Positions 1 through 64,000 of a DNA stretch of 64,000 bases are shown one piece after another. This stretch comes from Antarcticibacterium sp. 1MA-6-2. GTDB taxonomy: Bacteria; Bacteroidota; Bacteroidia; Flavobacteriales; Flavobacteriaceae. The DNA lies in assembly GCF_021535135.1 (NCBI RefSeq), contig NZ_CP091036.1, forward strand, positions 4,092,001 through 4,156,000, in the 5' to 3' direction. The notes beneath the pieces are model-generated. The model was given only the letters and a program-made list of their open reading frames with translations, was not told where the DNA came from and searched no databases. Position 1 is the stretch's first letter. Every line of letters begins with the position of its first letter. The translations under genes were made by a program, and so were the position numbers.

Positions 1-94
1 GGCAGATGATTTTATTGCCAAGCCTTTTGAAATGGATGAACTTATTTCTAAGATAAGAGAAATTGTAGAAAAAAGAAAAAATTCTGTTTCGTAA
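1..94 (+). CDS. Response regulator receiver domain, C-terminal end (partial)
   Basis: Only the last 30 codons are inside the window, read from base 2 to a TAA at 92-94. The peptide contains DDFIAKPF followed by an acidic/basic helix. This is the conserved end of a CheY-like receiver domain: the Lys-Pro after beta-5 is the invariant lysine contacting the phospho-aspartate, and the last helix follows. The protein stops straight after the receiver fold, so it is either a stand-alone receiver or the C-terminal receiver of a hybrid sensor kinase. The upstream part is outside the window, so output domain and partner cannot be judged. No terminator hairpin is evident in the 113 bp before the next gene. 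Confidence 0.75.
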   Translation, partial: ADDFIAKPFEMDELISKIREIVEKRKNSVS

Positions 95-207
95 AATATT
101 ATTTCAGTTTTAAAATTTCCTTTGCCAGTTGGGAAGGGCAACTTTGTATTTTTCTTCTACTAAATATGGGGGTTTTTAGTATCTTGAGCATTTAAATAAA
201 ATTTTTT

Positions 208-2671
208 ATGATCAGGAAAATATCGGCAATAGGTGTTATTGCCGCACTTTGTTTTGGCTGTCAAAGTCAGGGTAAAGTTGCAGAAAACCCACAGGCAAAC
301 TCTTCTAATTCCTCCACAAGTTTTAAAAAATCTACAGGTGATCTCAAAGCATATCATGAAGTTATTGCCGGAGCGGCAAAAAGTGATGAAGGCCTTTTCA
401 CCACCCACCGGATGGGAGACAAATTGTATTTTGAAATCCCTCTTACTCTATTAGACAAGGATATGCTCCTGGTAAGCAGGATTGCCAGGGTCCCCTCGGG
501 ATTTGGAGGAGGTTATGTTAATGCTGGCTCCAAAGTGAACGAGCAGGTAATTCGCTGGACGCAAAGAGGAAATTTTATAGATGTAAAAGTTATAAGCTTT
601 GAGAACCAAAGCGACGAAAATTCCCCTATCTATCAGTCGGTTGCAGCAAACAATTTCTTTCCAATCCTTTACAGCGCAAAAATTTCGGCTTATAGTGAGG
701 ACAAGTCTGCAGTTGTTGTTGAGGTAAACAGCTTGTTTGAAACAGATATTGAAGCTATAAATGGAGTTTCTTCGTCTCTTAAGAAGAGATATAAAGTGAA
801 GAAGCTGGACCAAAACAGGTCCTATATCGAATCTGCTCAGGCTTATCCGAAGAATGTAGAGATTAAACATGTAATGACATATGAAGCTGAAGAACCGCCG
901 GAAAGAAGTCAGGCGGGCACTATTTCTCTTCTTATGAACCAGTCTATGATCTTACTTCCGGACGATATGATGCAGCCGAGGCTGGCTGATTATCGCGTAG
1001 GGTGGTTTACAACACAAAAGTACAATTATGATTCTGAGGAACTGAAGTCCGATGATTATGAGATTATTCGAAGATGGAGGTTGGTACCTAAGGACGTGGA
1101 GGCTTATAAAAGAGGAGAACTTGTTGAGCCTGTTAAGCCTATCGTATATTACCTTGACCCGGGCACACCTGAGAAATGGCGACCTTATTTTAAGCAGGGG
1201 ATAGAAGACTGGAACGTAGCATTTGAAGCTGCTCAGTTTTAAAAATGCCATAATAGCTAAAGATCCACCTACAAAAGAAGAAGATCCGGAGTTTAGTCCT
1301 GAAGACGTAAGATATAGTGTTGTAAGATATGTTGCCAGTACTACAAGGAATGCTGTAGGGCCTTCAGTGACAGATCCCCGTACAGGAGAGATCATTGAGA
1401 GTGACATCATATGGTATCACAACCACCTTCGTTCCTATAGAAATAGGTTTATGATTGAAGCAGGTGCTCAAAACCCCGCAGCAAGAAGCCTTAACACGCC
1501 AGAGAAGGAAATAGGAGAAATGATGAGAATGGTAATCGCTCATGAAGTTGGTCACGCGCTTGGTCTACCGCATAACATGAAAGCAAGTGCCGCTTATCCA
1601 ACAGATTCTTTAAGGTCTGCTACATTTACACAAAAATATGGTCTTACTCCATCAATTATGGATTACGCAAGGGTTAACTATATAGCTCAACCTGAAGATA
1701 AAGGAGTTCGATACATAAGAATGATGGGGCCTTATGATTTATACGCCATAAACTGGGGTTACAGGTTTCTTCCGGAAGCAAATTCTCCTCAGGAAGAAAA
1801 AAAGGTTCTGGACAAATGGATTCTGGATAAAGCCGGGGATCGAGTCTACGAGTTTGGGGGAGGTTATGATGGTGTAGATCCTCAGTCTCAAAGAGAAAGT
1901 CTGGGAGCTGACCAGGTAAAAGCAGGGGAATATGGTTTAGCCAATCTTAAAAAAGTGGTTCCAAATCTCGTGGAATGGACTGCAAAGGATGGATATGGCT
2001 ATGATGAACTTGCAGAAGTGTACGGGGAATTGACCGGTATGTGGAGAGGATATATTTCTCACGTCATAGCTAACGTGGGAGGAGTTTATGAAACCCGTAA
2101 AACTTCCGATCAGCAAGGTGTTATTTACACTCCTGTTCCACAAGATATTCAAAAGAAGGCAGTGAGTTTTCTGAATAAAGATGCCTTCACTACTCCAGAC
2201 TGGTTATTGAATCAGGACTTATTGAATAGAATTGAATCTGCAGGGGCTATAGAGCGAATTCAAAGTTTGCAAACACGTTCTTTGGATAACCTTTTAGATA
2301 AAGACAGGTTGAAACGAATGGTAACCAATGAACAGGTAAATGGAGGAGAGGCTTATACTGTTGTTGAACTTATGAACGACCTTAGAAAAGGTATTTTCGC
2401 CGAACTGTACAGCTCCAAAAAAGTGGATGCTTATCGTAGAAATATACAGAGATCGTATGTTGATGCAGCGACCAACTATGTTCAAAAGTTGAAAGAAGAG
2501 GATAGTGAGGGTATTTTAAAAAGTGACATTATAGCTTTAATGAGAGGCGAAATGGAGAGATTGAGAAGAGATATTAATCAAAGGAGATCCAACACAAATG
2601 ATTCTTTGACCCGATACCACTGGAATGATCTAGTGGCAAGAATTGATGCCAGCCTTAAGACGGATGCTTAG
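208..2671 (+). CDS. Secreted zinc-dependent metalloprotease (DUF5117/DUF4953 type), frameshifted
   Basis: Large Bacteroidota metallopeptidase of about 820 codons, probably cell-surface or periplasmic. The N-terminus has a hydrophobic stretch ending in FGCQSQ, which looks like a lipoprotein signal with Cys near residue 17. The catalytic zinc site is HEVGHALGLPHN, the extended metzincin-like HExxHxxGxxH, at about residue 445. The upstream half resembles the DUF5117/DUF5118 region and the rest DUF4953. The frame breaks at about 1238-1244: DWNVAFEAAQF is followed by TTT TAA, and reading resumes as KNAIIAKDPP if one T is removed from the TTTT run. The two halves abut without loss, so this is one gene with a +1 lesion. 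The substrate is not known. No Shine-Dalgarno is visible, which is normal for the phylum. Confidence 0.85.
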
Positions 2672-2689
2672 ATAATAAAGGTATAATAG

Positions 2690-2720
2690 AAAAGCTCCGC
2701 AAATCTCTGCGGAGCTTTTT
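2690..2720 (+). terminator. Rho-independent terminator after the metalloprotease
   Basis: Perfect 11-bp inverted repeat AAAGCTCCGCA (2691-2701) and TGCGGAGCTTT (2708-2718), followed by a T run. It lies 20 bp after the stop codon of the metalloprotease and closes that transcript before the reverse-strand genes begin. Confidence 0.85.
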
Positions 2721-2779
2721 ATTTAAAATAATAAAAAATAGAAAAGGATTCTACTTAGGTACTTTTAAGTGTTAAGGTA

Positions 2780-3025
2780 CTATTGGATTTCTTCATTGAC
2801 TTCTTCTCCATTGACATCATCCGCATTGTCAATTTCCTCCTGTACTTCTTCTTTTACTTTTTTAGCTCCTTCCTCAATTTTCTTTCCTGCTTTTTTGGTG
2901 TTATCTTCAATGTCTTCACCTATAGCTTCTACTGCGTCCTGTGTTTTTTGCTGGGTGGTTTCTCTACAGGAGAACAGGGTGCACGAGAAAATGGCCAACA
3001 ATAACATTAAGAATGACTTTTTCAT
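2780..3025 (-). CDS. Small SCRETT-type lipoprotein, paralogue 1
   Basis: Peptide of 81 residues with a lysine start, a hydrophobic signal and a lipobox ending FSCRETT, so the mature lipoprotein begins at Cys. The rest is one charged, Glu/Lys-rich segment with a heptad-like pattern (KKAGKKIEEGAKKVKEE), predicted as a long amphipathic helix. I chose the second Met (MKKSF) because it gives a canonical signal peptide; an upstream in-frame Met three codons earlier is possible. It has an acidic paralogue directly upstream on the same strand. No named family is recognised. The low-complexity amphipathic helix resembles small envelope or stress lipoproteins and YtxH-like tails, but function is unknown. 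Confidence 0.7.
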   Translation of the reverse strand: MKKSFLMLLLAIFSCTLFSCRETTQQKTQDAVEAIGEDIEDNTKKAGKKIEEGAKKVKEEVQEEIDNADDVNGEEVNEEIQ

Positions 3026-3050
3026 AATTACCACTTTTAAGATTCAACCT

Positions 3051-3086
3051 AAAAAGCCATCACAACTATAATCATGATGGCTTTTT
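3051..3086 (-). terminator. Terminator between the two SCRETT lipoproteins
   Basis: Inverted repeat AAAAAGCCATCA / TGATGGCTTTTTT with a 10-12 base AT-rich loop. It lies directly downstream of the acidic lipoprotein gene (3106-3324, reverse strand) and is flanked by A/T runs on both sides. It would end that transcript before the second lipoprotein, implying separate or attenuated expression. Confidence 0.75.
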
Positions 3087-3105
3087 TAATAAAATGTAAT
3101 GTCGA

Positions 3106-3324
3106 CTATTGTAAGTCGTCAGTTCCTTCTACTTCTGCTTCAATTTCAGATTCTACGTTTTCAGCAGCTTCTTCAGTCTCATAAGCAGCCTCTTCAGTAG
3201 TAGTTTCGATATCTTCTCCTACTTCTTCTAATGAGTCTTCTGTTCTTTCTTCAGTAGTTTCTCTACAAGAGTAGATAGACAATGTGAAAACAGAAGCTAA
3301 TAATAATAAAGATAATTTTTTCAT
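3106..3324 (-). CDS. Small acidic SCRETT-type lipoprotein, paralogue 2
   Basis: Peptide of 72 residues: MKK start, hydrophobic signal, lipobox YSCRETT, then a very acidic tail (many Glu, with AAYETEEAAENVESE). It shares the SCRETT start of the mature protein and the 'VGEDIE / IGEDIE' core with the neighbour at 2780-3025, so the two are tandem duplicates that diverged in charge: the neighbour is mixed Glu/Lys, this one nearly all acidic. Predicted amphipathic or disordered helix anchored to a membrane. It has its own well-formed promoter upstream (3353-3382) and a terminator downstream. Function is not recognisable. Confidence 0.75.
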   Translation of the reverse strand: MKKLSLLLLASVFTLSIYSCRETTEERTEDSLEEVGEDIETTTEEAAYETEEAAENVESEIEAEVEGTDDLQ

Positions 3325-3352
3325 TTCTAAAATGTTTGATTAGTTGAATAGA

Positions 3353-3382
3353 CAAATTTAAACTATTTTTTATTTATGCAAA
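3353..3382 (-). promoter_or_regulatory. Bacteroidota-type promoter for the acidic lipoprotein
   Basis: On the reverse strand a TAAATTTG element (3353-3360, a perfect TAnnTTTG) lies 18 bp from a TTTG (3379-3382), matching the -7/-33 consensus of Bacteroidota. It sits about 28 bp before the ATG at 3324. The -33 element is inside the last codons of the preceding gene. Confidence 0.65.
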
Positions 3383-4155
3383 GGTCTCTTCTCACTTAAA
3401 TACTTCCAGTACCTCTTTGGAACGTGTTGAACGTGTAATCGGGAATTTTTACGGGACTGGATGTTCACGCTATTAAAGTAGTTCTGCCATAAATTCTCAA
3501 ATTCTTTTTCAGAATCATCAAATATTCCTTTATTTTGGCTCCTATTATTGTGATTATCATAATCCTTTAAATTGATATAAACAGCTTTTTCCAAATCATA
3601 AAATATTCCAAAATTTCTTCCTGAATCATAAATTACCCATTTTTGATCGGCATATCGAGATTCAAAGTGACTCAAAATGAGCGGTAAAACATTAAAATCA
3701 GGAGATATAAGAGAAAAATAGATTTGATCCTTGGTCAGCTTAAATCTCACAAAAGCCTCCATCCGGTGCTTCTCTCTGTCCACCATTTTGGCTGTTTGTG
3801 CGACTTTCAAAACTAATGGATTTCCATAATCTTTTATGCTGAAGGTATCTTGTGCAAAAGCAAGTTTAGCAACTTCAAAGATTAGCATTTCCACTCCCGG
3901 AAGTTCACTAAGGAAGGTGTAAAATAATTGCTGAAATCCTTTAGAATCTATTTTAGACTCTAATCCTTTGTGAACTCTTTCAGCTTTTCCAGTATCTGTT
4001 ATCACCTCGTGGATTTCAGCAAAAAAATCGGGTTGTGCATTTTCTTCAGTATAAATACGAGTAATCTGAAGTTTTTGTTCGTAAGCAACAAAGATGCAGG
4101 TGAGGAGACCTTCAAAACTTCCGTCGTAAATAAAGTTTATGCTCTGCCGCTGCAT
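3370..4155 (-). CDS. DUF4130 / TIGR03915-type putative DNA metabolism protein
   Basis: Protein of 261 residues. The C-terminal third matches the DUF4130 pattern, with LWQNYFNSVNIQSRKN and HVPKRYWKYLSEK at the end. The N-terminal part begins with FIYDGSFEGLLTCIF, typical of the TIGR03915 family. These proteins are almost always encoded beside a TIGR03916 radical-SAM protein, as here: the TGA of the radical-SAM gene shares a base with this ATG (TGATG at 4153-4157), indicating translational coupling. In other bacteria DUF4130 is sometimes fused to a uracil-DNA glycosylase domain. On that basis a role in DNA repair or base modification is inferred. The biochemical activity is not established and no catalytic residue can be assigned. 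Confidence 0.85.
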   Translation of the reverse strand: MQRQSINFIYDGSFEGLLTCIFVAYEQKLQITRIYTEENAQPDFFAEIHEVITDTGKAERVHKGLESKIDSKGFQQLFYTFLSELPGVEMLIFEVAKLAFAQDTFSIKDYGNPLVLKVAQTAKMVDREKHRMEAFVRFKLTKDQIYFSLISPDFNVLPLILSHFESRYADQKWVIYDSGRNFGIFYDLEKAVYINLKDYDNHNNRSQNKGIFDDSEKEFENLWQNYFNSVNIQSRKNSRLHVQHVPKRYWKYLSEKRPLHK

Positions 4156-5414
4156 CAGAAAAGACTTAATTGAGAAGAATATTCTTTCCGGAACTTACTT
4201 TCAGAATTTTGCAATACCAGGCCTTTTATTTGAATTCCGCTTAAATCCTGCTTCACCCAATCCCGGGAATCACAGGTAATAAAGTATTTAGCCCTATTTA
4301 ATGCCACGCCTATTTTCTTAAGGTGTTCCCAGTTGAGTTTTCGAAACCTGCGGGCTTCAATAATTTTAGAAACACTCTTTAAACCCATTCCGGGAATACG
4401 CAGCAGGAGAGCCTTTTCAGCTTTATTTATATCCAATGGAAACATCTCCCTGTTTCGCAATGCCCAGCTAAGTTTTGGATCAATATCTAAATCCAGATTT
4501 TGGTGATCTTCATTAAATAATTCACGTACATCAAATCCATAAAAACGCAGAAGCCAATCTGTTTGATAAAGCCTGCTCTCTCGTAGGATAGGTACAGGAG
4601 TGCCCAATGCAGGCAACCTGTTGTCATTTGCCACCGGAATGTAACCCGAATAATACACCCGCTTCATCTGATATTTTTTGTAATAATAAGCTGCAGAAAA
4701 CATCACATCCCGATCACTTTCTCCTGTGGCACCAACGATCATTTGCGTGCTTTGACCTGCGGGAGCATATTTTGGAGTGCTTCTGATGATCTTGCGCTCA
4801 TTGTTATATTTTTCTATTCCTGTTTGAACAGCAAGCATAGGCTTAGTAAAGTCTTCGTGCTTTTTATCCGGTGCCAACAATTTAAGTCCTGACACGGTAG
4901 GAATCTCGATATTGACTGATAGCCTGTCTGCATATAATCCAGCCTTCAGCATTAGCTCGTCACTTGCTCCGGGAATAGATTTTAAGTGAATATAGCCATG
5001 AAAGTTTTCTTCCTGTCTCAACTTTTTTGCTACCTGCACAAGACGTTCCATAGTGTGGTCAGGGCTTTTAAATATTCCTGAGCTAAGGAAGAGTCCTTCA
5101 ATATAATTGCGGCGGTAGAAGTTCATTGTCAGGTCTACCACTTCCTGTACTTTAAAAGCTGCCCGGGGAATATCATTGCTTTTCCTCGTAACACAGTATG
5201 CGCAGTCAAAAATGCAGTGGTTAGTAAGAAGGATCTTAAGGAGAGATACACAGCGGCCATCCTCCGTATAACTATGGCAAATTCCCATACCGTCGCTGTT
5301 CCCCAGTCCTTTATTCTTATTGGATCTTTTGCTTCCACTACTGGAACAGGAGATATCATATTTGGCGGCATCTGCCAGGATGTTCAGCTTCTCTTTAATT
5401 CTTTCAAATGACAT
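4155..5414 (-). CDS. Putative DNA modification/repair radical SAM protein (TIGR03916)
   Basis: Protein of 419 residues, starting at MSFERIKEKLNILADAAKY. A longer in-frame extension to 5723 exists, but it runs through the intergenic region and the pnp tail and looks like translated non-coding sequence. The 4Fe-4S/SAM site is CIFDCAYC (CxxxCxxC), preceded by LLTNH. The C-terminus carries a helix-hairpin-helix, LLRIPGMGLKSVSKIIEAR, a DNA-binding motif, followed by a second such segment (LKKIGVALNRAKYF). This radical-SAM plus HhH combination defines the family next to DUF4130 proteins, whose gene overlaps the 3' end. Function is inferred as DNA base modification or repair; the substrate is unknown. 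Confidence 0.88.
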   Translation of the reverse strand: MSFERIKEKLNILADAAKYDISCSSSGSKRSNKNKGLGNSDGMGICHSYTEDGRCVSLLKILLTNHCIFDCAYCVTRKSNDIPRAAFKVQEVVDLTMNFYRRNYIEGLFLSSGIFKSPDHTMERLVQVAKKLRQEENFHGYIHLKSIPGASDELMLKAGLYADRLSVNIEIPTVSGLKLLAPDKKHEDFTKPMLAVQTGIEKYNNERKIIRSTPKYAPAGQSTQMIVGATGESDRDVMFSAAYYYKKYQMKRVYYSGYIPVANDNRLPALGTPVPILRESRLYQTDWLLRFYGFDVRELFNEDHQNLDLDIDPKLSWALRNREMFPLDINKAEKALLLRIPGMGLKSVSKIIEARRFRKLNWEHLKKIGVALNRAKYFITCDSRDWVKQDLSGIQIKGLVLQNSESKFRKEYSSQLSLF

Positions 5415-5523
5415 AATATTCCTTTCTATTTGGAGAAAATGGATTTTTTCCAAAAATATGGAATAATTACTTAAAGTAAATTTATAAGAAGTTAAATTTC
5501 CAGAAGATCCCGCACTTTCACAA

Positions 5524-5553
5524 AATAAAAAAGTCCTGAATTTCTTCAGGACT
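5524..5553 (-). terminator. Terminator after pnp
   Basis: Perfect 9-bp stem AGTCCTGAA (5532-5540) and TTCAGGACT (5545-5553) with a 4-base loop. On the reverse strand it is followed by a T-rich tract (complement of 5521-5531). It lies 22 bp past the pnp stop. Confidence 0.8.
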
Positions 5554-5574
5554 CTGTTATTAGGTATAGTGAAA

Positions 5575-7823
5575 TTAATCGTTCCTATTATCTCTAGATC
5601 TTCTGTCGTCGCGGCCACGGTTGTCTCTTGAGCCACCACGGTTATCACGACCTCTGTCATTACGATCGTTGCGGTCATTACCTTCACGAGGCGGTCTTGC
5701 CTGGTAACCTTCAGGTTTTTCAAGTAAGGCTTTCCGTGAAACTTTTTCTTTTCGCGTTTTTGGATCTACTCCAAAATATTTCACGTCTATAACATCACCA
5801 ATGTTTACAATATCTGTAACATTATCAGTTCGTTCCCACGCAAGTTCAGAAATGTGTAATAAAACTTCATTTCCGGGAGCATCTAAATATTCTACTACTG
5901 CACCAAAATCAAGAACTTTTATAACTTTAACTTCGTAAACGCTACCTTTTTCAGGTTTGAAAGTGATAGAGTCTATTTTAGCAAGAACCTTATCAATTCC
6001 TTCCTGGCTGGTTCCAAGGATTTCTACAACACCCTGCTCATTAACTTCGTTAATGACAATTTCAGTTTTAGTTGTTTTCTGTAATTCCTGAATTACTTTT
6101 CCACCTGGTCCAATAAGTGCACCAATATATTCCTGAGGAATGGTTACTGTTACAATTTTAGGAGCGTGAGCTTTTACGCTTTCATTAGGCTGAGAAATGG
6201 CTTCTTCTATTTTATCAAGAATATGAAGTCTGCCTTCTCTTGCTTGTTTCAAAGCTTTCACAAGAATTTCGTAGGAAAGTCCTTTTACTTTAATATCCAT
6301 TTGGCAGGCAGTAATTCCATCTCTGGTACCTGTAACTTTAAAGTCCATATCTCCCAAAGCATCTTCATCTCCAAGAATATCCGAAAGAACCGCGAAATCT
6401 TCACCCTGAGAGATTAATCCCATTGCAATTCCTGATACAGGTTTTTTCAATTTAATACCAGCATCCATAAGGGCCATAGTACTTAAGCACAAACAGTAGC
6501 CATAGAAGATGAACCGTTGGATTCCAATACTTCAGAAACAACTCTTACAGTATAAGGACAATCTGCAGGAATCATATTTTTAAGTGCGCGTTGTGCAAGA
6601 TTTCCATGTCCAATTTCCCGTCTTGAAGTCCCTCTTAAGGGGTAAGCTTCACCTGTTGAGAAAGGAGGGAAGTTATAATGTAAATAAAATGTTTCTTCTC
6701 CCTGGAAAGTTGGAAGATCCACCTGGTTTGCTTCCCTGGATGTTCCAAGAGTCACGGTTGCCAATGCCTGAGTTTCACCTCTTGTAAAAAGAGCTGAACC
6801 ATGAGTAGCAGGTAAATAGGCGACTTCGCTCCAAATAGGACGAATTTCGTCTGTCCTTCTACCGTCTAAACGAGTACCTTCTTTTAAAGTTAGGTCTCTA
6901 ATAGCTGCTTTTTGAGTTTCTTTAAAATATTTAGAAATCATAGCTCCATTTTCTTCCAGTTCTTCTTCAGAAAATTGTGCCTTAATTTCTTCTTTTATTT
7001 CAGAAAAAGCTGCACTTCGATCTTTTTTTGCCTTAGAATCTTTAGCGGTATCGTATATTTTTTGATAAGCAGCTTCTCTGACTTTTTGCTGAACACTCTC
7101 GTCTTCTCTCGCAACTTCATATTCTCTTGGCTCTTTTTTGCCAAAAGCTTCTGCAAGGCGAACCTGAGCATCAATCTGAATTTTAATAGCTTCGTGAGCA
7201 AATTTTATAGCCTCAGCCATTTCCTCTTCGCTACATTCTTTCATTTCACCTTCTACCATCATCACAGAATCTGCAGAAGCTCCAATGATCATATCAATAT
7301 CAGCTTCTTCTAATGCTGAACGACTTGGGTTGATAACGAATTCTCCGTTAATTCTGGCTACACGAGCTTCAGAAACAGGAGTTTCAAAAGGAATGTCAGA
7401 AAGCTGAATAGCGGTAGAAGCAGCAAGACCTGCAAGAGCATCTGGCATCACTTCCTCATCATGAGACATTAACTGGATCATTACCTGTGTCTCAAATTTG
7501 TAATCTGATGGAAATAATGGTCTCAGAACACGGTCTACCAGACGCATTACCAGGATCTCCTCATTACTTGGCCTGGCTTCTCTTTTAAAGAAACCACCAG
7601 GATATCTTCCTGCTGCAGCGAATTTCTCACGATAATCTAATGTAAGCGGGAAAAAATCCATTGTAGTTGGAGTGTGAGAGGATACAACGGTACAAAGCAT
7701 TACAGCATTTCCCATTCTAAGCTCCACCGATCCATGGGCCTGTTTTGCTAATTTTCCGGTCTCGAGTGAAATAGTTCTTCCATCTCCTAACTCGATAACC
7801 TCTTTAAATGTTTTTGGAATCAT
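5575..7823 (-). CDS. pnp: Polyribonucleotide nucleotidyltransferase, frameshifted
   Basis: PNPase, the phosphorolytic 3'-5' exoribonuclease of mRNA decay, about 749 codons as expected. Order: first RNase PH domain ([20 protein letters not shown], with [20 protein letters not shown]), helical domain, second RNase PH domain ([16 protein letters not shown]), KH domain with [12 protein letters not shown]1 domain ([14 protein letters not shown]), and a basic Arg/Asp/Asn-rich tail with RGG-like repeats. The frame breaks at about 6481-6486, where VCA is followed by TAA in [20 protein letters not shown] is restored if this was GCTGGT. Because PNPase is highly conserved and both halves join exactly, the break is a lesion or sequence error. 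The gene lies downstream of rpsO on the same strand, the classical rpsO-pnp order. Confidence 0.95.
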
Positions 7824-8027
7824 AAATTTTTTTGAATTTAATATGTAACTCTACATATTACGTTAAACAATGGTCTCCCTTTGAATTTTCATCGGGAATT
7901 GCTGTGTTGTTGTGTGTAGTTGTTGTGTAGCAGACCAATGAAAAACTACTTTCTGTCCATTTGCAGGACAGGGTAAGTTTTGTAACCAATATAACAAAAA
8001 AAGACTTTTAAAAAGTCTTTCCTGTAT
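7824..8027. other. rpsO-pnp intergenic region with two hairpins
   Basis: About 200 bp without a gene. Near pnp there is an imperfect palindrome around ATATGTAACTCTACATAT (about 7838-7855). Near rpsO there is a self-complementary AAAGACTTTTAAAAAGTCTTT (about 8000-8020). Regulatory RNA structures in the pnp leader are known in other bacteria (RNase III / PNPase autoregulation); whether these act that way is not shown by the sequence. Confidence 0.4.
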
Positions 8028-8053
8028 AAAAAAAGGGGCGTAAAGCCCCCTTT
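8028..8053 (-). terminator. Terminator after rpsO
   Basis: GC-rich stem AAAGGGG-C / G-CCCCCTTT around 8031-8053, followed on the reverse strand by a run of T (complement of the A run at 8025-8033). It lies just past the rpsO stop and separates it from pnp. Confidence 0.8.
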
Positions 8054-8058
8054 AAAAT

Positions 8059-8328
8059 TTATTTTCTTAAACCTAATTCTTTAACAATAGCACGATATCT
8101 CATGATATCTTTCTTCATTAAGTAATCAAGCAAACTTCTTCTTTTACCTACCAGCTTTACTAATGAACGCTCTGTATTATAATCTTTACGATTAGTTTTC
8201 AGGTGATCTGAAAGGTGAGAGATTCGTTGTGTAAACAACGCAATTTGTCCTTCTGCTGATCCGGTATCATCTTTTCCTTTACCGTGCTTTGCAAAAAGAT
8301 CTTGTTTTTCTTCTTTAGTTAAATACAT
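8059..8328 (-). CDS. rpsO: 30S ribosomal protein S15
   Basis: S15 of 89 residues, full length for the family. The sequence contains the typical SAEGQIALFTQRISHLSDHL and the C-terminal LVGKRRSLLDYLMKKD..RY that contact the 16S rRNA central domain. It is intact. It lies upstream of pnp, a gene pair conserved across bacteria. The leader carries a small hairpin (GACAG/CTGTC, 8361-8375), which could be relevant to autoregulation, but no known S15 motif can be asserted. Confidence 0.97.
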   Translation of the reverse strand: MYLTKEEKQDLFAKHGKGKDDTGSAEGQIALFTQRISHLSDHLKTNRKDYNTERSLVKLVGKRRSLLDYLMKKDIMRYRAIVKELGLRK

Positions 8329-8381
8329 TCCAATATTAATTTTAATGATTTTTATGTATTGACAGGATTTCTGTCAGGCGG

Positions 8382-8389
8382 CAAATATA
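8382..8389 (-). promoter_or_regulatory. Probable -7 element of the rpsO promoter
   Basis: On the reverse strand this reads TATATTTG, a perfect TAnnTTTG, 54 bp before the rpsO ATG. No clean TTG was found at the -33 distance, so the assignment is tentative. Confidence 0.45.
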
Positions 8390-8442
8390 CTAATATTTTG
8401 ATTAAATACCTTTGGCCTATAAATTTATTTTTCAGGCCCTTA

Positions 8443-9290
8443 CTACTGATTTTGGATAAGATCCAGGTAGAGATTAACTTTATCTTTAAGTTCAGATCGG
8501 GGAGTTATAAAATCAAGAAATCCATGCTCCATTAAAAATTCTGCAGTTTGGAAATCTTTTGGGAGATCCTGTCCAGTTGTATCTTTTACAACTCGTGGAC
8601 GTAAGCAAACCCAATTAATGCCCCTGGCTCAGATATATTGATGTCCCCTAGCATTGCAAAGGAAGCCGTAGTTCCTCCTGTAGTAGGATCTGTACAAAGA
8701 GAAATGTATGGTATACCAGCATCTGAAAGGCGTGCAAGTTTAGCAGAAGTTTTTGCTAATTGCATTAAGGACAAAGCTGCTTCCATCATTCTTGCGCCAC
8801 CAGATTTTGAAATAATTAGTAGGGGAATTTTGTTTTCCAAAGAAAAATCTGCAGCACGTGCTATTTTTTCTCCTACAACAGATCCCATAGAACCACCAAT
8901 AAAACTAAAATCCATACAGGCAACCACTAACTCTTTACCTTTGGAATTACCTACCGCTGTTCTTACAGCATCAGTAAGTCCGGTTTTTTCCTGAGCGGCC
9001 TTTAATCTATCAGTATATTTAGAAGTATCCTCAAAATTTAAAGGGTCTTTGGAGGTTATATTCTTATCTAGTTCTCTAAATTGATTGTCGTCAAAAAGTA
9101 TTTTGAAGTATTCTTTACTGCCAATTCTCACATGATAACCATCTTCAGGGCTAACATAGAAATTTTTTTCAAGCTGCTCTGCATCTACAATTTTACCTGT
9201 AGGAGATTTGTACCATAAACCTTTTGGAACATCCTTTTTCTCTTCAGTAGGTGTTTGTATACCTTTTTGTGTTCTTTTAAACCACGCCAT
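8443..9290 (-). CDS. accD: Acetyl-CoA carboxylase carboxyltransferase subunit beta, frameshifted
   Basis: Beta subunit of the carboxyltransferase that makes malonyl-CoA. It starts [14 protein letters not shown] and ends [17 protein letters not shown] before TAG at 8443-8445, about 280 codons. The carboxyltransferase core is clear: [59 protein letters not shown]. The zinc-ribbon cysteines of E. coli AccD are missing: the aligned stretch reads [11 protein letters not shown] and [12 protein letters not shown] with no Cys. The frame breaks at about 8590-8596, where GFA-GPRVV reads GCTTACGTCC; GCTGGTCC restores it. The gene is essential in bacteria with type II fatty acid synthesis, so the break is most likely a sequence error. 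Confidence 0.93.
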
Positions 9291-9356
9291 TTTGTTCTCT
9301 TTGTAAGTTCGTCTGCAACAAATTTTTTAGTATCAGTGCGTTAACCATGAATAAGA

Positions 9357-9385
9357 ACAGCCGGAATTATATTAATTCCGGCTGT
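9357..9385 (-). terminator. Strong hairpin after the aldolase gene
   Basis: Perfect 13-bp inverted repeat ACAGCCGGAATTA (9357-9369) and TAATTCCGGCTGT (9373-9385), 14 bp past the fba stop. The tract after it on the reverse strand is only moderately T-rich, so it may act in termination or in 3'-end protection between fba and accD. Confidence 0.7.
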
Positions 9386-9398
9386 CTTAATATTGTTC

Positions 9399-10467
9399 TT
9401 ATAATGTATGAACGTTGTTAAGGTCTTCAAATGCTTTTTTCAAACGTGTAACAAAAGTTTTTTCTCCTTCACGAATCCATATACGAGGATCATAGTGCTT
9501 TTTATTTGGAGAATCAGGACCTTCAGGATTTCCTATTTGACCAAGAAGATAATCTTTTTTACTGGACATATAGTCTCTTATTCCTTCGAGATAAGCATAT
9601 TGTAGGTCTGTGTCAATATTCATTTTTATGACTCCATAGCTTATTCCTTCCCTTATTTCCTCAAGGGTAGAACCGCTACCTCCGTGGAACACGAAGTCAA
9701 TGTGATTATCTCCAAGACCATGCTTTTGGCTAATGTGCTCCTGAGAATTTTTCAGAATTTTTGGAGTAAGCTTTACGTTTCCAGGTTTATAAACTCCGTG
9801 AACATTTCCAAATGCAGCTGCAATTGTGAATTGATCACTTACTTTGCTTAGTTCCTCATATGCATAGGCAACTTCTTCTGGTTGAGTGTAAAGTTTAGAA
9901 TCATCAACATCTGTATTGTCTACACCATCTTCTTCACCTCCCGTAACACCTAATTCTATTTCCAGGGTCATCCCCATTTTACTCATTCTTTCAAGATACT
10001 TTTTGCAGGTACCTATATTTTCTTCCAAAGATTCTTCAGAGAGATCAATCATGTGAGAGCTAAAAAGCGGTTTCCCTGTTTTTTCAAAATGCTCTTCACT
10101 TGCCTCTAACATCCCATCAATCCAGGGAAGCAGTTTTTTTGCTGCGTGGTCTGTATGTAATATTACGGTTGCCCCGTACAGCTCTGCAAGCTCGTGAACG
10201 TGCTTTGCTCCAGCCACAGCTCCTGCAACTGAGGCACGTTGGTTTTCATTAGATAGCCATTTTCCTGCATTAAATTGAGCACCGCCGTTAGAAAATTGAA
10301 TTATAACAGGCGCATTTAATTCTGCCGCTGTTTCCAGAACTGCGTTAATTGAACTGGAGCCTATAACATTTACCGCGGGGAGGGCGAAGCCTTTTGCTCT
10401 TGGCATATTTAAAAATTTCCTGTACTTGTTTTCCTGTGGCTACTCCTGGTTTAATGTTGTGACTCAT
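9399..10467 (-). CDS. fbaA: Class II fructose-bisphosphate aldolase, frameshifted
   Basis: Zinc-dependent aldolase of glycolysis and gluconeogenesis, about 355 codons, FbaA type. Zinc and substrate motifs are visible: ATVILHTDHAAKKLLPWIDG, EIELGVTGGEEDGVDN, AAAFGNVHGVYKPGNVKL and VFHGGSGSTLEEI. The true start is MSHNIKPGVATGKQVQEIF at 10467. The frame breaks at about 10391-10397, where an A run is one base too long (AGCAAAAGGC instead of AGCAAAGGC), so reading from a later Met gives only 335 residues. The remainder is intact. A TATTTTTG -7 element lies just upstream at 10497-10504. Confidence 0.94.
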
Positions 10468-10496
10468 TTTACGTGATTTTTCATTATTTAGTTATA

Positions 10497-10504
10497 CAAA
10501 AATA
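10497..10504 (-). promoter_or_regulatory. Probable -7 element of the fbaA promoter
   Basis: Reverse-strand TATTTTTG, matching TAnnTTTG, 30 bp before the aldolase ATG and inside the 51-bp gap to tamL. No good -33 element was found, so confidence is moderate. Confidence 0.45.
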
Positions 10505-10518
10505 GGAAAATTGTTTGG

Positions 10519-13086
10519 TTAGAAAGGGTAATTAATTCCAACATTATATACGGCATTATTAAAATTGTAGTTCTTAAACCACCTTTCACCCTTAGGTAGT
10601 GCAGGGTCATAAGTTTTAAAACCAACGTCAAATCGAAGAACGAAAAAGTTAAAATCGTAGCGCAGGCCCGTACCTGTTCCAACTGCGATATCCTGTAGGT
10701 CTGCAAAAGAATTGAAGGTGGCGGCATCCTCTTCTACGATATCCAGCACATTCCAAATATTCCCTATATCTACAAATAAGGCAGAATTTAAAGCTCCAAA
10801 GATGTTAAACCTAGTATTCTGCATTTAAAGCAATTTTCATATTTGCTTCGTTAAATTCATTCCTTCCGCCGCTACTTCCCGGACCCAGATCGTATGCCTG
10901 CCATGCACGATTATCATTTGGTCCTCCGGCAAAAAAACTACGAATAAAAGGAATGCTGTTGGCATTGCCATAAGGAATAGCAACCCCACCAAATGTTCTT
11001 ATTGCAAAGATATTTTTATTGCCCCAGTCCCAGTGTTTTATATAATCAATTTCTGTCTTGGCGTATTGTGAAAAATTTACTCCCCAAATTTCATAAACTC
11101 CTGAAGCACTACGGTCCAAACCTAAGCAATTCCCGAAACGGCGGCCAGCACATTTCCTGCAGTTTCTACTTTAAACCGGAATCTGGAGAAATCACTGTCA
11201 TAAAGATTTTCTTTGTTGTTGCGTAAGTAGGTGAAGTTGGTTGAAAAAATTAGGTTATTTTCAGTTAATCTCTTTTTCCGTTCCCCTATATTTCTAACTT
11301 CCTGGCGCTGGCCGGGTGAGAGGCCAGAGGTTCCTGAATTTTCCTCGGTGACGTCGCGTATAAATCCCTCTGCACCATTAGGAATGGAAAGTAAGCCTTC
11401 CTGAGTTAAATATTGTGGAGAAGTAACAACGTTACCCGATCTAACAATTTCATTTAGATTGTTATAGGAATTTCTATAGACATTAAAATAATTATCGGTA
11501 TTCACATTTCGAACGTACTGAATATTTAAAAGATCCAGGCGGTGTGAAAGAATCCGGGAGGGATTCCAGCTGTAATTCAAAATTCCGTTTACGTTCTGTT
11601 TATCCAGACCAATATTGTTTTGGCTACTTACTCCTAAACTCACTGAGGTAAATGGCGACATATACTTCGGAATAAACTTTTCGGTATCAAAAGGAAGAAA
11701 GATCCTTGGGAAAGTCAATTTTAAATCAGCTCCAACTTCCGAAATATTAAAAAAACGGTCTTTTGAGCTTCCGCGTGCAGCATCAGAAGAAGAACCAACA
11801 CTACCCCGTCCTGAAATTTCAAAATTTTCGGCACCTCCAAAAACGTTCCGAATTAGAAGAGAGCCTCCAAAACCTATTCCGAAGTCCATAATATTACTTT
11901 GGGATACCTCAAAATCGAAACCTAAGGAATATTTTTGTAGAGGGGATAGAAAAATGTTTGCAATTAAATTGGTATCTGTAGTATCTGCAGGATCTGCAGT
12001 ATATTCAATAGTGGGATATTTAAATACCCGCAACGAACTTACCCTGTTATAGGTTCGTGTCCTGTCTCTATCCCGATAAATTTGTCCCGGTCTTATGAAT
12101 ATAGCATCGGTAATGGCCTGGGGTTTAAATTCAAGTTCATCGAAGCTGTAAATGTAATACCCGTTGTACTGCGCACTATCGGTTACAGGATTGAGCCTGT
12201 TGGCATAGGAATAATCAGTAAATACATTTACCCGCGAAATTTTGTGAATATTAAAGGGTTCCCTGGTGGATATCCCATTATTGTTAACCTGCCTGTTATT
12301 TATAATTGTTGTAGAGTTTAATTTGTAATTAGTGTCAACAGTATCGGCCTCAAAACTTATGTATTCCTGATCAAAATTATACACTCCATTGTTCCTGAAT
12401 AATGAGGTAAGCCTGTCCCGTTCTTCATTAAAATCTAAAGTGCGGTATTGTTCTCCTGAGTTAATTAAAGAGGCAGACGAATGTGCTTCATAAATGGAAT
12501 CTATAACAGGTGATGCAATCCTGGTACGAATGGAGTCAACTATATAGGGCTCTTTGGTAGTTACAAAATAATTAATTTCACCACGTTGCTCTTTAGTTGG
12601 TAGTATTTCATAGTCTATTTGAGCATTAAACCAGCCGTTATTGAAGTACCAGGATTGTAATCGGTTCCGGGATTTTTTAGCTAATTCCTCATCAATAATT
12701 ACCGGGGCTTCTCCTGTGCTTTTTATCCACTCATTGAAGTTAACGTACGCCTCCCTCATCTTATCCACCTGTTTTCGTGAATAAATGTTTACCAGTCTTT
12801 CCTCCCTTCCCGGTTTTTTGTGCAACCAGTGAAGAAAAGCGGAGTCTGGATCTTGCTTTGCCCAGTTATAAAAATGTAATTTTATAGGAACACCTAAGAG
12901 CCGGGAGTTGGGTTCCTGGTACAGCTGGTTATATATTCTGTTTTTTTTTATTTCCTCCCCGTTACGGTAGATTGTATTATTGGTAAGAAGCAATTCATCA
13001 CTTTCTACTCTCTTTACAGCATTACAGGAAATTAATAATACAACGGTTAAAATAAATAACGATATTTTTGCAGAAAGGCGTTTCAA
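10519..13086 (-). CDS. tamL: TamL-type outer membrane assembly lipoprotein (BamA/TamA superfamily), frameshifted
   Basis: Outer-membrane Omp85-family protein of about 855 codons. The N-terminus has a lipoprotein signal, VVLLISCNAVKRV, which marks the TamL subgroup of Bacteroidota. POTRA-like segments follow (for example LNSTTIINNRQVNNNGIS and RDRTRTYNRVSSLRVFKYP). The C-terminal barrel includes SLGFDFEVSQSNIMDFGIG and the late segments AIRTFGGVAIPYGNANSIPF and RAWQAYDLGPGSSGG, and the protein ends in VGINYPF with terminal aromatic residue. Two lesions split it: at about 11123 (SGIA then GCTTAGGT, expected GCTGGT, giving SGIAGLDRSASG) and at about 10813 (NAEY then TAG, one extra T before AGGTTT). 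The role, assembly or export of outer-membrane and surface proteins, is inferred from the family. Confidence 0.9.
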
Positions 13087-13124
13087 TAAAACTTCTTTAG
13101 AGATTTTAAAATTACTTCAAATCA

Positions 13125-13859
13125 ATGGTAAGCAAAAGCCAAATTAAGTTAATAACAAGTCTTGAGCAAAAAAAAGGTCGTTCAAAAACGGGACTTTTTA
13201 TGGTGGAAGGAAGGAAAGGAATTGCAGAACTTTTAAGCTCTCCTTTTAAACTTCATAGTCTTTTTACTGCAGAAGATATTTTTGTTTCTCCACAAGAAAA
13301 AACTTTTACAATAACCCAGGCTGAGTTGAAAAAAATCAGTAGGTTAAAAACGGCTCAAACTGCGGTGGCTCTTTTTGAAATACCAACAGAGAAAAGAGTT
13401 AATACCCAAAAACTTATTGTTGCTTTAGATGGAGTAAGAGATCCGGGAAACCTGGGGACAATTATTAGGTTATGCGACTGGTTTGGAATAGAGGACCTTG
13501 TTTGCTCTGTTGACACCGTAGATTGTTATAATCCTAAGGTTGTACAGGCAACAATGGGAAGTATTACGCGAGTGAATATAGTTTATAAAAATCTACTTCA
13601 GTTTCTTGAAGAAAATCCCAGTGCCCCAAAATGGGGGACCTTTCTGGATGGAAGTAATATTTATAAGTCTGAAATTTCAGAAAAAGGCATTATAATATTA
13701 GGCAATGAAGCTAATGGAATTTCTTCTGAGATTGAAGAAGTAATTAGCTCAAAAATACATATCCCACAGTTTGGAACTGCTGCAGAAACCGAAAGTTTGA
13801 ATGTCGCTACCGCCACGGCCATTGTCTTAAGCGAATTCAAACGGCGGACTATAAATTAA
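13125..13859 (+). CDS. TrmH/SpoU family RNA 2'-O-methyltransferase
   Basis: Protein of 244 residues. The N-terminal substrate-binding domain resembles that of 23S rRNA methyltransferases (LITSLEQKKGRSKTGLFMVE). The C-terminal SPOUT methylase has the three knotted motifs: motif 1 DGVRDPGNLGTIIRLCDWFG, motif 2 IIILGNEANGISSEI, motif 3 ESLNVATATAIVL. It acts on the ribose of rRNA or tRNA with SAM; the target nucleotide is not deducible. It is intact, divergent from tamL (38-bp gap) and convergent with porT, the two stop codons abutting at 13859/13860. Confidence 0.9.
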   Translation: MVSKSQIKLITSLEQKKGRSKTGLFMVEGRKGIAELLSSPFKLHSLFTAEDIFVSPQEKTFTITQAELKKISRLKTAQTAVALFEIPTEKRVNTQKLIVALDGVRDPGNLGTIIRLCDWFGIEDLVCSVDTVDCYNPKVVQATMGSITRVNIVYKNLLQFLEENPSAPKWGTFLDGSNIYKSEISEKGIIILGNEANGISSEIEEVISSKIHIPQFGTAAETESLNVATATAIVLSEFKRRTIN

Positions 13860-14537
13860 TTACTGGAATGTAAAATTCAGAAAAATTCCTCGTGTGTGCA
13901 TAGTTTCAACATTCATCATGTCTGCAGTTCCGGAAATAAATTCATTATTCAAGGCAAAAACTCCACGAAGCGATGGAGAAAGCTTGAAATAGTAAAAATA
14001 TAAATCTATTCCCACTCCTACTTCATAGAAGTAGTTATTCGTAGTCATCCTAATATTCGCTTCAGGATTATTTTCGTTACTGGATAAATTTATTGAAGTT
14101 GATACTCCTCCCACAACAAAGGGTCGAAAGTTGTTTAATCGGTTAGCTGAAAATTTCAGCAGCAATGGAATGTGAACGTGGGTACTGCTTACTTCATCAA
14201 CCTCAGTAGTATAAGTTGCTTTAATTCCTGCAGTGTTGAAACTTACACCTGGTTCCAATCGAATATCTAAATTGTTGGAAAGCTTTAAGCTCCCTACAAG
14301 ACCTACATTAAAACCAATTCCAGTCTCGACAATTAAATCTTTCCCGGTAGAGGGGCTGGGGAGGTATTCTTTATATCTAAAAGAATAGTCATACTTATTA
14401 AAGCCGAGGAAATAACCCCAGGACCATCTTTTTACATCAATGTCTGGTTGATTTAGTAATCGTTCTCCCGAAAAAATTTGTGCGTTACCCTGAGAAAAAC
14501 AGAATAGCAGCCCCAAAATGGCAAAATATTTTTTCAT
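13860..14537 (-). CDS. porT: PorT-family outer membrane protein of type IX secretion/gliding
   Basis: Beta-barrel protein of 225 residues with a cleavable signal (LFCFSQGNAQ) and alternating strands ending in an aromatic residue (GIFLNFTFQ). The motif FSGERLLNQPDIDVKRWSWG after the signal, the length, and the position directly downstream of ubiE (1-bp gap) match porT/sprT of Flavobacteriia, a component of the T9SS and gliding apparatus. T9SS cargo-like proteins and a DUF5103 plug protein elsewhere in the window agree with this. A generic 'porin family protein' label is the conservative alternative. Confidence 0.8.
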   Translation of the reverse strand: MKKYFAILGLLFCFSQGNAQIFSGERLLNQPDIDVKRWSWGYFLGFNKYDYSFRYKEYLPSPSTGKDLIVETGIGFNVGLVGSLKLSNNLDIRLEPGVSFNTAGIKATYTTEVDEVSSTHVHIPLLLKFSANRLNNFRPFVVGGVSTSINLSSNENNPEANIRMTTNNYFYEVGVGIDLYFYYFKLSPSLRGVFALNNEFISGTADMMNVETMHTRGIFLNFTFQ

Positions 14538-14538
14538 A

Positions 14539-15270
14539 TTAATTTTTAGAAGCTGTATATATAGTAGCTACACCAAAGGTTTGTGGCTCATCCTTTACGT
14601 TTATAAACCCAATTTTACGTAAAATATTGTTGAACTCTTCTCCAAAAGGAAAGGAAGCAGCACTTTCACTAAGGTAGGAGTAGGCCACCTTATCTTTTGA
14701 AAACATTTTCCCGATGAGTGGGAGTATAACTTTTGAATGAAATCGATAGCCTTGTTTATACGGGAATTTAGTTGGGACAGAGGTTTCCAAAACTACAAAG
14801 ATACCCCCGGGTTTTAATACTCGTAATATTTCCCCTAAACCTTTCTCGAGGTTTTCAAAGTTTCGAACTCCAAAAGCAACTGTTATGGCATCAAAAGAAT
14901 TATTATCAAACGGTAATGCTTCAGAATTTGCCTGGACCATTTTAATTTTTTCTGAAAGACCTTTTTCAGCAATTTTTTTTCGTCCCACAGCAAGCATTCC
15001 TTCTGATATATCCAGACCCACAATTTCTTTTGCGCCCGAGGGGGCAAAACTAATAGCAAGATCACCAGTACTTATGGCTATATCGAGAATATTTTCAGGT
15101 TTTTGATCCTGTACTTTCTTTACAACCTTTTTTCTCCATTTGACATCAATCCCAAAAGAAATCACCCGGTTTAATCCATCATAATTTTCAGATATAGTGT
15201 CAAACATTTGCTCGACCTGCTCCTTCTTATTAAGCTGTGAATCTTTATAAGGTGTAACTTTCTTTTCCAT
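14539..15270 (-). CDS. ubiE: Demethylmenaquinone methyltransferase (UbiE/MenG)
   Basis: SAM-dependent C-methyltransferase of 243 residues for the last step of menaquinone synthesis, the quinone used by the Nqr complex. Motifs: [20 protein letters not shown] near the N-terminus, [15 protein letters not shown] (motif I), [15 protein letters not shown] and [18 protein letters not shown], all characteristic of UbiE/MenG. It is intact. It lies 1 bp upstream of porT in one transcription unit, an arrangement seen in other Flavobacteriia. Confidence 0.94.
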
Positions 15271-15371
15271 ACGGCAAAATTTGGGTCAAAGATAAGAGTT
15301 ATCCAATAATTGACTCACAGAGAAGGGTTTTTTATTCAAATTCAGGAATTTCGGGATTGTTTAAATTAATG

Positions 15372-15379
15372 TACCTTTG
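15372..15379 (+). promoter_or_regulatory. Probable -7 element of the trkA promoter
   Basis: TACCTTTG matches TAnnTTTG and lies 27 bp before the trkA ATG. A TTG occurs 12 bp upstream, closer than the usual spacing, so only the -7 is proposed. Confidence 0.4.
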
Positions 15380-15406
15380 AGAATAATTACAATTTGATCG
15401 CTCTTT

Positions 15407-16757
15407 ATGAAGATTATTATCGCTTAGTGCTGGTGAAGTTGGCTTTCATTTGGCTAAATTACTTTCCTTTGAGTCCCAGGATATTACACTTATAGATAAC
15501 AACAGGGACAATTTAATATATGCTGATACTCACTTAGACATACGAACTGTTAAGGGAGATGCTACCTCAATTTCTATTTTAAAAGACGCTAATGTAAAAT
15601 ATGTTGATTTGGTAATAGGTGTAACTTCTAGTGAAGCCACAAATATTACCGTTTGTGTACTTGCAAAGCAATTGGGAGCGAAACGCACTATTGCGAGAAT
15701 TTCTAATACTGAATTTCTCGAAAATAAGGAAGAAATTGGATTTACCCAATTTGGAATTGATGAATTAATTTCCCCCGAAGCACTTGCCGCGAGAGAAATT
15801 GCTTTACTTCTGGACCAGTCTGCTTTTAATGACAGCTACGAGTTTGAAGATGGGGCACTTACTATGATTGGTTTAAATCTCTCCAGGACTGCTATGTTCG
15901 TAGGAAAAACTGTCAAGGATGCCGCAAAAATTTTCCCAAAACTCCATTTTGTACCTATTGCTATCCAGAGGTTTGGTACACAGTATACCTTAATTCCTCG
16001 AGGAGATACTCAATTTAAAGAGGGGGATCAGGTTTACTTTGTTACAGTTACTAGTGGAGTTGAAGAATTATATAAACTTACAGGAAAAGTAAAGCATACC
16101 ATCAAAAATATAATGATCCTTGGAGGAAGTAAAATAGGTAAAAAGACAGCAAAAGATTTATGCCGGAATAATTTCAAAGTGAAATTAATTGAAAATGACA
16201 GGGAAAAAGCATTTGATCTTGCCGATGAGTTGCCCGATGCACTTATTATCAATAGTGACGGGCGAAATGTAGAATTACTTGATGAAGAAAATATTCACGA
16301 GATGGATGCTTTTATTGCGGTAACAGGTAATTCTGAAACTAATATCATGTCCTGTCTTGTAGCAAAATCCAAGAGCGTTAAAAAGACAATAGCTCTGGTT
16401 GAAAACATGGACTATTTTCAGTTAAGTCATTCTATTGGAATAGATACACTTATCAATAAGAAACTACTGGCGGCCAATAATATCTTTAGATATATAAGAA
16501 AAGGAGAGGTTGTGGCCATGACCAAACTTAACAATATGAATGCTGAACTTTTAGAGTTCATAGTTAAACCAACTTCCCAGGTCTGCGACAAAAAAATTAA
16601 AGATCTTGATTTTCCACGATCTGCAATTATAGGAGGAATCATCAGGAATGGAGAGGGTTTAATTGCACTGGGAGATTTTATGATAAGATCTGGGGACCGG
16701 ATAGTGGTATGTTGCCTACCCCGATCTATTAATAAGGTGGAGAAACTATTTTTATAA
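15407..16757 (+). CDS. trkA: Trk system potassium transporter peripheral subunit TrkA, early stop
   Basis: NAD-binding regulatory subunit of the Trk K+ uptake system, about 449 codons, with two RCK_N/RCK_C units. It starts MKIIIA, then TAG at 15425-15427. The expected continuation is GAGEVGFHLAKLLSFE, the first Rossmann GxGxxG, which is restored if GCTTAGTGCT was GCTGGTGCT. The second Rossmann unit has IMILGGSKIGKKTAKDL, and both halves end in RCK_C domains (LIPRGDTQFKEGDQVYFV; IALGDFMIRSGDRIVV). trkH, its usual neighbour, is not here: the next gene is on the other strand and separated by a bidirectional terminator. Without the correction only a six-residue peptide would be made. Confidence 0.92.
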
Positions 16758-16802
16758 TAAGCTAAACCCTTAAAGATTTCCTCTTAGGGTAAAATATATT
16801 AA

Positions 16803-16837
16803 AAATAAAAGCCGCAAAAAGCGGCTCTTATTTTTTT
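16803..16837. terminator. Bidirectional terminator between trkA and the aminotransferase
   Basis: Stem GCCGC (16811-16815) and GCGGC (16821-16825), extended by A/T pairs, with a T run on the + side and an A run (T run for the reverse strand) on the other. It separates two convergent genes. Confidence 0.75.
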
Positions 16838-16848
16838 ACAATTTATCT

Positions 16849-18036
16849 TTAGGAAACTGCAGCCTTAATTCTTTTTAATGCTTCCTCAATTTGTTCTTCA
16901 CTGGCGGCATATGAAAGTCTTATACAGTCAGGATTTCCAAATGCGTCTCCTGTTACTGTGGCAACAAGTGCTTCTTCCAGGAGAAACATAGAAAAATCTG
17001 TAGCATCTTTAATTTGATGTCCTTTGATAGTTTTTCCGAAGAAATGGGAGATATTAGGAAATACGTAAAAAGCTCCTTCTGGTTCAGTGGTTTTAAATCC
17101 TGGGATTTCATTAAGTAAGGAAATTATTAGTTTCCTTCTTTCTTTAAAGGTGTCCACCATATGTTGAATTTTGCTTACGGGAGCTTCGAGCGCGGTAATT
17201 ACTGCTCGTTGAGCAATGCAATTCGCTCCACTGGTAATTTGACCCTGCATTTTGTTGCAGGCCCTGGCAATCCAGTCTGGAGCTCCAATATATCCAATTC
17301 TCCATCCAGTCATTGCAAAGGCTTTTGAAACTCCGTTGACAGTAACCACCCGATCGTACATGTCATCAAATTCTGCCATAGACGCATGTTCTCCAACAAA
17401 ATTTATGTGCTCATAGATCTCATCACTCACCACAATAATGTTCGGGTGTTTTACCAGCACATCTGCCAAAGCCCGAAGTTCTTTACGACTATAGACCATT
17501 CCGCTTGGATTGGAGGGTGAACTATACCAAATCATCCTGGTTTTAGGAGTAATGGCAGCTTCCAGTTGTTCAGGAGTAATTTTGAAATCACTTTCTACTG
17601 TTGTAGGAATTTCTACAGGAACTCCATCTGCCAGTTTAACTATTTCAGCATAACTTACCCAATACGGGCAAGGCAAAAGTACTTCGTCTCCGGAATTCAA
17701 AATGACCATTGCCACGTTTGCCAGAGATTGTTTGGCTCCGGTTGAAACAACAATTTGGGACCTGTTATAAGTAAGATTATTATCTCTCTTAAATTTGGTT
17801 ATAATGGCATCCTTTAATTCAACATAACCGTCTACCGGGGTGTATGAATTGTAGTTGTCATTAATTGCCTGTATGGCGGCTTCTTTAATAAAATCTGGAG
17901 TATTAAAATCTGGTTCTCCAAGGCTTAAACCTATAATGTCTTTTCCTTCTTCCCTTAATTCTCTTGTCTTGGCAGCCATGGCCAGCGTTTGAGAAGTTGC
18001 GAGGTTATTAATCCTGTCTGATAATTTTTGTTGCAT
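16849..18036 (-). CDS. PLP-dependent aminotransferase, aspartate aminotransferase type (class I)
   Basis: Protein of 395 residues, fold-type I. Motifs: IIGLSLGEPDFNTPDFIKEA near the N-terminus, the substrate loop SSPSNPSGMVYS, the cofactor-contacting DEIYEHI, and the PLP lysine in NGVSKAFAMTGWRIGY. The C-terminus DAFGNPDCIRLSYAASEEQI carries the Arg that binds the substrate alpha-carboxylate. The best fit is the bacterial aspartate (or aspartate/prephenate) aminotransferase subgroup; the exact amino acid specificity cannot be fixed. Intact, in tandem with the downstream desaturase gene (23-bp gap). Confidence 0.9.
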   Translation of the reverse strand: MQQKLSDRINNLATSQTLAMAAKTRELREEGKDIIGLSLGEPDFNTPDFIKEAAIQAINDNYNSYTPVDGYVELKDAIITKFKRDNNLTYNRSQIVVSTGAKQSLANVAMVILNSGDEVLLPCPYWVSYAEIVKLADGVPVEIPTTVESDFKITPEQLEAAITPKTRMIWYSSPSNPSGMVYSRKELRALADVLVKHPNIIVVSDEIYEHINFVGEHASMAEFDDMYDRVVTVNGVSKAFAMTGWRIGYIGAPDWIARACNKMQGQITSGANCIAQRAVITALEAPVSKIQHMVDTFKERRKLIISLLNEIPGFKTTEPEGAFYVFPNISHFFGKTIKGHQIKDATDFSMFLLEEALVATVTGDAFGNPDCIRLSYAASEEQIEEALKRIKAAVS

Positions 18037-18059
18037 AAATGGTTGGTTAATAATAAAAC

Positions 18060-19166
18060 TTAAGCTGAAATTGCAGGTTTCATACCCATTTCTCTAAGAT
18101 GTTCAAAGTGGGCAATAATTGCTTCCCTGGTTGTTTTATATTCGTTATAAGGTAAATTACACTCTCTGGCGGTTTCCTTAACGATCTTTGCTATTTTGGA
18201 GTAGTGTATATGGCTAATGTTGGGAAAAATGTGATGTTCTACCTGATGGTTTAAACCGCCAGTGAACCAGTTAACAATTTTGTTATTAGTCGCAAAATTC
18301 ACAGTCGTGTATAATTGATGGATCGCCCAGGTGTTCTTCATGGATCCGGTTTCATCGGGCAGTGGCATTTCAGTTTGTTTTACTACATGCGCCAATTGAA
18401 AAACTACACTAAGGATAAGACCTGCAGTATAATGCATTATAAAGAATCCTAAAAAGATTTTCCACCACGCAATTGATAAAATAATCATTGGCAGTACGAT
18501 CCAAATACTTACGTAAATAAGTTTTGTGATAGCGATAATACTCCATTGCTTTACTGGGCTGGGTAATTTGCCATAAGCCAGTTTTCGAGCCAGATATCTC
18601 CTGGTTTGTTTAAAATCTGTAGTGAGGGCCCAGTTAAAAGTTAAAAGCCCGTAAAGAAATACCGAGTAATACTGTTGAAAGCGATGAAATTTTGCCCACT
18701 TTGCGTGTTTGGAAAATCTTATTATTCTTCCTGCATCAAGATCTTCATCGTGCCCGTGTATATTGGTGTAGGTGTGGTGAAGGACATTATGTTGCACCTG
18801 CCAGTTATAAACATTTCCTGCAAGTACGTATATAGTTCCTCCCATAAATTTATTTACCCATTTTTTACTTGAATAGGAGCCATGATTACCATCATGCATT
18901 ATGTTCATTCCCACTCCGGCCATGCCCGCGCCCATTACAATGGTTAGTAGTAGCATCCACCATTGGGAAATGTCAAGACTCAAAATTAGAAAATACGGAG
19001 CCAAAAACAAGGTAAACATTACCAATGCTTTAAGGTGTAATTTCCAGTTTCCCGTTTTAGCTAAATTATTTTCTTTGAAGTAATTATTAACACGTTTATT
19101 TAAAGTTCTAAAAAATTTAGCCGAATCAATTCGGGAAAAGCGGATGGAGTCTTGATTAAAATTCAT
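18060..19166 (-). CDS. Membrane fatty acid desaturase
   Basis: Membrane diiron desaturase of about 368 residues. I start at MNFNQDSIRFSRIDSAKFF; an upstream extension (MFYLYIIILYL) reads through the promoter region and is less likely. Three His boxes are visible: HDGNHGSYSS, HNVLHHTYTNIHGHDED and NHQVEHHIFPNISH. Hydrophobic helices around residues 50-95 and 195-260 fit four membrane spans. The third box with Q before HH resembles front-end or linoleoyl-CoA-type acyl desaturases. It would introduce double bonds in membrane acyl chains, for example in cold adaptation. Regiospecificity is unknown. Confidence 0.9.
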   Translation of the reverse strand: MNFNQDSIRFSRIDSAKFFRTLNKRVNNYFKENNLAKTGNWKLHLKALVMFTLFLAPYFLILSLDISQWWMLLLTIVMGAGMAGVGMNIMHDGNHGSYSSKKWVNKFMGGTIYVLAGNVYNWQVQHNVLHHTYTNIHGHDEDLDAGRIIRFSKHAKWAKFHRFQQYYSVFLYGLLTFNWALTTDFKQTRRYLARKLAYGKLPSPVKQWSIIAITKLIYVSIWIVLPMIILSIAWWKIFLGFFIMHYTAGLILSVVFQLAHVVKQTEMPLPDETGSMKNTWAIHQLYTTVNFATNNKIVNWFTGGLNHQVEHHIFPNISHIHYSKIAKIVKETARECNLPYNEYKTTREAIIAHFEHLREMGMKPAISA

Positions 19167-19247
19167 GAGGTATAAGATAATTATGTAAAGGTAAAACATT
19201 AATTGTGCCGATACTAGAATAGTGTAAAGTTTACCTCAATTTTTCCT

Positions 19248-19255
19248 TACTTTTG
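19248..19255 (+). promoter_or_regulatory. Probable -7 element of the rsmG promoter
   Basis: TACTTTTG, a perfect TAnnTTTG, 17 bp before the start of rsmG, giving a very short leader. The matching -33 TTG was not found. Confidence 0.4.
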
Positions 19256-19272
19256 CTTTAAAATAAAGCATT

Positions 19273-19902
19273 TTGGAACTAATCAACAAATATTTTCCTC
19301 ATCTTTCTCAACTACAATTAGAACAATTCTCCCAACTACAGGAACTGTACAAGGATTGGAACCTAAAAATAAATGTAGTGTCCAGAAAGGATATAGATGA
19401 ATTGTATTTACGTCACGTACTACATTCCCTGGGAATAGCAAGGGTGCAGGAATTTAATCCCGGGGCTTCTATTCTGGATGTAGGTACTGGAGGAGGTTTT
19501 CCTGGTATTCCTCTTGCAATTCTTTTTCCCGAGACCCGGTTTCATTTGGTTGATTCAATAGGAAAAAAAATTAAAGTAGTTGATGAGGTAGTCTCCGGCC
19601 TGGGAATTACTAACGTAAAAACTACTAACTCACGTGTAGAGGAAATAACCGGAAAGTATGATTTTATTGTGAGCCGCGCAGTGGCTGCCATGCCAACCTT
19701 TGTGCATTGGGTAAAAGGTAAGATCGCAAAGGAAAATAATCATGAATTCAAAAATGGTATTCTTTATTTAAAAGGTGGTGACCTTTCTGAAGAATTAGAA
19801 CCCTACCGCAACGTTCAAATCTTTCCGCTTAATAATTACTTTACAGAAGATTTCTACGAAACAAAAAAAGTAGTTTACTTACTTATGAAATTTAAAGGCT
19901 AG
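19273..19902 (+). CDS. rsmG: 16S rRNA (guanine(527)-N7)-methyltransferase
   Basis: RsmG/GidB, 209 residues, full length. The SAM site is ILDVGTGGGFPGIPLAILFP followed by HLVDSIGKKIKVV, and the family-typical VSRAVAAMPTFVHW is present. It modifies G527 of 16S rRNA; loss gives low-level streptomycin resistance in other bacteria. It starts with TTG at 19273 (ELINKYFPHLSQLQ); no ATG upstream is in frame. Divergent from the desaturase, with a likely promoter in the 106-bp gap. Confidence 0.93.
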   Translation: MELINKYFPHLSQLQLEQFSQLQELYKDWNLKINVVSRKDIDELYLRHVLHSLGIARVQEFNPGASILDVGTGGGFPGIPLAILFPETRFHLVDSIGKKIKVVDEVVSGLGITNVKTTNSRVEEITGKYDFIVSRAVAAMPTFVHWVKGKIAKENNHEFKNGILYLKGGDLSEELEPYRNVQIFPLNNYFTEDFYETKKVVYLLMKFKG

Positions 19903-19999
19903 CTCTATATGTTTTCTGTGTTATTATAGATGATACCCTTTAATACAAATACAACATATCTTTATCAATCATTTAACTCTATAAAAGGCCTTTACTCTG

Positions 20000-20007
20000 T
20001 AGTTTTG
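20000..20007 (+). promoter_or_regulatory. Probable -7 element ahead of the stress cluster
   Basis: TAGTTTTG matches TAnnTTTG 25 bp before the ATG of the YciE-like gene, the first gene of the cluster at 20.0-24.9 kb. The -33 region (TTTAAC near 19975) is a weak match. Confidence 0.45.
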
Positions 20008-20032
20008 GTAGTACCAATAAAAACAGATAATT

Positions 20033-20520
20033 ATGAAAAATTTAGAAGATTTATTTCAACATCAATTAAAAGATCTTTATAGTGCCGAATCGCAATTAAT
20101 TAAAGCGTTACCAAAAATGGCAAAAAAGGCAAGTGATGATAAGTTGAAAAAAGCTATTGAAAAACATCTTGAAGAAACTAAGGAGCATAAAGAACGTTTA
20201 AAGGAAGTATGTGATGAACTGGGAATTAAACCAACTTAGGTGAAGAATGTAAAGCTATGAAAGGCTTAATTGAAGAGGCCGAAAGTTTTCTGGAAGAAGA
20301 TGCAGACGAAGATGTGAAAGATGCAGGAATTATTGCAGAAGCACAACGAGTGGAACACTACGAGATTTCCGGATACGGAACAGTAATTCGTTATGCCAAA
20401 GAACTTGGACATGATAAAATTGCTAAAAAACTGGCCAAAACATTGGAACAGGAATATAAAGCAGACGAGGATCTTAATAAAATGGCAGAAGGACGATTAA
20501 ACAGGGAAGCAAAAAAATAG
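20033..20520 (+). CDS. YciE/DUF892 ferritin-like protein, frameshifted
   Basis: About 162 codons of an all-helical ferritin-like fold. Typical features are [20 protein letters not shown] at the N-terminus (Glu and Asp of helix 1) and [20 protein letters not shown] with further Glu/His ligands, ending in [17 protein letters not shown]. The frame breaks at about 20236-20240: IKPT then TAG in ACTTAGGTGAAG; ACTGGTGAAG gives [13 protein letters not shown]892 proteins are induced by stress in enterobacteria (YciE/YciF) and may bind diiron. This one begins a group of stress-type genes on the same strand, but a terminator follows it. Confidence 0.88.
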
Positions 20521-20722
20521 TTCCCGCTTTAAAATATTAGAAGAAACGCCTGGAGAAATTCAGGCGTTTTTTATTTGTAGTATTTATTACCAAAAGTTTT
20601 GACCCCAATCTTTTTCTTCTCAGGCTAAGTTAAAGCTGTGTTATCTAAAACCTTACATGAAGTTAAATTAGTTAAAAGGCTCTCATTTCAGAATTTTAGA
20701 GGCTAAATTTAAGTATACAATT
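20521..20722. other. Gap between the two helical-bundle genes, with terminator
   Basis: Holds a rho-independent terminator: AAACGCCTG (20544-20552) and CAGGCGTTT (20561-20569) followed by T. The remaining about 150 bp show no ORF or clear promoter element. Confidence 0.7.
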
Positions 20723-20730
20723 AAAGGAGG
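20723..20730 (+). promoter_or_regulatory. Strong Shine-Dalgarno sequence
   Basis: AAAGGAGG six bases before the ATG at 20737. Such a full SD is unusual in this window: other genes have none, as expected for Bacteroidota, where SD usage is rare. Confidence 0.6.
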
Positions 20731-20736
20731 GAAATC

Positions 20737-21262
20737 ATGGGTTACAGGGAAGATACCATTGGATTATTATATAAAGTTCTGGCTAAGAGCTTTTTAGACG
20801 GAAGGGTTTACATAAGTGCTGCAGAGAGCAGTAAAAGACTCTTATATAAAAACTTTTTTCGAAAGCTTGCGCATCAAAAACGAGCATTTTGTAAAAGAAT
20901 TAAGTACGAAATAGAAGTACTAGAGAATGAAATTTTATTAATGGGTGGAGAAATTAAATCTTACCCAGATTGGGAAGACCATCACTCACCAATTTTACCT
21001 AGTTTTTCGGGTAGAGAAAGACGGACTGATTAAAGAATGCTACCGCCGGGAAAAGCAAAACATCGGGTTTTACAACAGTCTGCTTTCGAGAATAAGTATG
21101 GGTCAAATAAGAGAGATGCTGCTTTTTCAAAAACACTCTATGCAGCTAATTCTTAATGAGATCGAATCCATGGGATTGAAATTATACCAGGATCTCGAAG
21201 AGGAAATGGATCACTTGGAAAACTTCAGCGGAAGAAATTTGGGTGAAAAAAATTACAGTTAG
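20737..21262 (+). CDS. Four-helix-bundle protein, DUF2383/PA2169-like, frameshifted
   Basis: About 175 codons, entirely helical and charged. The first helix pair (LLYKVLAKSFLDGRVYISAA, then LYKNFFRKLAHQKRAFCKRI) fits the ferritin-like DUF2383/PA2169 pattern of a Glu/Asp-rich bundle, but conservation is weak. The second half (RVEKDGLIKECYRREKQNIG and LLFQKHSMQLILNEIES) repeats the same helix pattern. The frame breaks at about 21002-21008 in a T run (AGTTTTTCGG; removing one T joins ILPSF to RVEKDG). Role unknown. Position between a YciE-like protein and a Rieske oxidoreductase suggests a stress function. It ends before a strong terminator at 21282-21314. Confidence 0.6.
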
Positions 21263-21281
21263 AATAAATATATCAGAATAT

Positions 21282-21314
21282 AAAAAACCTGAAGATTTGA
21301 TTTTCAGGTTTTTT
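21282..21314 (+). terminator. Terminator after the four-helix-bundle gene
   Basis: Inverted repeat AAAAAACCTGAA / TTTCAGGTTTTTT with an 8-base loop, followed by further T, ending 24 bp before the next start. Confidence 0.85.
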
Positions 21315-21337
21315 ATTTAACTCTTAATATAAATAGA

Positions 21338-22834
21338 ATGTTCACAAATTCAATTTGGAATGCACACGCCGCAAATCAATCTTTTTCAGAATTAAATGAA
21401 GATCTTACGGTAGATGTTGCCATAGTGGGAGGGGGAATTACCGGGGTAACTACTGCCTTTCTTTTAAAAGAAAGGGGAATGAAGGTAGCCATATTAGAAG
21501 CCCGTGAAATAGGACGTGGTACTTCTTCCCACAGTACTGGAAACCTTTACGCAATAACAGATAATCTTCTTGAGCCTCTAAGGTCCAAGTATGATAAAGA
21601 GGTGGTTGGAAAAATAGTGAGAGCAAGGGAAAGCGCTGTGAATTTTATTGAACAAACGGTACAGCGATTCCAAATTGAATGCGACTTTAAAAGATTGCCG
21701 CTCTATCTTTTTGAAGATAAGAATGAAAAGGATTTGGGAGCTGAAAGAAAAAGAGCCGAAGAAGCCGGGTTAGGAACAGCTGATTTAACCGAGCCATTTC
21801 CGGTGAGTGGTATTAAAGGTTTTAGTTATCCAGATCAGGCCCAATTCAATCCGTTGCTTTATATACAGGGTCTGGCAAAGGTGATAGAAGGAGAGAATTG
21901 CTCCATTTATGAGAACACCCGGGTGAGCGATATTGATAAAACTGATAATGGTTTTATTCTTAAAACTACTGGGGGAAGAGTTACTGCTAAATACGTGATC
22001 CAGGCCACGCATACACCAAAGGGTGTAGAGCTGCAGTATCACACCGTGTTAGGACCGTATAGAGAATATGGAATAGCTGCAAAACTTCAATCGGGAACTT
22101 ATCCTGAAGGTATATTTTGGGGATATTTCAATGGTGACAAATTCTCTTTTAGATCGTATTCCAGGGGAGGCGAACAATATCTATTATGTATAGGCAGGCC
22201 TCACAAGGTTGGCCAGGCAAAAGATAATAAAGAGCATATTCAGGAACTTATAAGCTTTGCAGAGGAAAAATTTAAAATTAAGGAAGTAGTTTATAAATGG
22301 GGTGGACAAAATTATAAACCTGCCGATCTCCTCCCGTACATTGGACGAAAAACCTCCAATTCCAATGAGTTAATTGCAACAGGATTTTCTACGGATGGTT
22401 TAACCTATGGAACCTTATCGGCAATAATAAATACTGATATTATTACGGGAAGGAAGAATGAATACGAGGCTCTTTTTAAAGCTTCCCGACATAATCCTGC
22501 AAAAGCATCAAAAGAATTTATAAAGGAAAATTTTGATGTAGCTGCCCAACTGGTTAAGGATTGGCTTTCTAGAGGTTCAGATGAGCAACTTAAGAACATC
22601 CCTCCTGGAGAAGCTCAAGTTGTAAAAATAGACAATAAAAAAGTAGCAGTTTATCGCACAAATGGAGGTGAATTTAGAGCTTTCTCTGCGGTTTGCACTC
22701 ATATGGGATGTATTGTCAATTGGAACAATGCCGAAAAATCCTGGGACTGTCCATGCCATGGAACCCGCTTTGATGTAGAAGGGGAAGTACTGGAAGGACC
22801 CGCCTTTGATCCTTTACAAAGAATTCAGGAGTAA
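21338..22834 (+). CDS. FAD-dependent oxidoreductase with C-terminal Rieske domain
   Basis: Protein of 498 residues, intact. The N-terminal DAO-type domain has VDVAIVGGGITGVTTAFLL, the dinucleotide-binding site, followed by SHSTGNLYAIT. The C-terminal about 85 residues form a Rieske [2Fe-2S] domain with CTHMGCIV and CPCHGTRF, i.e. CxH and CxxH ligand pairs. This fusion occurs in many bacteria and is thought to be a redox enzyme for an amine or acid substrate; the substrate is unknown. Neighbours on the same strand are a metallo-beta-lactamase-fold hydrolase 15 bp downstream and an alcohol dehydrogenase, so all three may be co-transcribed. Confidence 0.9.
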   Translation: MFTNSIWNAHAANQSFSELNEDLTVDVAIVGGGITGVTTAFLLKERGMKVAILEAREIGRGTSSHSTGNLYAITDNLLEPLRSKYDKEVVGKIVRARESAVNFIEQTVQRFQIECDFKRLPLYLFEDKNEKDLGAERKRAEEAGLGTADLTEPFPVSGIKGFSYPDQAQFNPLLYIQGLAKVIEGENCSIYENTRVSDIDKTDNGFILKTTGGRVTAKYVIQATHTPKGVELQYHTVLGPYREYGIAAKLQSGTYPEGIFWGYFNGDKFSFRSYSRGGEQYLLCIGRPHKVGQAKDNKEHIQELISFAEEKFKIKEVVYKWGGQNYKPADLLPYIGRKTSNSNELIATGFSTDGLTYGTLSAIINTDIITGRKNEYEALFKASRHNPAKASKEFIKENFDVAAQLVKDWLSRGSDEQLKNIPPGEAQVVKIDNKKVAVYRTNGGEFRAFSAVCTHMGCIVNWNNAEKSWDCPCHGTRFDVEGEVLEGPAFDPLQRIQE

Positions 22835-22849
22835 TATAAATTAAAAATT

Positions 22850-23707
22850 ATGGAAGAGAAAATGCACCAGAGTAAAGATAACAAGTTTATTCCTATGACC
22901 TCTATTTCGAGTGGTAAGGGAAGGGAAATTCGTAATGATGTATTTTACTACACCAATCAAATAGTAAATGTAATAATGATTGGGGATCCTGCAGGAGATT
23001 GGGTTTTAATAGATGCAGGAATGCCTAAATCGGGAGAGGAAATTGTAAAAGTTGCTGAGAAGAGGTTTGGTAAAGGAAAAAAACCAGTAGCCATAATATT
23101 AACTCATGGACACTTTGACCATGTTGGTGGACTGGTTCATCTTATCAATGAATGGGGAGTTCCTGTATACGCACACCCTCTTGAATTTTTGTACCTCACA
23201 GGAGAGAAGAGATATCCCGAGCCTGATACATCTGTTGAGGGTGGTATGCTTGCTAAAATTTCTTCAATTTATCCTATAGAACCCATTAATATATCGGGTG
23301 TCCTAAGGGAACTTCCTACAGACTTTACTGTACCCGGTCTTCCGGAATGGAAATGGATCCATGTCCCGGGACACTCCCCGGGGCAGGTGGCATTATTCCG
23401 GGAAAAGGATAAAGTTCTTATTGCGGCCGATGCTTTTGTAACCGTAAAACAGGATTCCATGTACAAAGTGCTGGTTCAGAAGACCGAAGTACAGGGTCCT
23501 CCGGTTTATTTAACTACTAACTGGGAAATGGCAGAAGAATCAGTTCAAAAATTGGAAGCCCTTAAACCTGATTATGCTGTAACAGGCCATGGCAGTCATA
23601 TGGAGGGAGAGGAATTAAAACAGGGATTAAAACATCTGGCAGATAATTTTAAAGAAGATGGAGTTCCCTCTCACGGAAAGTTTGTGAGGGATGAACGAAA
23701 GAAATAA
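22850..23707 (+). CDS. Metallo-beta-lactamase-fold hydrolase
   Basis: Protein of 285 residues. Metal-binding motif THGHFDHVGG (HxHxDH), then HVPGHSPGQVAL (third His), AADAF (bridging Asp) and TGHGSHMEG (last His). These are the five MBL signatures for a binuclear metal site. The family hydrolyses thioesters, lactones or phosphodiesters, or has sulfur dioxygenase-like activity. The substrate cannot be decided. It lies between the Rieske oxidoreductase (15-bp gap) and the alcohol dehydrogenase (26-bp gap), so an oxidative or detoxification role is inferred. Confidence 0.9.
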   Translation: MEEKMHQSKDNKFIPMTSISSGKGREIRNDVFYYTNQIVNVIMIGDPAGDWVLIDAGMPKSGEEIVKVAEKRFGKGKKPVAIILTHGHFDHVGGLVHLINEWGVPVYAHPLEFLYLTGEKRYPEPDTSVEGGMLAKISSIYPIEPINISGVLRELPTDFTVPGLPEWKWIHVPGHSPGQVALFREKDKVLIAADAFVTVKQDSMYKVLVQKTEVQGPPVYLTTNWEMAEESVQKLEALKPDYAVTGHGSHMEGEELKQGLKHLADNFKEDGVPSHGKFVRDERKK

Positions 23708-23733
23708 TTCAATATTAACTAAAACAGAAAAAT

Positions 23734-24910
23734 ATGAAAGCATTAGTTTGGCACGGAAGGAATGACGTAAGAATAGATAATGTACCTGATCCTAAAATAC
23801 AGGATCCCGGAGATATAATAATAAAGATCACCTCCACAGCAATTTGTGGGTCCGATCTTCATATTCTCGATGGATTGGTGCCAACTATGAAAGAAGGAGA
23901 TATTTTGGGTCACGAATTCATGGGAGAAGTGGTGGAAATAGGTCATAATGTCCAAAAGTTTCGAAAAGGGGATAGGGTAGTGGTACCTTTTACTATTGCA
24001 TGCGGGCACTGTAGTTATTGTAATGACACCCTCTATAGTTTGTGTGATAATTCAAATCCAAAGCCTGATCTTGCAAAAGCAAATCTGGGCCATGCAACTT
24101 CTGCCATATTTGGTTATTCTCATATGATGGGAGGTTTTTCCGGTGGACAGGCAGAATATGTAAGGGTGCCTTATGCCGATGTGGGACTTGATTAAGGTGC
24201 CTGATACCCTCAATGATGAACAGGCGCTATTTCTATCAGATATTTTTCCCACCGGATATATGGCTGCTGAAAATGCTAATATACAAAGAGGAGATACAGT
24301 CGCTATATGGGGTTGCGGTCCTGTGGGCCAATTTGCTATTCAGAGTGCCTGGATGCTGGGAGCAGGAAGAGTTATTGCAATAGACAATGTAGAAGAAAGA
24401 TTAAATCTCGCTGAAGTTCACGGTAAAGCAGAAGTTATTCGCACCACTGACAGGACAGATGTTTACGAGAAATTGATGGAAATGACCAACGGAAAAGGTC
24501 CTGATTCCTGTATTGATGCTGTGGGGGCAGAAGCCCATGGAGATAGTATGATAGGAAAGGTAGTGGATAAAACAAAAGAAGTCCTGTCACTTCCTATGTC
24601 CAGACCTTACGTTCTCCAACAGATCATGATGAGCTGTAAAAAAGCAGGAACAGTGTCCATTCCCGGAGTTTATGTAGGCTTCGTTAATGAAGTTCCTTTT
24701 GGTGCGGCAATGAACAAAGCTCTCAAGTTTAATATGGGCCAAACGCATGTACAACGGTATATGAAACCACTCCTGGAAAAAATAGAGGAGGGAGCAATAG
24801 ATCCCACATTTATAATAACACATAGGTTGCCTTTAAGTGAGGCTCCGGAAGCCTATAAAACCTTTAAAGAGAAGAAGGATAACTGCATTAAAGTCGTTTT
24901 GACTCCTTAA
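23734..24910 (+). CDS. Zinc-dependent alcohol dehydrogenase (FdhA-like MDR), frameshifted
   Basis: Medium-chain dehydrogenase/reductase of about 392 codons. Catalytic zinc residues are in [14 protein letters not shown] and [12 protein letters not shown]. The structural zinc loop is [15 protein letters not shown]. The NAD(P) site is [15 protein letters not shown]. The sequence is similar to glutathione-independent formaldehyde or threonine-type dehydrogenases. The frame breaks at about 24189-24196 (VGLD then TAA; an extra base makes GGACTTGATTAAGGTG, and [12 protein letters not shown] follows in the next frame). The aldehyde/alcohol substrate is unknown. It closes the stress cluster and ends 8-10 bp before a bidirectional terminator. 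Confidence 0.9.
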
Positions 24911-24918
24911 TTTATAAC

Positions 24919-24952
24919 TAAAAAAGCCCGGAAATTTCCGGGCTTTTTTTTA
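24919..24952. terminator. Bidirectional terminator between the dehydrogenase and giant gene A
   Basis: Stem AAAAAAGCCCGGAAA / TTTCCGGGCTTTTTTT centred near 24934. The A and T runs on both sides allow termination of both the + strand dehydrogenase and the reverse-strand giant gene, whose stop codon is at 24950-24952 inside the T run. Confidence 0.85.
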
Positions 24953-27900
24953 GTTGTTTATGATAATCTTCTTCTGTATAACACCCAAAGGAGTGGTCAA
25001 TTTTACAAGGTATACTGCAGAACTATAGTTACGAACGGGAAGTACAATTTCTTTAGGATTTTGAAGGTTCTTATGATCTTCCAGGATTTGGCCTCCAAGG
25101 CTGTAAATTGATACATCTATGATCTCTACCTGTTTTGGATTTTGTATAACCAGTTCTTTTAAATCGGAAATGTATTTTATAGAAATTTCCCCATTTACCT
25201 CTTCCCCTGGCTTTTCTTCTCCCGTGCCTTCTCCAGGTTTTTGAGGTTCCTCTTTTTCATCAGGTATTTCAGATACTACATCTTCTTTAAAGACAATTTG
25301 AAATCTTTCGTGGTAGAACCCAGGATCAAGGTTTATTGTAAAGTCTCCTTTTTTAAGATTCCAGAAAGTCTTATTTTCAAGATCCTTCACAAAAATATTA
25401 ACCTTCTCATCAAGATTTTCAACTTTGTTAAGCTTTATAGTCAAATCTCCCTCCTCTGTTGTTTTAATTCCTAAAGGCAGCACTCTGTTCAGATTAAAAT
25501 CAGGTACTCCCTGGATAACATATTCGCCATAATTAATGAGCCAGTACATATCTTCGGGAACATTGTCATTTAAAGCAGCATCATATCCAAGATCAAAACC
25601 ATCTGTAGTATTAGGATCAGCACCTACAAAGATTTGTCGGTTATAGTTGAGAGGTGATTTAAAATCAAGTCGAATCTTTGGACGGAGATCTGTTTTCTCA
25701 GTAGATTTTGAATGAACTTCAGGTTTAAGGAAAAGGGAACCACCTTCATTACCACTGGTCTCCCGTACGAAATCCCGCTGTGAATTTCTAAATATAACGT
25801 TTCCTCCAACTACGGTTACATCCATGGCATCTTCAGGATAATAAGAAGTATTGATGAAAAATCCCTGTCCTACAGGAATATACCGTCCTGGGATTTTATT
25901 TCCAATGCTATCATTTGCCATAACCCGTTCGTCACTTGAGATGGCCGGAACTCCACCTATTAAATTTCGCGTAGCATAACCGCCAATATATTCTTTTAAT
26001 ATGTGAGTGTCTCCACCGGAAAAATGATCCCAGAAATACACTGCTCCATTAAAAATATTAGCAGTGTTTGTTGCTCCACTTACATCAGAACTGCTAAGGT
26101 TGTCCAGAATAAATTTATTCACATCAATCGCCGATGGGTATGGATTCCCCAAAAGATAATTTTGCTCCTGTCCCACCGTTAAAGAAATTGTTCCGTTATT
26201 AGGTTTTCCTGTAAAGACATAATTTTGTCGATCTTCTATAGCTGCAGCCCCGGAAGTACCTTTCATAGTATAGCCTTCTCCTGCCCTTAAAGTGTCAAAT
26301 TGGCTAATTCTTTTCCATTCACTATATACGTTGGCAGTGCCCCTAAATTTATTCAACCAATAATTACTCACTTTCCTTGGGGTAGTAAAAGCACCGTCAG
26401 CAAACCAATAGGGTCCTCCAAAACTCAGGCCTTTTGGAGTACTGGAATTTGTTCCGTCAAGCATAACAGATGCTATAGTATAGGTGGAGTTATTGGGAGT
26501 CCCCCGCAGGGACACGGGGGAAGACCAGTAGTTATAATTATAACTATTGGCTGTTCCCTGCTGGTCTCTTTCAATAAATCCAGAGCTGGACTCCGCTAAG
26601 ACGCTTATTATACTTTGGGGCAGAGCTGTATCTTCAGGCTCTATGTCTTCTCTGGAAAGAATATCTGTTTGTAATAACTGTGATTCTCCAACCAGGTCAA
26701 TCGATCCATTTAACTGAAGATAATGGGTAATCGTGAGACTTTGACCGGAATTCTTTTCGTTTAATGCTTCCCCGGGATTTGCAATCGTTAATTTTCCCGT
26801 TTTGGAAAGTAATCCCAGAAGTTTAATGTTTTTACCACCGGAATTAATGTTGTGGGAAATACTGGCGATATTCCAGTCTATAACTGTAGTACCGTCAATT
26901 CCTTTGCTTCCCGGAGGATCCCACACCTGCGGTCTTAACCAGGTAGCATCGCTGAACCAGCTTCCTGCACGGGTTGAAATATAAGGTAAAGGAGCGGTTC
27001 TTTCCTGTATGGTCGTAATATTAATCAAATTACCTTTTGGACTATTGGTCACTTCTCCCAAAGTATAACCATTTTCAACCTTTTCCATTTGGTAATACCC
27101 GGATAGGGAAGTCCACGAGAGTTCTCCGGGCACATTGAAAGGTATTTCCACACCCTTAACTTTATCGGAGTTATTTTGGAGTCTTTGATTCATCATGAAG
27201 TGAAGCTGTTCCAGGGTAAGTGCAACATTCCAAATTCTCACCTCCTCTATCCAACCATGGAAATAATTAAGAGGGTTGGCAGGAGTAGCAGTATTGTATG
27301 CAGCACCTACAAGGAAGGGATGAACAACAGGCAATGGTACTCCGGGGGATGTGCCGCTGGCATTTACTTTAATTCCATCGACATATAAACCTTCGTCTAT
27401 TCCACCTTTAATTACAGCAATATGATACCACCTGTCTGTCCCAATGGGATATTGAGAGACAAGAGTGCTGTTGTTCCATCTAAATTTTGGAATATTATTT
27501 TCTATAATAAGATCATATCCTCCTTCAGCTAATCCGGAAATATTGCGTTTGGATAAAATAGTCTTTATACCGCCGGAAGTATTGGGATTGGGTTTGATCC
27601 AGGCTTCAAGAGCAAAATTTTCAGAAGGGTTAAAATGATCTCCAAAAATAATATGATCATTAATACCATCAAAATCCAAAGTACTGCAGAAACTAACCGA
27701 AATTTTGACATCATCACTACCTCCACAGGGAACAGTCCATCTCAAAGTATATGTTCCCTGGGCACCTGTAAATGTGGTTGTGGGATTATTCTTGTCGGCA
27801 AAAGATCCACTAAGCAGGTCCGTTGACAATAGTCCATTCCCCTGTCTGCCCTGGAGTTACTTCAGAAGTATAAACTGCTTCTAATTGTGTAGTGGTAGTT

Positions 27901-30900
27901 CCACAATATAAGGTTTGATCAGGTCCTGCGACTGCAAGAATTTGTGCAGGTTGTGCAATTTGTACAGGTAAAGTCAACTCACATCCATTAGCATCAATGA
28001 CTCTAACAGTATATTCTCCTGCAGTTAAGTTTGTTGCTGTTGCTGTTGTTTGGCCGTTACTCCAAACATAGATATAAGGGTCTCCTGTAGAATTAGGAGT
28101 TCCTCCTTCAGCAAGGACAGTAGCAGTACCATCACTGCCCATATAACAGGTAATACCTGTTTCTGAAGTCAACTTCAAAGAAAGGGGGTTAGAGGGTTGT
28201 CGAATTTCCACTTCGACAGTAGTGTAATTTTCTACTCCGTCATTAACAACAACTTTATATTTTCCTGCGGGAAGTCCTGTAAAGCTGCTTGAAGTTTGGG
28301 CATTTCTAACGGTACTTCCTGTAGAAGAAAGCAATTTATAAGTATAAGCTCCACTTCCTCCAGACGCTCTGGCATTTATTACTCCGTTTATTCCTCCATT
28401 ACATAGAAGCTCATTAGGAAATGCTACAGCATATAAAGGAGATCTTACCGTTGCTTCATTGTTAGTAGAATAGCATTTAGGGTCGGGACCTTCTCCACAT
28501 TTCCATTTTTTATTATTGGAGAAGGTAAAATAAATACCTTCTATTTTTAAAATTTTTCCACAACTATAATCAATAGGGATGGTTTGTGCTACGTCGGGAA
28601 TATCTGTACGATCATAAAAACAGCCAAAATCTTTAAAATTTTCCTTTACTCCAGTATCAATATTCTCAAGGGAATAAATATATTCTATGTATAAGGAATA
28701 TCTATGCGGGCTGCTCGGTACCCTTACGTAAAGATATTTTTGCTGGACATCATCGCAATTTGCAGTAGTAATTTCGTTACCATTACTATCACCGATGAAA
28801 TAGTCGTCTGCACTCAAATCATTTGAACCACAATCATCGGCAAAACAGCCACCTACATACTGTATTATAGTTTGTGTAAACTTCAGGCCTTTTGAATCAG
28901 TAACTATAACAGAAATAGTTTTGTCACCAATTTCTGAATATTCTACACGATGAATTCCTGGACCCGTTGCCGTCGATGGTGTACTTGCCTTACCAAAATT
29001 CCACTGGTAAGTATAAGGACCTGTTCCCCCTCTGGCAGTAAGATTATCTACTTTAAAATAGGAGGTTCTAATTAAATTTTCATCATCTTCACAAATTGAG
29101 GTGGGAATTATAATGGCATCCAGAGCATCTATTATGGTTACTTCTTTAGTAACGTTACACCCATTGGCATCGGTTACTGTGATCGTATAAGTCCCGGCAG
29201 GAAGGTTGTGAGCTGTTTGCCCTGTTTGGCTATTGCTTCCAACACCTGTCCATTTAAAAGTATAATTAGGACTTCCCCCACTAACCTGTGCAGTTGCAGT
29301 TCCTGTTGCCGATCCCCAGGATGTGGTTTCAGTAGTCAAAAATCCGGTGATCTTCAATTGAGTAGGAGTAGACACCGTTACAGTTCTGGCTTTTTCACAG
29401 CCATTTCCGTCTTTTACTATTACCGTATGATTTCCGGGAGCAAGTCCGGTAGCAGTTTGAGTTGTTTGCCCATTGCTCCATAAGAAGGAGTAATTTCCTG
29501 TTCCACCGCTAACTTCTACTCTTGCAGTTCCGTTATTTTGCTGGTAACAACCGGATGTGGTATAAACAGATGTAATTTCTACAAAGGTCTCCGGCTGGGT
29601 AATAGTAACGGAAAGAGGTGCAGTTGTACAACCATTAGCATCTTTTACTGTTACCGAATATGTTCCTGCAGGCAGATCAGTCTTTGTATCCCCTGCTCCT
29701 AATGAACCCCATGAATATGTATAGGGAGCAGTCCCCCCGGTGGCCGAAACAGTAACTGCTCCTGTAGCATAACCATTACACAAAACATCGGTTTTAGACA
29801 CAATAGTTGCAGATAGTTCAGCGGGTTCAGTAATTTCAAATGCCGGATCCAAAATTTCTGTGCAACCCTGATTTACCGCATCACGAATTTGAACTGAATA
29901 AGTTCCTACAGGTAAATTGTCAAAGATTTCACTTGTTTGCCAGGTAGTGCCATTTATGCTAAACTCGTATGAATCATATCCCCCCGTAGCGTTGGAGATA
30001 ATTATACTACCATCAGAACCCCCATTACAGCTCACGTTCTCACCGGAAATATCACCCCTTAGTGTAAAAGGGCGGGTAATCTCCAGGTGCGTGTCCAGGG
30101 AGATTCTACAATTGGGATGAGATTTATCTCTTATTAAGGTTGGGTAGGTACCGTCACTCAAATTGGTAAAAATTCCGGAGTCCTGCCAGGATGTACCACT
30201 GTTTATACTGTATTGGTAAGCACCTGAACCACCTATAGGAGATAAAATAGATATTGTACCATCGTTTGCAGTATTACAGGTAATATCAGTAAAAGAAACT
30301 GTGGCGCTTAAAATCTCCGGTTCCGTTACCATTACCTCCTGAGAAGTAATACAGGCATTAGCATCCTTAACTGTTATAGTATATGTACCTGCAGAAAGAT
30401 TGGTAAAAGTATTTGCACTTTTGAAGGTGCCATTGTTTAGTTTGTACTGATAAGATCCGGTTCCACCGGACACTGTTCCTGTTGTAATTGTTCCGTCATT
30501 TCCACCATGGCAGCTTACCGGAGTAAATGCTGGAGCAGCCATGCTAAGAGCGTCAGGTTGAGTAACAATAACCTCCTGAGAAGCTTCACAGGCGTTAGCA
30601 TCCTTAACTGTTATGGTATAAGTTCCTGCGGAAAGGTTTGAAAACGATTTGGCACTTCCGAAGTTGCCATTGTTTAATTTATATTGGTAAGTTCCGGTTC
30701 CACCAGATACAGCACGCGGTAACTGTACCGTCACTTGCACCATTACAGCTAACCCCTGTAGAAGTTGGGGCAGCAAGGATAAGTGCATCAGGTTGAGTTA
30801 CTGTTACTTCCTGAGAAGTTTCACATTCGTTTTGATCCCTAACGGTTATTATATAATTTCCAGCGGAAAGGTCTGGAAATGAATTTTCACTTCCGAAGGT

Positions 30901-31822
30901 GCTATCATTAATTTTATACTGATAAAATCCCGTTCCTCCAGAAACAGTTCCTGCTGTTACAGTTCCATCATTCCCGCCATTGCAGCTGACAGCCGTATAT
31001 GACGGAGCAGTCATACTAAGAGCATCAGGTTGAGTTACTGTTACTTCCTGAGAAGTTTCACATTCGTTTTGATCCCTAACAGTTAATATATAATTTCCAG
31101 CAGAAAGGTTTGAAAATGAATTTGTACTTCCAAAGGTGCCATCATTTAGTTTATACTGGTAAGATCCAGTTCCTCCGGAAACAGTTCCTGCTGTTACAGT
31201 TCCATCATTCCCACCATTGCAGCTAATTGCAGTAAAAGACGGAGCAGCCATGGTAAGAGCTTCAGGTTGAGAAACGATAATTTCCTGAGAGATTTCACAC
31301 GCATTAGCATCTTTAACTGTAAGAGTATAAGTTCCTTCTGTAAGTCCCGAGAAGGTGTTCGTAGAACTAAAATCTCCATTTAAAAAATATTCAAAAGGCG
31401 CTGTTCCTCCGGAAACGGTTCCTGCTGTAATAGAACCATCACTAGCTCCATGACAACTTACTTCTGTTGTAGTGGAAGGAGAAATTTGTAAGGGAGCGGG
31501 TTCTGTAACTTCAAAGGTTTTGGATGTAGAACTTCCCTCTTTATCAGTTACAGTGATGGTATAGGAACTTAACAGGCAGGTTGGAAACTGTTTCTGTTGT
31601 TTGGCTAAGTTCGGTCCAGGTGAAGGTATAAGGGGCAACCCCTCCGGAAATATTAACAGAGATACTCCCGTCATTAACGCCGGAACAAGATACATCCAGG
31701 ACAGTTCCGGAAATGGTAATTTCCACTGTCTTTGTATTTTTTGCCGTTAAAAAGGAGAGGGAAGAACCTAAAAGAAAAATTATTAGCAAAGAGGTTCTTG
31801 CCAGAAAAGTAATTTTTCCCAT
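24950..31822 (-). CDS. Giant T9SS-secreted surface protein A with about 13 SprB repeats, frameshifted
   Basis: About 2290 codons. Signal peptide MGKITFLARTSLLIIFLLGS. Then about 13 SprB/CNA-like repeats of 70-80 residues with the pattern SCNGGNDGT, SGGTG, YQYKLN, AGTYTITVKDANAC and TQP. A PKD-like segment (TGPYTYQWNFG) and a cysteine-containing insert (DDCGSNDLSADDYFIGD) sit before the last two repeats. Then come a LamG-type lectin domain (STLDFDGINDHIIFGDH), a low-complexity block with GTANSYNYNYWSSPV and GNPYPSAID, and a C-terminal T9SS sorting domain (SLGGQILED, ending in VIQKKIIINN). Three lesions break it: about 27811 (GCTTAGT), about 30713 and about 31570. The protein would be exported by the T9SS and attached to or released from the cell surface; adhesion is inferred, the ligand is unknown. 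Confidence 0.88.
30660..31380 (-). repeat. Near-identical SprB repeats in giant gene A
   Basis: Tandem in-frame repeats of 237 bp (79 codons) in the N-terminal half of gene A. The repeat start GCATCAGGTTGAGTTA occurs at 30785 and again at 31022, exactly 237 bp apart, and the copies are nearly identical over most of the unit; flanking copies have diverged. Such long direct repeats can recombine and change the length of the stalk. Confidence 0.75.
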
Positions 31823-31846
31823 CCACTAAATTTAGAAATAGTGGAT
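31821..31846 (-). promoter_or_regulatory. Stem-loop overlapping the start codon of giant gene A
   Basis: Perfect 8-bp inverted repeat ATCCACTA (31821-31828) and TAGTGGAT (31839-31846) with a 10-base loop. In the mRNA the 3' arm ends in AT of the ATG start codon at 31820-31822, so the start would be partly buried in the stem. No Shine-Dalgarno is seen. Confidence 0.5.
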
Positions 31847-31970
31847 AAAAGTATATATAAAAATTTAATAACAAGCGTTTTAGCCGAAAAATTTACCGTT
31901 TAAAAGCATCATTTTTCGACCAAATACACTAGATCTATCAATATTACCTCTATTTGTAGGAAGAATCTTA
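31847..31970. other. Gap between giant genes A and B
   Basis: AT-rich intergenic DNA. A CAAATACA (31920-31927; reverse strand TGTATTTG) resembles a -7 element with one mismatch, a possible weak promoter for gene A. No terminator hairpin was found for gene B here. Confidence 0.3.
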
Positions 31971-34900
31971 TTAATTTTGAATTATAATTTTCTTTGTTAT
32001 CACTGTACTTTCAGAATATAATTTAGCTATATAAACACCTGCACTGTAATTCTTCACTAAGCAATCTCACTTCCTTCTCGTGTGCAATATTTTTATAGGT
32101 TGTTATTAATTTACCATTCATGTCAAACAGAAGAAGCTCGTTAATTGGAACCTGTTTAGGATTAAGGATTTGAAGTTCTCTTCCCACGTGCGCATGTCTA
32201 AATGAAAGATCTATTCCATAGTCTACCTCTTCACCAGGAACCTCTGGTTTAGGTTCAATTTTTGGATCCTCTTTAAAGAAGACAATCTCGAAGCGTTCGT
32301 TGATGTAACCAGGCTCTGAAGTAGAAACATAGTCAGTCTTTCTTAGATCGTGAATACTATCTGTGGCTTTATCCTTTAAGAATATTTCCATACCCTCCGG
32401 AACATTTACAGATTTAGCAATTTCAATAGTAAAGTCTTCAGTACCGTCTATAACAAGTCCCATAGGAATTACTCTTGCTTTGTCAAAATCAGGTACTCCC
32501 TGGATAACTAATTCAGTAGCACCAATTAACCAAAACATATCTTCTATGTTATATTCAATCATAGGAGCATCATAACCCAGGTCAAATCCGTCGGTAGTAT
32601 TCTCATCTGCAGCGACAAGTATTTCCCTGTGATAACCTTTTGGAGATTTAAACTTCAACCAGAATTTCGTTCTCTTATCCAAATGATCTTTGACTTCTTT
32701 GTTTCCTTTAACCACTATTTCTGGCTTATGAAAAACAGAGTGATCACCTTCTGTTTCAAATATTCTTTGGCTGTTCCTGAACACTAAATCACCTCCGGTT
32801 ATAGCAGGGGGATTGTTGGTTGAATTATTTTGATTCCATTCACCAACAGATGTAGAATTTATAAAAAAGGATTGTCCAACTAGGTATAAATCGTTCTGGC
32901 ACTTCCCCACCTGAGCCTCCGGCTTCATAATTTATCCGATAATCATTAGCTATGGCTTTCACTCCCCCTGCTAAATTATAAACTGCATAACCTCCAATAT
33001 ATTCTTTAAGTATATGAGTATCTCCTCCGGCAAAATGTGACCAAAAATATAAGGATCCATTAAATGAATTTCCGTCATTTTTTCCTTGCGCAACATCTTC
33101 TAAATTGTCCTTTATAAATTCATTTGCATCTATTGCCGATGGATATGGATTACCGATAAGATAACTGTGTTCAGCTGCAATAGATAGATGAATTGTGCCA
33201 TTATTTGGTATACCTCTAAAAGTATAATTTTGTCTATCGGAGATTGCCGCATTTCCAGCAGTACCTTTCATTGTGTAACCCTCACCAACAGGAATTCCCG
33301 TGTCTTCAGTTATTTTAATCCATTCAGCATATACATTTTCATTACCGTGAAATAAGTTTAGCCAATAGCTACTTACTTTTCGGGGATTTGCAGCTGCTCC
33401 GTCTGCGTGTGCATATGGAGTTCCAAATTGTAAATCTGCAAAAGCCCCAATTGCGGAATTTGTCCCATCTTTCATTGCACCTTTAATAGTATAAGGAATA
33501 TTTCCAGCTTTTGAACTCACTGGCGAAGACCAGTAATTGTAGTTGTAGCTGTTTGCTGTTCCCTGTTGATCTCTTTCAAGCCAGCCTGAGCTTTGGAGGT
33601 CAACAATACTTTCCAGGTCCTGCAGTAGTTGAGATTCTCCTACAAGGTCAATTCCTCCGTCCAATTTAAGGTAATGACTAACCCTTAAAAATTGTCCAGA
33701 GTTAAATTCATTTTGAGCGCCCGGAGCGGCGATGGTAAGTTCGTTTTCCACAGAGATAAGTCCTAAAACTGTAATATCTTTTGCTTGAGATTCAATATTA
33801 TGAGAAATCTCTACTATATTCCACTCTATAGGTGTTCCGTTGTACCCAGTACTATTTGGATAATCCCACACCACAGGTTGAGTCCAGGTAGCTCGGGTAG
33901 TCCAATCTCCATCAGCCGCTGAAGTGTAAGGTAACGGAGCAGTATTCTCCTGCAACGTTTCCATATTCCTAAGCTTACCATTAACAGAATTACCAGCTAA
34001 ATCTAGTGTATATCCTCCATTGAGTATATTGTTAGCTAATAATTGGTAATAGCCAGACAAGCTTGAATAGGGCAAGCCAGGTGCAGGCATAGGTATTTTA
34101 ACCCCTATGTTCGCACCAGTTTGAAGCCTCTGATTCATTAAAAATCGAATTTGCTCCTGCTCGATTTTACCATTCCAAATCCGTACTTCTTCAATCCATC
34201 CAGAAAAGAAATTCTCAGGATTAGGTGCATTCCATCTTGCTCCAATGAATGCTCTTGTTGTACCAGCTTTGGAAATGTTTTTATCAGTATATATTCCATC
34301 TACATAAAGTTTTCCGTCAGAATCCACAGCTATATGATACCATCGACTATTAGGTATTACCAAGCCAGAAAGATCTGCCATATTTATTTCTAATTGAAGA
34401 GTACTAATAATTGTACTGGTAGCAGCTTCTGGCCGTATCCAGGCTTCAATGCTGTAGTCTCCGGTATATTCCTCGCCTAAATCCACAAAGTCATCTACTC
34501 CATCAAAATCTAACTTAGAACAATCTTGAATAGTTACCTTAATGGGAGTACTGGCCGGAGGACAGGTTTGATTTTCTATTAAATTTCCATCTTCTCCTTT
34601 GGTTGTGGGAGTAAGTTTCCAGTTAAGGCTAAACTCTCCCTGATAATTAGGAGTAAAAACGGCATTAGGATCATTCACTGCTGGGGTGAAATGTGAAGCA
34701 GAATAAGAATACCCATTTGGCCCAGTAACTTCCCATTTTCCTGTATAACCATCAGGAGTGGTATATCCTGGAGTGTTAAATTCTGCCATAGCACCTTTGG
34801 TACCGCTAACAACAGTTGCTGTTAACTTTGTACTACTATTTCCACAACTGCCACCAGTTGCAGTTGCGGTTGCGGTGTAAGTGTCGAATACAAAGGCTTT

Positions 34901-37900
34901 AACCCGTTCAAAATTTTCAATACTTTGGCAAGCTTGTCCTTCAGAATTTAATTGAAGAGTCGTTCTTACCTCAAAAGTGTTCCATCCTATAATTTTTGGT
35001 TGCCATTGTTCTGAAGTACTTGTTCCAATGGTTATTGGAGCTGCAGGATCAGTGTAATCTCTCCAAACCATTCCAACACCGTTGGGGCCATCAGGTAAAT
35101 CCATATTGTCTATAGCCCAAACATCACCAACTCTGGTTCCAATAAAATGGAACCGTATTCTCAAATTCCCTTCCCCTAAATAGTTTTCTAAATTAAGGCT
35201 GATTTGGTTGTCTGAATCTCCTGCACTGAATCCATTAAAGTAGCCACTGCTTTCTGGCCCTGCTTTGTAATATAGGGGAGGAGTTTGATAGGTTGCTCCA
35301 CCGTCAGTAGAAATATCCACACTTATTGATGCTCCGGAAGTTAAATTATAAGCCTGATCAAAAGTTAGCTTTCCAGTTTCCATTGCAAAAGTATTAAAAA
35401 CAGGTGTTTCTAAAGTAGCAGCATTGGCACCAGATATAATTGCAAAACCTTTGTTGCCTTGATTTGATGGATTGGAATCCCAGGTAACATCGGGAGGATT
35501 ATTTGTAGGATTATTTACATTTGCTGTTGAAAACTCATGTGGATTTACCCGAAGCCAAATTGCAGGTCGGGTGTTATTTGCTCCTGAGTTAAAGCCCAGA
35601 TCAGTGTTGTTTCCATCTCTTTTAACTCTCCATCCATGATTTGTAATAGAGGAGTTATCAAATTCTCCTCCTCCAATATCACCTCCACTTGCATATCCTG
35701 TACTTGAGCTGAGGGTAACATTAGCACCATAACATACCACTCCAGGAGTTATAGTCACGGGTGCAGGCTCAATATCTGAGGGTACTATACTTAATATAGC
35801 TCGTGGTGATAAAACATTCGGTGTACAAGCTCCACTTTCAATTTCAACCTGGAATGAAATAGTTTCATTCAGACCTAAAGCAAAAATTTGATCTCTGGAT
35901 AAGGTTGATCCAGTAAAATTGCTGCCATTTTGTTGAATCGGAGTCCAAGAAGTGCTAGAACTTTTTCTGTATTTCCAAACCTTTATGTGACCAGTGATCC
36001 CGCTTAAGGTAAGAGGAGTTAAGCTTTCTTTAGAAGGATTCTCGCAAATCATAAAAATTCTTCCTACAGATCCAAAAGATAAAGTTCCTCCAACTAGTAG
36101 TGGATCCACAGTAATAGAACCTGTTACTGAAGCATTTTGACAAGGTCCTGTAGTAGTAATAGTGTAATTAAAAGTTCCGGCAACTGTTGGTATTCCCGCT
36201 ATTGTAAAACTTCCATTCTCGTATTTTCCAATAAGACCTAGTTGGTAATGTGCCTGCAGAAATATTTGCCCCCGTAGCACCTCCACCAACAGAATAGGTT
36301 ATGGAATTTATTTCACCATTTATGCATACGTTGAAATTGGTAGTGTTTTCACCAGAGGAAAGACCAATTGTGGAATTATCCTGAATCGTTATTTTTCCAT
36401 TTATAGAATTATTTTCACAGGATCCGGTAGTGGTAATAGTGTAGTCAAAAATTCCTGCCGATGTAGCTGTACCAGAGATTGTAAAAATCCTATTATCAGA
36501 ATCATAATTCTGTAAAATTCCTTCAGGGAGGGATCCGGTGAGCTCAACTCCTGTTGCGCCCCCGCCAACCGAATATGTTATTGTTTTTATTCCATTGTTG
36601 ATGCACAAAGTTTGGGAATCACTTCCCGAAGAAGAGCTTAAGCTTACAGATGCTACATCATTAACGACAATAGTTCCACTAAGAGTTTCTTCAACACAGT
36701 TTCCAATAGTAGTTACCGTATAATCAAAAGTTCCTGGTTCAGTAGGAGTTCCGCTTATGGTAAAAATACCGTTGTTATATGCTCCTATTAATCCTGCCGT
36801 AAACTCTCTTCAACAAGATTCGCACTTGTTGCACCTGCTGAAACTGTATAAGAAATGGGCGTTATTGAAGTATTTATGCACAGTGTTTGATCATCGGTTC
36901 CTTCCGGAGACGACAAAGCGATAACAGAATCGGCATTTACGATTATTGTTCCACTTAAAGATTCCTGATTACAAGGTCCTTCGGTAGTAACAGTATAATC
37001 AAATGTTCCCGATTCTGAAGGTGTACCACTAATAGTAAATTTCCCATCAGCAAATAACCCTATGACATCTTCAGGAAGGTCTCCGGTGAGCACAGCATTA
37101 TCGCCCCCGCCACCAATCTGATAGATGATAGAGGTCAAAGGATTGTTAATACAAATTGTTTGTTCATCGCTACCTTCGGCAGAGGTTAATTCAATTGTAG
37201 AGTTATAATTTACTGTGACTTCCACAGATGCAAAAGCAGAAGGTGTGGCACATTCTGAAGGATCTTCATATCTGCCATAATAAGTTCTTGTTACTTCAGG
37301 ACTTACCTCTAAATTATTTCCAGTACCTATTTGATTAGTACCATTAGAATCTGTATACCATCTAATCTCTTCTCCGGTTCCACCCCCACCGCCATTAAGG
37401 GTAAGGACTGTACTATCACCTAAACAAATTGCATTTTCCGATGCAGACGTAGATACAGATGTCGGATCAGCCGATTTAGAATTCACAGTAACAACAGATG
37501 GATTTGAAATAATCTGTGAACAGGACTCCGCCGGACTGCTTATAACTACATCATAGCTACCAGAATCATCCGGAGTTTGGTTGGATATAGTTAATTGGGC
37601 AGTCGTAGCTCCGGAAATATTTCCACCATCCGAAAGCGGAATATTATCTTTTCTCCATAAATATTCAGAAATTGTACCTTCAGCAGTAACGGATAATATA
37701 ATGGGATTGCTGTCTCCGACGCAGCTTTTTATTTCTGCTGTCGGTTGGCCACCAGTAGCAAAAGTTATACTTTGATTAACTTCTAATTGAACTTCATTGG
37801 AAATTTCATCGGTACAGGGATCGGATCCTTTAACTAATACCTTATATTTCCCTTTATGAGTTGAGGAAGCCTGACTTACCGAATAATGAGCACTGGTCGC

Positions 37901-40900
37901 ACCTGGAATATCTACACCATCAAGTTGCCATTGATAAGTTAAATTGGTTCCGGTCGCTTCAACTTCAAATTCGAAAGGGAAACCTGCACAAACTATTTGA
38001 GACGGATTAGGCTGGGATATTATTAGTACTTTCTGATTTATTGTCAATGCTTTAGTTGACACAGCATTTCCACAGGGTGTATTTCCTGTAGCTGTTAAGG
38101 TTAATGTGACCGACCCGGTTTCTCCATTGCCAGGTGTATAAGTAGCTTCAGTAAGAGAAGTAGGATTCGCAATTGTGCCTGTTCCATTCGATGTCCAAAG
38201 AATATCCCCATAATTGGATGCCGATGATCCTTCTGTTATACTTATTGGAGCATTAGAACAAGCTGTTACGGCTGTCCCCGCGATTGCTGTTGCTGCTTGT
38301 GATATTGTTAATGTTTTAGTTGACACAGCATTTGCACAAGGAGTGATTCCAGTAGCAGTCAAGGTTAAAGTGACAGGCCCGGTTTCTCCATTGCCAGGTG
38401 TGTAAGTAGCTTCAGTAAGAGAAGTAGGATCAGCAATTGTACCTGTTCCATTAGAAGTCCAGACAATTCCTGTGTTGTTGGTAGCCGATGATCCTGCTGT
38501 AATATTTATTGCAGTATTTGAACAAGCGGTTATTGCTGTTCCTGCAACGGCTGTTGCAGCCTGTGATATTGTTAATGTTTTAGTTGACACAGCATTTGCA
38601 CAAGGAGTGATTCCAGTAGCAGTCAAGGTTAAAGTGACAAACCCGGTTTCTCCAATGGCGGGTGTGTAAGTAGCTTCAGTAAGAGAAGTAGGATTTGTTA
38701 TTGTACCTGTTCCATTAGAAGTCCATACAATACCTGTGTTATTAGAAGCCGATGATCCTGCTGTAACATTTATTGCAGCATTTGAACAGGCGGTTATTGC
38801 TGTTCCTGCAACAGCTGTGGCAGCCTGTGATATTGTCAAAGTCTTAGTTGACGCAGCATTTGCACAAGGAGTATTTCCAGTAGCAGTCAAGGTTAAAGTG
38901 ACAGGTCCGGTTTCTCCATTGCCGGGTGTGTAAGTAGCTTCAGTAAGAGAAGTAGGATTAGAAATTGTACCTGTTCCATTAGATGTCCAGACAATTCCTG
39001 TGTTGTTGGTAGCCGATGATCCTTCTGTTATATTAACTGCAGCATTTGAACAGGCAGTTACTGCAATTCCAGCAACTGCTGTTGGGGCCTTTGATATTGT
39101 CAAGCTTTTAGTTGATACAGCACTTGCGCAAGGGCTGTTTCCTGTAGCTGTTAATGTTAAAATAACAGGACCAATCTCATTTGCACCGGGTGTGTAAGTG
39201 GCGGTAGTAAGAGAAGTTGGATTAGTAATTGTTCCTGTTCCATTAGATGTCCACGTAATTCCAGTGTGATTAGTTGCTGATGATCCTGCTGTCATGTTTA
39301 TTGCGGCATCAGAACAGGCAGTTATGGCAGTTCCTGCAACTGCTGTTGGAGCTTTTGATATGGTCACTATTTTTGTTGATACGGCATTTGCGCAGGGAGT
39401 ATTTCCTGTAGCTGTTAAAGTTAAAGTTACTAGTCCAGTTTCATTAGTACCTGGTGTGTAAGTAGCTTCAGTAAGAGAAGTAGGATTAGCAATTGTTCCT
39501 GTTCCATTAGAAGTCCAATTTATACCAGCGTTATTAGAAGCTGATGATCCTGTTGTAATATTAACAGCAGCATTAGAACAGGCGGTTATTGCGGTTCCTG
39601 CAACTGCTGTTGCAGGTTCATTAACAGTTAAAATCATCTCATCAGCAACTACAGGACATTTTACATTGCCTGGTTGCTTAGTACTAATTAATTTAAGACT
39701 AATTGTACCAGTAAATGCTGGTGGAGGATTGTAAGTTGGATTTAATAATTTATTATTGCTAAATTCTCCTACAGCTGGAGTCGCAGTCCATTCATAATTT
39801 TGAGCATAACCGTTATTTTCACCAGAAAGTACAATTGAACCTCCCTTGCATATAGTTGCGTCTAAACCTGCATATACAGACGCTGAGTTATTTACATTTA
39901 CCGAGAAAGTCTTTTGAGAACTAGTTCCACAGGCGTTTTTAGCTGAAGCTATTATATTAACATTTCTTCCTGATTGGGCTGCTCCGGTCACCTCGACCGT
40001 GATTGAATTAGTGCTTAGGCTCCCCCAACAATATTCCACCCAGGAGGAACTGTCCAATTATAGGAAGTTACATTAGGATCAGGAATAACGGTGTAAACCA
40101 AATCTGAGACGGGAGGACAAACGCCTGATGATATATTTACATTTCCAGATGAGGCAACAAATACAGGGGCTGCAGGGGGTGTATAACCTTTCATAGTTAT
40201 ACTATTGCTACTTGTTACAGTTTGGGGGGCTGCACAAGTTGCATTCGACGTCATCTTTACTGAAATCACAGATCCGTCGACTAATGAATTCGCTGTAAAA
40301 GTTGATTTGGTCTCATTGGAAATGGGTGTACCATTTCTCAACCATTGATAAGTTGGAGACGCTCCTCCATTTACTGGCGTAGCAGTAAAGGTAACCGGGG
40401 TAGAGCCCGATGGTGCCGTTGTACAAATACTAGTAGAAGAAGCAGTTATGGTTACAGATGGTATCTGAGTTGGATTTACAGTTACTGTCTTCGTGGCACT
40501 TACGGCTCCGCAAGATCCACCAGCCGTTGTAAGAGTTAAAATAATGGAAGAAGGCGCATTTGCAGGAGCAGTATATGTAGCTGTATTGGGTGTATTTCCA
40601 GTATTATTAGCAAAACTTCCACCCGAAACATTAGCCGTCCAAACTGCTGATGTAGCTCCTCCACCAAACGAGCCGCCTAATGCGCCTTATTGTTCCTCCC
40701 TGACAAATGGCGGCAATTGCTCCACCAACATTTACAGTTGGGGTTGGGTTTACACTTATAGTTTTAGAATCACTCACTGTTTGACAAGATCCTCCTGCTG
40801 TTGTAAGGGTTAAAGTAACCGAGTTTGGTGCATTTGCAGCAGCAGTATATGTTGCTGTATTTGGAGTATTTCCAGAGTTATTTGAAAAAGTTCCACCTGC

Positions 40901-42201
40901 TCCTCCATCTGTCCATACTGCTGATGTAGCTCCTCCACCAAAAGAACCACCTAAAGCAGCGGTTGTTCCTCCCTGACAAATTGCTGCAATTGAACTTCCC
41001 ACATCAACAGTAGGGTTTGGATTGATCGTTAATGTCTTGGATGCACTCACAGTTTGACAAGATCCTCCTGCTGTTGTAAGCGTTAATGTAACTGAAGCTA
41101 GGTGCATTTGCAGCAGCAGTATAAGTAGCTGTATTAGGTGTATTTCCTGTGTTGTTGGCAAAGGTACCACCTGCACCTCCATCTGTCCAAACGGCTGAAG
41201 TAGCTCCGCCACCATAAGATCCTCCCAAAGCGCTAAGTAGTTCCTCCCTGACAAAAAATGGCAATGGAACCACCTAAGCATTGACAGTAGGATTCGGGTT
41301 GACGGTGAAAGCTTTGGTGGCACTAATGGCACCACAAGATCCACCCGCGGTGGTAAGCGTCAAAGTGATTGATGATGGTGCATTTGAAGCAGCAGTATAG
41401 GTCGCTGTATTCGGGGTACTACCAGAATTGTTGGCAAAAGTACCTCCGGCTCCGCCATCAGACCATATTGCTCCGGTCGCACCTCCTCCAAAGGAGCCGC
41501 CTAAAGCAGAGGTTGTTCCTCCCTGACATATTGCACTTATGTTTCCTCCAACATTTACAGTCGGATTTGGATTAATACTTAATGCCTTTGTTGCACTTAC
41601 TGTTCCACAAGATCCACCTGAGGTAGTAAGGGTCAAGGTAATTATTCCTTGTGCATTAGAGGCAGCAGTATATGTTGCTGTATTTGGTGTATTTCCAGAA
41701 TTGTTTGAAAAAGTTCCGCCCGCTACATCCGCAGTCCAAACGGCTGATGTTGCTCCTCCACCATAAGATCCTCCTAATGGTCCCGTCGTTCCTCCCTGAC
41801 AAATGGGGGATACTGCAGTCCCTGCATTAACAGTAGGTAATGCGTTAACCGTTGTAGAAATACTGTTGCTTGTAACTGGCGAAGAATTTTCACAATCTGG
41901 CGTCAATACAACTGTAACAATACTGCCAGTTTGAAAATTAGAGGGTGTTGGAAAAGTAGTATTTGAACCGTTAGATCCTTGATTAATTCCATTTACTCTC
42001 CATTGAAATTTAGGACTAGTACCTGCATTTTGTGCAGTAGCTGTAAAAGTTACAGTTTCACTAAGCACAAATGGCATTATCTGCTTCACTTGAAGTAATA
42101 TTAACGGAGGCAGTACCAGTACACTCCTGTCCAAACCCACTCCAGGAGCTTAAAAAAAATATAAATAGAAGAAAGAATACAGAAAGTAATTTTTTTCCCA
42201 T
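31971..42201 (-). CDS. Giant T9SS-secreted surface protein B with two tandem repeat arrays, frameshifted
   Basis: About 3400 codons. Signal peptide begins MGKKLLSVFFLLFIFF. Next come about 5 repeats of 91 residues (pattern AICQGGTTGALGGSFGG, NTATYTAA, TLTLTTAGGSC), PKD/Ig-like segments (GASPTYQWLRNGTP), 6 repeats of 88 residues (AVAGTAITACSNAAINIT, WTSNGTGTI), several PKD-like modules with TSGTIIV, a MAM-like domain (GNLRIRFHFIGTRVGDVWAI), a LamG domain (LDFDGVDDFVDLGEEYTG), the block GTANSYNYNYWSSPV / GNPYPSAIDAN, and a C-terminal T9SS sorting domain. The sorting domain is SAGVYIAKLYSESTVITKK once a lesion at about 32065 (GCTTAGT) is corrected. At least ten lesions interrupt the gene. The C-terminal third is paralogous to protein A. 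Function is inferred as adhesin or matrix protein. Confidence 0.87.
38045..39628 (-). repeat. Six 264-bp in-frame repeats in giant gene B
   Basis: Six tandem copies of an 88-codon unit (AVAGTAITACSNAAINIT ... TLTLTATGNTPCANAVSTK). The 264-bp period is exact: homologous positions occur at 38472, 38736 and 39000. Copies in the middle (38210-39000) are almost identical at DNA level, the end copies more diverged, suggesting recent expansion or gene conversion. No lesion lies inside this array. Confidence 0.85.
40530..41820 (-). repeat. Five ~273-bp in-frame repeats in giant gene B
   Basis: Five copies of a 91-codon unit (AICQGGTTGALGGS ... NPNPTVNV). The marker GTTCCTCCCTGACA (reverse complement of CQGGT) occurs at 40692, 40965, 41240, 41515 and 41788. 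The spacings are 273, 275, 275 and 273 bp. The two 275-bp intervals are exactly those containing frameshift lesions, which therefore add two bases each relative to intact copies. Confidence 0.85.
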
Positions 42202-42530
42202 AGTCGTACATTGTTAGGTGCTTTCAACTATGTTAGGGGATAATTGAAGACGGTTAAATTCTATAATTTCGCTTTGGGGAAAAGCCAATTAACAATCTAA
42301 AGTACAGCAATTTAACTATGGTAATTTATGTTTTCGTTGAAAGGCGGTAATAGTCGATGAAGATCAAAAACGGGAGAGGAAACCGATAGCAAAGGATTTA
42401 AAATCATCTCTTATACCTACAAATAAAATGTTAATTTCTCATTACGGTACTGTTCTTCCTACAGCATAAAAAAAGCCATAAACTGGAGAGTTTATGGCTT
42501 CTGTATTACTAAAAATTTTAGTTTATTTTT
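42202..42530. other. Gap between giant gene B and pruA: promoter region and terminator
   Basis: A terminator for pruA lies at 42466-42500: AAGCCATAAACT (42473-42484) and AGTTTATGGCTT (42489-42500), 4-base loop, A run on the left giving T's for the reverse strand. The rest, about 270 bp upstream of gene B, has no ORF, and no perfect TAnnTTTG on the reverse strand could be found. Confidence 0.6.
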
Positions 42531-44155
42531 CTATCCCATAAATGGATATCTGTAATCTGTTGCAGGTACAAAAGTTTCTTTAATGGTTCGTGGAGAAACC
42601 CATCGTAACAGGTTCAGTTTTGATCCGGCTTTGTCGTTGGTTCCGCTGGCTCTGGCTCCACCAAAGGGTTGTTGGCCTACTACTGCTCCCGTAGGTTTGT
42701 CATTGATGTAGAAGTTTCCTGCCGAATTTTGAAGGGCTTCAGTTGCCTGTGCAATGGCGTATCGGTCGCCTGAGAAAATTGCTCCGGTTAAACCATACTC
42801 ACTTGTCTCATCAACCAGCTTAAGGGTTTCTTCCCATTGGCTGTCTTCGTACAAATAAATTGTTACCACAGGACCAAAAAGTTCGGTACACATTGTGGTA
42901 TATTCAGGACTTGTTGTAAGAATTACAGTAGGCTCAATAAAGTATCCTTTAGACTTATCGTAATTACCACCAACCACGATTTCAGCATCATTATCATTTT
43001 TTGCTCTGTCTATATATTCAGCAAGTTTATCAAATGAACCTTCGTGGATCACTGCAGTGATAAAGTTGCTCATATCTTCCGGAGATCCCATTTTAAAAGA
43101 TTTGACATCCTCAGTCACAAAAGTTTTCACTTGCTCCCACATGCTCTTTGGAAGGTAAACCCTGGAAGCTGCACTACATTTTTGTCCCTGAAATTCAAAT
43201 GCTCCCCTAGAGATGGCTGTAGCCACTTGTTTAGGGTTTGCTGTAGGATGAGCAAGAATAAAGTCCTTACCACCTGTTTCCCCAACAATGCGGGGATATG
43301 TTTTGTAATTGTTGATGTTTTCTCCAATTTTCTTCCAGATTCCCTTGAAGACATGGGTGCTACCAGTGAAATGCACTCCGGTAAAATCGGGGCTTGCAAG
43401 TACAGTATCTGTAATCATTACAGGGTCTCCCATTACCATATTAATTACTCCATCTGGTAGACTGGCTTCTTTAAAAACCTCCATTATTACCTGAGCGGAA
43501 TAAACCTGGCTGTCGCTAGGCTTCCACACTACGGTATTACCCATTAAAGCTGCACTGGCAGGAAGATTTCCTGCGATTGCTGTGAAGTTGAAGGGGGTAA
43601 TGGCATAAACAAACCCTTCCAAAGTGCTTACTCCAATCTGTTCCAGGCTCCCGGTGTAGATTCGGGCTGCTCTTCATAGATCTGCGCCATATATTCCACA
43701 TTAAAATTCAGGAAGTCTATAAGTTCACAGGCTGAATCTATTTCGGCCTGGAAAATAGTTTTCGACTGTCCTATCATAGTAGCGGCATTAATCTTGGAGC
43801 GGTAAGGTCCTGCAATAAGATCGGCTGCCTTTAAAAAAACTGCTGCTCTTTGTTCCCACTCAAGTCGCGACCATTTTTTCCGAGATTCAAGAGCTGCTGA
43901 AATGGCCAAATCTATATGTTCTTTTTTTGCCTGATGAAAAACTCCTAGGTTGTGTTTGTGGTCATGAGGAGGGTGCATGCTTTTTGTGTCCCCTGTTTTA
44001 ATTTCCTCTGATCCTATATATAATGGTACTTCAATAGTAGATTTCCATAATTTCTTGTAGGTACTTAATACTTCCTCTCTTTCGGGGGTCCCGGGAGAGT
44101 ATGACTTTATAGGTTCATTGACCGCTGTAGGAACTTGAAAAAATCCTTTTCCCAT
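42531..44155 (-). CDS. pruA: L-glutamate gamma-semialdehyde dehydrogenase, frameshifted
   Basis: NAD-dependent enzyme of proline catabolism, about 541 codons in the Bacteroidota form (GKGFFQVPTAVNEPIKSY at the N-terminus). The ALDH fold is clear: YAITPFNFTAIAGNLPASAA, GETGGKDFILAHP (catalytic Glu), and EFQGQKCSAASRVYLP (catalytic Cys). The end DYRYPFMG is typical of the family. The frame breaks at about 43620-43628 (AWNRLE then TAA; GAGTAAGCAC lacks one base, and the downstream frame LEGFVYAIT follows directly). No proline dehydrogenase gene is adjacent. A terminator is found at 42466-42500. Confidence 0.92.
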
Positions 44156-44297
44156 ATTATTTCTTTGATTTTTAGGTTTCTAATTAAGGAGCGTAAAGGT
44201 AAAAAAAATTAACCGACTTATGCTCTCGTGAGATTTCTGAAGTTGTCATTTTCGATTATCTTTAAGTTTTAATATTTCAGCTAAATCTAAAACCATT

Positions 44298-45008
44298 TTG
44301 TGTACAGTAACTCTGCTTCCGAATAATGAAACCACAAAAGGCTTTATACTAACTTCAAACAGGGATGAGGCGGCTGAAAGAAAAGCTGTTCCGCCGGAAA
44401 TCTATGAAGTAAACGGGGTGAACATCCTTTTCCCAAAGGACAAGGTTGCAGGAGGCACCTGGATAGGAGTTGGCGAAAATTGCAGGTTGATCTGTCTTTA
44501 AAATGGTGCTTTTGAAGCTCATCAAAGAAAATCAACATATAGGAAGAGCAGGGGAGTGGTGGTAAAGGAGTTACTCTGTGCAGTTGATATTGATTCAGCA
44601 TTAATGGAATATTATCTGGAAGGGATCGAGCCTTTTATAATTATTCTGGTGGATTGGAGCGACAACCTTAGATTTATAGAATTCGTGTGGGATGGGAACC
44701 TTCGGCACATCCAGGAACTACCTTTGGAAGCTCATATTTGGTCTTCATCTCCTTTATATGATGAGGCGATGAGACAAAGTCGTCTTAAATGGTTTAAAGA
44801 TTTCTTGAAAACTGAAGCTTCTTCAGAAAATCTTTTGAAATTTCATCATTCAGGGGGAGAGGGAAATCCAGAGGTAGATCTTATAATGGATCGCGGTTTT
44901 GTAAAAACCCAAAGTATTACCCAGATAATAAATTTTCAGCATTACACCAAAATGGTCTATGAAGATCTAACTACGGGAATAATAACAGAACGGGAAATAA
45001 AAACCTAG
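44298..45008 (+). CDS. NRDE/TANGO2-family protein with in-frame stop
   Basis: About 236 codons. The family's N-terminus CTVTLLPNNETTKGFILTSN, with Cys at position 2 and SNRDEA, is present after a TTG start at 44298. The Ntn-hydrolase-like fold is inferred for this family; its function is not settled (eukaryotic TANGO2 concerns heme/lipid trafficking). An in-frame TAA at 44499-44501 (NCRLICL then stop, then NGAFEAHQ) interrupts the gene without changing frame: the expected codon is Leu (TTA or CTG). ATG-initiated reading from 44556 gives the C-terminal part. It could be a broken gene or an error. It ends 8 bp from convergent apaG. Confidence 0.8.
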
Positions 45009-45016
45009 ATTTTTTC

Positions 45017-45404
45017 TTAATTTAAAGCGAAGGGAGCACTAAGTTTAAAGGAAGGGATTCCTACTTTAAACTTTTTAGAGGAAGTGAAATTGATCATATT
45101 AAAATGTCCACTCATTGCCCCAAAAGGTGCTGTTAGGAGGCAAACACTGCTGTAGGTGTGCGATTCTCCCGGTTTAAGCACCTAGTTTCTTGCCAATAAC
45201 ACCTTCTCCCTGTACAACTTCAGTGTTATTAAGAGCATCTTTTATTCTCCAGAATCTGGATTTTAATTGCACAGAGTCTTTGCTCTGATTTTCAATGGTG
45301 ATCCTATAGCCAAATGCGAAGTTTATTTTATAGTTCTTATAAAATGTGCCTTCGAAATTGGTCTCGACAGAAATCTTTATGCCACTAGTTACCTGTTGTA
45401 TCAT
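45017..45404 (-). CDS. apaG: ApaG (Co2+/Mg2+ efflux protein) domain protein, frameshifted
   Basis: About 129 codons. The ApaG beta-sandwich sequence is conserved: FAFGYRITIENQ, VQLKSRFWRI, VVQGEGVIGKKP, then SHTYSSVCLLTAPFGAMSG, HFNMINF. The stop lies at 45017-45019. The frame breaks at about 45180-45186 (GKKLGA then TAA; CTAGGTGCTT with C changed to TA; CCGGTGCTT gives KKPVLKPGESHTY). In E. coli apaG is in the ksgA-apaH operon; here it is 2 bp downstream of a DUF3667 gene in a reverse-strand operon with a T9SS plug protein. Its molecular role is unclear. Confidence 0.88.
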
Positions 45405-45406
45405 TT

Positions 45407-46558
45407 TTAAAAGATTGCAAAAGAAGCCGTTAGGGAAAATAAGGCAGCGATGATAGCTAATGTAGTAAATATTCCATTTAGTAGTATAAATTTAACAATG
45501 GTTTTAAATCTCCCCTGGCAATAGAACTTGCGCATTGCTTTATAAAGGTAGAACAGGAAAATGAAGGTGAGTATTTCAGTAAAGGTGTCAGACGAGAAAA
45601 TATAATCCAGAATTAACCCCAGTGCCATCATTATAAAAAAGGTGGTTTGAACATGGAAAGCAAAGACGAGGTGCTCCATATAATTGAAGGGCCTTCTTAG
45701 GTAAAGCAACCAGATAAAAAGAGCAAATATTGGCAGGTAAAAGAAAATTATAAAAGGCAATTTGCTAACAAAGTAGTTGTAGAAGATTGATGGATTATCT
45801 CGCATACTATTCCAGTCCACCACTTTTTTATAGATCCAACGGTTATAGGTGGAGTTCGTATGATTTAAAGAGTCAATAGCGCTAAATGGTTCTCTAAGCG
45901 AAGTTTCCTTATAAAAACTATTGTAGTAATCGGTTTGGGAGATTAGAGAATTATACCAGGGCAGGCTATCCAGTTTTTCCTGACTAATATAATCATTCAT
46001 ATAATTGCCGCCTGCCGTCCCCTGCGAGGTAGCTTCTAAAGAATCTGAAATTTCAATTACCCTACCTGTAGTTTTTGCCGGAGCTGCTATTAGAGAATCA
46101 ATGTTTATAGCCTCACCACCAGGTACTTTTTTAAGATCTTCCTTTAATTCTTCTCTTTCTTCCGCAGTTAATTCAGTATTATTATTGGTAGAGTTATTTA
46201 ACATGCTGTCATAGTCACCAGTAAAATTCCAAATAATGAAAAAGATGATAGATGCACTTAAATAGAATCTAAAGGGGTTAGCATACCTTACTCTTTTCCC
46301 AAAAATGTATTCACAGGAAATTTTTCCCGGGTAAAAAAGTATGGTAGTTAAGGTTCTTCTTATTCGGGAATCATAAGCAAATAATCCTGCAAAAAATTCA
46401 TTAAAGAAGTCGTCAAAACTTAATTTCTTAGTGCTGTTTACTTGACCGCACTGGGGGCAGAATTTATCGCTGGTATCTAATGGATGCTCACAATTAAGGC
46501 AGCGGTTTCCTCTATGATTTGTTGCAGTACGGGGATTTTTTTGTTGCAGTAAGGCCAT
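45407..46558 (-). CDS. DUF3667 membrane protein with N-terminal zinc ribbon
   Basis: About 383 residues, starting at MALLQQKNPRTATNHRGN. An earlier ATG would overlap the upstream DUF5103 gene, so the shorter start is preferred. Near the N-terminus is a zinc ribbon, CLNCEHPLDTSDKFCPQCGQ (two CxxC pairs). Then LSFDDFFNEFFAGLF, the membrane helix beginning YLSASIIFFIIWNFTG, a soluble part with Asn/Ser/Thr, and a hydrophobic C-terminal third (LPFIIFFYLPIFALFIWLL and others). This matches DUF3667, a family of unknown function in Bacteroidota. It lies 10 bp after DUF5103 and 2 bp before apaG. Confidence 0.82.
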   Translation of the reverse strand: MALLQQKNPRTATNHRGNRCLNCEHPLDTSDKFCPQCGQVNSTKKLSFDDFFNEFFAGLFAYDSRIRRTLTTILFYPGKISCEYIFGKRVRYANPFRFYLSASIIFFIIWNFTGDYDSMLNNSTNNNTELTAEEREELKEDLKKVPGGEAINIDSLIAAPAKTTGRVIEISDSLEATSQGTAGGNYMNDYISQEKLDSLPWYNSLISQTDYYNSFYKETSLREPFSAIDSLNHTNSTYNRWIYKKVVDWNSMRDNPSIFYNYFVSKLPFIIFFYLPIFALFIWLLYLRRPFNYMEHLVFAFHVQTTFFIMMALGLILDYIFSSDTFTEILTFIFLFYLYKAMRKFYCQGRFKTIVKFILLNGIFTTLAIIAALFSLTASFAIF

Positions 46559-46568
46559 TACTACCTGC

Positions 46569-47816
46569 TTAGTTTGTAATATTAATTGAGTTTGCAGTCC
46601 CCACGCCAATAATTTGATCATAACGGGCTCCCAGGTCTCTAAAGTAAACTAAAACCTGAAATTCATTTTCAGTTTTTTCGAAATTTCCGCTAATGAAGCC
46701 GGGATCCATAGATTGGTCCTCTTTTAATAGAACATATTTATAATCATAATAGCCTTGTTTAAATAATCGCGCATTCTCGTAAAGACCCGACTCTTTATTG
46801 TATTTCATTAAAGTAGATTCGTCCAGTTGAAAATTATTGAAAGCGCCAAAGAGGTGAATTTCCCCACCGCCCAGGGGTTCATAATTCATTAGGGAGAAAT
46901 GGGTCCAAACATATTCTGCTTCAATATCCGGATCATTTCCCTGTAGAGTTCTTACAACGAACTGCCCGTTGACATCGGGATTATAAGTGTAAGGTTGCTC
47001 ATCCCTGGACCTGTCAGTAAATAAGAAGTGATGATAGAGATCATTGAGTTCAACCCGGCTTATTTGAACAGTGGGAGCTCTAACATCTTTGCTGTCAAAT
47101 TTAAGATATTCATTTCCTGCCAAAAATGCGGTGGATTGATCGTACCTGTAGATAAGTTCATTGGCGAGACTGTATTGTGGTTTAATGTTCGTAATAGCCG
47201 ACTTTAGATTATAGTTTTGCATAATCATGACATTTACTGTTCGTTCAGGATTTCTCAGTAAAATATCTGGTGAGTAAATAGTGAAATTCACAACCTGTTT
47301 TTTATTAATAAACTGAAGGTCCCTGGAACGTTTAATGGTTACTCCCACCTGTGTAAGGGGTTGGTAAACCATAAACTTTCTCGAAAAGATCAATTCTTTA
47401 CTGTTATTGTAAACATTCAGAACATAATTTCCCGTCACTTTTAGGCCCTGGGTATCCCGGTTAGGAATGCTTAATTCATAATGAGTATACGGCTGAAGGG
47501 TATTAAACGAATTGGTATAGTTAAAGATTCTCACATCATCAAACCCTAAAAGATATTCAGATTTAACTAGTTCTGAAGGGGTCCAGTCATAATTATAATG
47601 TTCTATAGTATAGTAATAGTCTGCTTCGTCCCCAATTATATCATCAAATTTAAGATGGAGCGGTTCTCCTAATGCAATTACAGGATTTCCAGTGACCGAA
47701 GAACTTCCCCGGAATTCAATACTGCGTATAAAACCGGGAGCCGGGGTTTCCATTAAGACCTGGGAATAAATACAGGCACTCCATAAAATGGTGAAACACA
47801 GTAGTAAGTTCTTCAT
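46569..47816 (-). CDS. DUF5103 protein, type IX secretion system plug
   Basis: Protein of 415 residues with a signal peptide (LLLCFTILWSACIYSQ). The first domain starts with FIRSIEFRGSSSVTGNPVI and LKFDDIIGDEADYYYTIEHY; the tryptophan/tyrosine-rich pattern (YNYDWTPSELVKSEYLLGFD) is typical of DUF5103. In Flavobacterium johnsoniae a DUF5103 protein was found as the plug sealing the periplasmic end of the SprA translocon, so this is the likely role here. It is intact. It leads an operon with DUF3667 and apaG. Assignment is from sequence pattern, not a database hit. Confidence 0.82.
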   Translation of the reverse strand: MKNLLLCFTILWSACIYSQVLMETPAPGFIRSIEFRGSSSVTGNPVIALGEPLHLKFDDIIGDEADYYYTIEHYNYDWTPSELVKSEYLLGFDDVRIFNYTNSFNTLQPYTHYELSIPNRDTQGLKVTGNYVLNVYNNSKELIFSRKFMVYQPLTQVGVTIKRSRDLQFINKKQVVNFTIYSPDILLRNPERTVNVMIMQNYNLKSAITNIKPQYSLANELIYRYDQSTAFLAGNEYLKFDSKDVRAPTVQISRVELNDLYHHFLFTDRSRDEQPYTYNPDVNGQFVVRTLQGNDPDIEAEYVWTHFSLMNYEPLGGGEIHLFGAFNNFQLDESTLMKYNKESGLYENARLFKQGYYDYKYVLLKEDQSMDPGFISGNFEKTENEFQVLVYFRDLGARYDQIIGVGTANSINITN

Positions 47817-47911
47817 AATAACAATATTAGGAAAAAGTGTGATGCAATTAATATACCCGAAAAAAAGGCCTTGTTTTTAACAGGTTTGAAGTCTGAAAAA
47901 TATCTGATTTC

Positions 47912-47945
47912 TTTGGGAGTTGTAGGGTTAAAATTAGTAAATTTG
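47912..47945 (+). promoter_or_regulatory. Bacteroidota-type promoter of the nqr operon
   Basis: TTTG (47912-47915) and TAAATTTG (47938-47945), a perfect TAnnTTTG, with 22 bp between. The nqrA ATG is 40 bp downstream. Confidence 0.6.
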
Positions 47946-47984
47946 CGCACCTAAAAAAATAATTTTTAATATACACTCCATCCT

Positions 47985-49329
47985 ATGTCAAAGGACATTC
48001 GAATTAAAAGAGGTTTAACTCTACGATTAAAAGGGGAGGCGGAAAAACAAGTTGTTGAGGCCCCAAGGTCTAAAACCTACGCCATTAAACCCCCCGATTT
48101 TCACTCAGTAATTCCAAAAATGGTTGTCAAAGAAGGAGATAAACTTCTTGCTTAAGTGATGAAATTTTCTTTTCTAAATATACTGAAGAGGTGAGGTTTA
48201 CTTCTCCTGTGAGTGGTACTGTTTTGGAAGTTAAACGCGGTGAAAAACGACGAATTTTGGAAGTGATCATTGAAGCTACTTTAATGATGAATACAAAGAC
48301 TTCGGAAAGTTAAATGCTTCAACGGCAGATGCAGAATCTGTAAAAGATCTTATCCTTAGAAGTGGATGTGGTGCTTTTATAATGCAAAGGCCTTACGATA
48401 TTGTTGCAGATCCAAAAGATACGCCCAAGTCAATTTTTGTCTCTGCCGTTACAACAGCTCCTCTGGCAGGAGATAAGGGATTTATTTTAAAGGATAAAGT
48501 GGCCGCTTTTCAGGAGGGGATTTACGCCTTGCAAAAGTTGACCCCCGGGAAAGTATATCTTTCTGTTGATGAAAGTTCTGCTACTCATCTTAAGGATATT
48601 AAAGGGGCCGAAATAGTGCATGTTAAAGGAAAACATCCTGCAGGAAATGTGGGAGTTCAAATCCATAAACTGGACCCTGTTAATATTGGTGAGCGGGTTT
48701 GGACAGTGGGACCTGAGGATGTTGCTATAATTGGAAATGTTTTTCTTACCGGAAGGTATCTCGCAAATCGTACTGTTGCAGTAGTGGGCAGTGAAGCTAA
48801 AGACAGAAAGTATTACCAAATTAAAATAGGAGCAAACTCCAATGAGTTAATTGGAAGAATTCCAGAGAATGTAAGGATCATTTCCGGAGACGTGCTTACA
48901 GGTACAAAAATCTCCAATAATCAACACCTGGGATTTTATCACAACACCCTTAGTTTAATTCCGGAAGGAAATCAATATAGAATGTTAGGGTGGTTACCAT
49001 TTACATATAATAATATCCATTCCAGTTCCAGGACTTCCCTGTCCTTCTTATTTCCCAAGAAAAAGTATGAACCTACTACCAATTTAAATGGGGAGGAACG
49101 TGCTTTAGTGGTGACGGGAGAAATGGAAGAAGTAGTTCCTATGGACATATTCCCTATGCAATTGATTAAGGCTTGTATGGCGGGGGATATTGAAAAAATG
49201 GAAAACCTGGGAATTTATGAAGTAGCTCCTGAAGATTTTGCTTTAGTTGATTATGTAAATACTTCTAAAATTGAAACACAGGAAATTATACGGTTAGGTT
49301 TGGATTTAATGATTACTGAAGTAGGTTAA
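47985..49329 (+). CDS. nqrA: Na+-translocating NADH:quinone reductase subunit A, frameshifted
   Basis: Quinone-binding subunit of the sodium pump, about 448 codons. It starts MSKDIRIKRGLTLRLKGEAE (ATG 47985). First break at about 48150-48156: GDKLLA then TAA in GCTTAAGTGATG, expected GCTGGTGATG (AGDEIFFSKYTEEV). Second break at about 48280-48286: IIEA then ACTTTAATG lacks a G (GCTGACTTT gives EADFNDEYKDFGKL). After that the frame is open to the end (RPYDIVADPKDTPKSIFVSA). Gly-rich and aromatic motifs near QRPYDIVADP are conserved. It leads the nqrABCDEF operon. Confidence 0.95.
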
Positions 49330-49340
49330 AAAGTTTAATT

Positions 49341-50527
49341 ATGGAATGGATAAGACAGAGATTAGATAAATTTAAAAAGCCATTTAATAAGGGAGAGAAA
49401 TTTGAAAAATATGCTCCTGCCATTAATGCTTTAGATACTTTTTTATTTACCCCTAACCATACTACAAAAACTTATGCTCACATTAGGGATGCTGTAGATT
49501 TGAAAAGGGTTATGATTACAGTGGTTATTGCTTTACTTCCTGCTTTAATTTTTGGAATGTGGAACCAGGGATACCAATTCCTTTCGCAAATTCAGGCAGA
49601 AGTTGGATTCTGGGAGGCCTTTGGTCACGGAGCGTCAAAAATACTTCCTATGATTGCCGTTTCTTACGGGGTGGGATTAGGAATTGAATTCGCATTTGCT
49701 ATTATGCGGGGCCACGAAGTTAACGAAGGATACCTTGTTACCGGGTTGTTGATCCCTATGATAATGCCAATAGACATTCCATTGTGGATGGTAGCTATTT
49801 CTGTAATTTTTGCAGTTATTATAGGTAAAGAAGCTTTTGGAGGAACAGGAATGAATATTCTTAATCCCGCTTTAACTGCCCGGGCTTTTGCATTCTTTGC
49901 ATACCCTACTTATATGTCTGGAAACTCGGTTTGGGTGAGCAATGCATACGAACTCGATGCAGTATCGGGAGAGACTATTTTAGGTAGTCTTGCAGCTGGC
50001 GAAAAGGTGCAGTACGATGCCTGGGATATGTTTGTGGGAGTGATTCCCGGTTCTATAGCAGAGACTTCTACCCTGTGTATTCTTGCTTAAGTGCGGCCTT
50101 TATGATCTTTGCCGGAGTTGGTTATTGGCGAATAATGTTGAGTTGTTTCGTGGGGGCTATAGTAATGGGGCTTATTTTTAATTCCCTTCCTTATTTTGGT
50201 TTTGAAGGAAATGCCCTAACAAATTTCCCCTGGTATAAACATCTAATTGCCGGAGGTTTGGCTTTTGGTATAGTGTTCATGGCTACAGATCCTGTTTCGG
50301 CATCACAAACCACACGGGGAAAATATATATATGGATTTTTAATAGGATTTTTTGCAGTAATGATCAGGGTGTTTAATCCTGCGTATCCGGAAGGTATTAT
50401 GCTTGCGATCCTGTTAATGAATGTTTTCGCGCCTGTAATTGATCATTATGTAATACAGGGTAACGTTAAAAAGAGATTAAAGAGGAGAGATACTTCTATG
50501 AATCCACAAATTAATACAGCTGTTTAA
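49341..50527 (+). CDS. nqrB: Na+-translocating NADH:quinone reductase subunit B, frameshifted
   Basis: Integral membrane subunit, about 395 codons, with RnfD-like helices. Conserved segments are LFTPNHTTKTYAHIRDAVDL, GRGHEVNEGY-type loop (IMRGHEVNEGYLVTGLLIPM), GGTGMNILNPALTARAFAFF, and the later ATDPVSASQTTRGKYIYGFL. Covalent FMN is attached by ApbE to a Thr in the motif DAVSGETILG (family consensus SGAT; here Glu replaces Ala). The frame breaks at about 50086-50092 (CILA then TAA in GCTTAAGTGCGG, expected GCTGGTGCGG or similar). Both halves join exactly. Confidence 0.95.
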
Positions 50528-50529
50528 AA

Positions 50530-51270
50530 ATGGAAGAGAAATCGGTCAATAAAACAAACACTAACTCCTATACATTTATTTTTGCTATAGTGATGGTGGT
50601 GGTAGTGGGTAGTATTCTGGCTTTTGCCGCTACCTCGTTGCAGCCTACGCAGTATGAGAATATGCGTCAGGAAAAAATGCAGAACATTCTTGCTACTGTT
50701 GGTGTTGAAACGGACAGGGCAGGAGCTGAAGAATTGTACAAAAAGTACATAACTGAGGAAATTGTACTTGATTACGAAGGAGAAATAAAAGAGGGTGTAG
50801 AAGCTTTTGATGTGGATCTTGCTAAAGAGATCAAAAGAGAACCTTTGGAACAAAATTTTCCATTGTATATCGCCGAAGTTGAAGGTGAAAAATATTATAT
50901 AGTTCCACTACGAGGATCGGGATTATGGAATGCGATCTTTGGTTACATCTCTCTTAAAGATGATGTAAACACCATAAAAGGAGCCGTCTTTGATCACCTT
51001 GGGGAAACTCCCGGATTGGGAGCAGAAATTACCCAGGAATGGTTTAGGGAGCGGTTCACAGATGAAAAGATCTTTGATGGTTCAGGTAATTTAATTGGAG
51101 TGTCGGTTGTTAAAGGAAACAGCAGTACTTCAAAAGATGACAATCAGGTTGATGCAATTTCCGGGGCTACAATTACTGGAGATGGGGTATCAGATATGAT
51201 TTCAGAAAGGCTTCAATACTATTTACCATACTTCAAAAGCCAAACTGACGTAAAAGTTGCAAATAATTAA
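50530..51270 (+). CDS. nqrC: Na+-translocating NADH:quinone reductase subunit C
   Basis: Subunit of 246 residues, intact. One N-terminal membrane helix ([17 protein letters not shown]) followed by a periplasmic domain. The covalent FMN motif [17 protein letters not shown] matches the ApbE target (Thr within SGAT). The start is 2 bases after the nqrB stop. It belongs to the electron path between NqrF/NqrB and NqrD/E in the membrane. Confidence 0.96.
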
Positions 51271-51274
51271 TATT

Positions 51275-52043
51275 ATGGCACAGGAAAAAAATTTAAACCC
51301 TGAGCAATCTGCTGAGGTAACACAAAAATCACGGGAAGATAAGAAGAACGCAATGGTTCTTTTCTTATCAGATTCTGAAGAAAAAGAAAGTTTTCTCTCT
51401 AAGAGAAACAGGAAACTACTTTCAGATCCTTTAAATGATAATAACCCTATAACTGTTCAGGTGCTTGGTATTTGTTCAGCACTTGCAATTACAGTGCAGC
51501 TGGAACCAGCTATTGTAATGGCTTTAGCGGTAACAGCGGTAATGGCTTTCTCTAACATGATTATTTCAATGTTGAGAAATATGATCCCGAGTAGGATCAG
51601 AATTATCGTTCAGCTTGTTGTAGTAGCATCTTTGGTGGCATTGGTAGACCAGGTTTTAAGGGCTTATGCTTATGATGTGAGTAAGCAGCTTTCAGTATTC
51701 ATTGGTCTTATTATTACGAACTGTATAGTAATGGGACGCTTGGAAGCCTTTGCTCTTGGTAATGGTGTCTACAGGTCTTTTCTTGATGGGGTAGGTAACG
51801 CTGCCGGATACGGATTAATTCTTGTTATTGTAGCTTTCTTCAGGGAATTGTTAGGTGCTGGCAAATTGTTCGGCTATGAAGTTCTTGGCCATAAAGGAGC
51901 TACCCTTGCAGAATCTACTCTATTTATATGCTATAGGATATGAAAATAACGGATTAATGCTCCTCTCCCCAATGGCTCTTATAGTTGTTGGTATTTTGAT
52001 CTGGTTCCAAAGATCCAGAAACCGAAAACTAATTGAGGCCTAA
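51275..52043 (+). CDS. nqrD: Na+-translocating NADH:quinone reductase subunit D, frameshifted
   Basis: Membrane subunit of about 256 codons with an extended, charged N-terminus ([20 protein letters not shown]), followed by about six helices. Conserved: [19 protein letters not shown] (with the helix-break Cys at the iron site) and [20 protein letters not shown]. The start at 51275 is preferred over an upstream ATG that overlaps nqrC. The frame breaks at about 51919-51926 ([10 protein letters not shown]; an extra T in CTCTATTTATATG; without it [17 protein letters not shown]). It ends [12 protein letters not shown]. Confidence 0.93.
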
Positions 52044-52067
52044 TCAATAACAGCTAAAAAATATATC

Positions 52068-52681
52068 ATGGATTACGTAAATTTATTTGTCAGGAGTATT
52101 TTCATAGAGAATATGATCTTCGCCTATTTCCTTGGGATGTGTTCATACCTGGCAGTTTCCAAAACAATGAAAACAGCTGTGGGATTAGGTGCTGCGGTTA
52201 TTTTTGTACTTACAATGACCGTTCCTATTAACTTCCTTCTGGACAACTACCTGCTTCGTCCCGGTGCTTTATCCTGGTTAGGAGCAGAATATGCAACGAT
52301 TGACCTTAGTTTCCTTAGTTTTATTATGTTTATCGCCGTTATTGCGGCAATGGTGCAACTGGTAGAAATGGTCGTTGAGAAATTTGCTCCGGCTTTATAT
52401 GGGGCTTTGGGTATCTTCCTTCCACTTATTGCGGTTAACTGTGCTATCCTTGGTGGCGCGTTATTTATGCAGCAAAAGGATTTTCCGGGAATAGGATACG
52501 CAGTAACTTATGGGTTAGGTAGTGGTATTGGCTGGTTTCTGGCCATTATAGGTATTGCAGCCATCCGTGAAAAAATTACTTATTCTAATGTGCTTACTCC
52601 CCTTAAAGGATTAGGTATAACTTTCATTATTACCATTTAATGGCTCTTGGATTTATGAGTTTTATGGGAATCAAATTATAA
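52068..52681 (+). CDS. nqrE: Na+-translocating NADH:quinone reductase subunit E, frameshifted at the end
   Basis: Membrane subunit, about 204 codons. Starts [20 protein letters not shown], the conserved NqrE beginning (six helices; the Cys in [14 protein letters not shown] pairs with NqrD at the intramembrane iron centre, by family knowledge). Also conserved: [20 protein letters not shown]. Frame breaks at about 52634-52641 (GITFIIT, then I and TAA at 52638-52640; ACCATTTAATG lacks a base; ACC GGT TTA ATG GCT restores [17 protein letters not shown] to a TAA at 52679-52681). Confidence 0.94.
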
Positions 52682-52690
52682 TTAGAAGAT

Positions 52691-53980
52691 ATGACAGTTA
52701 TTATAGCAAGTGTAATTGTATTTTTAGTATTGATCTTAATATTGGTGGGTGTACTTTTAGGTGCTAAAGCCAAACTTGTTCCTTCAGGACTTAGAAAAAT
52801 CAATATTAATAATGAAAAGGATCTGGAAGTTGGATCGGGTGGAACTTTATTGTCTACTTTGGGTGAAAACAAATTATTTTTGCCATCTGCCTGCGGTGGT
52901 GGTGGTACTTGTATCCAGTGTAAATGTATTGTTTCTGAAGGTGGGGGATCTATTCTCCCTACAGAGGAGCCACACTTTACACGTAAAGAAATTGCTCAGG
53001 GTTGGAGACTTGGTTGCCAGGTAAAGGTAAAGCAGGATATGAAAGTTCAAATACCTGAAGAGGTGTTTGGAATCAAAAAATGGGAGGCAACTGTGGTACG
53101 TAATTACAACGTGGCGTCTTTTATTAAAGAATTTGTAGTTGAAATTCCTGAAGATATGGACTATCGGGCAGGAGGTTATATTCAAATTGAAATTCCAAAA
53201 TGCGAAGTTAAGTATCAGGATATGGATATTACTGCCCATCCTGATGAGCATCCGGAAAATCCACAGAAGTTTAAAGAGGAATGGGATAAGTTCAACTTGT
53301 GGCCTCTTGTAATGAGAAATACTGAAACAGTGGAGCGTGCATATTCTATGGCTTCTTACCCTGCTGAAGGAAGAGAAATTATGCTGAACGTGCGTATTGC
53401 TACCCCACCATGGGACAGAGCAAAGAATGGATGGATGGATGTTAATCCTGGAATCGCATCTTCCTATATCTTCTCTTTAAAGAAAGGTGACAAATGTATT
53501 ATCTCAGGACCTTACGGGGAATTCTTCATCAATGAAAGTGAGGCAGAAATGCTTTACGTAGGTGGGGGAGCAGGGATGGCCCCTATGCGTTCGCACCTGT
53601 ACCATCTTTTTCGTACTGTAAAAACAGGAAGAAAAGTAACTTATTGGTATGGTGGACGTTCAAAAAGAGAATTATTCTATACTGAACATTTCCGTGCTCT
53701 GGAAAGAGATTTCCCTAATTTCCGCTTTTTCCTTGCCCTTTCTGAACCTCTTGAAGAGGACAACTGGAAGGTTAAGAAAAGTATAGATGATGAAGGAGAT
53801 GGATTCGTAGGGTTTATCCACCAGGTAGTTATTGACAATTATCTTAAGTTCCACGAGGAACCTGAAGATATTGAATATTACTTTTGTGGACCGCCCCTTA
53901 TGAATAAAGCCGTAGAAAAAATGACTGATGATTTTGGGGTACCACCTGAAAATGTGAGATTTGATGATTTTGGTGGTTAA
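52691..53980 (+). CDS. nqrF: Na+-translocating NADH:quinone reductase subunit F
   Basis: NADH-oxidising flavoprotein of 429 residues, intact. An N-terminal membrane helix ([19 protein letters not shown]), then a [2Fe-2S] ferredoxin domain with [12 protein letters not shown] and the later WRLGCQ, then an FAD/NAD domain: [12 protein letters not shown] (FAD), [12 protein letters not shown] and [13 protein letters not shown] (NAD). It receives electrons from NADH and passes them to NqrC/B. It ends the six-gene operon; a terminator follows at 54001. Confidence 0.97.
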
Positions 53981-54000
53981 CCTGTACCATACAATAATAG

Positions 54001-54029
54001 AACAGCTGCCAAAGGGCGGCTGTTTTTTG
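54001..54029 (+). terminator. Terminator after nqrF
   Basis: Imperfect stem AACAGCTGCC (54001-54010) and GGCGGCTGTT (54015-54024) with an A-rich loop, followed by TTTTT. It lies 20 bp after nqrF and separates the operon from the next gene. Confidence 0.75.
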
Positions 54030-54082
54030 TTAAGCCTATTGTGATTTTTAAAAAGGATCAACAATATTCTTTAGCAGAATTG

Positions 54083-54090
54083 TAAATTTG
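54083..54090 (+). promoter_or_regulatory. -7 promoter element giving a very short leader
   Basis: TAAATTTG (perfect TAnnTTTG) ends 8 bases before the ATG at 54099, so the transcript would have a leader of only a few bases. A matching -33 was not found. Confidence 0.45.
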
Positions 54091-54098
54091 CAGCTAGT

Positions 54099-54461
54099 AT
54101 GAAAACGGAACTTACTCAACAGGAACTTCATAATCTTGCGATGAATATCGTAGGACAGGATCTTGAGGAAAATGGTTATGAATTTCTGGGGGTCAACAGT
54201 GAATTTAAAACAAATCCCCAGTTTGTAGCACTAAAAGAAAAGAAGTTGCACTTCGTGGTTGTTAGAGCAATTACCTATCCAGATAACCCAAAAAATTTTG
54301 ATCTTGCATTGATGAAGAAGGTGAAGGATCACGCAGTAAAATTTAATGCACGAACCTTCTATGCCGGGGTAGGTCTTGCGAATTCACAGGATTACGAAAA
54401 GCTTATGGTAAAAGAAGAAGATTATATTATAAATTATGACGGACTTCAGGAAATTGAGTAA
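54099..54461 (+). CDS. Conserved small protein of unknown function next to nqrF and apbE
   Basis: Protein of 120 residues, soluble, no signal or membrane helix. It looks like a compact alpha/beta protein: LTQQELHNLAMNIVGQDLEE, EFLGVNSEFKTNPQFVALKE, LHFVVVRAITYPDNPKNF, LMVKEEDYIINYDGLQEIE. I do not recognise a named family; similar ORFs in related bacteria are sometimes labelled after Nqr only because of position. It lies between the nqr terminator and apbE, whose start (54436) overlaps its last 26 bases, indicating co-translation. A role in respiratory-complex assembly or flavinylation is therefore possible but unproven. Confidence 0.8.
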   Translation: MKTELTQQELHNLAMNIVGQDLEENGYEFLGVNSEFKTNPQFVALKEKKLHFVVVRAITYPDNPKNFDLALMKKVKDHAVKFNARTFYAGVGLANSQDYEKLMVKEEDYIINYDGLQEIE

Positions 54462-55465
54462 GCTGTTCTTTAGTGGTTTTTTTATTATTTTATTTTTGGC
54501 CTGTAATAGTCAGGAATCCAAAGAACAGATCTATAGCGGAGAGGCCCTGGGTACTTCTTATCAAATTAAATTTTTCTATCCCGAAGAACTGGAACTGCAG
54601 GAAAGTCTGGATTCCATTTTTAGAAATATTAATGAATCGATGAGTACCTATCAGGACAACTCTGACATCTCCCGAATCAATGCCGGAGATACCACTATTA
54701 TGGTTGACGAAAATTTTCGTAAGGTCTTTATGGATTCTTATCAAATCTATATTAAGAGCCGCGGTTTTTTTGATCCCACAGTTGGAAATCTTGTAAATGC
54801 CTATGGATTTGGACCGGAATCAGGAGAGGCAGAATTAGACCAGGAAGAAGTAGATTCAATGCTTCAGTACGTAGGTTTCAATAAGCTTAAACTTTCAAAT
54901 GATAACCACATTATAAAGGATCATCCTGAAATATATCTCGATTTTAATGCTATAGCCAAAGGCTATACTGTTGATGTACTTGCTTCATATCTAGAAAGTA
55001 AAGGAGTTGAAGATATTCTCGTAGAAGTTGGTGGAGAGCTTGTAGCCAAGGGGAAGAACCTCGGTAAAGATTTCCCCTGGACCGTGGGAATTGATGATCC
55101 TCTCCAGGTCGAGGGAAAGAGGTCCCTTACAGCTGCCCTGCGTCTGGAAAACAGAGCTATGGCAACTTCGGGTAATTATAGGAAATTTAGAGTTGATTCC
55201 AATTAGGAGAAGATTCGTACATACCATTAATCCACTCACAGGTCTTTCAGAAAAAAGTAATCTTTTAAGTGCCACGGTTCTTGCTCCTACATGTTCCCTG
55301 GCCGATGGTTATGCAACCGCGTTTATGGCTATGGGGTATGAAAGGGCAGTGGAGCTGGTAGAGAAATTAGAAAAAGTAGATGTTTATTTAATTTATTCGA
55401 CGGCAGAGGAAGAAGTTAAAGTGTATTCTACTCCCGGTTTTGAGCAGGCACTTCTTAAAGAATAG
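54436..55465 (+). CDS. apbE: FAD:protein FMN transferase ApbE, frameshifted
   Basis: Lipoprotein flavin transferase that attaches FMN covalently to NqrB and NqrC. Signal and lipobox: FFIILFLACNSQ. Motifs: GEALGTSYQIKFF, MSTYQDNSDISRIN, FFDPTVGNLVNAYGFG, LDFNAIAKGYTVDVLA, LVEVGGELVAKGKN and, after the break, VHTINPLTGLSEK, ATVLAPTCSLADGYATA. The frame breaks at about 55201-55212 (FRVDSN then TAG; net +1 or -2), before GE/RFVHT. It starts 26 bp inside the preceding gene and is convergent with a methyltransferase, tails overlapping by 11 bp. Confidence 0.92.
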
Positions 55466-56225
55466 GTTTATGACAAACAGGAATAATTTCTCCCTTTGCC
55501 AATCTATATCTTTCAACTTCTTCTGAAGGTAAATCCCTGGAATATTCTACTTCCTCTACTTCAAAACCAATGCTTCTTAATTTCTCAAAGTAGTCCCTGC
55601 CGTACACTCTTACGTGATCATACTGTCCAAAGATTTTAGCTCTTTCTTCCCTTGAAGTTATAGAATCATCTTCAAATGTAACCTCACGGGAAAGGTCCTG
55701 AGGTATTTGTAGAATGGCCGTGCCACCCGGTTTTAAAACTCTAAAAAGCTCCTGCATGGCCCGGGTATCATTTGGAATATGTTCCAGAACATGATTGCAA
55801 AGAATAAAATCAAAAGAACTATCTTCAAAAGGTAAATTACAAATATCAGCTTTTACATCAGCTAAAGGAGAGTTAAGATCGGTAGTAGTATAATTAAGGT
55901 TTTTTAATTTCCTGAAACGGCTATAGAAGGCTTGTTCCGGAGCAAAATGTAAAACTTTAAGGTTATCCCTAAAGAATCCTGTTTCGGCATTTAAGTAGAG
56001 CCATAAAAGCCTGTGCCTTTCCAAAGACAAAGTAGAAGGAGAAAGAACATTCTCTCTTTGATTCTCGTATCCGTAAGGCAGAAATTTCCTAAAGGTTTTT
56101 CCATCTATGGGATCTTCAAATTTATTACCCTTAAGAAATAGCTGGAGGAATGGCTTAGCCAGGTAACTAAATCGAATGAGTAAAGGGCGGGGAATGGTAT
56201 TTAAAACTTTCCTGAAGATCTTCAT
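55455..56225 (-). CDS. Class I SAM-dependent methyltransferase
   Basis: Protein of 256 residues. Methyltransferase core: LKVLHFAPEQAFYSRF (motif I-like), YTTTDLNSPLADVKADICN, FDFILCNHVLEHIPNDTRAM (motif IV-like) and ELFRVLKPGGTAILQIPQ. The substrate is not apparent; the family includes many small-molecule and lipid methylases. It overlaps by 4 bp with the upstream NUMOD4/HNH gene, the last gene of a four-gene operon. Confidence 0.82.
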   Translation of the reverse strand: MKIFRKVLNTIPRPLLIRFSYLAKPFLQLFLKGNKFEDPIDGKTFRKFLPYGYENQRENVLSPSTLSLERHRLLWLYLNAETGFFRDNLKVLHFAPEQAFYSRFRKLKNLNYTTTDLNSPLADVKADICNLPFEDSSFDFILCNHVLEHIPNDTRAMQELFRVLKPGGTAILQIPQDLSREVTFEDDSITSREERAKIFGQYDHVRVYGRDYFEKLRSIGFEVEEVEYSRDLPSEEVERYRLAKGEIIPVCHKPIL

Positions 56226-56785
56226 ACCTCAATATCGCCCCAATTTTCTCCCGATTTTATGCGATATAATTGCATTTCTGAAACTCCAAATTGTTTTGCC
56301 AAAACCCGAATCCTTGTTTTTCTATTAGGGTCCAGGAGTTTCTTTTTGAGAATAACCGCTTGTGCATAGGTGAGCTTGGAATAAGAAGTAGCCTGTCTTA
56401 ATTTTCTTTTAAGCTTATTCTCCTGTACCTGCGGATTGTTATACTGGTGTAAGGTCCAATCTTTTTTTGTAACCCACTCTAAATTTGAAACCTGGTTTTC
56501 ATGTTTCACGTAGTTTTTGTGGATTACGTATTGATCATTTTCACCTTTTTCCAGAAATAGTTCGGCAATGACGCGATGAAAATAATAACTTTTATTTTTT
56601 CCTGATTTCAGGACAACAACAAATGAAAGATATCCTGCCGTTTTTCCCCCTGAGAGTAATTCTCCTTCCGGATTTTTAACGTAGCTGATAACCCGTCCAT
56701 AATTGGAAACTTTATATACGAACCTGTCCTGCCAGATATCCTTATGAAGAGTTTTCCATTCCTCGTGCCGATAATTTTTAATCAT
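56222..56785 (-). CDS. NUMOD4/HNH-type homing endonuclease-like protein, degenerate HNH
   Basis: Protein of 187 residues. The N-terminus WKTLHKDIWQ with VYKVSNYGRVISY is a NUMOD4 DNA-binding motif. FHRVIAELFLEKG and QVSNLEWVTK flank an HNH_3-type region. The core, which would read NHIDGNxxNN in active members, is VIHKNYVKHENQ here, so a His is retained but the Asp-type residue is not. A C-terminal part (KLTYAQAVILKKKL, RVLAKQFGVSEMQLYRIKSG) looks like a helix-turn-helix. It is embedded between map and a methyltransferase with 4-8 bp overlaps, with no sign of an intron or mobile element. It may act as a DNA-binding regulator instead of a nuclease. Confidence 0.75.
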   Translation of the reverse strand: MIKNYRHEEWKTLHKDIWQDRFVYKVSNYGRVISYVKNPEGELLSGGKTAGYLSFVVVLKSGKNKSYYFHRVIAELFLEKGENDQYVIHKNYVKHENQVSNLEWVTKKDWTLHQYNNPQVQENKLKRKLRQATSYSKLTYAQAVILKKKLLDPNRKTRIRVLAKQFGVSEMQLYRIKSGENWGDIEV

Positions 56786-57593
56786 ATACTTTAGACCTGA
56801 AATTGTCCTCTTCAGTACTTTCTATTCCCAGAGCATCATAGATGTATTTGAATGTAGAAAGAAGTTCTGGTTTTCCATCCAAAATAGCGACATCATGTTC
56901 AAAATGAGCGCTCGGCTTATTGTCTGCCGTTAGGATAGTCCAACCATCTTTTAATTGTTTTATTCGTTGGGTGCCAAGGTTAATCATAGGTTCAATCGCT
57001 ACGACCATTCCTTCAATAAATTTTTTACCTCTGCCTCGTTGACCGTAATTTGGCATTTCAGGGTCCTCATGCATTTTTGTGCCTAAACCGTGACCTACCA
57101 GCTCTCTTACAACTCCATAGCCGTGGTCCTCACAATATTTCTGGATTGCATAAGCTACATCTCCAACACGATTTCCAATACGAAATTCATTAATTCCCAC
57201 GTATAAAGATTCCTTCGTGACTTCTAAGAGCTTCCTGGTTTCTTCGGCGATTTCACCTATGGGAAAAGTATAAGCGTGATCTCCATAAAATCCATTTTTC
57301 TTAGCCCCGCAATCAATAGATATGATGTCACCTTCCACCAAAGGAACATCGTTTGGGATTCCATGTACCACCTGTGCATTGGGACTCATGCAAAGTGTGT
57401 TTGGAAAATCGTATAATCCCAGGAAAGCGGGGACTGCTCCCTGCTCCCTTATATATTCCTCTGCCAGTTTATCCAAATATAATGTAGTAATACCGGGTTT
57501 AATTTCAGCAGCTAACATGCCTAATGTCCTTGAAACGACTAAGGCACTTTCTCTCATTAATTCAATCTCTTCCCTGGTTTTTGTAACCATCAT
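56778..57593 (-). CDS. map: Type I methionyl aminopeptidase
   Basis: Enzyme of 271 residues removing N-terminal Met from nascent proteins. Metal ligands are visible: DIISIDCGAKKNGFYGDHAY (two Asp), GHGLGTKMHEDPEMPNYG (His), VAIEPMINLG (Glu) and SAHFEHDVAI (Glu/His region). Intact. It overlaps the HAD-type gene upstream by 4 bp and the NUMOD4/HNH gene downstream by 8 bp. Usual neighbours such as rpl/secY are not nearby. Confidence 0.94.
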   Translation of the reverse strand: MMVTKTREEIELMRESALVVSRTLGMLAAEIKPGITTLYLDKLAEEYIREQGAVPAFLGLYDFPNTLCMSPNAQVVHGIPNDVPLVEGDIISIDCGAKKNGFYGDHAYTFPIGEIAEETRKLLEVTKESLYVGINEFRIGNRVGDVAYAIQKYCEDHGYGVVRELVGHGLGTKMHEDPEMPNYGQRGRGKKFIEGMVVAIEPMINLGTQRIKQLKDGWTILTADNKPSAHFEHDVAILDGKPELLSTFKYIYDALGIESTEEDNFRSKVYD

Positions 57594-58018
57594 AATTTTG
57601 ATTTAAGGTAATGTAAAACATCTTTACCTCGTTTTTTGTTCCTAATAATATTTTGTGACCTTGGCCCGCCTGCCGAGGCAAGGGAATGATAAATTTCTCC
57701 CCAGCCTTTTAGACCACCAATATTTCTATCATCTATAAAAATATCAGCCTGAATCTTCCTGCTGATCCTTTCTTCAAAAACTTCTTCGGGATAACTTTTA
57801 TTTACTGCATAAAAATTAATTCCCTTGCTTCTGCAAAATTCTACAGCTTCTTCAAGTTCATTTCCGCATCTATAGGTCCACAGTATAAGATGGTGCCCTT
57901 CGTCCTGAAGTTTTTTCAAAGTTTCAATTGCAAACAAAAGTGGTTTTCCTATTCGTGGATACCTGTTCTCTACTATGGTGCCGTCAAAATCAACAGCAAT
58001 AGTTAATTGTTTGTGCAT
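57590..58018 (-). CDS. HAD-superfamily hydrolase, BT0820 type
   Basis: Small HAD phosphatase of 142 residues. Motif I is VDFDGTIVENRYP (catalytic DxD), motif II-like HHLILWTYRCGNE, and motif IV ADIFIDDRNIGG. The BT0820 group lacks a large cap domain; the substrate is unknown. The last 30 codons are odd: SLASAGGPRSQNI is encoded by a GC-rich stretch at 57661-57682 (with TGCCGAGGCA, 57671-57680) in otherwise AT-rich DNA, and may be a small insertion. It starts the operon with map. Confidence 0.85.
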   Translation of the reverse strand: MHKQLTIAVDFDGTIVENRYPRIGKPLLFAIETLKKLQDEGHHLILWTYRCGNELEEAVEFCRSKGINFYAVNKSYPEEVFEERISRKIQADIFIDDRNIGGLKGWGEIYHSLASAGGPRSQNIIRNKKRGKDVLHYLKSKL

Positions 58019-58079
58019 GTCGCAAAGTTAAGAAGAAAAAAATTCTTACACGATCTTTCTGAGGATAGTGTTTACAAGA

Positions 58080-58691
58080 CTATTCAGCGTAGGAATTTTT
58101 GTATTCCCTGCCCGAAACTATGGCGGCTATATCTTCTGCCAGGCTTTCTTTTGCATATTCTACATAGCGGTTAACCTCTTTTCCGTTTTTATAGAAAATA
58201 AAAGTTGGAACACGTTTAATACTATGCCCTTCCTGTAAATTATCTGGTGTAGTCTTACTTCTGTCTACCCCAATTATTTTAAGTTTGGAAAGGTCATAAT
58301 TAGCCTGGTCCAAAATTTTAAAAAAATGCGGTACTTCCCGTCGGCTATCAGGACACCAGGTTCCCATGAAAGCAACGATCTCATAATCTGAAATGTTTTT
58401 CTTTATAGTTTCCATTGCCTCTTTTGAAGGGGAGTAACTTTCATAACTGCTGTTAAACCAGCTGGAATAAGGCTCTTCCTGAAGATCTTCTTTTTGAAAT
58501 TGCCCTACTATCATATTACTTTGTTGTGCCCGTGGAGCCTTAGCCAGAGTGGGTGCAGTGGAAGCTGCTTCAGTTAGAACGGGAGCTGCTTCAGTTGGAG
58601 TGCTTTGTGCTATAGGATCCTTTGCCGTCTTTGATGTATTTCCGCAGGAAGTCATTACGGCCAGGGCTAAAATGTAAAATGTAATTTTCAT
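58080..58691 (-). CDS. Thioredoxin-like lipoprotein with CPDS active-site variant
   Basis: Protein of 203 residues. Lipoprotein signal: ILALAVMTSCGNT. An Ala/Thr/Pro-rich linker (TPTEAAPVLTEAAST) precedes a thioredoxin fold with FMGTWCPDSRREVPHF. The usual CxxC is replaced by CPDS, so only one active Cys remains. The C-terminal KRVPTFIFYKNGKEV (cis-Pro) is conserved. Likely periplasmic; redox role (disulfide isomerase/reductase-like or none) is uncertain. It follows gpmI by 9 bp. Confidence 0.85.
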   Translation of the reverse strand: MKITFYILALAVMTSCGNTSKTAKDPIAQSTPTEAAPVLTEAASTAPTLAKAPRAQQSNMIVGQFQKEDLQEEPYSSWFNSSYESYSPSKEAMETIKKNISDYEIVAFMGTWCPDSRREVPHFFKILDQANYDLSKLKIIGVDRSKTTPDNLQEGHSIKRVPTFIFYKNGKEVNRYVEYAKESLAEDIAAIVSGREYKNSYAE

Positions 58692-58700
58692 AAGATAATC

Positions 58701-60218
58701 TTATATAAGTGAATGTTGAGTCATTAATTCGGGTTTGGTTATGCCCATCAATTCCAGAATAGTCGGTGCAATGTCTCCTAAATTACCACTTTTCAAAGAT
58801 TTCACATCTTTATCTACCAAAATAAAAGGAACAGGATTAGTAGTATGTGCTGTATTGGCCGATCCATCTGGGTTTATCATCATTTCACTATTTCCGTGAT
58901 CGGCAATTATAAGTACACTATACTCATTTTCAAGAGCTGTATCCACCACCTTTCCAAGGCACTCATCTACAACTTCACAAGCTTTAACTGCAGCTTCAAA
59001 GACCCCTGTGTGTCCTACCATATCGGGATTTGCAAAGTTTAAACATACAAAATCTGCACTGTGGGACTTAATTTCGGGAATAATTTTTTCGGTTAATTCA
59101 TAGGCACTCATTTCGGGTTGTAGGTCATAAGTGGCCACTTTAGGAGAATTGACCATGATCCTTTTTTCACCCTTAAAAGGCTCCTCGCGACCTCCTGAAA
59201 AGAAAAATGTTACGTGTGGATATTTCTCGGTTTCTGCAATCCTAATTTGGGTTTTGCCCATATATTCCAACACTTCCCCTAAAGTTGTTTTAATATTATC
59301 TTTTTTAAAGACAACATTAATATTGGAAAAACTGTCGTCATATTTAGTGATCGTCACAAAGTACAATGGAAGTATTTTCATATTGTATTCTGCAATATTT
59401 TCCTGGGTAAGAGCATAAGTGAGCTGTCGGCCGCGGTCTGTTCTAAAGTTAAAGAAGATCACTACTTCGTCTTCTTTTAGAGTGGCCACAGGATTTCCAA
59501 GATCATCGGTAAGAACAATAGGTTCTATAAATTCATCTGTAATACCATTGTCATAATTTCTTTGTACAGCTTCACTGGCATTTGTTGTTTTGGTTCCCTC
59601 TCCACGAACAATTAGGTCATAGGCTTTTTGTACCCGCTCCCATCTTCTGTCTCTATCCATGGCATAGTAGCGGCCAATAATAGATGCAAGTTTTCCATTG
59701 GTCAATTTAAGATGTTCTTCTATTTCTTTAACAAAGCCAAGGCCTGAATTAGGGTCAACATCACGGCCATCTGTAAATGCGTGTACGTACTTCTCCTTCA
59801 CCCCAAACTCATCGGCGGCTGTTAGTAATCCTTTTAAATGATCTATATGACTATGGACGCCACCATCACTCAATAAGCCCATAAAATGAATGGGTTTGTT
59901 ATGATTTTTAGCATAATTGAAAGCCTGCTCGAGCACAGGTTCTTTGGATAAGCTCTTGTTTTGCACTGCAAGATTTATTTTAGCCAGGTCCTGGTAAACT
60001 ATTCTTCCTGCTCCAAGATTCATATGTCCTACCTCACTGTTGCCCATTTGTCCATCAGGAAGTCCCACGTTCATTCCGTGGGTGAGGAGTTGTGTGTTTG
60101 GATACCTCGAGAGAAGAGAATCAAAATTAGGAGTTTTAGCTTTTGCAACGGCCGAGACGTTTTCATCCTGGCTGAGTCCCCAGCCATCCAGAATCATTAA
60201 GATTACTTTTTTATTCAT
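58701..60218 (-). CDS. gpmI: 2,3-bisphosphoglycerate-independent phosphoglycerate mutase
   Basis: Glycolytic enzyme of 505 residues, intact and full length. Motifs: VILMILDGWGLSQ (metal-binding Asp), GLPDGQMGNSEVGHMNLGAG (catalytic Ser), GVHSHIDHLKGLL, HAFTDGRDVDPNSG, CLNFANPDMVGHTGVFEAA and IADHGNSEMM. Its activity needs Mn2+ in related bacteria. It is separated from the thioredoxin-like lipoprotein by 9 bp (probable operon). Confidence 0.96.
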   Translation of the reverse strand: MNKKVILMILDGWGLSQDENVSAVAKAKTPNFDSLLSRYPNTQLLTHGMNVGLPDGQMGNSEVGHMNLGAGRIVYQDLAKINLAVQNKSLSKEPVLEQAFNYAKNHNKPIHFMGLLSDGGVHSHIDHLKGLLTAADEFGVKEKYVHAFTDGRDVDPNSGLGFVKEIEEHLKLTNGKLASIIGRYYAMDRDRRWERVQKAYDLIVRGEGTKTTNASEAVQRNYDNGITDEFIEPIVLTDDLGNPVATLKEDEVVIFFNFRTDRGRQLTYALTQENIAEYNMKILPLYFVTITKYDDSFSNINVVFKKDNIKTTLGEVLEYMGKTQIRIAETEKYPHVTFFFSGGREEPFKGEKRIMVNSPKVATYDLQPEMSAYELTEKIIPEIKSHSADFVCLNFANPDMVGHTGVFEAAVKACEVVDECLGKVVDTALENEYSVLIIADHGNSEMMINPDGSANTAHTTNPVPFILVDKDVKSLKSGNLGDIAPTILELMGITKPELMTQHSLI

Positions 60219-60631
60219 GATTTAAAGTTTGTATGGTAAAGATAAAAACTAATTGGTGCGCTTCGAAATTTAGCAGGCTAACTTTAGTGTAGAAGACGTA
60301 AGAAAATAATCATTGCTTTAAAGGAGAATAAAAAAGGTTTAGAAAGTTCAAATTAATTTATCTGAAGGAACAGTTGTCATTTATATCCAAATGTTAAAAT
60401 ATTAATTTAAAAATTTTAACGAAATTATTTTTTAGATACGAAATAAAAGAAGTTTTTTCGCGTTTGAAGGATGTGAAGGATCAGAAAAAATAGCTCTATT
60501 TGCCTGATTTTTAATCCTAAAGACTTCCAAACGTTAAAGTTTGGGTTTTAACGAAATTAAATTAATATTGTTTAAAGTTGGTATTGTGTTTGTACATTTA
60601 TTAACACCAACTACTAAAAAAAACTTAATTT
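60219..60631. other. Gap of 413 bp before the L,D-transpeptidase-type gene
   Basis: AT-rich with no ORF or hairpin of note. Near its right end the sequence TGTGTTTG (about 60584-60591) resembles a -7 element with one mismatch and could drive the gene at 60632. The left end carries the divergent gpmI upstream region. Confidence 0.4.
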
Positions 60632-61365
60632 ATGACGCATAAGATTTTAACTGTACTGGCAATTTTTATATTTTCATTCGCTTTTACTACCACCGACTCC
60701 AGCACATTTACTCCTTCCAAAAAAGCACTTACTTCAGTTCCGGCACTACTGAGGATCTTACCTTAGAGGAAGAAATCATAGAATTATACGACGAATTTTC
60801 TGAAAAGAATGCTACTATGCCTAACCTGGCAAGCTTTAAAAATGGAATGTTAGGTTATTATAAACTGGAAAATCAGGGGCAGGTAGATAAAAAAATACTT
60901 ACAATTATTGATTTCACGATGTCCTCAACTAAAAACAGATTATGGGTTTTGGATATGGACAAACAAAAAGTTCTTTTAAACACTGTTGTATCCCATGGAA
61001 AGAACACTTAGGGGGAATTTGCAACCAAATTTTCCAACACTGTGAACTCTCTCCAAAGTTCTCTTGGCTTCTATGTGACCGGGGAAACTTACTTCGGAAA
61101 AAATGGTTTATCTCTCTTTATTGATGGTAAGGAAAAGGAATTTAATTCAAGAGCCCGTGAGCGTTATGTAGTAATCCACGGAGCAGATTACGCGAATCCT
61201 GAAGTAGCTAAACGCACCGGAAGATTGGGAAGAAGTTATGGCTGCCCTGCAGTACCCAGAGATCTAACTCAAAAATTTATAGATATTATTAAAGATAAGT
61301 CTGTAGTTTATATTCACTCGAACGATCTTAAATACACAAAAAATTCAAAAATGATAAGAGCTTAG
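60632..61365 (+). CDS. Murein L,D-transpeptidase catalytic domain family (YkuD_2), frameshifted
   Basis: About 244 codons. Signal peptide ILTVLAIFIFSFAFT, then a domain with LYDEFSEKNATMPNLASF and the L,D-transpeptidase-like active region: YVVIHGADYANPEVA and GRSYGCPAVPRD (His and Cys). Two lesions: about 60740 (TCAGTTCCGG lacks one G) and a TAG at 61009-61011 (KNT then stop then GEFATKF; ACTTAGGGG, where ACTGG-type sequence is expected). The enzyme would cross-link or trim peptidoglycan. Its stop overlaps the stop of the convergent ycbB-like gene. Confidence 0.82.
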
Positions 61366-63017
61366 GAAGCTTTTAAAGCTTCCAGGATCTTATTGTCATA
61401 ATTGTAAATATCTTCTGTAAATCTGGTTTTGCCATTTTCCCTCCAGGCTGTCCAGTATAAGTGATAAACTTTTACTTTTTGCTTCATCTCAATTTGCTTT
61501 GTAGCTCCTTTTGCAATAATCTCTTCTATTTTTTTAGAGGAGTATTGGCCCTGATCACTTAAAAGATATTCAGCAAGGCCTATGGCATCCTCGACTCTTA
61601 CACAACCCGAACTTTCAGATCTTGAATCCCTTTCAAACAGAGCTTTTGATGGGGTGTCATGTAAATAAATCAAGTACTGGTTAGGGTACATAATTTTCAC
61701 TCTCCCCAGAGGGTTTGTAACCCCTGGTTCCTGCCTGAATGTATAGGATTGGGCCTCATCGCCGTTCCAGTTAATAGAGGAAGCACTTACTGGCGAACCG
61801 CTCGCATCATAAACTTCAATATTTTTCCTGGATAAATAATTAGAATTTTTTCTCATTCCGGGTATTACATCTCTCGTTTTAATAGTAGGAGGAATAGTCC
61901 AGGTGGGATTAAAAACAATGTGATCGATTTCCTCGGAAAAAATTGGTGTCTTTCTGGCTTCTGTACCAACCATCGTTTTATGAGATTTGACGGTATCGTT
62001 ATCTTTTACTACATGTAATTGAAAGTTAGCTATATTCACTATAATGTAATGATCTCCTAGTTCCCGGGGATACCAACGCCATCTTTCCAGGTTTACCAGT
62101 ACATCTTCATATCGTTTATCATAACCTTTGTTGAGCATTTTAATGGTGCTGTTACCTATAATACCATCAGCTTCAATTCCATTCTCTTTTTGAAAGCTTT
62201 TAAGAGCCTCCTGAATGTTTTCAGAATTCGTAACGTTAGTGGAATCGACCTCATTAAGATGTCCAAAAAATTTCAAACGCTCCTGGATTAAGGGCAAACG
62301 TTGATCTTTTTCACCTGCTTTGACCATTTCTCCTTCAGGAATGATTTCAAAGCCTTTAAAATTTTCTTTAAGTTTTTTATACTCTCGTGAAGATTCTATG
62401 AGCCCAAAATAAAGGGGGTGATGTGGCCTAAGTTTTTCAATTGATTCTTCAAGTTTCTTTTCCTGTACCACTTCTTCTAAGATGGACAGCGTGCTAAGAG
62501 AGTCCCGTGGTACATCATAAATTTCATGAAAGTTTTTGGGATTGGTTTTACCATTTAACAGATGTTCTCCAAATTCTAAAAAAGCATCTGTAAGTATAAT
62601 ATCCAAACGGCTTTTTTCTGTATCATCCAGATCCTGGATATTTTCAAGCTTCTTTCTTATTTCTTCCCCGTGGTAATCCTTCGCGTAAAGACCTTCAACT
62701 TCAGCTTCATCAAATGTTTTTAGTAGATTCTCACGTGTATCGTGATCCTGCCAGGCGGGCTCAAAATTCCTTCTTTTATAAAATGCCAGTGCTGAATCTT
62801 TGCGTAACAACTTTAGATTTTCTTCAGTAGTCAACTCCTGTTGAATAATGTCGGCAGTTCCCAAAATTTCTACTTCATCACTTCCAAAGGAAAAGAAAGA
62901 ATCCTTACTCCCGGAGGAGTCATTCTTACAGGATATTAAAAGGAATAAAATAAAAAGCAGCAGGTATCCTTTAATGCTTTTACTATAGTTATTTAAAAAT
63001 ATCTTTTTTATCATCAT
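61362..63017 (-). CDS. Lipoprotein L,D-transpeptidase, YcbB type
   Basis: Protein of 551 residues, intact. Lipoprotein signal: LFILFLLISCKND. A scaffold domain (residues about 60-230) is followed by a peptidoglycan-binding domain (IQEALKSFQKENGIEADGII) and the YkuD catalytic domain: IVFNPTWTIPPTIKTRDVI, LIYLHDTPSKALFERD and SESSGCVRVEDAIGLAEYL (catalytic His/Cys). The YcbB group forms 3-3 cross-links in the periplasm. It ends convergent with the YkuD_2 gene. Confidence 0.92.
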   Translation of the reverse strand: MMIKKIFLNNYSKSIKGYLLLFILFLLISCKNDSSGSKDSFFSFGSDEVEILGTADIIQQELTTEENLKLLRKDSALAFYKRRNFEPAWQDHDTRENLLKTFDEAEVEGLYAKDYHGEEIRKKLENIQDLDDTEKSRLDIILTDAFLEFGEHLLNGKTNPKNFHEIYDVPRDSLSTLSILEEVVQEKKLEESIEKLRPHHPLYFGLIESSREYKKLKENFKGFEIIPEGEMVKAGEKDQRLPLIQERLKFFGHLNEVDSTNVTNSENIQEALKSFQKENGIEADGIIGNSTIKMLNKGYDKRYEDVLVNLERWRWYPRELGDHYIIVNIANFQLHVVKDNDTVKSHKTMVGTEARKTPIFSEEIDHIVFNPTWTIPPTIKTRDVIPGMRKNSNYLSRKNIEVYDASGSPVSASSINWNGDEAQSYTFRQEPGVTNPLGRVKIMYPNQYLIYLHDTPSKALFERDSRSESSGCVRVEDAIGLAEYLLSDQGQYSSKKIEEIIAKGATKQIEMKQKVKVYHLYWTAWRENGKTRFTEDIYNYDNKILEALKAS

Positions 63018-63101
63018 TTATTTCTAATCTATAAAAACGTTCATTCAAATGAGGATCGTCTCAATTCATTTAAGACTATTTAAAAACCTCCTTAAAAAGA
63101 A

Positions 63102-63128
63102 CGTTGCCAGCTTTTATTACTGGCAACG
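63102..63128 (-). terminator. Terminator after the clpP/GNAT genes
   Basis: Perfect 9-bp stem CGTTGCCAG (63102-63110) and CTGGCAACG (63120-63128), loop of 9 bases, with a T-rich tract on the reverse-strand downstream side (TTCTTTTTAAGG). It lies in the gap between the GNAT gene and the ycbB-like gene; no ORF in that gap is credible. Confidence 0.65.
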
Positions 63129-63223
63129 CATATTTATAAACCACTGTAAGTGATTTTTTATAATCTAAATCCGGATTATCTATAAAATTGGGTAGGAAAA
63201 ATAAAAAGAATTTTCCCTCAATT

Positions 63224-63514
63224 TTAATCCACACGAACGTCCTTATAATCTTGATTTTGATCAAATTGAACTTCTGCAAAAGGACAGAGAGGATCAACTT
63301 TTAAATTTTGCTCCCGGGCAAATTCCACACTTCTTTTTACCAGGCGTGAGGCAAGACCCTGACCCTCAAGTTCCGGGCGGGTTTCAGTATGATCAATTAC
63401 CATAATTCCATTTTCCTTCCGGGCATAGGTAAGTTCTGATATTATTCCTTTTTCATCCTCCATGTAGAACATACCTCTTCGGTCGCTTTCCTTATGTTTT
63501 ATCTCTTTTTCCAT
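63224..63514 (-). CDS. Small GNAT-family N-acetyltransferase (YidJ/DUF-type)
   Basis: Protein of 96 residues. RRGMFYMEDEKGIISELTY, IMVIDHTETRPELEGQGLAS (acetyl-CoA binding motif with RxxGxG/A-like QGLAS), LVKRSVEFAREQNL and DPLCPFAEVQFDQNQD. The short length is typical for the 'N-acetyltransferase, GNAT, YJDJ-type' group of stand-alone domains; the acceptor is unknown. It is 3 bp after the clpP stop. Confidence 0.8.
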   Translation of the reverse strand: MEKEIKHKESDRRGMFYMEDEKGIISELTYARKENGIMVIDHTETRPELEGQGLASRLVKRSVEFAREQNLKVDPLCPFAEVQFDQNQDYKDVRVD

Positions 63515-63517
63515 CGT

Positions 63518-64000
63518 TTATGGTTTGAATTCTGCATCTACAATACCATAGGAAACAGATTCCTCTGCATCCATCCAGTAATCCCTGTTAAAATCTTTTA
63601 AAACCTTTTCAATAGTTTGCCCGCAATTTTCTGCAAGAATTTTGGCACTAAGTTCTTTGGTCTTTAAAATTTCTGTTGCCTGTATCTCAATATTAGAAGC
63701 CTGCCCACGGGTTCCCCCGCTTGGTTGGTGGATCATCACCTTAGCGTGTTTCTGAATATATCTTTTTCCTTTAGTTCCTCCGGAAAGCAATATGGATCCC
63801 ATAGAGGCGGCCAGTCCTGTACAAATGGTAGATACTGGACTTTTTAAGGTTTGCATGGTATCATAAATGGCAAATCCATCGGTTACATATCCTCCGGGGC
63901 TGTTTATGAAAAACTGAATCTCTTTATCACCCTGAGCGTCCAGGTAAAGTAATCTATCTATTACGTGTTTTGCTGTTTTATCGTTAACCTCTCCCCAAAG
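63518..64000 (-). CDS. clpP: ATP-dependent Clp protease proteolytic subunit-like protein, partial
   Basis: C-terminal about 160 codons; the N-terminus is beyond the window edge. Reading is open from the right border (LWGEVNDKTAKHVIDRLLYL). ClpP catalytic residues: Ser in GLAASMGSILLSG, His in KVMIHQPSGG, Asp in NRDYWMDAEES. The oligomer helix and FINSPGGYVTDGFAIYD are conserved. It degrades unfolded proteins with ClpX/ClpA. The end VDAEFKP is slightly unusual, so it may be a second ClpP paralogue. Confidence 0.9.
   Translation of the reverse strand, partial: LWGEVNDKTAKHVIDRLLYLDAQGDKEIQFFINSPGGYVTDGFAIYDTMQTLKSPVSTICTGLAASMGSILLSGGTKGKRYIQKHAKVMIHQPSGGTRGQASNIEIQATEILKTKELSAKILAENCGQTIEKVLKDFNRDYWMDAEESVSYGIVDAEFKP

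What the first reader, a model, noticed from the sequence alone, without database searches (positions are those of the whole stretch)
1..64000. About 34 frame lesions in 64 kb, many with one signature: TA inserted between CT and GG at Ala-Gly (GCT GGT) sites
Seen directly: breaks in pnp (about 6483, GCTTAAGT), accD (about 8592, GCTTACGT), tamL (about 11123, GCTTAGGT), trkA (15422, GCTTAGT), the YciE-like gene (20234, ACTTAGGT), giant gene A (27811 GCTTAGT, 31570 GTTAAGT), giant gene B (32065 and 42062 GCTTAGT, 41275 GCTTAGGT, 41235 CTTAGC, 36231 CTAGGT, 40685 ATAAGGC), apaG (about 45183, CTAGGT), nqrA (48150) and nqrB (50087) (both GCTTAAGT), and the Ldt gene (61009, ACTTAGGG). In each, removing or replacing the TA restores conserved residues. 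The other breaks are single-base indels, mostly in homopolymers. Some GCTGGT sites stay intact (for example 15428, 23468, 29541, 55346), so the effect is not obligatory. Because essential genes are hit, a context-dependent consensus error is most likely, perhaps linked to a modified motif. A real TA-footprint process would be remarkable.
Basis: partly seen in the sequence, partly recalled or inferred. Interest (0 to 1): 0.75.

Follow-up and report, generated by a model that had tools for sequence, protein, structure and literature searches.

The report
Sequencing errors at methylated RCCGGY sites
The broken genes in this marine bacterium's genome are most likely reading errors in the assembly: nearly every copy of one six-letter DNA word (RCCGGY), probably chemically marked by the cell's own restriction-modification system, has been misread, so the genes themselves are probably intact.

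Summary
At 8 of 14 lesion sites aligned with same-genus genomes, at least one relative has RCCGGY exactly. In 464 kb of this genome RCCGGY occurs at 22 per Mb, against 1922 for YCCGGR and 1692 for RCCGGR; its hexamers are the three most depleted of 2065. Genome-wide, ACCGGT occurs 42 times (282-1166 in 15 congeners) and GCCGGT 19 times (614-2421 in four). Of 52 mapped frame breaks, 29 carry a strict TA signature, against 0.96% of random gene windows. The only PF00145 methyltransferase found lies beside a restriction enzyme gene and near a Vsr gene, the make-up reported for NmeDI (RCCGGY, m5C). A genome with relatives of the first two keeps RCCGGY at normal frequency, so avoidance is unlikely. 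Best explanation: RCCGGY is modified on both strands, and uncorrected long-read (nanopore-like) consensus calling misreads it. The lesions are probably not in the DNA. Reads and methylome could not be examined.

The parts
6481..6488 (-). TA-signature string GCTTAAGT breaking pnp
   Evidence: Frame break against 4 relative genomes; G011 carries GCCGGT here
8599..8606 (-). variant string GCTTACGT breaking accD (not one of the strict strings)
   Evidence: Frame break against 4 relative genomes; relatives carry GCCGGG, GCGGGG, GCAGGA, GCGGGA, none exactly RCCGGY
10809..10815 (-). string ACTAGGT breaking tamL (first of two)
   Evidence: Frame break against 4 genomes; no relative has exact RCCGGY here
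11120..11127 (-). string GCTTAGGT breaking tamL (second)
   Evidence: Frame break against 4 genomes; G001 has GCCGGT
15422..15428 (+). string GCTTAGT near the start of trkA; the adjacent GCTGGT (15429) is intact
   Evidence: Alignment: G011, G003, G001 and G010 carry GCCGGT or GCCGGC here
20234..20241 (+). string ACTTAGGT breaking the YciE-like gene
   Evidence: Frame break against 2 genomes; those two have ACAGGA and ACGGGG
20997..21003 (+). string ACCTAGT at a weakly supported break
   Evidence: One genome, 46% identity
32056..32062 (-). string GCTTAGT breaking a giant surface-protein gene
   Evidence: 3 genomes; flanking matches 47-75% identical
32879..32885 (-). string ACCTAGT breaking the same giant gene
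   Evidence: 2 genomes; flanking matches 47-54% identical
43615..43640 (-). one-base loss in an aldehyde-dehydrogenase-like gene (name recalled) where G011 has ACCGGC; no strict signature
   Evidence: 5 genomes
45180..45186 (-). string ACTAGGT breaking apaG; 4 of 5 relatives have ACCGGT here
   Evidence: 5 genomes
48150..48157 (+). string GCTTAAGT breaking nqrA; G011 has GCCGGT
   Evidence: 5 genomes
48270..48290 (+). second nqrA break, no strict signature, no RCCGGY in relatives
   Evidence: 5 genomes
50085..50092 (+). string GCTTAAGT breaking nqrB; no relative has RCCGGY here (G010 has GCTGGG)
   Evidence: 5 genomes
51915..51925 (+). ACTCTAT-type break in an nqr gene; relatives carry ACAGGA, ACCGGT, TCAGGA, ACCGGA, ACCGGA
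   Evidence: 5 genomes
55197..55214 (+). break in a gene downstream of the nqr cluster (CAATTAGG), no strict signature, no exact RCCGGY in relatives
   Evidence: 5 genomes
61006..61013 (+). ACTTAGGG: in-frame stop in the Ldt-like gene; relatives carry ACCGGA, ACAGGG, ACCGGG, ACCGGT, ACCGGA
   Evidence: Alignment with 5 relatives
2033..2038 (.). the only intact RCCGGY (ACCGGT) in the window, among 184 CCGG

Best explanation
RCCGGY sites in this Gillisia-genus chromosome are modified (most likely 5-methylcytosine on both strands) by an NmeDI-like type II restriction-modification system. The assembly was made from native-DNA long reads without effective correction for this motif. On each strand the modified C is read T-like, so the two strands disagree and the consensus writes TA-bearing strings (CTTAAG, CTTAG, CTTAGG, CTAGG, CCTAG and others) in place of CCGG, mostly adding one or two bases. 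Homopolymer indels add a second, ordinary error class. Shown: the exact motif loss, the coincidence of lesions with the TA strings, the near-absence of lesions in relatives' stretches, and the R-M genes. Inferred: that this enzyme modifies RCCGGY here, that the mark is m5C, that the platform is nanopore, and the strand-conflict mechanism. The DNA in the cell is most likely intact.
For: RCCGGY 22/Mb against YCCGGR 1922 and RCCGGR 1692 in the same 464 kb. GCCGGC, ACCGGC/GCCGGT and ACCGGT are the three most depleted of 2065 hexamers, obs/exp 0, 0 and 0.07. Genome-wide ACCGGT 42 against 282-1166 in 15 congeners; GCCGGT 19 against 614-2421 in four congeners. 29 of 52 mapped frame breaks carry the strict signature against 0.96% of random gene windows. 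At aligned G011 RCCGGY sites the class is kept in 1 of 130, against 62 of 421 at other NCCGGN, p 4e-7. Supported frame junctions: 12 in the window, 0-1 in each of five relatives' stretches. One PF00145 C5 methyltransferase found in the genome, without internal stop, overlapping a REase_II gene (PADLOC E 6.9e-132) and with a Vsr gene nearby; PF01555 not found while the control rang in 11 of 14 genomes. One of the 120 listed MTase relatives (P0172, 65%, full length) is named NmeDIP by its source, and its contig length equals that of the contig of REase relative P0036 (78%). [quoted passage not shown] Motif-specific nanopore consensus errors from untrained modifications are published: PMC10687267 (abstract, first part of Results), PMC6591954 (passages), PMC11610573 (passages).
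Against: In the two papers read on this, modification errors are mainly mismatches or R/Y ambiguities (PMC10687267, PMC11610573); one- and two-base insertions at nearly every site are unusual. No reads, platform record or methylome. At 6 of 14 aligned lesion sites (accD, first tamL, YciE-like, second nqrA, nqrB, 55200) no relative has exact RCCGGY. 23 of 52 lesions lack the strict signature; some look like looser variants, others like homopolymer indels. TA-type length changes at G011 RCCGGY sites are only modestly more frequent (6 of 130) than at other NCCGGN (6 of 421, p 0.04) and close to the rate at G011 RCAGGY/RCCTGY sites (10 of 344); G011 is a distant proxy. Strict-signature strings are not diagnostic alone: 1099/Mb here, 665 in G011, but 955 in G183, 960 in G049 and 920 in G159, which are lower in GC. 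42 ACCGGT and 19 GCCGGT sites survive for no known reason. The R-M enzymes' specificity was not tested, NmeDI itself was not compared, and methyltransferase families other than PF00145 and PF01555 were not searched. M.NmeDI has also been reported as recognising RCCGGB.
Confidence: 0.93

Rival explanations
1. Consensus error at RCCGGY from a basecaller or polisher model alone, without any DNA modification.
For: The artefact signature is the same, and the platform is unknown.
Against: Exact dependence on the outer R and Y of a palindromic hexamer (RCCGGR and YCCGGR are normal) is typical of an enzyme site. The genome carries an R-M set of the kind described for RCCGGY.
Confidence: 0.04
2. Real mutations: the cell's RCCGGY sites were cut or damaged (restriction enzyme, Vsr) and repaired with added TA bases.
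For: A restriction enzyme and a Vsr gene are encoded; the lesions sit at the expected kind of site.
Against: Nearly all sites of the genome would have to be mutated in a clonal genome, including in accD and nqr genes. A genome with REase (76%) and MTase (63%) relatives has a normal RCCGGY count.
Confidence: 0.015
3. RCCGGY is really avoided, by selection against restriction or by m5C deamination, and the frame breaks are unrelated.
For: At least four other Flavobacteriaceae genomes (G049, G393, G159, G221) have ACCGGT as low relative to the control word. ACTGGT is slightly higher here than in G011 (534 against 470 per Mb).
Against: In the pieces read, those four have very few CCGG of every kind, while this genome lacks only RCCGGY. 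RCTGGY as a whole is not raised (1610/Mb against 1680 in G011). 29 of 52 frame breaks carry the signature.
Confidence: 0.01
4. TA footprints of a transposon, or programmed frameshifting or recoding at these sites.
For: TA is a common insertion target (recalled).
Against: The lesions add one or two bases in several different strings, in unrelated genes, and the intact RCCGGY motif is almost gone genome-wide.
Confidence: 0.005

Closest known systems
Modification-induced nanopore consensus errors (Dcm CCWGG; GCAGC and GCTGG in Listeria; RACG/CGTY in Klebsiella)
   Same: Errors bound to a motif, systematic across the genome, tied to lineage-specific modification
   Different: Here the errors are mostly one- and two-base TA-bearing insertions that break frames and erase nearly every site; those in PMC10687267 and PMC11610573 are mismatches or ambiguities
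NmeDI restriction-modification system (RCCGGY; VSR, REase, m5C MTase)
   Same: Same gene kinds; its motif is the one lost here; one 65%-identical MTase relative is named NmeDIP
   Different: Specificity and activity of the Gillisia-genus enzymes are untested; NmeDI's own sequence was not compared
Cfr10I/Bse634I family (RCCGGY; specificity of Cfr10I in PMC4081073, passages)
   Same: Recognition sequence of the inferred motif
   Different: PF07832 not found in 16 genus genomes, though no control genome rang either; the restriction enzyme here had no hit in the Pfam scan and bears PF27126 in precomputed domains

Membership tests
Modification-induced sequencing error | Errors confined to one enzyme-like motif | tested here: inconclusive
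   Only RCCGGY of all NCCGGN is lost, but 23 of 52 lesions lack the strict signature, some of them homopolymer indels
Modification-induced sequencing error | Genome encodes a matching modification enzyme | tested here: inconclusive
   C5 MTase, REase and Vsr present; specificity only inferred through the NmeDIP name and PMC7973814
Modification-induced sequencing error | Errors vanish in amplified DNA or accurate reads | not testable with these tools
   No reads available
NmeDI-like R-M system | C5-cytosine MTase, REase and Vsr genes together | tested here: met
   L123 11900-14934, minus strand
NmeDI-like R-M system | Sequence homology to M.NmeDI and R.NmeDI | tested here: inconclusive
   Full-length relative P0172 (65%) named NmeDIP by its source; NmeDI itself not compared
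NmeDI-like R-M system | Methylates and cleaves RCCGGY | not testable with these tools
   Inferred from the lost motif only
Cfr10I/Bse634I restriction enzyme | PF07832 domain | tested here: inconclusive
   No match in 16 genomes, but no control genome rang either

The most novel reading that the evidence does not exclude
RCCGGY in this genus member carries a bulkier or unusual cytosine modification rather than plain m5C, strong enough to make a sequencer insert bases at almost every site, so the assembly itself is a footprint of an undescribed modification.
Probability: 0.07. Interest if true: 0.55.

Novelty: not a real feature. Interest (0 to 1): 0.27.

Why it matters
Gene calls for this genome cannot be trusted wherever RCCGGY is expected: housekeeping genes look broken and could be annotated as pseudogenes. 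More generally, a missing hexamer plus TA-bearing frame breaks in a finished assembly can point to the motif a strain's methyltransferase marks without any methylome, and can flag public genomes that need repolishing.

Tried and rejected
GCTGGT as the target: rejected, not strongly depleted. Strand bias of the miscalled strings as proof of a pipeline artefact: seen locally (GCTTAGT 38 against 18), gone genome-wide (253 against 241), so dropped. Plain DNA-to-DNA alignment for calling lesions gave 267 clusters that looked mostly spurious on inspection of the part printed; it was replaced by protein-anchored, frame-aware alignment. Its pairwise alignments were still used for the site classes, with a flank filter. 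Structure prediction of the restriction enzyme was poor in the middle (mean pLDDT 62.9), and the fold search had no match at E<=0.001. No PDB relative of the restriction enzyme by sequence. Plasmid records gave only partial relatives below 60% identity. ACCGGT depletion alone as a unique mark: rejected, since at least four other family genomes are as low, but they have few CCGG of any kind in the pieces read. A paper on this strain: not found; of four papers listed one was opened, and in its passages the taxon was Flavobacterium gillisiae. Literature searches for the same insertion-type error listed none that I recognised; listings were read only for titles and abstract starts, except the papers named in this report. 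PMC6789123 (passages) says only that several meningococci carry NmeDI after the Vsr gene.
Full report
Where the window lies. It is bases 4092001-4156000 of a single-contig chromosome of 4383004 bases. One same-genus genome, G010, has a contig of 324671 bases, the length of a Gillisia lutea contig, so the genus is taken to be Gillisia, a marine flavobacterium. Same-genus relatives with a match are 72-77% identical over the 2.6-kb nqr test region.

The breaks exist. ORFs of five same-genus genomes, searched against the window, switch frame in pnp, accD, tamL (twice), the YciE-like gene, apaG, nqrA (twice), nqrB, a further nqr gene, an aldehyde-dehydrogenase-like gene and others. A frame-aware alignment finds 18 distinct lesion places in the window, 16 of them supported by at least two relative genomes; trkA and the in-frame stop in Ldt add two. 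With one method applied to all six genomes, the window has 12 junctions, all supported by at least two genomes, in 40.6 kb of homology-covered sequence. G011, G005, G003, G001 and G010 have 1, 0, 2, 2 and 0 junctions, of which 0, 0, 1, 0 and 0 are so supported, in 25-51 kb each. Gene names are the finding's or recalled from the alignments; they were not assigned by a family search here, except the giant genes (SprB repeats and others).

The motif is RCCGGY. One search aligned 17 places, of which 14 are lesion sites. At 8 of these 14 (pnp, second tamL, trkA, apaG, nqrA, the ACTCTAT site, the aldehyde-dehydrogenase-like gene, Ldt) at least one relative has RCCGGY exactly. At the other six (accD, first tamL, YciE-like, second nqrA, nqrB, 55200) none has; most of these show neighbours such as RCAGGY, RCGGGR or RCCGGG, while nqrB has GCTGGG in G010. 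At trkA the relatives read GCCGGT or GCCGGC followed by a second Ala-Gly pair; in the window the first is broken while the adjacent GCTGGT is untouched. In 464 kb of this genome (window plus 400 kb fetched) ACCGGC/GCCGGT and GCCGGC do not occur and ACCGGT occurs at five sites, whereas the other NCCGGN words are at or not far below the level of G011. In an unbiased scan the three RCCGGY hexamers are the three most depleted of 2065 with expectation of at least 20 in both genomes. Genome-wide, ACCGGT occurs 42 times against 282-1166 in 15 congeners, some of them incomplete, and GCCGGT 19 times against 614-2421 in four congeners. The window holds one RCCGGY among 184 CCGG. The suspected strings are in excess over the reversed control word genome-wide: GCTTAAGT 166 against 98, GCTTAGT 494 against 187.

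Lesions and motif belong together. Of 55 lesion calls in the aligned parts of the 464 kb, 52 are distinct places. 29 of these carry one of seven strict strings (R, then CTAGG, CCTAG, CTTAG, CTAAG, CTTAGG, CCTAAG or CTTAAG, then Y). Random 28-base windows of genes do so in 0.96% of draws, and in G011 genes in 0.65% (the binomial P of about 1e-44 assumes independence, and the strings were chosen after seeing the lesions). Of the 23 others, several look like looser variants (accD GCTTACGT) and several are indels in A runs. As strings alone they are not diagnostic: 1099/Mb here, 665 in G011, but 955, 960 and 920 in the lower-GC G183, G049 and G159.

At sites where G011 has RCCGGY, this genome keeps the class in 1 of 130 (18 of 148 dropped for poor flanks), against 62 of 421 for other NCCGGN (49 of 470 dropped; Fisher p 4e-7). 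TA-type length changes there are 6 of 130 against 6 of 421 (p 0.04), and 10 of 344 at G011 RCAGGY/RCCTGY sites (30 dropped). The last contrast is weak, as expected if G011 is only a distant proxy for this genome's true sequence.

Mechanism (inference). The strings are near-palindromic, T on the left and A on the right. That is what strand-wise C-to-T and G-to-A reading of a symmetrically modified CCGG would give when two disagreeing strands are merged. The miscalled word GCTTAGT has no genome-wide strand preference (253 and 241).

The enzyme. A six-frame search of the genome finds one PF00145 C5-cytosine methyltransferase. PF01555 was not found although 11 of 14 control genomes rang; other methyltransferase families were not searched. 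The methyltransferase (394 aa, no stop inside) overlaps a 359-aa protein that PADLOC calls a type II restriction enzyme (E 6.9e-132), with a Vsr endonuclease gene close by (L123 11900-12979, 12957-14141 and 14515-14934, all minus strand; contig 3943900-3946934). Of the 120 MTase relatives listed, one (P0172, 65%, full length) is named modification methylase NmeDIP by its source. [quoted passage not shown] I did not compare NmeDI sequences themselves.

Not avoidance. G183 (contig length as Aegicerativicinus sediminis) has the REase at 76% and the MTase at 63%; no Vsr match appeared in the 40 kb read there. RCCGGY in it is as frequent as other NCCGGN (560, against 435 and 525 per Mb). This argues against avoidance only if its enzymes share the specificity. 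Of 397 family genomes, REase relatives at E<=1e-40 were found in 2, this genome included. At least four family genomes have ACCGGT as low relative to the reversed control word (G049, G393, G159, G221). In the 54-100 kb read of each, every CCGG class counted is rare (0-6 counts per class), whereas this genome lacks only RCCGGY.

Known background. Motif-bound nanopore consensus errors from modifications missing in training are established: PMC6591954 (passages: about 70% of errors in Dcm motifs for then-current ONT basecallers), PMC10687267 (abstract and first part of Results; motifs GCAGC and GCTGG in Listeria) and PMC11610573 (passages). In the last two the errors are mismatches or ambiguities. 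Insertion-type, frame-breaking errors at nearly every site are the unusual point here, and the opening for a bulkier mark.

Verdict. The breaks are most probably assembly errors at modified RCCGGY sites, with a background of homopolymer indels.

Noticed in passing
L123 8885-15493 (contig 3940885-3947493): The R-M genes lie between recombinase-like pieces (ORFs that look like a broken serine recombinase, recalled, and a tyrosine integrase fragment by Pfam), next to genes that look like gldK-gldN (recalled); probably a horizontally acquired island.
   Followed up: partly
window 24950-42140 (-): Giant surface-protein genes with SprB repeats, laminin-G-like and Ig-like domains and weak C-terminal sorting signals (five pieces scanned), split into many ORFs; probably gliding or adhesion proteins.
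   Followed up: partly
G000 genome-wide, e.g. window 2033: 42 ACCGGT and 19 GCCGGT sites survive. Of the five residual ACCGGT sites in the stretches read, two align cleanly with G011 in unbroken surroundings, one of them with ACCGGT in G011 too. Why they escape is unexplained.
   Followed up: partly
window 18058-18065 and 46567-46573: Signature-like strings at gene ends that look natural: the relatives also stop near there at 46567, and G003 has the same GCTTAAGT at 18058.
   Followed up: yes
window 48270-48290, 51915-51925, 55197-55214: Well-supported breaks in the nqr region without the strict signature; some may be looser forms of the same misreading.
   Followed up: partly
G049, G393, G159, G221: Flavobacteriaceae genomes with very few CCGG of every kind in the pieces read, apparently real avoidance.
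   Followed up: partly
G000: Listed completeness 97.25 and contamination 3.7 for a one-contig genome may be distorted by genes split by these errors.
   Followed up: no
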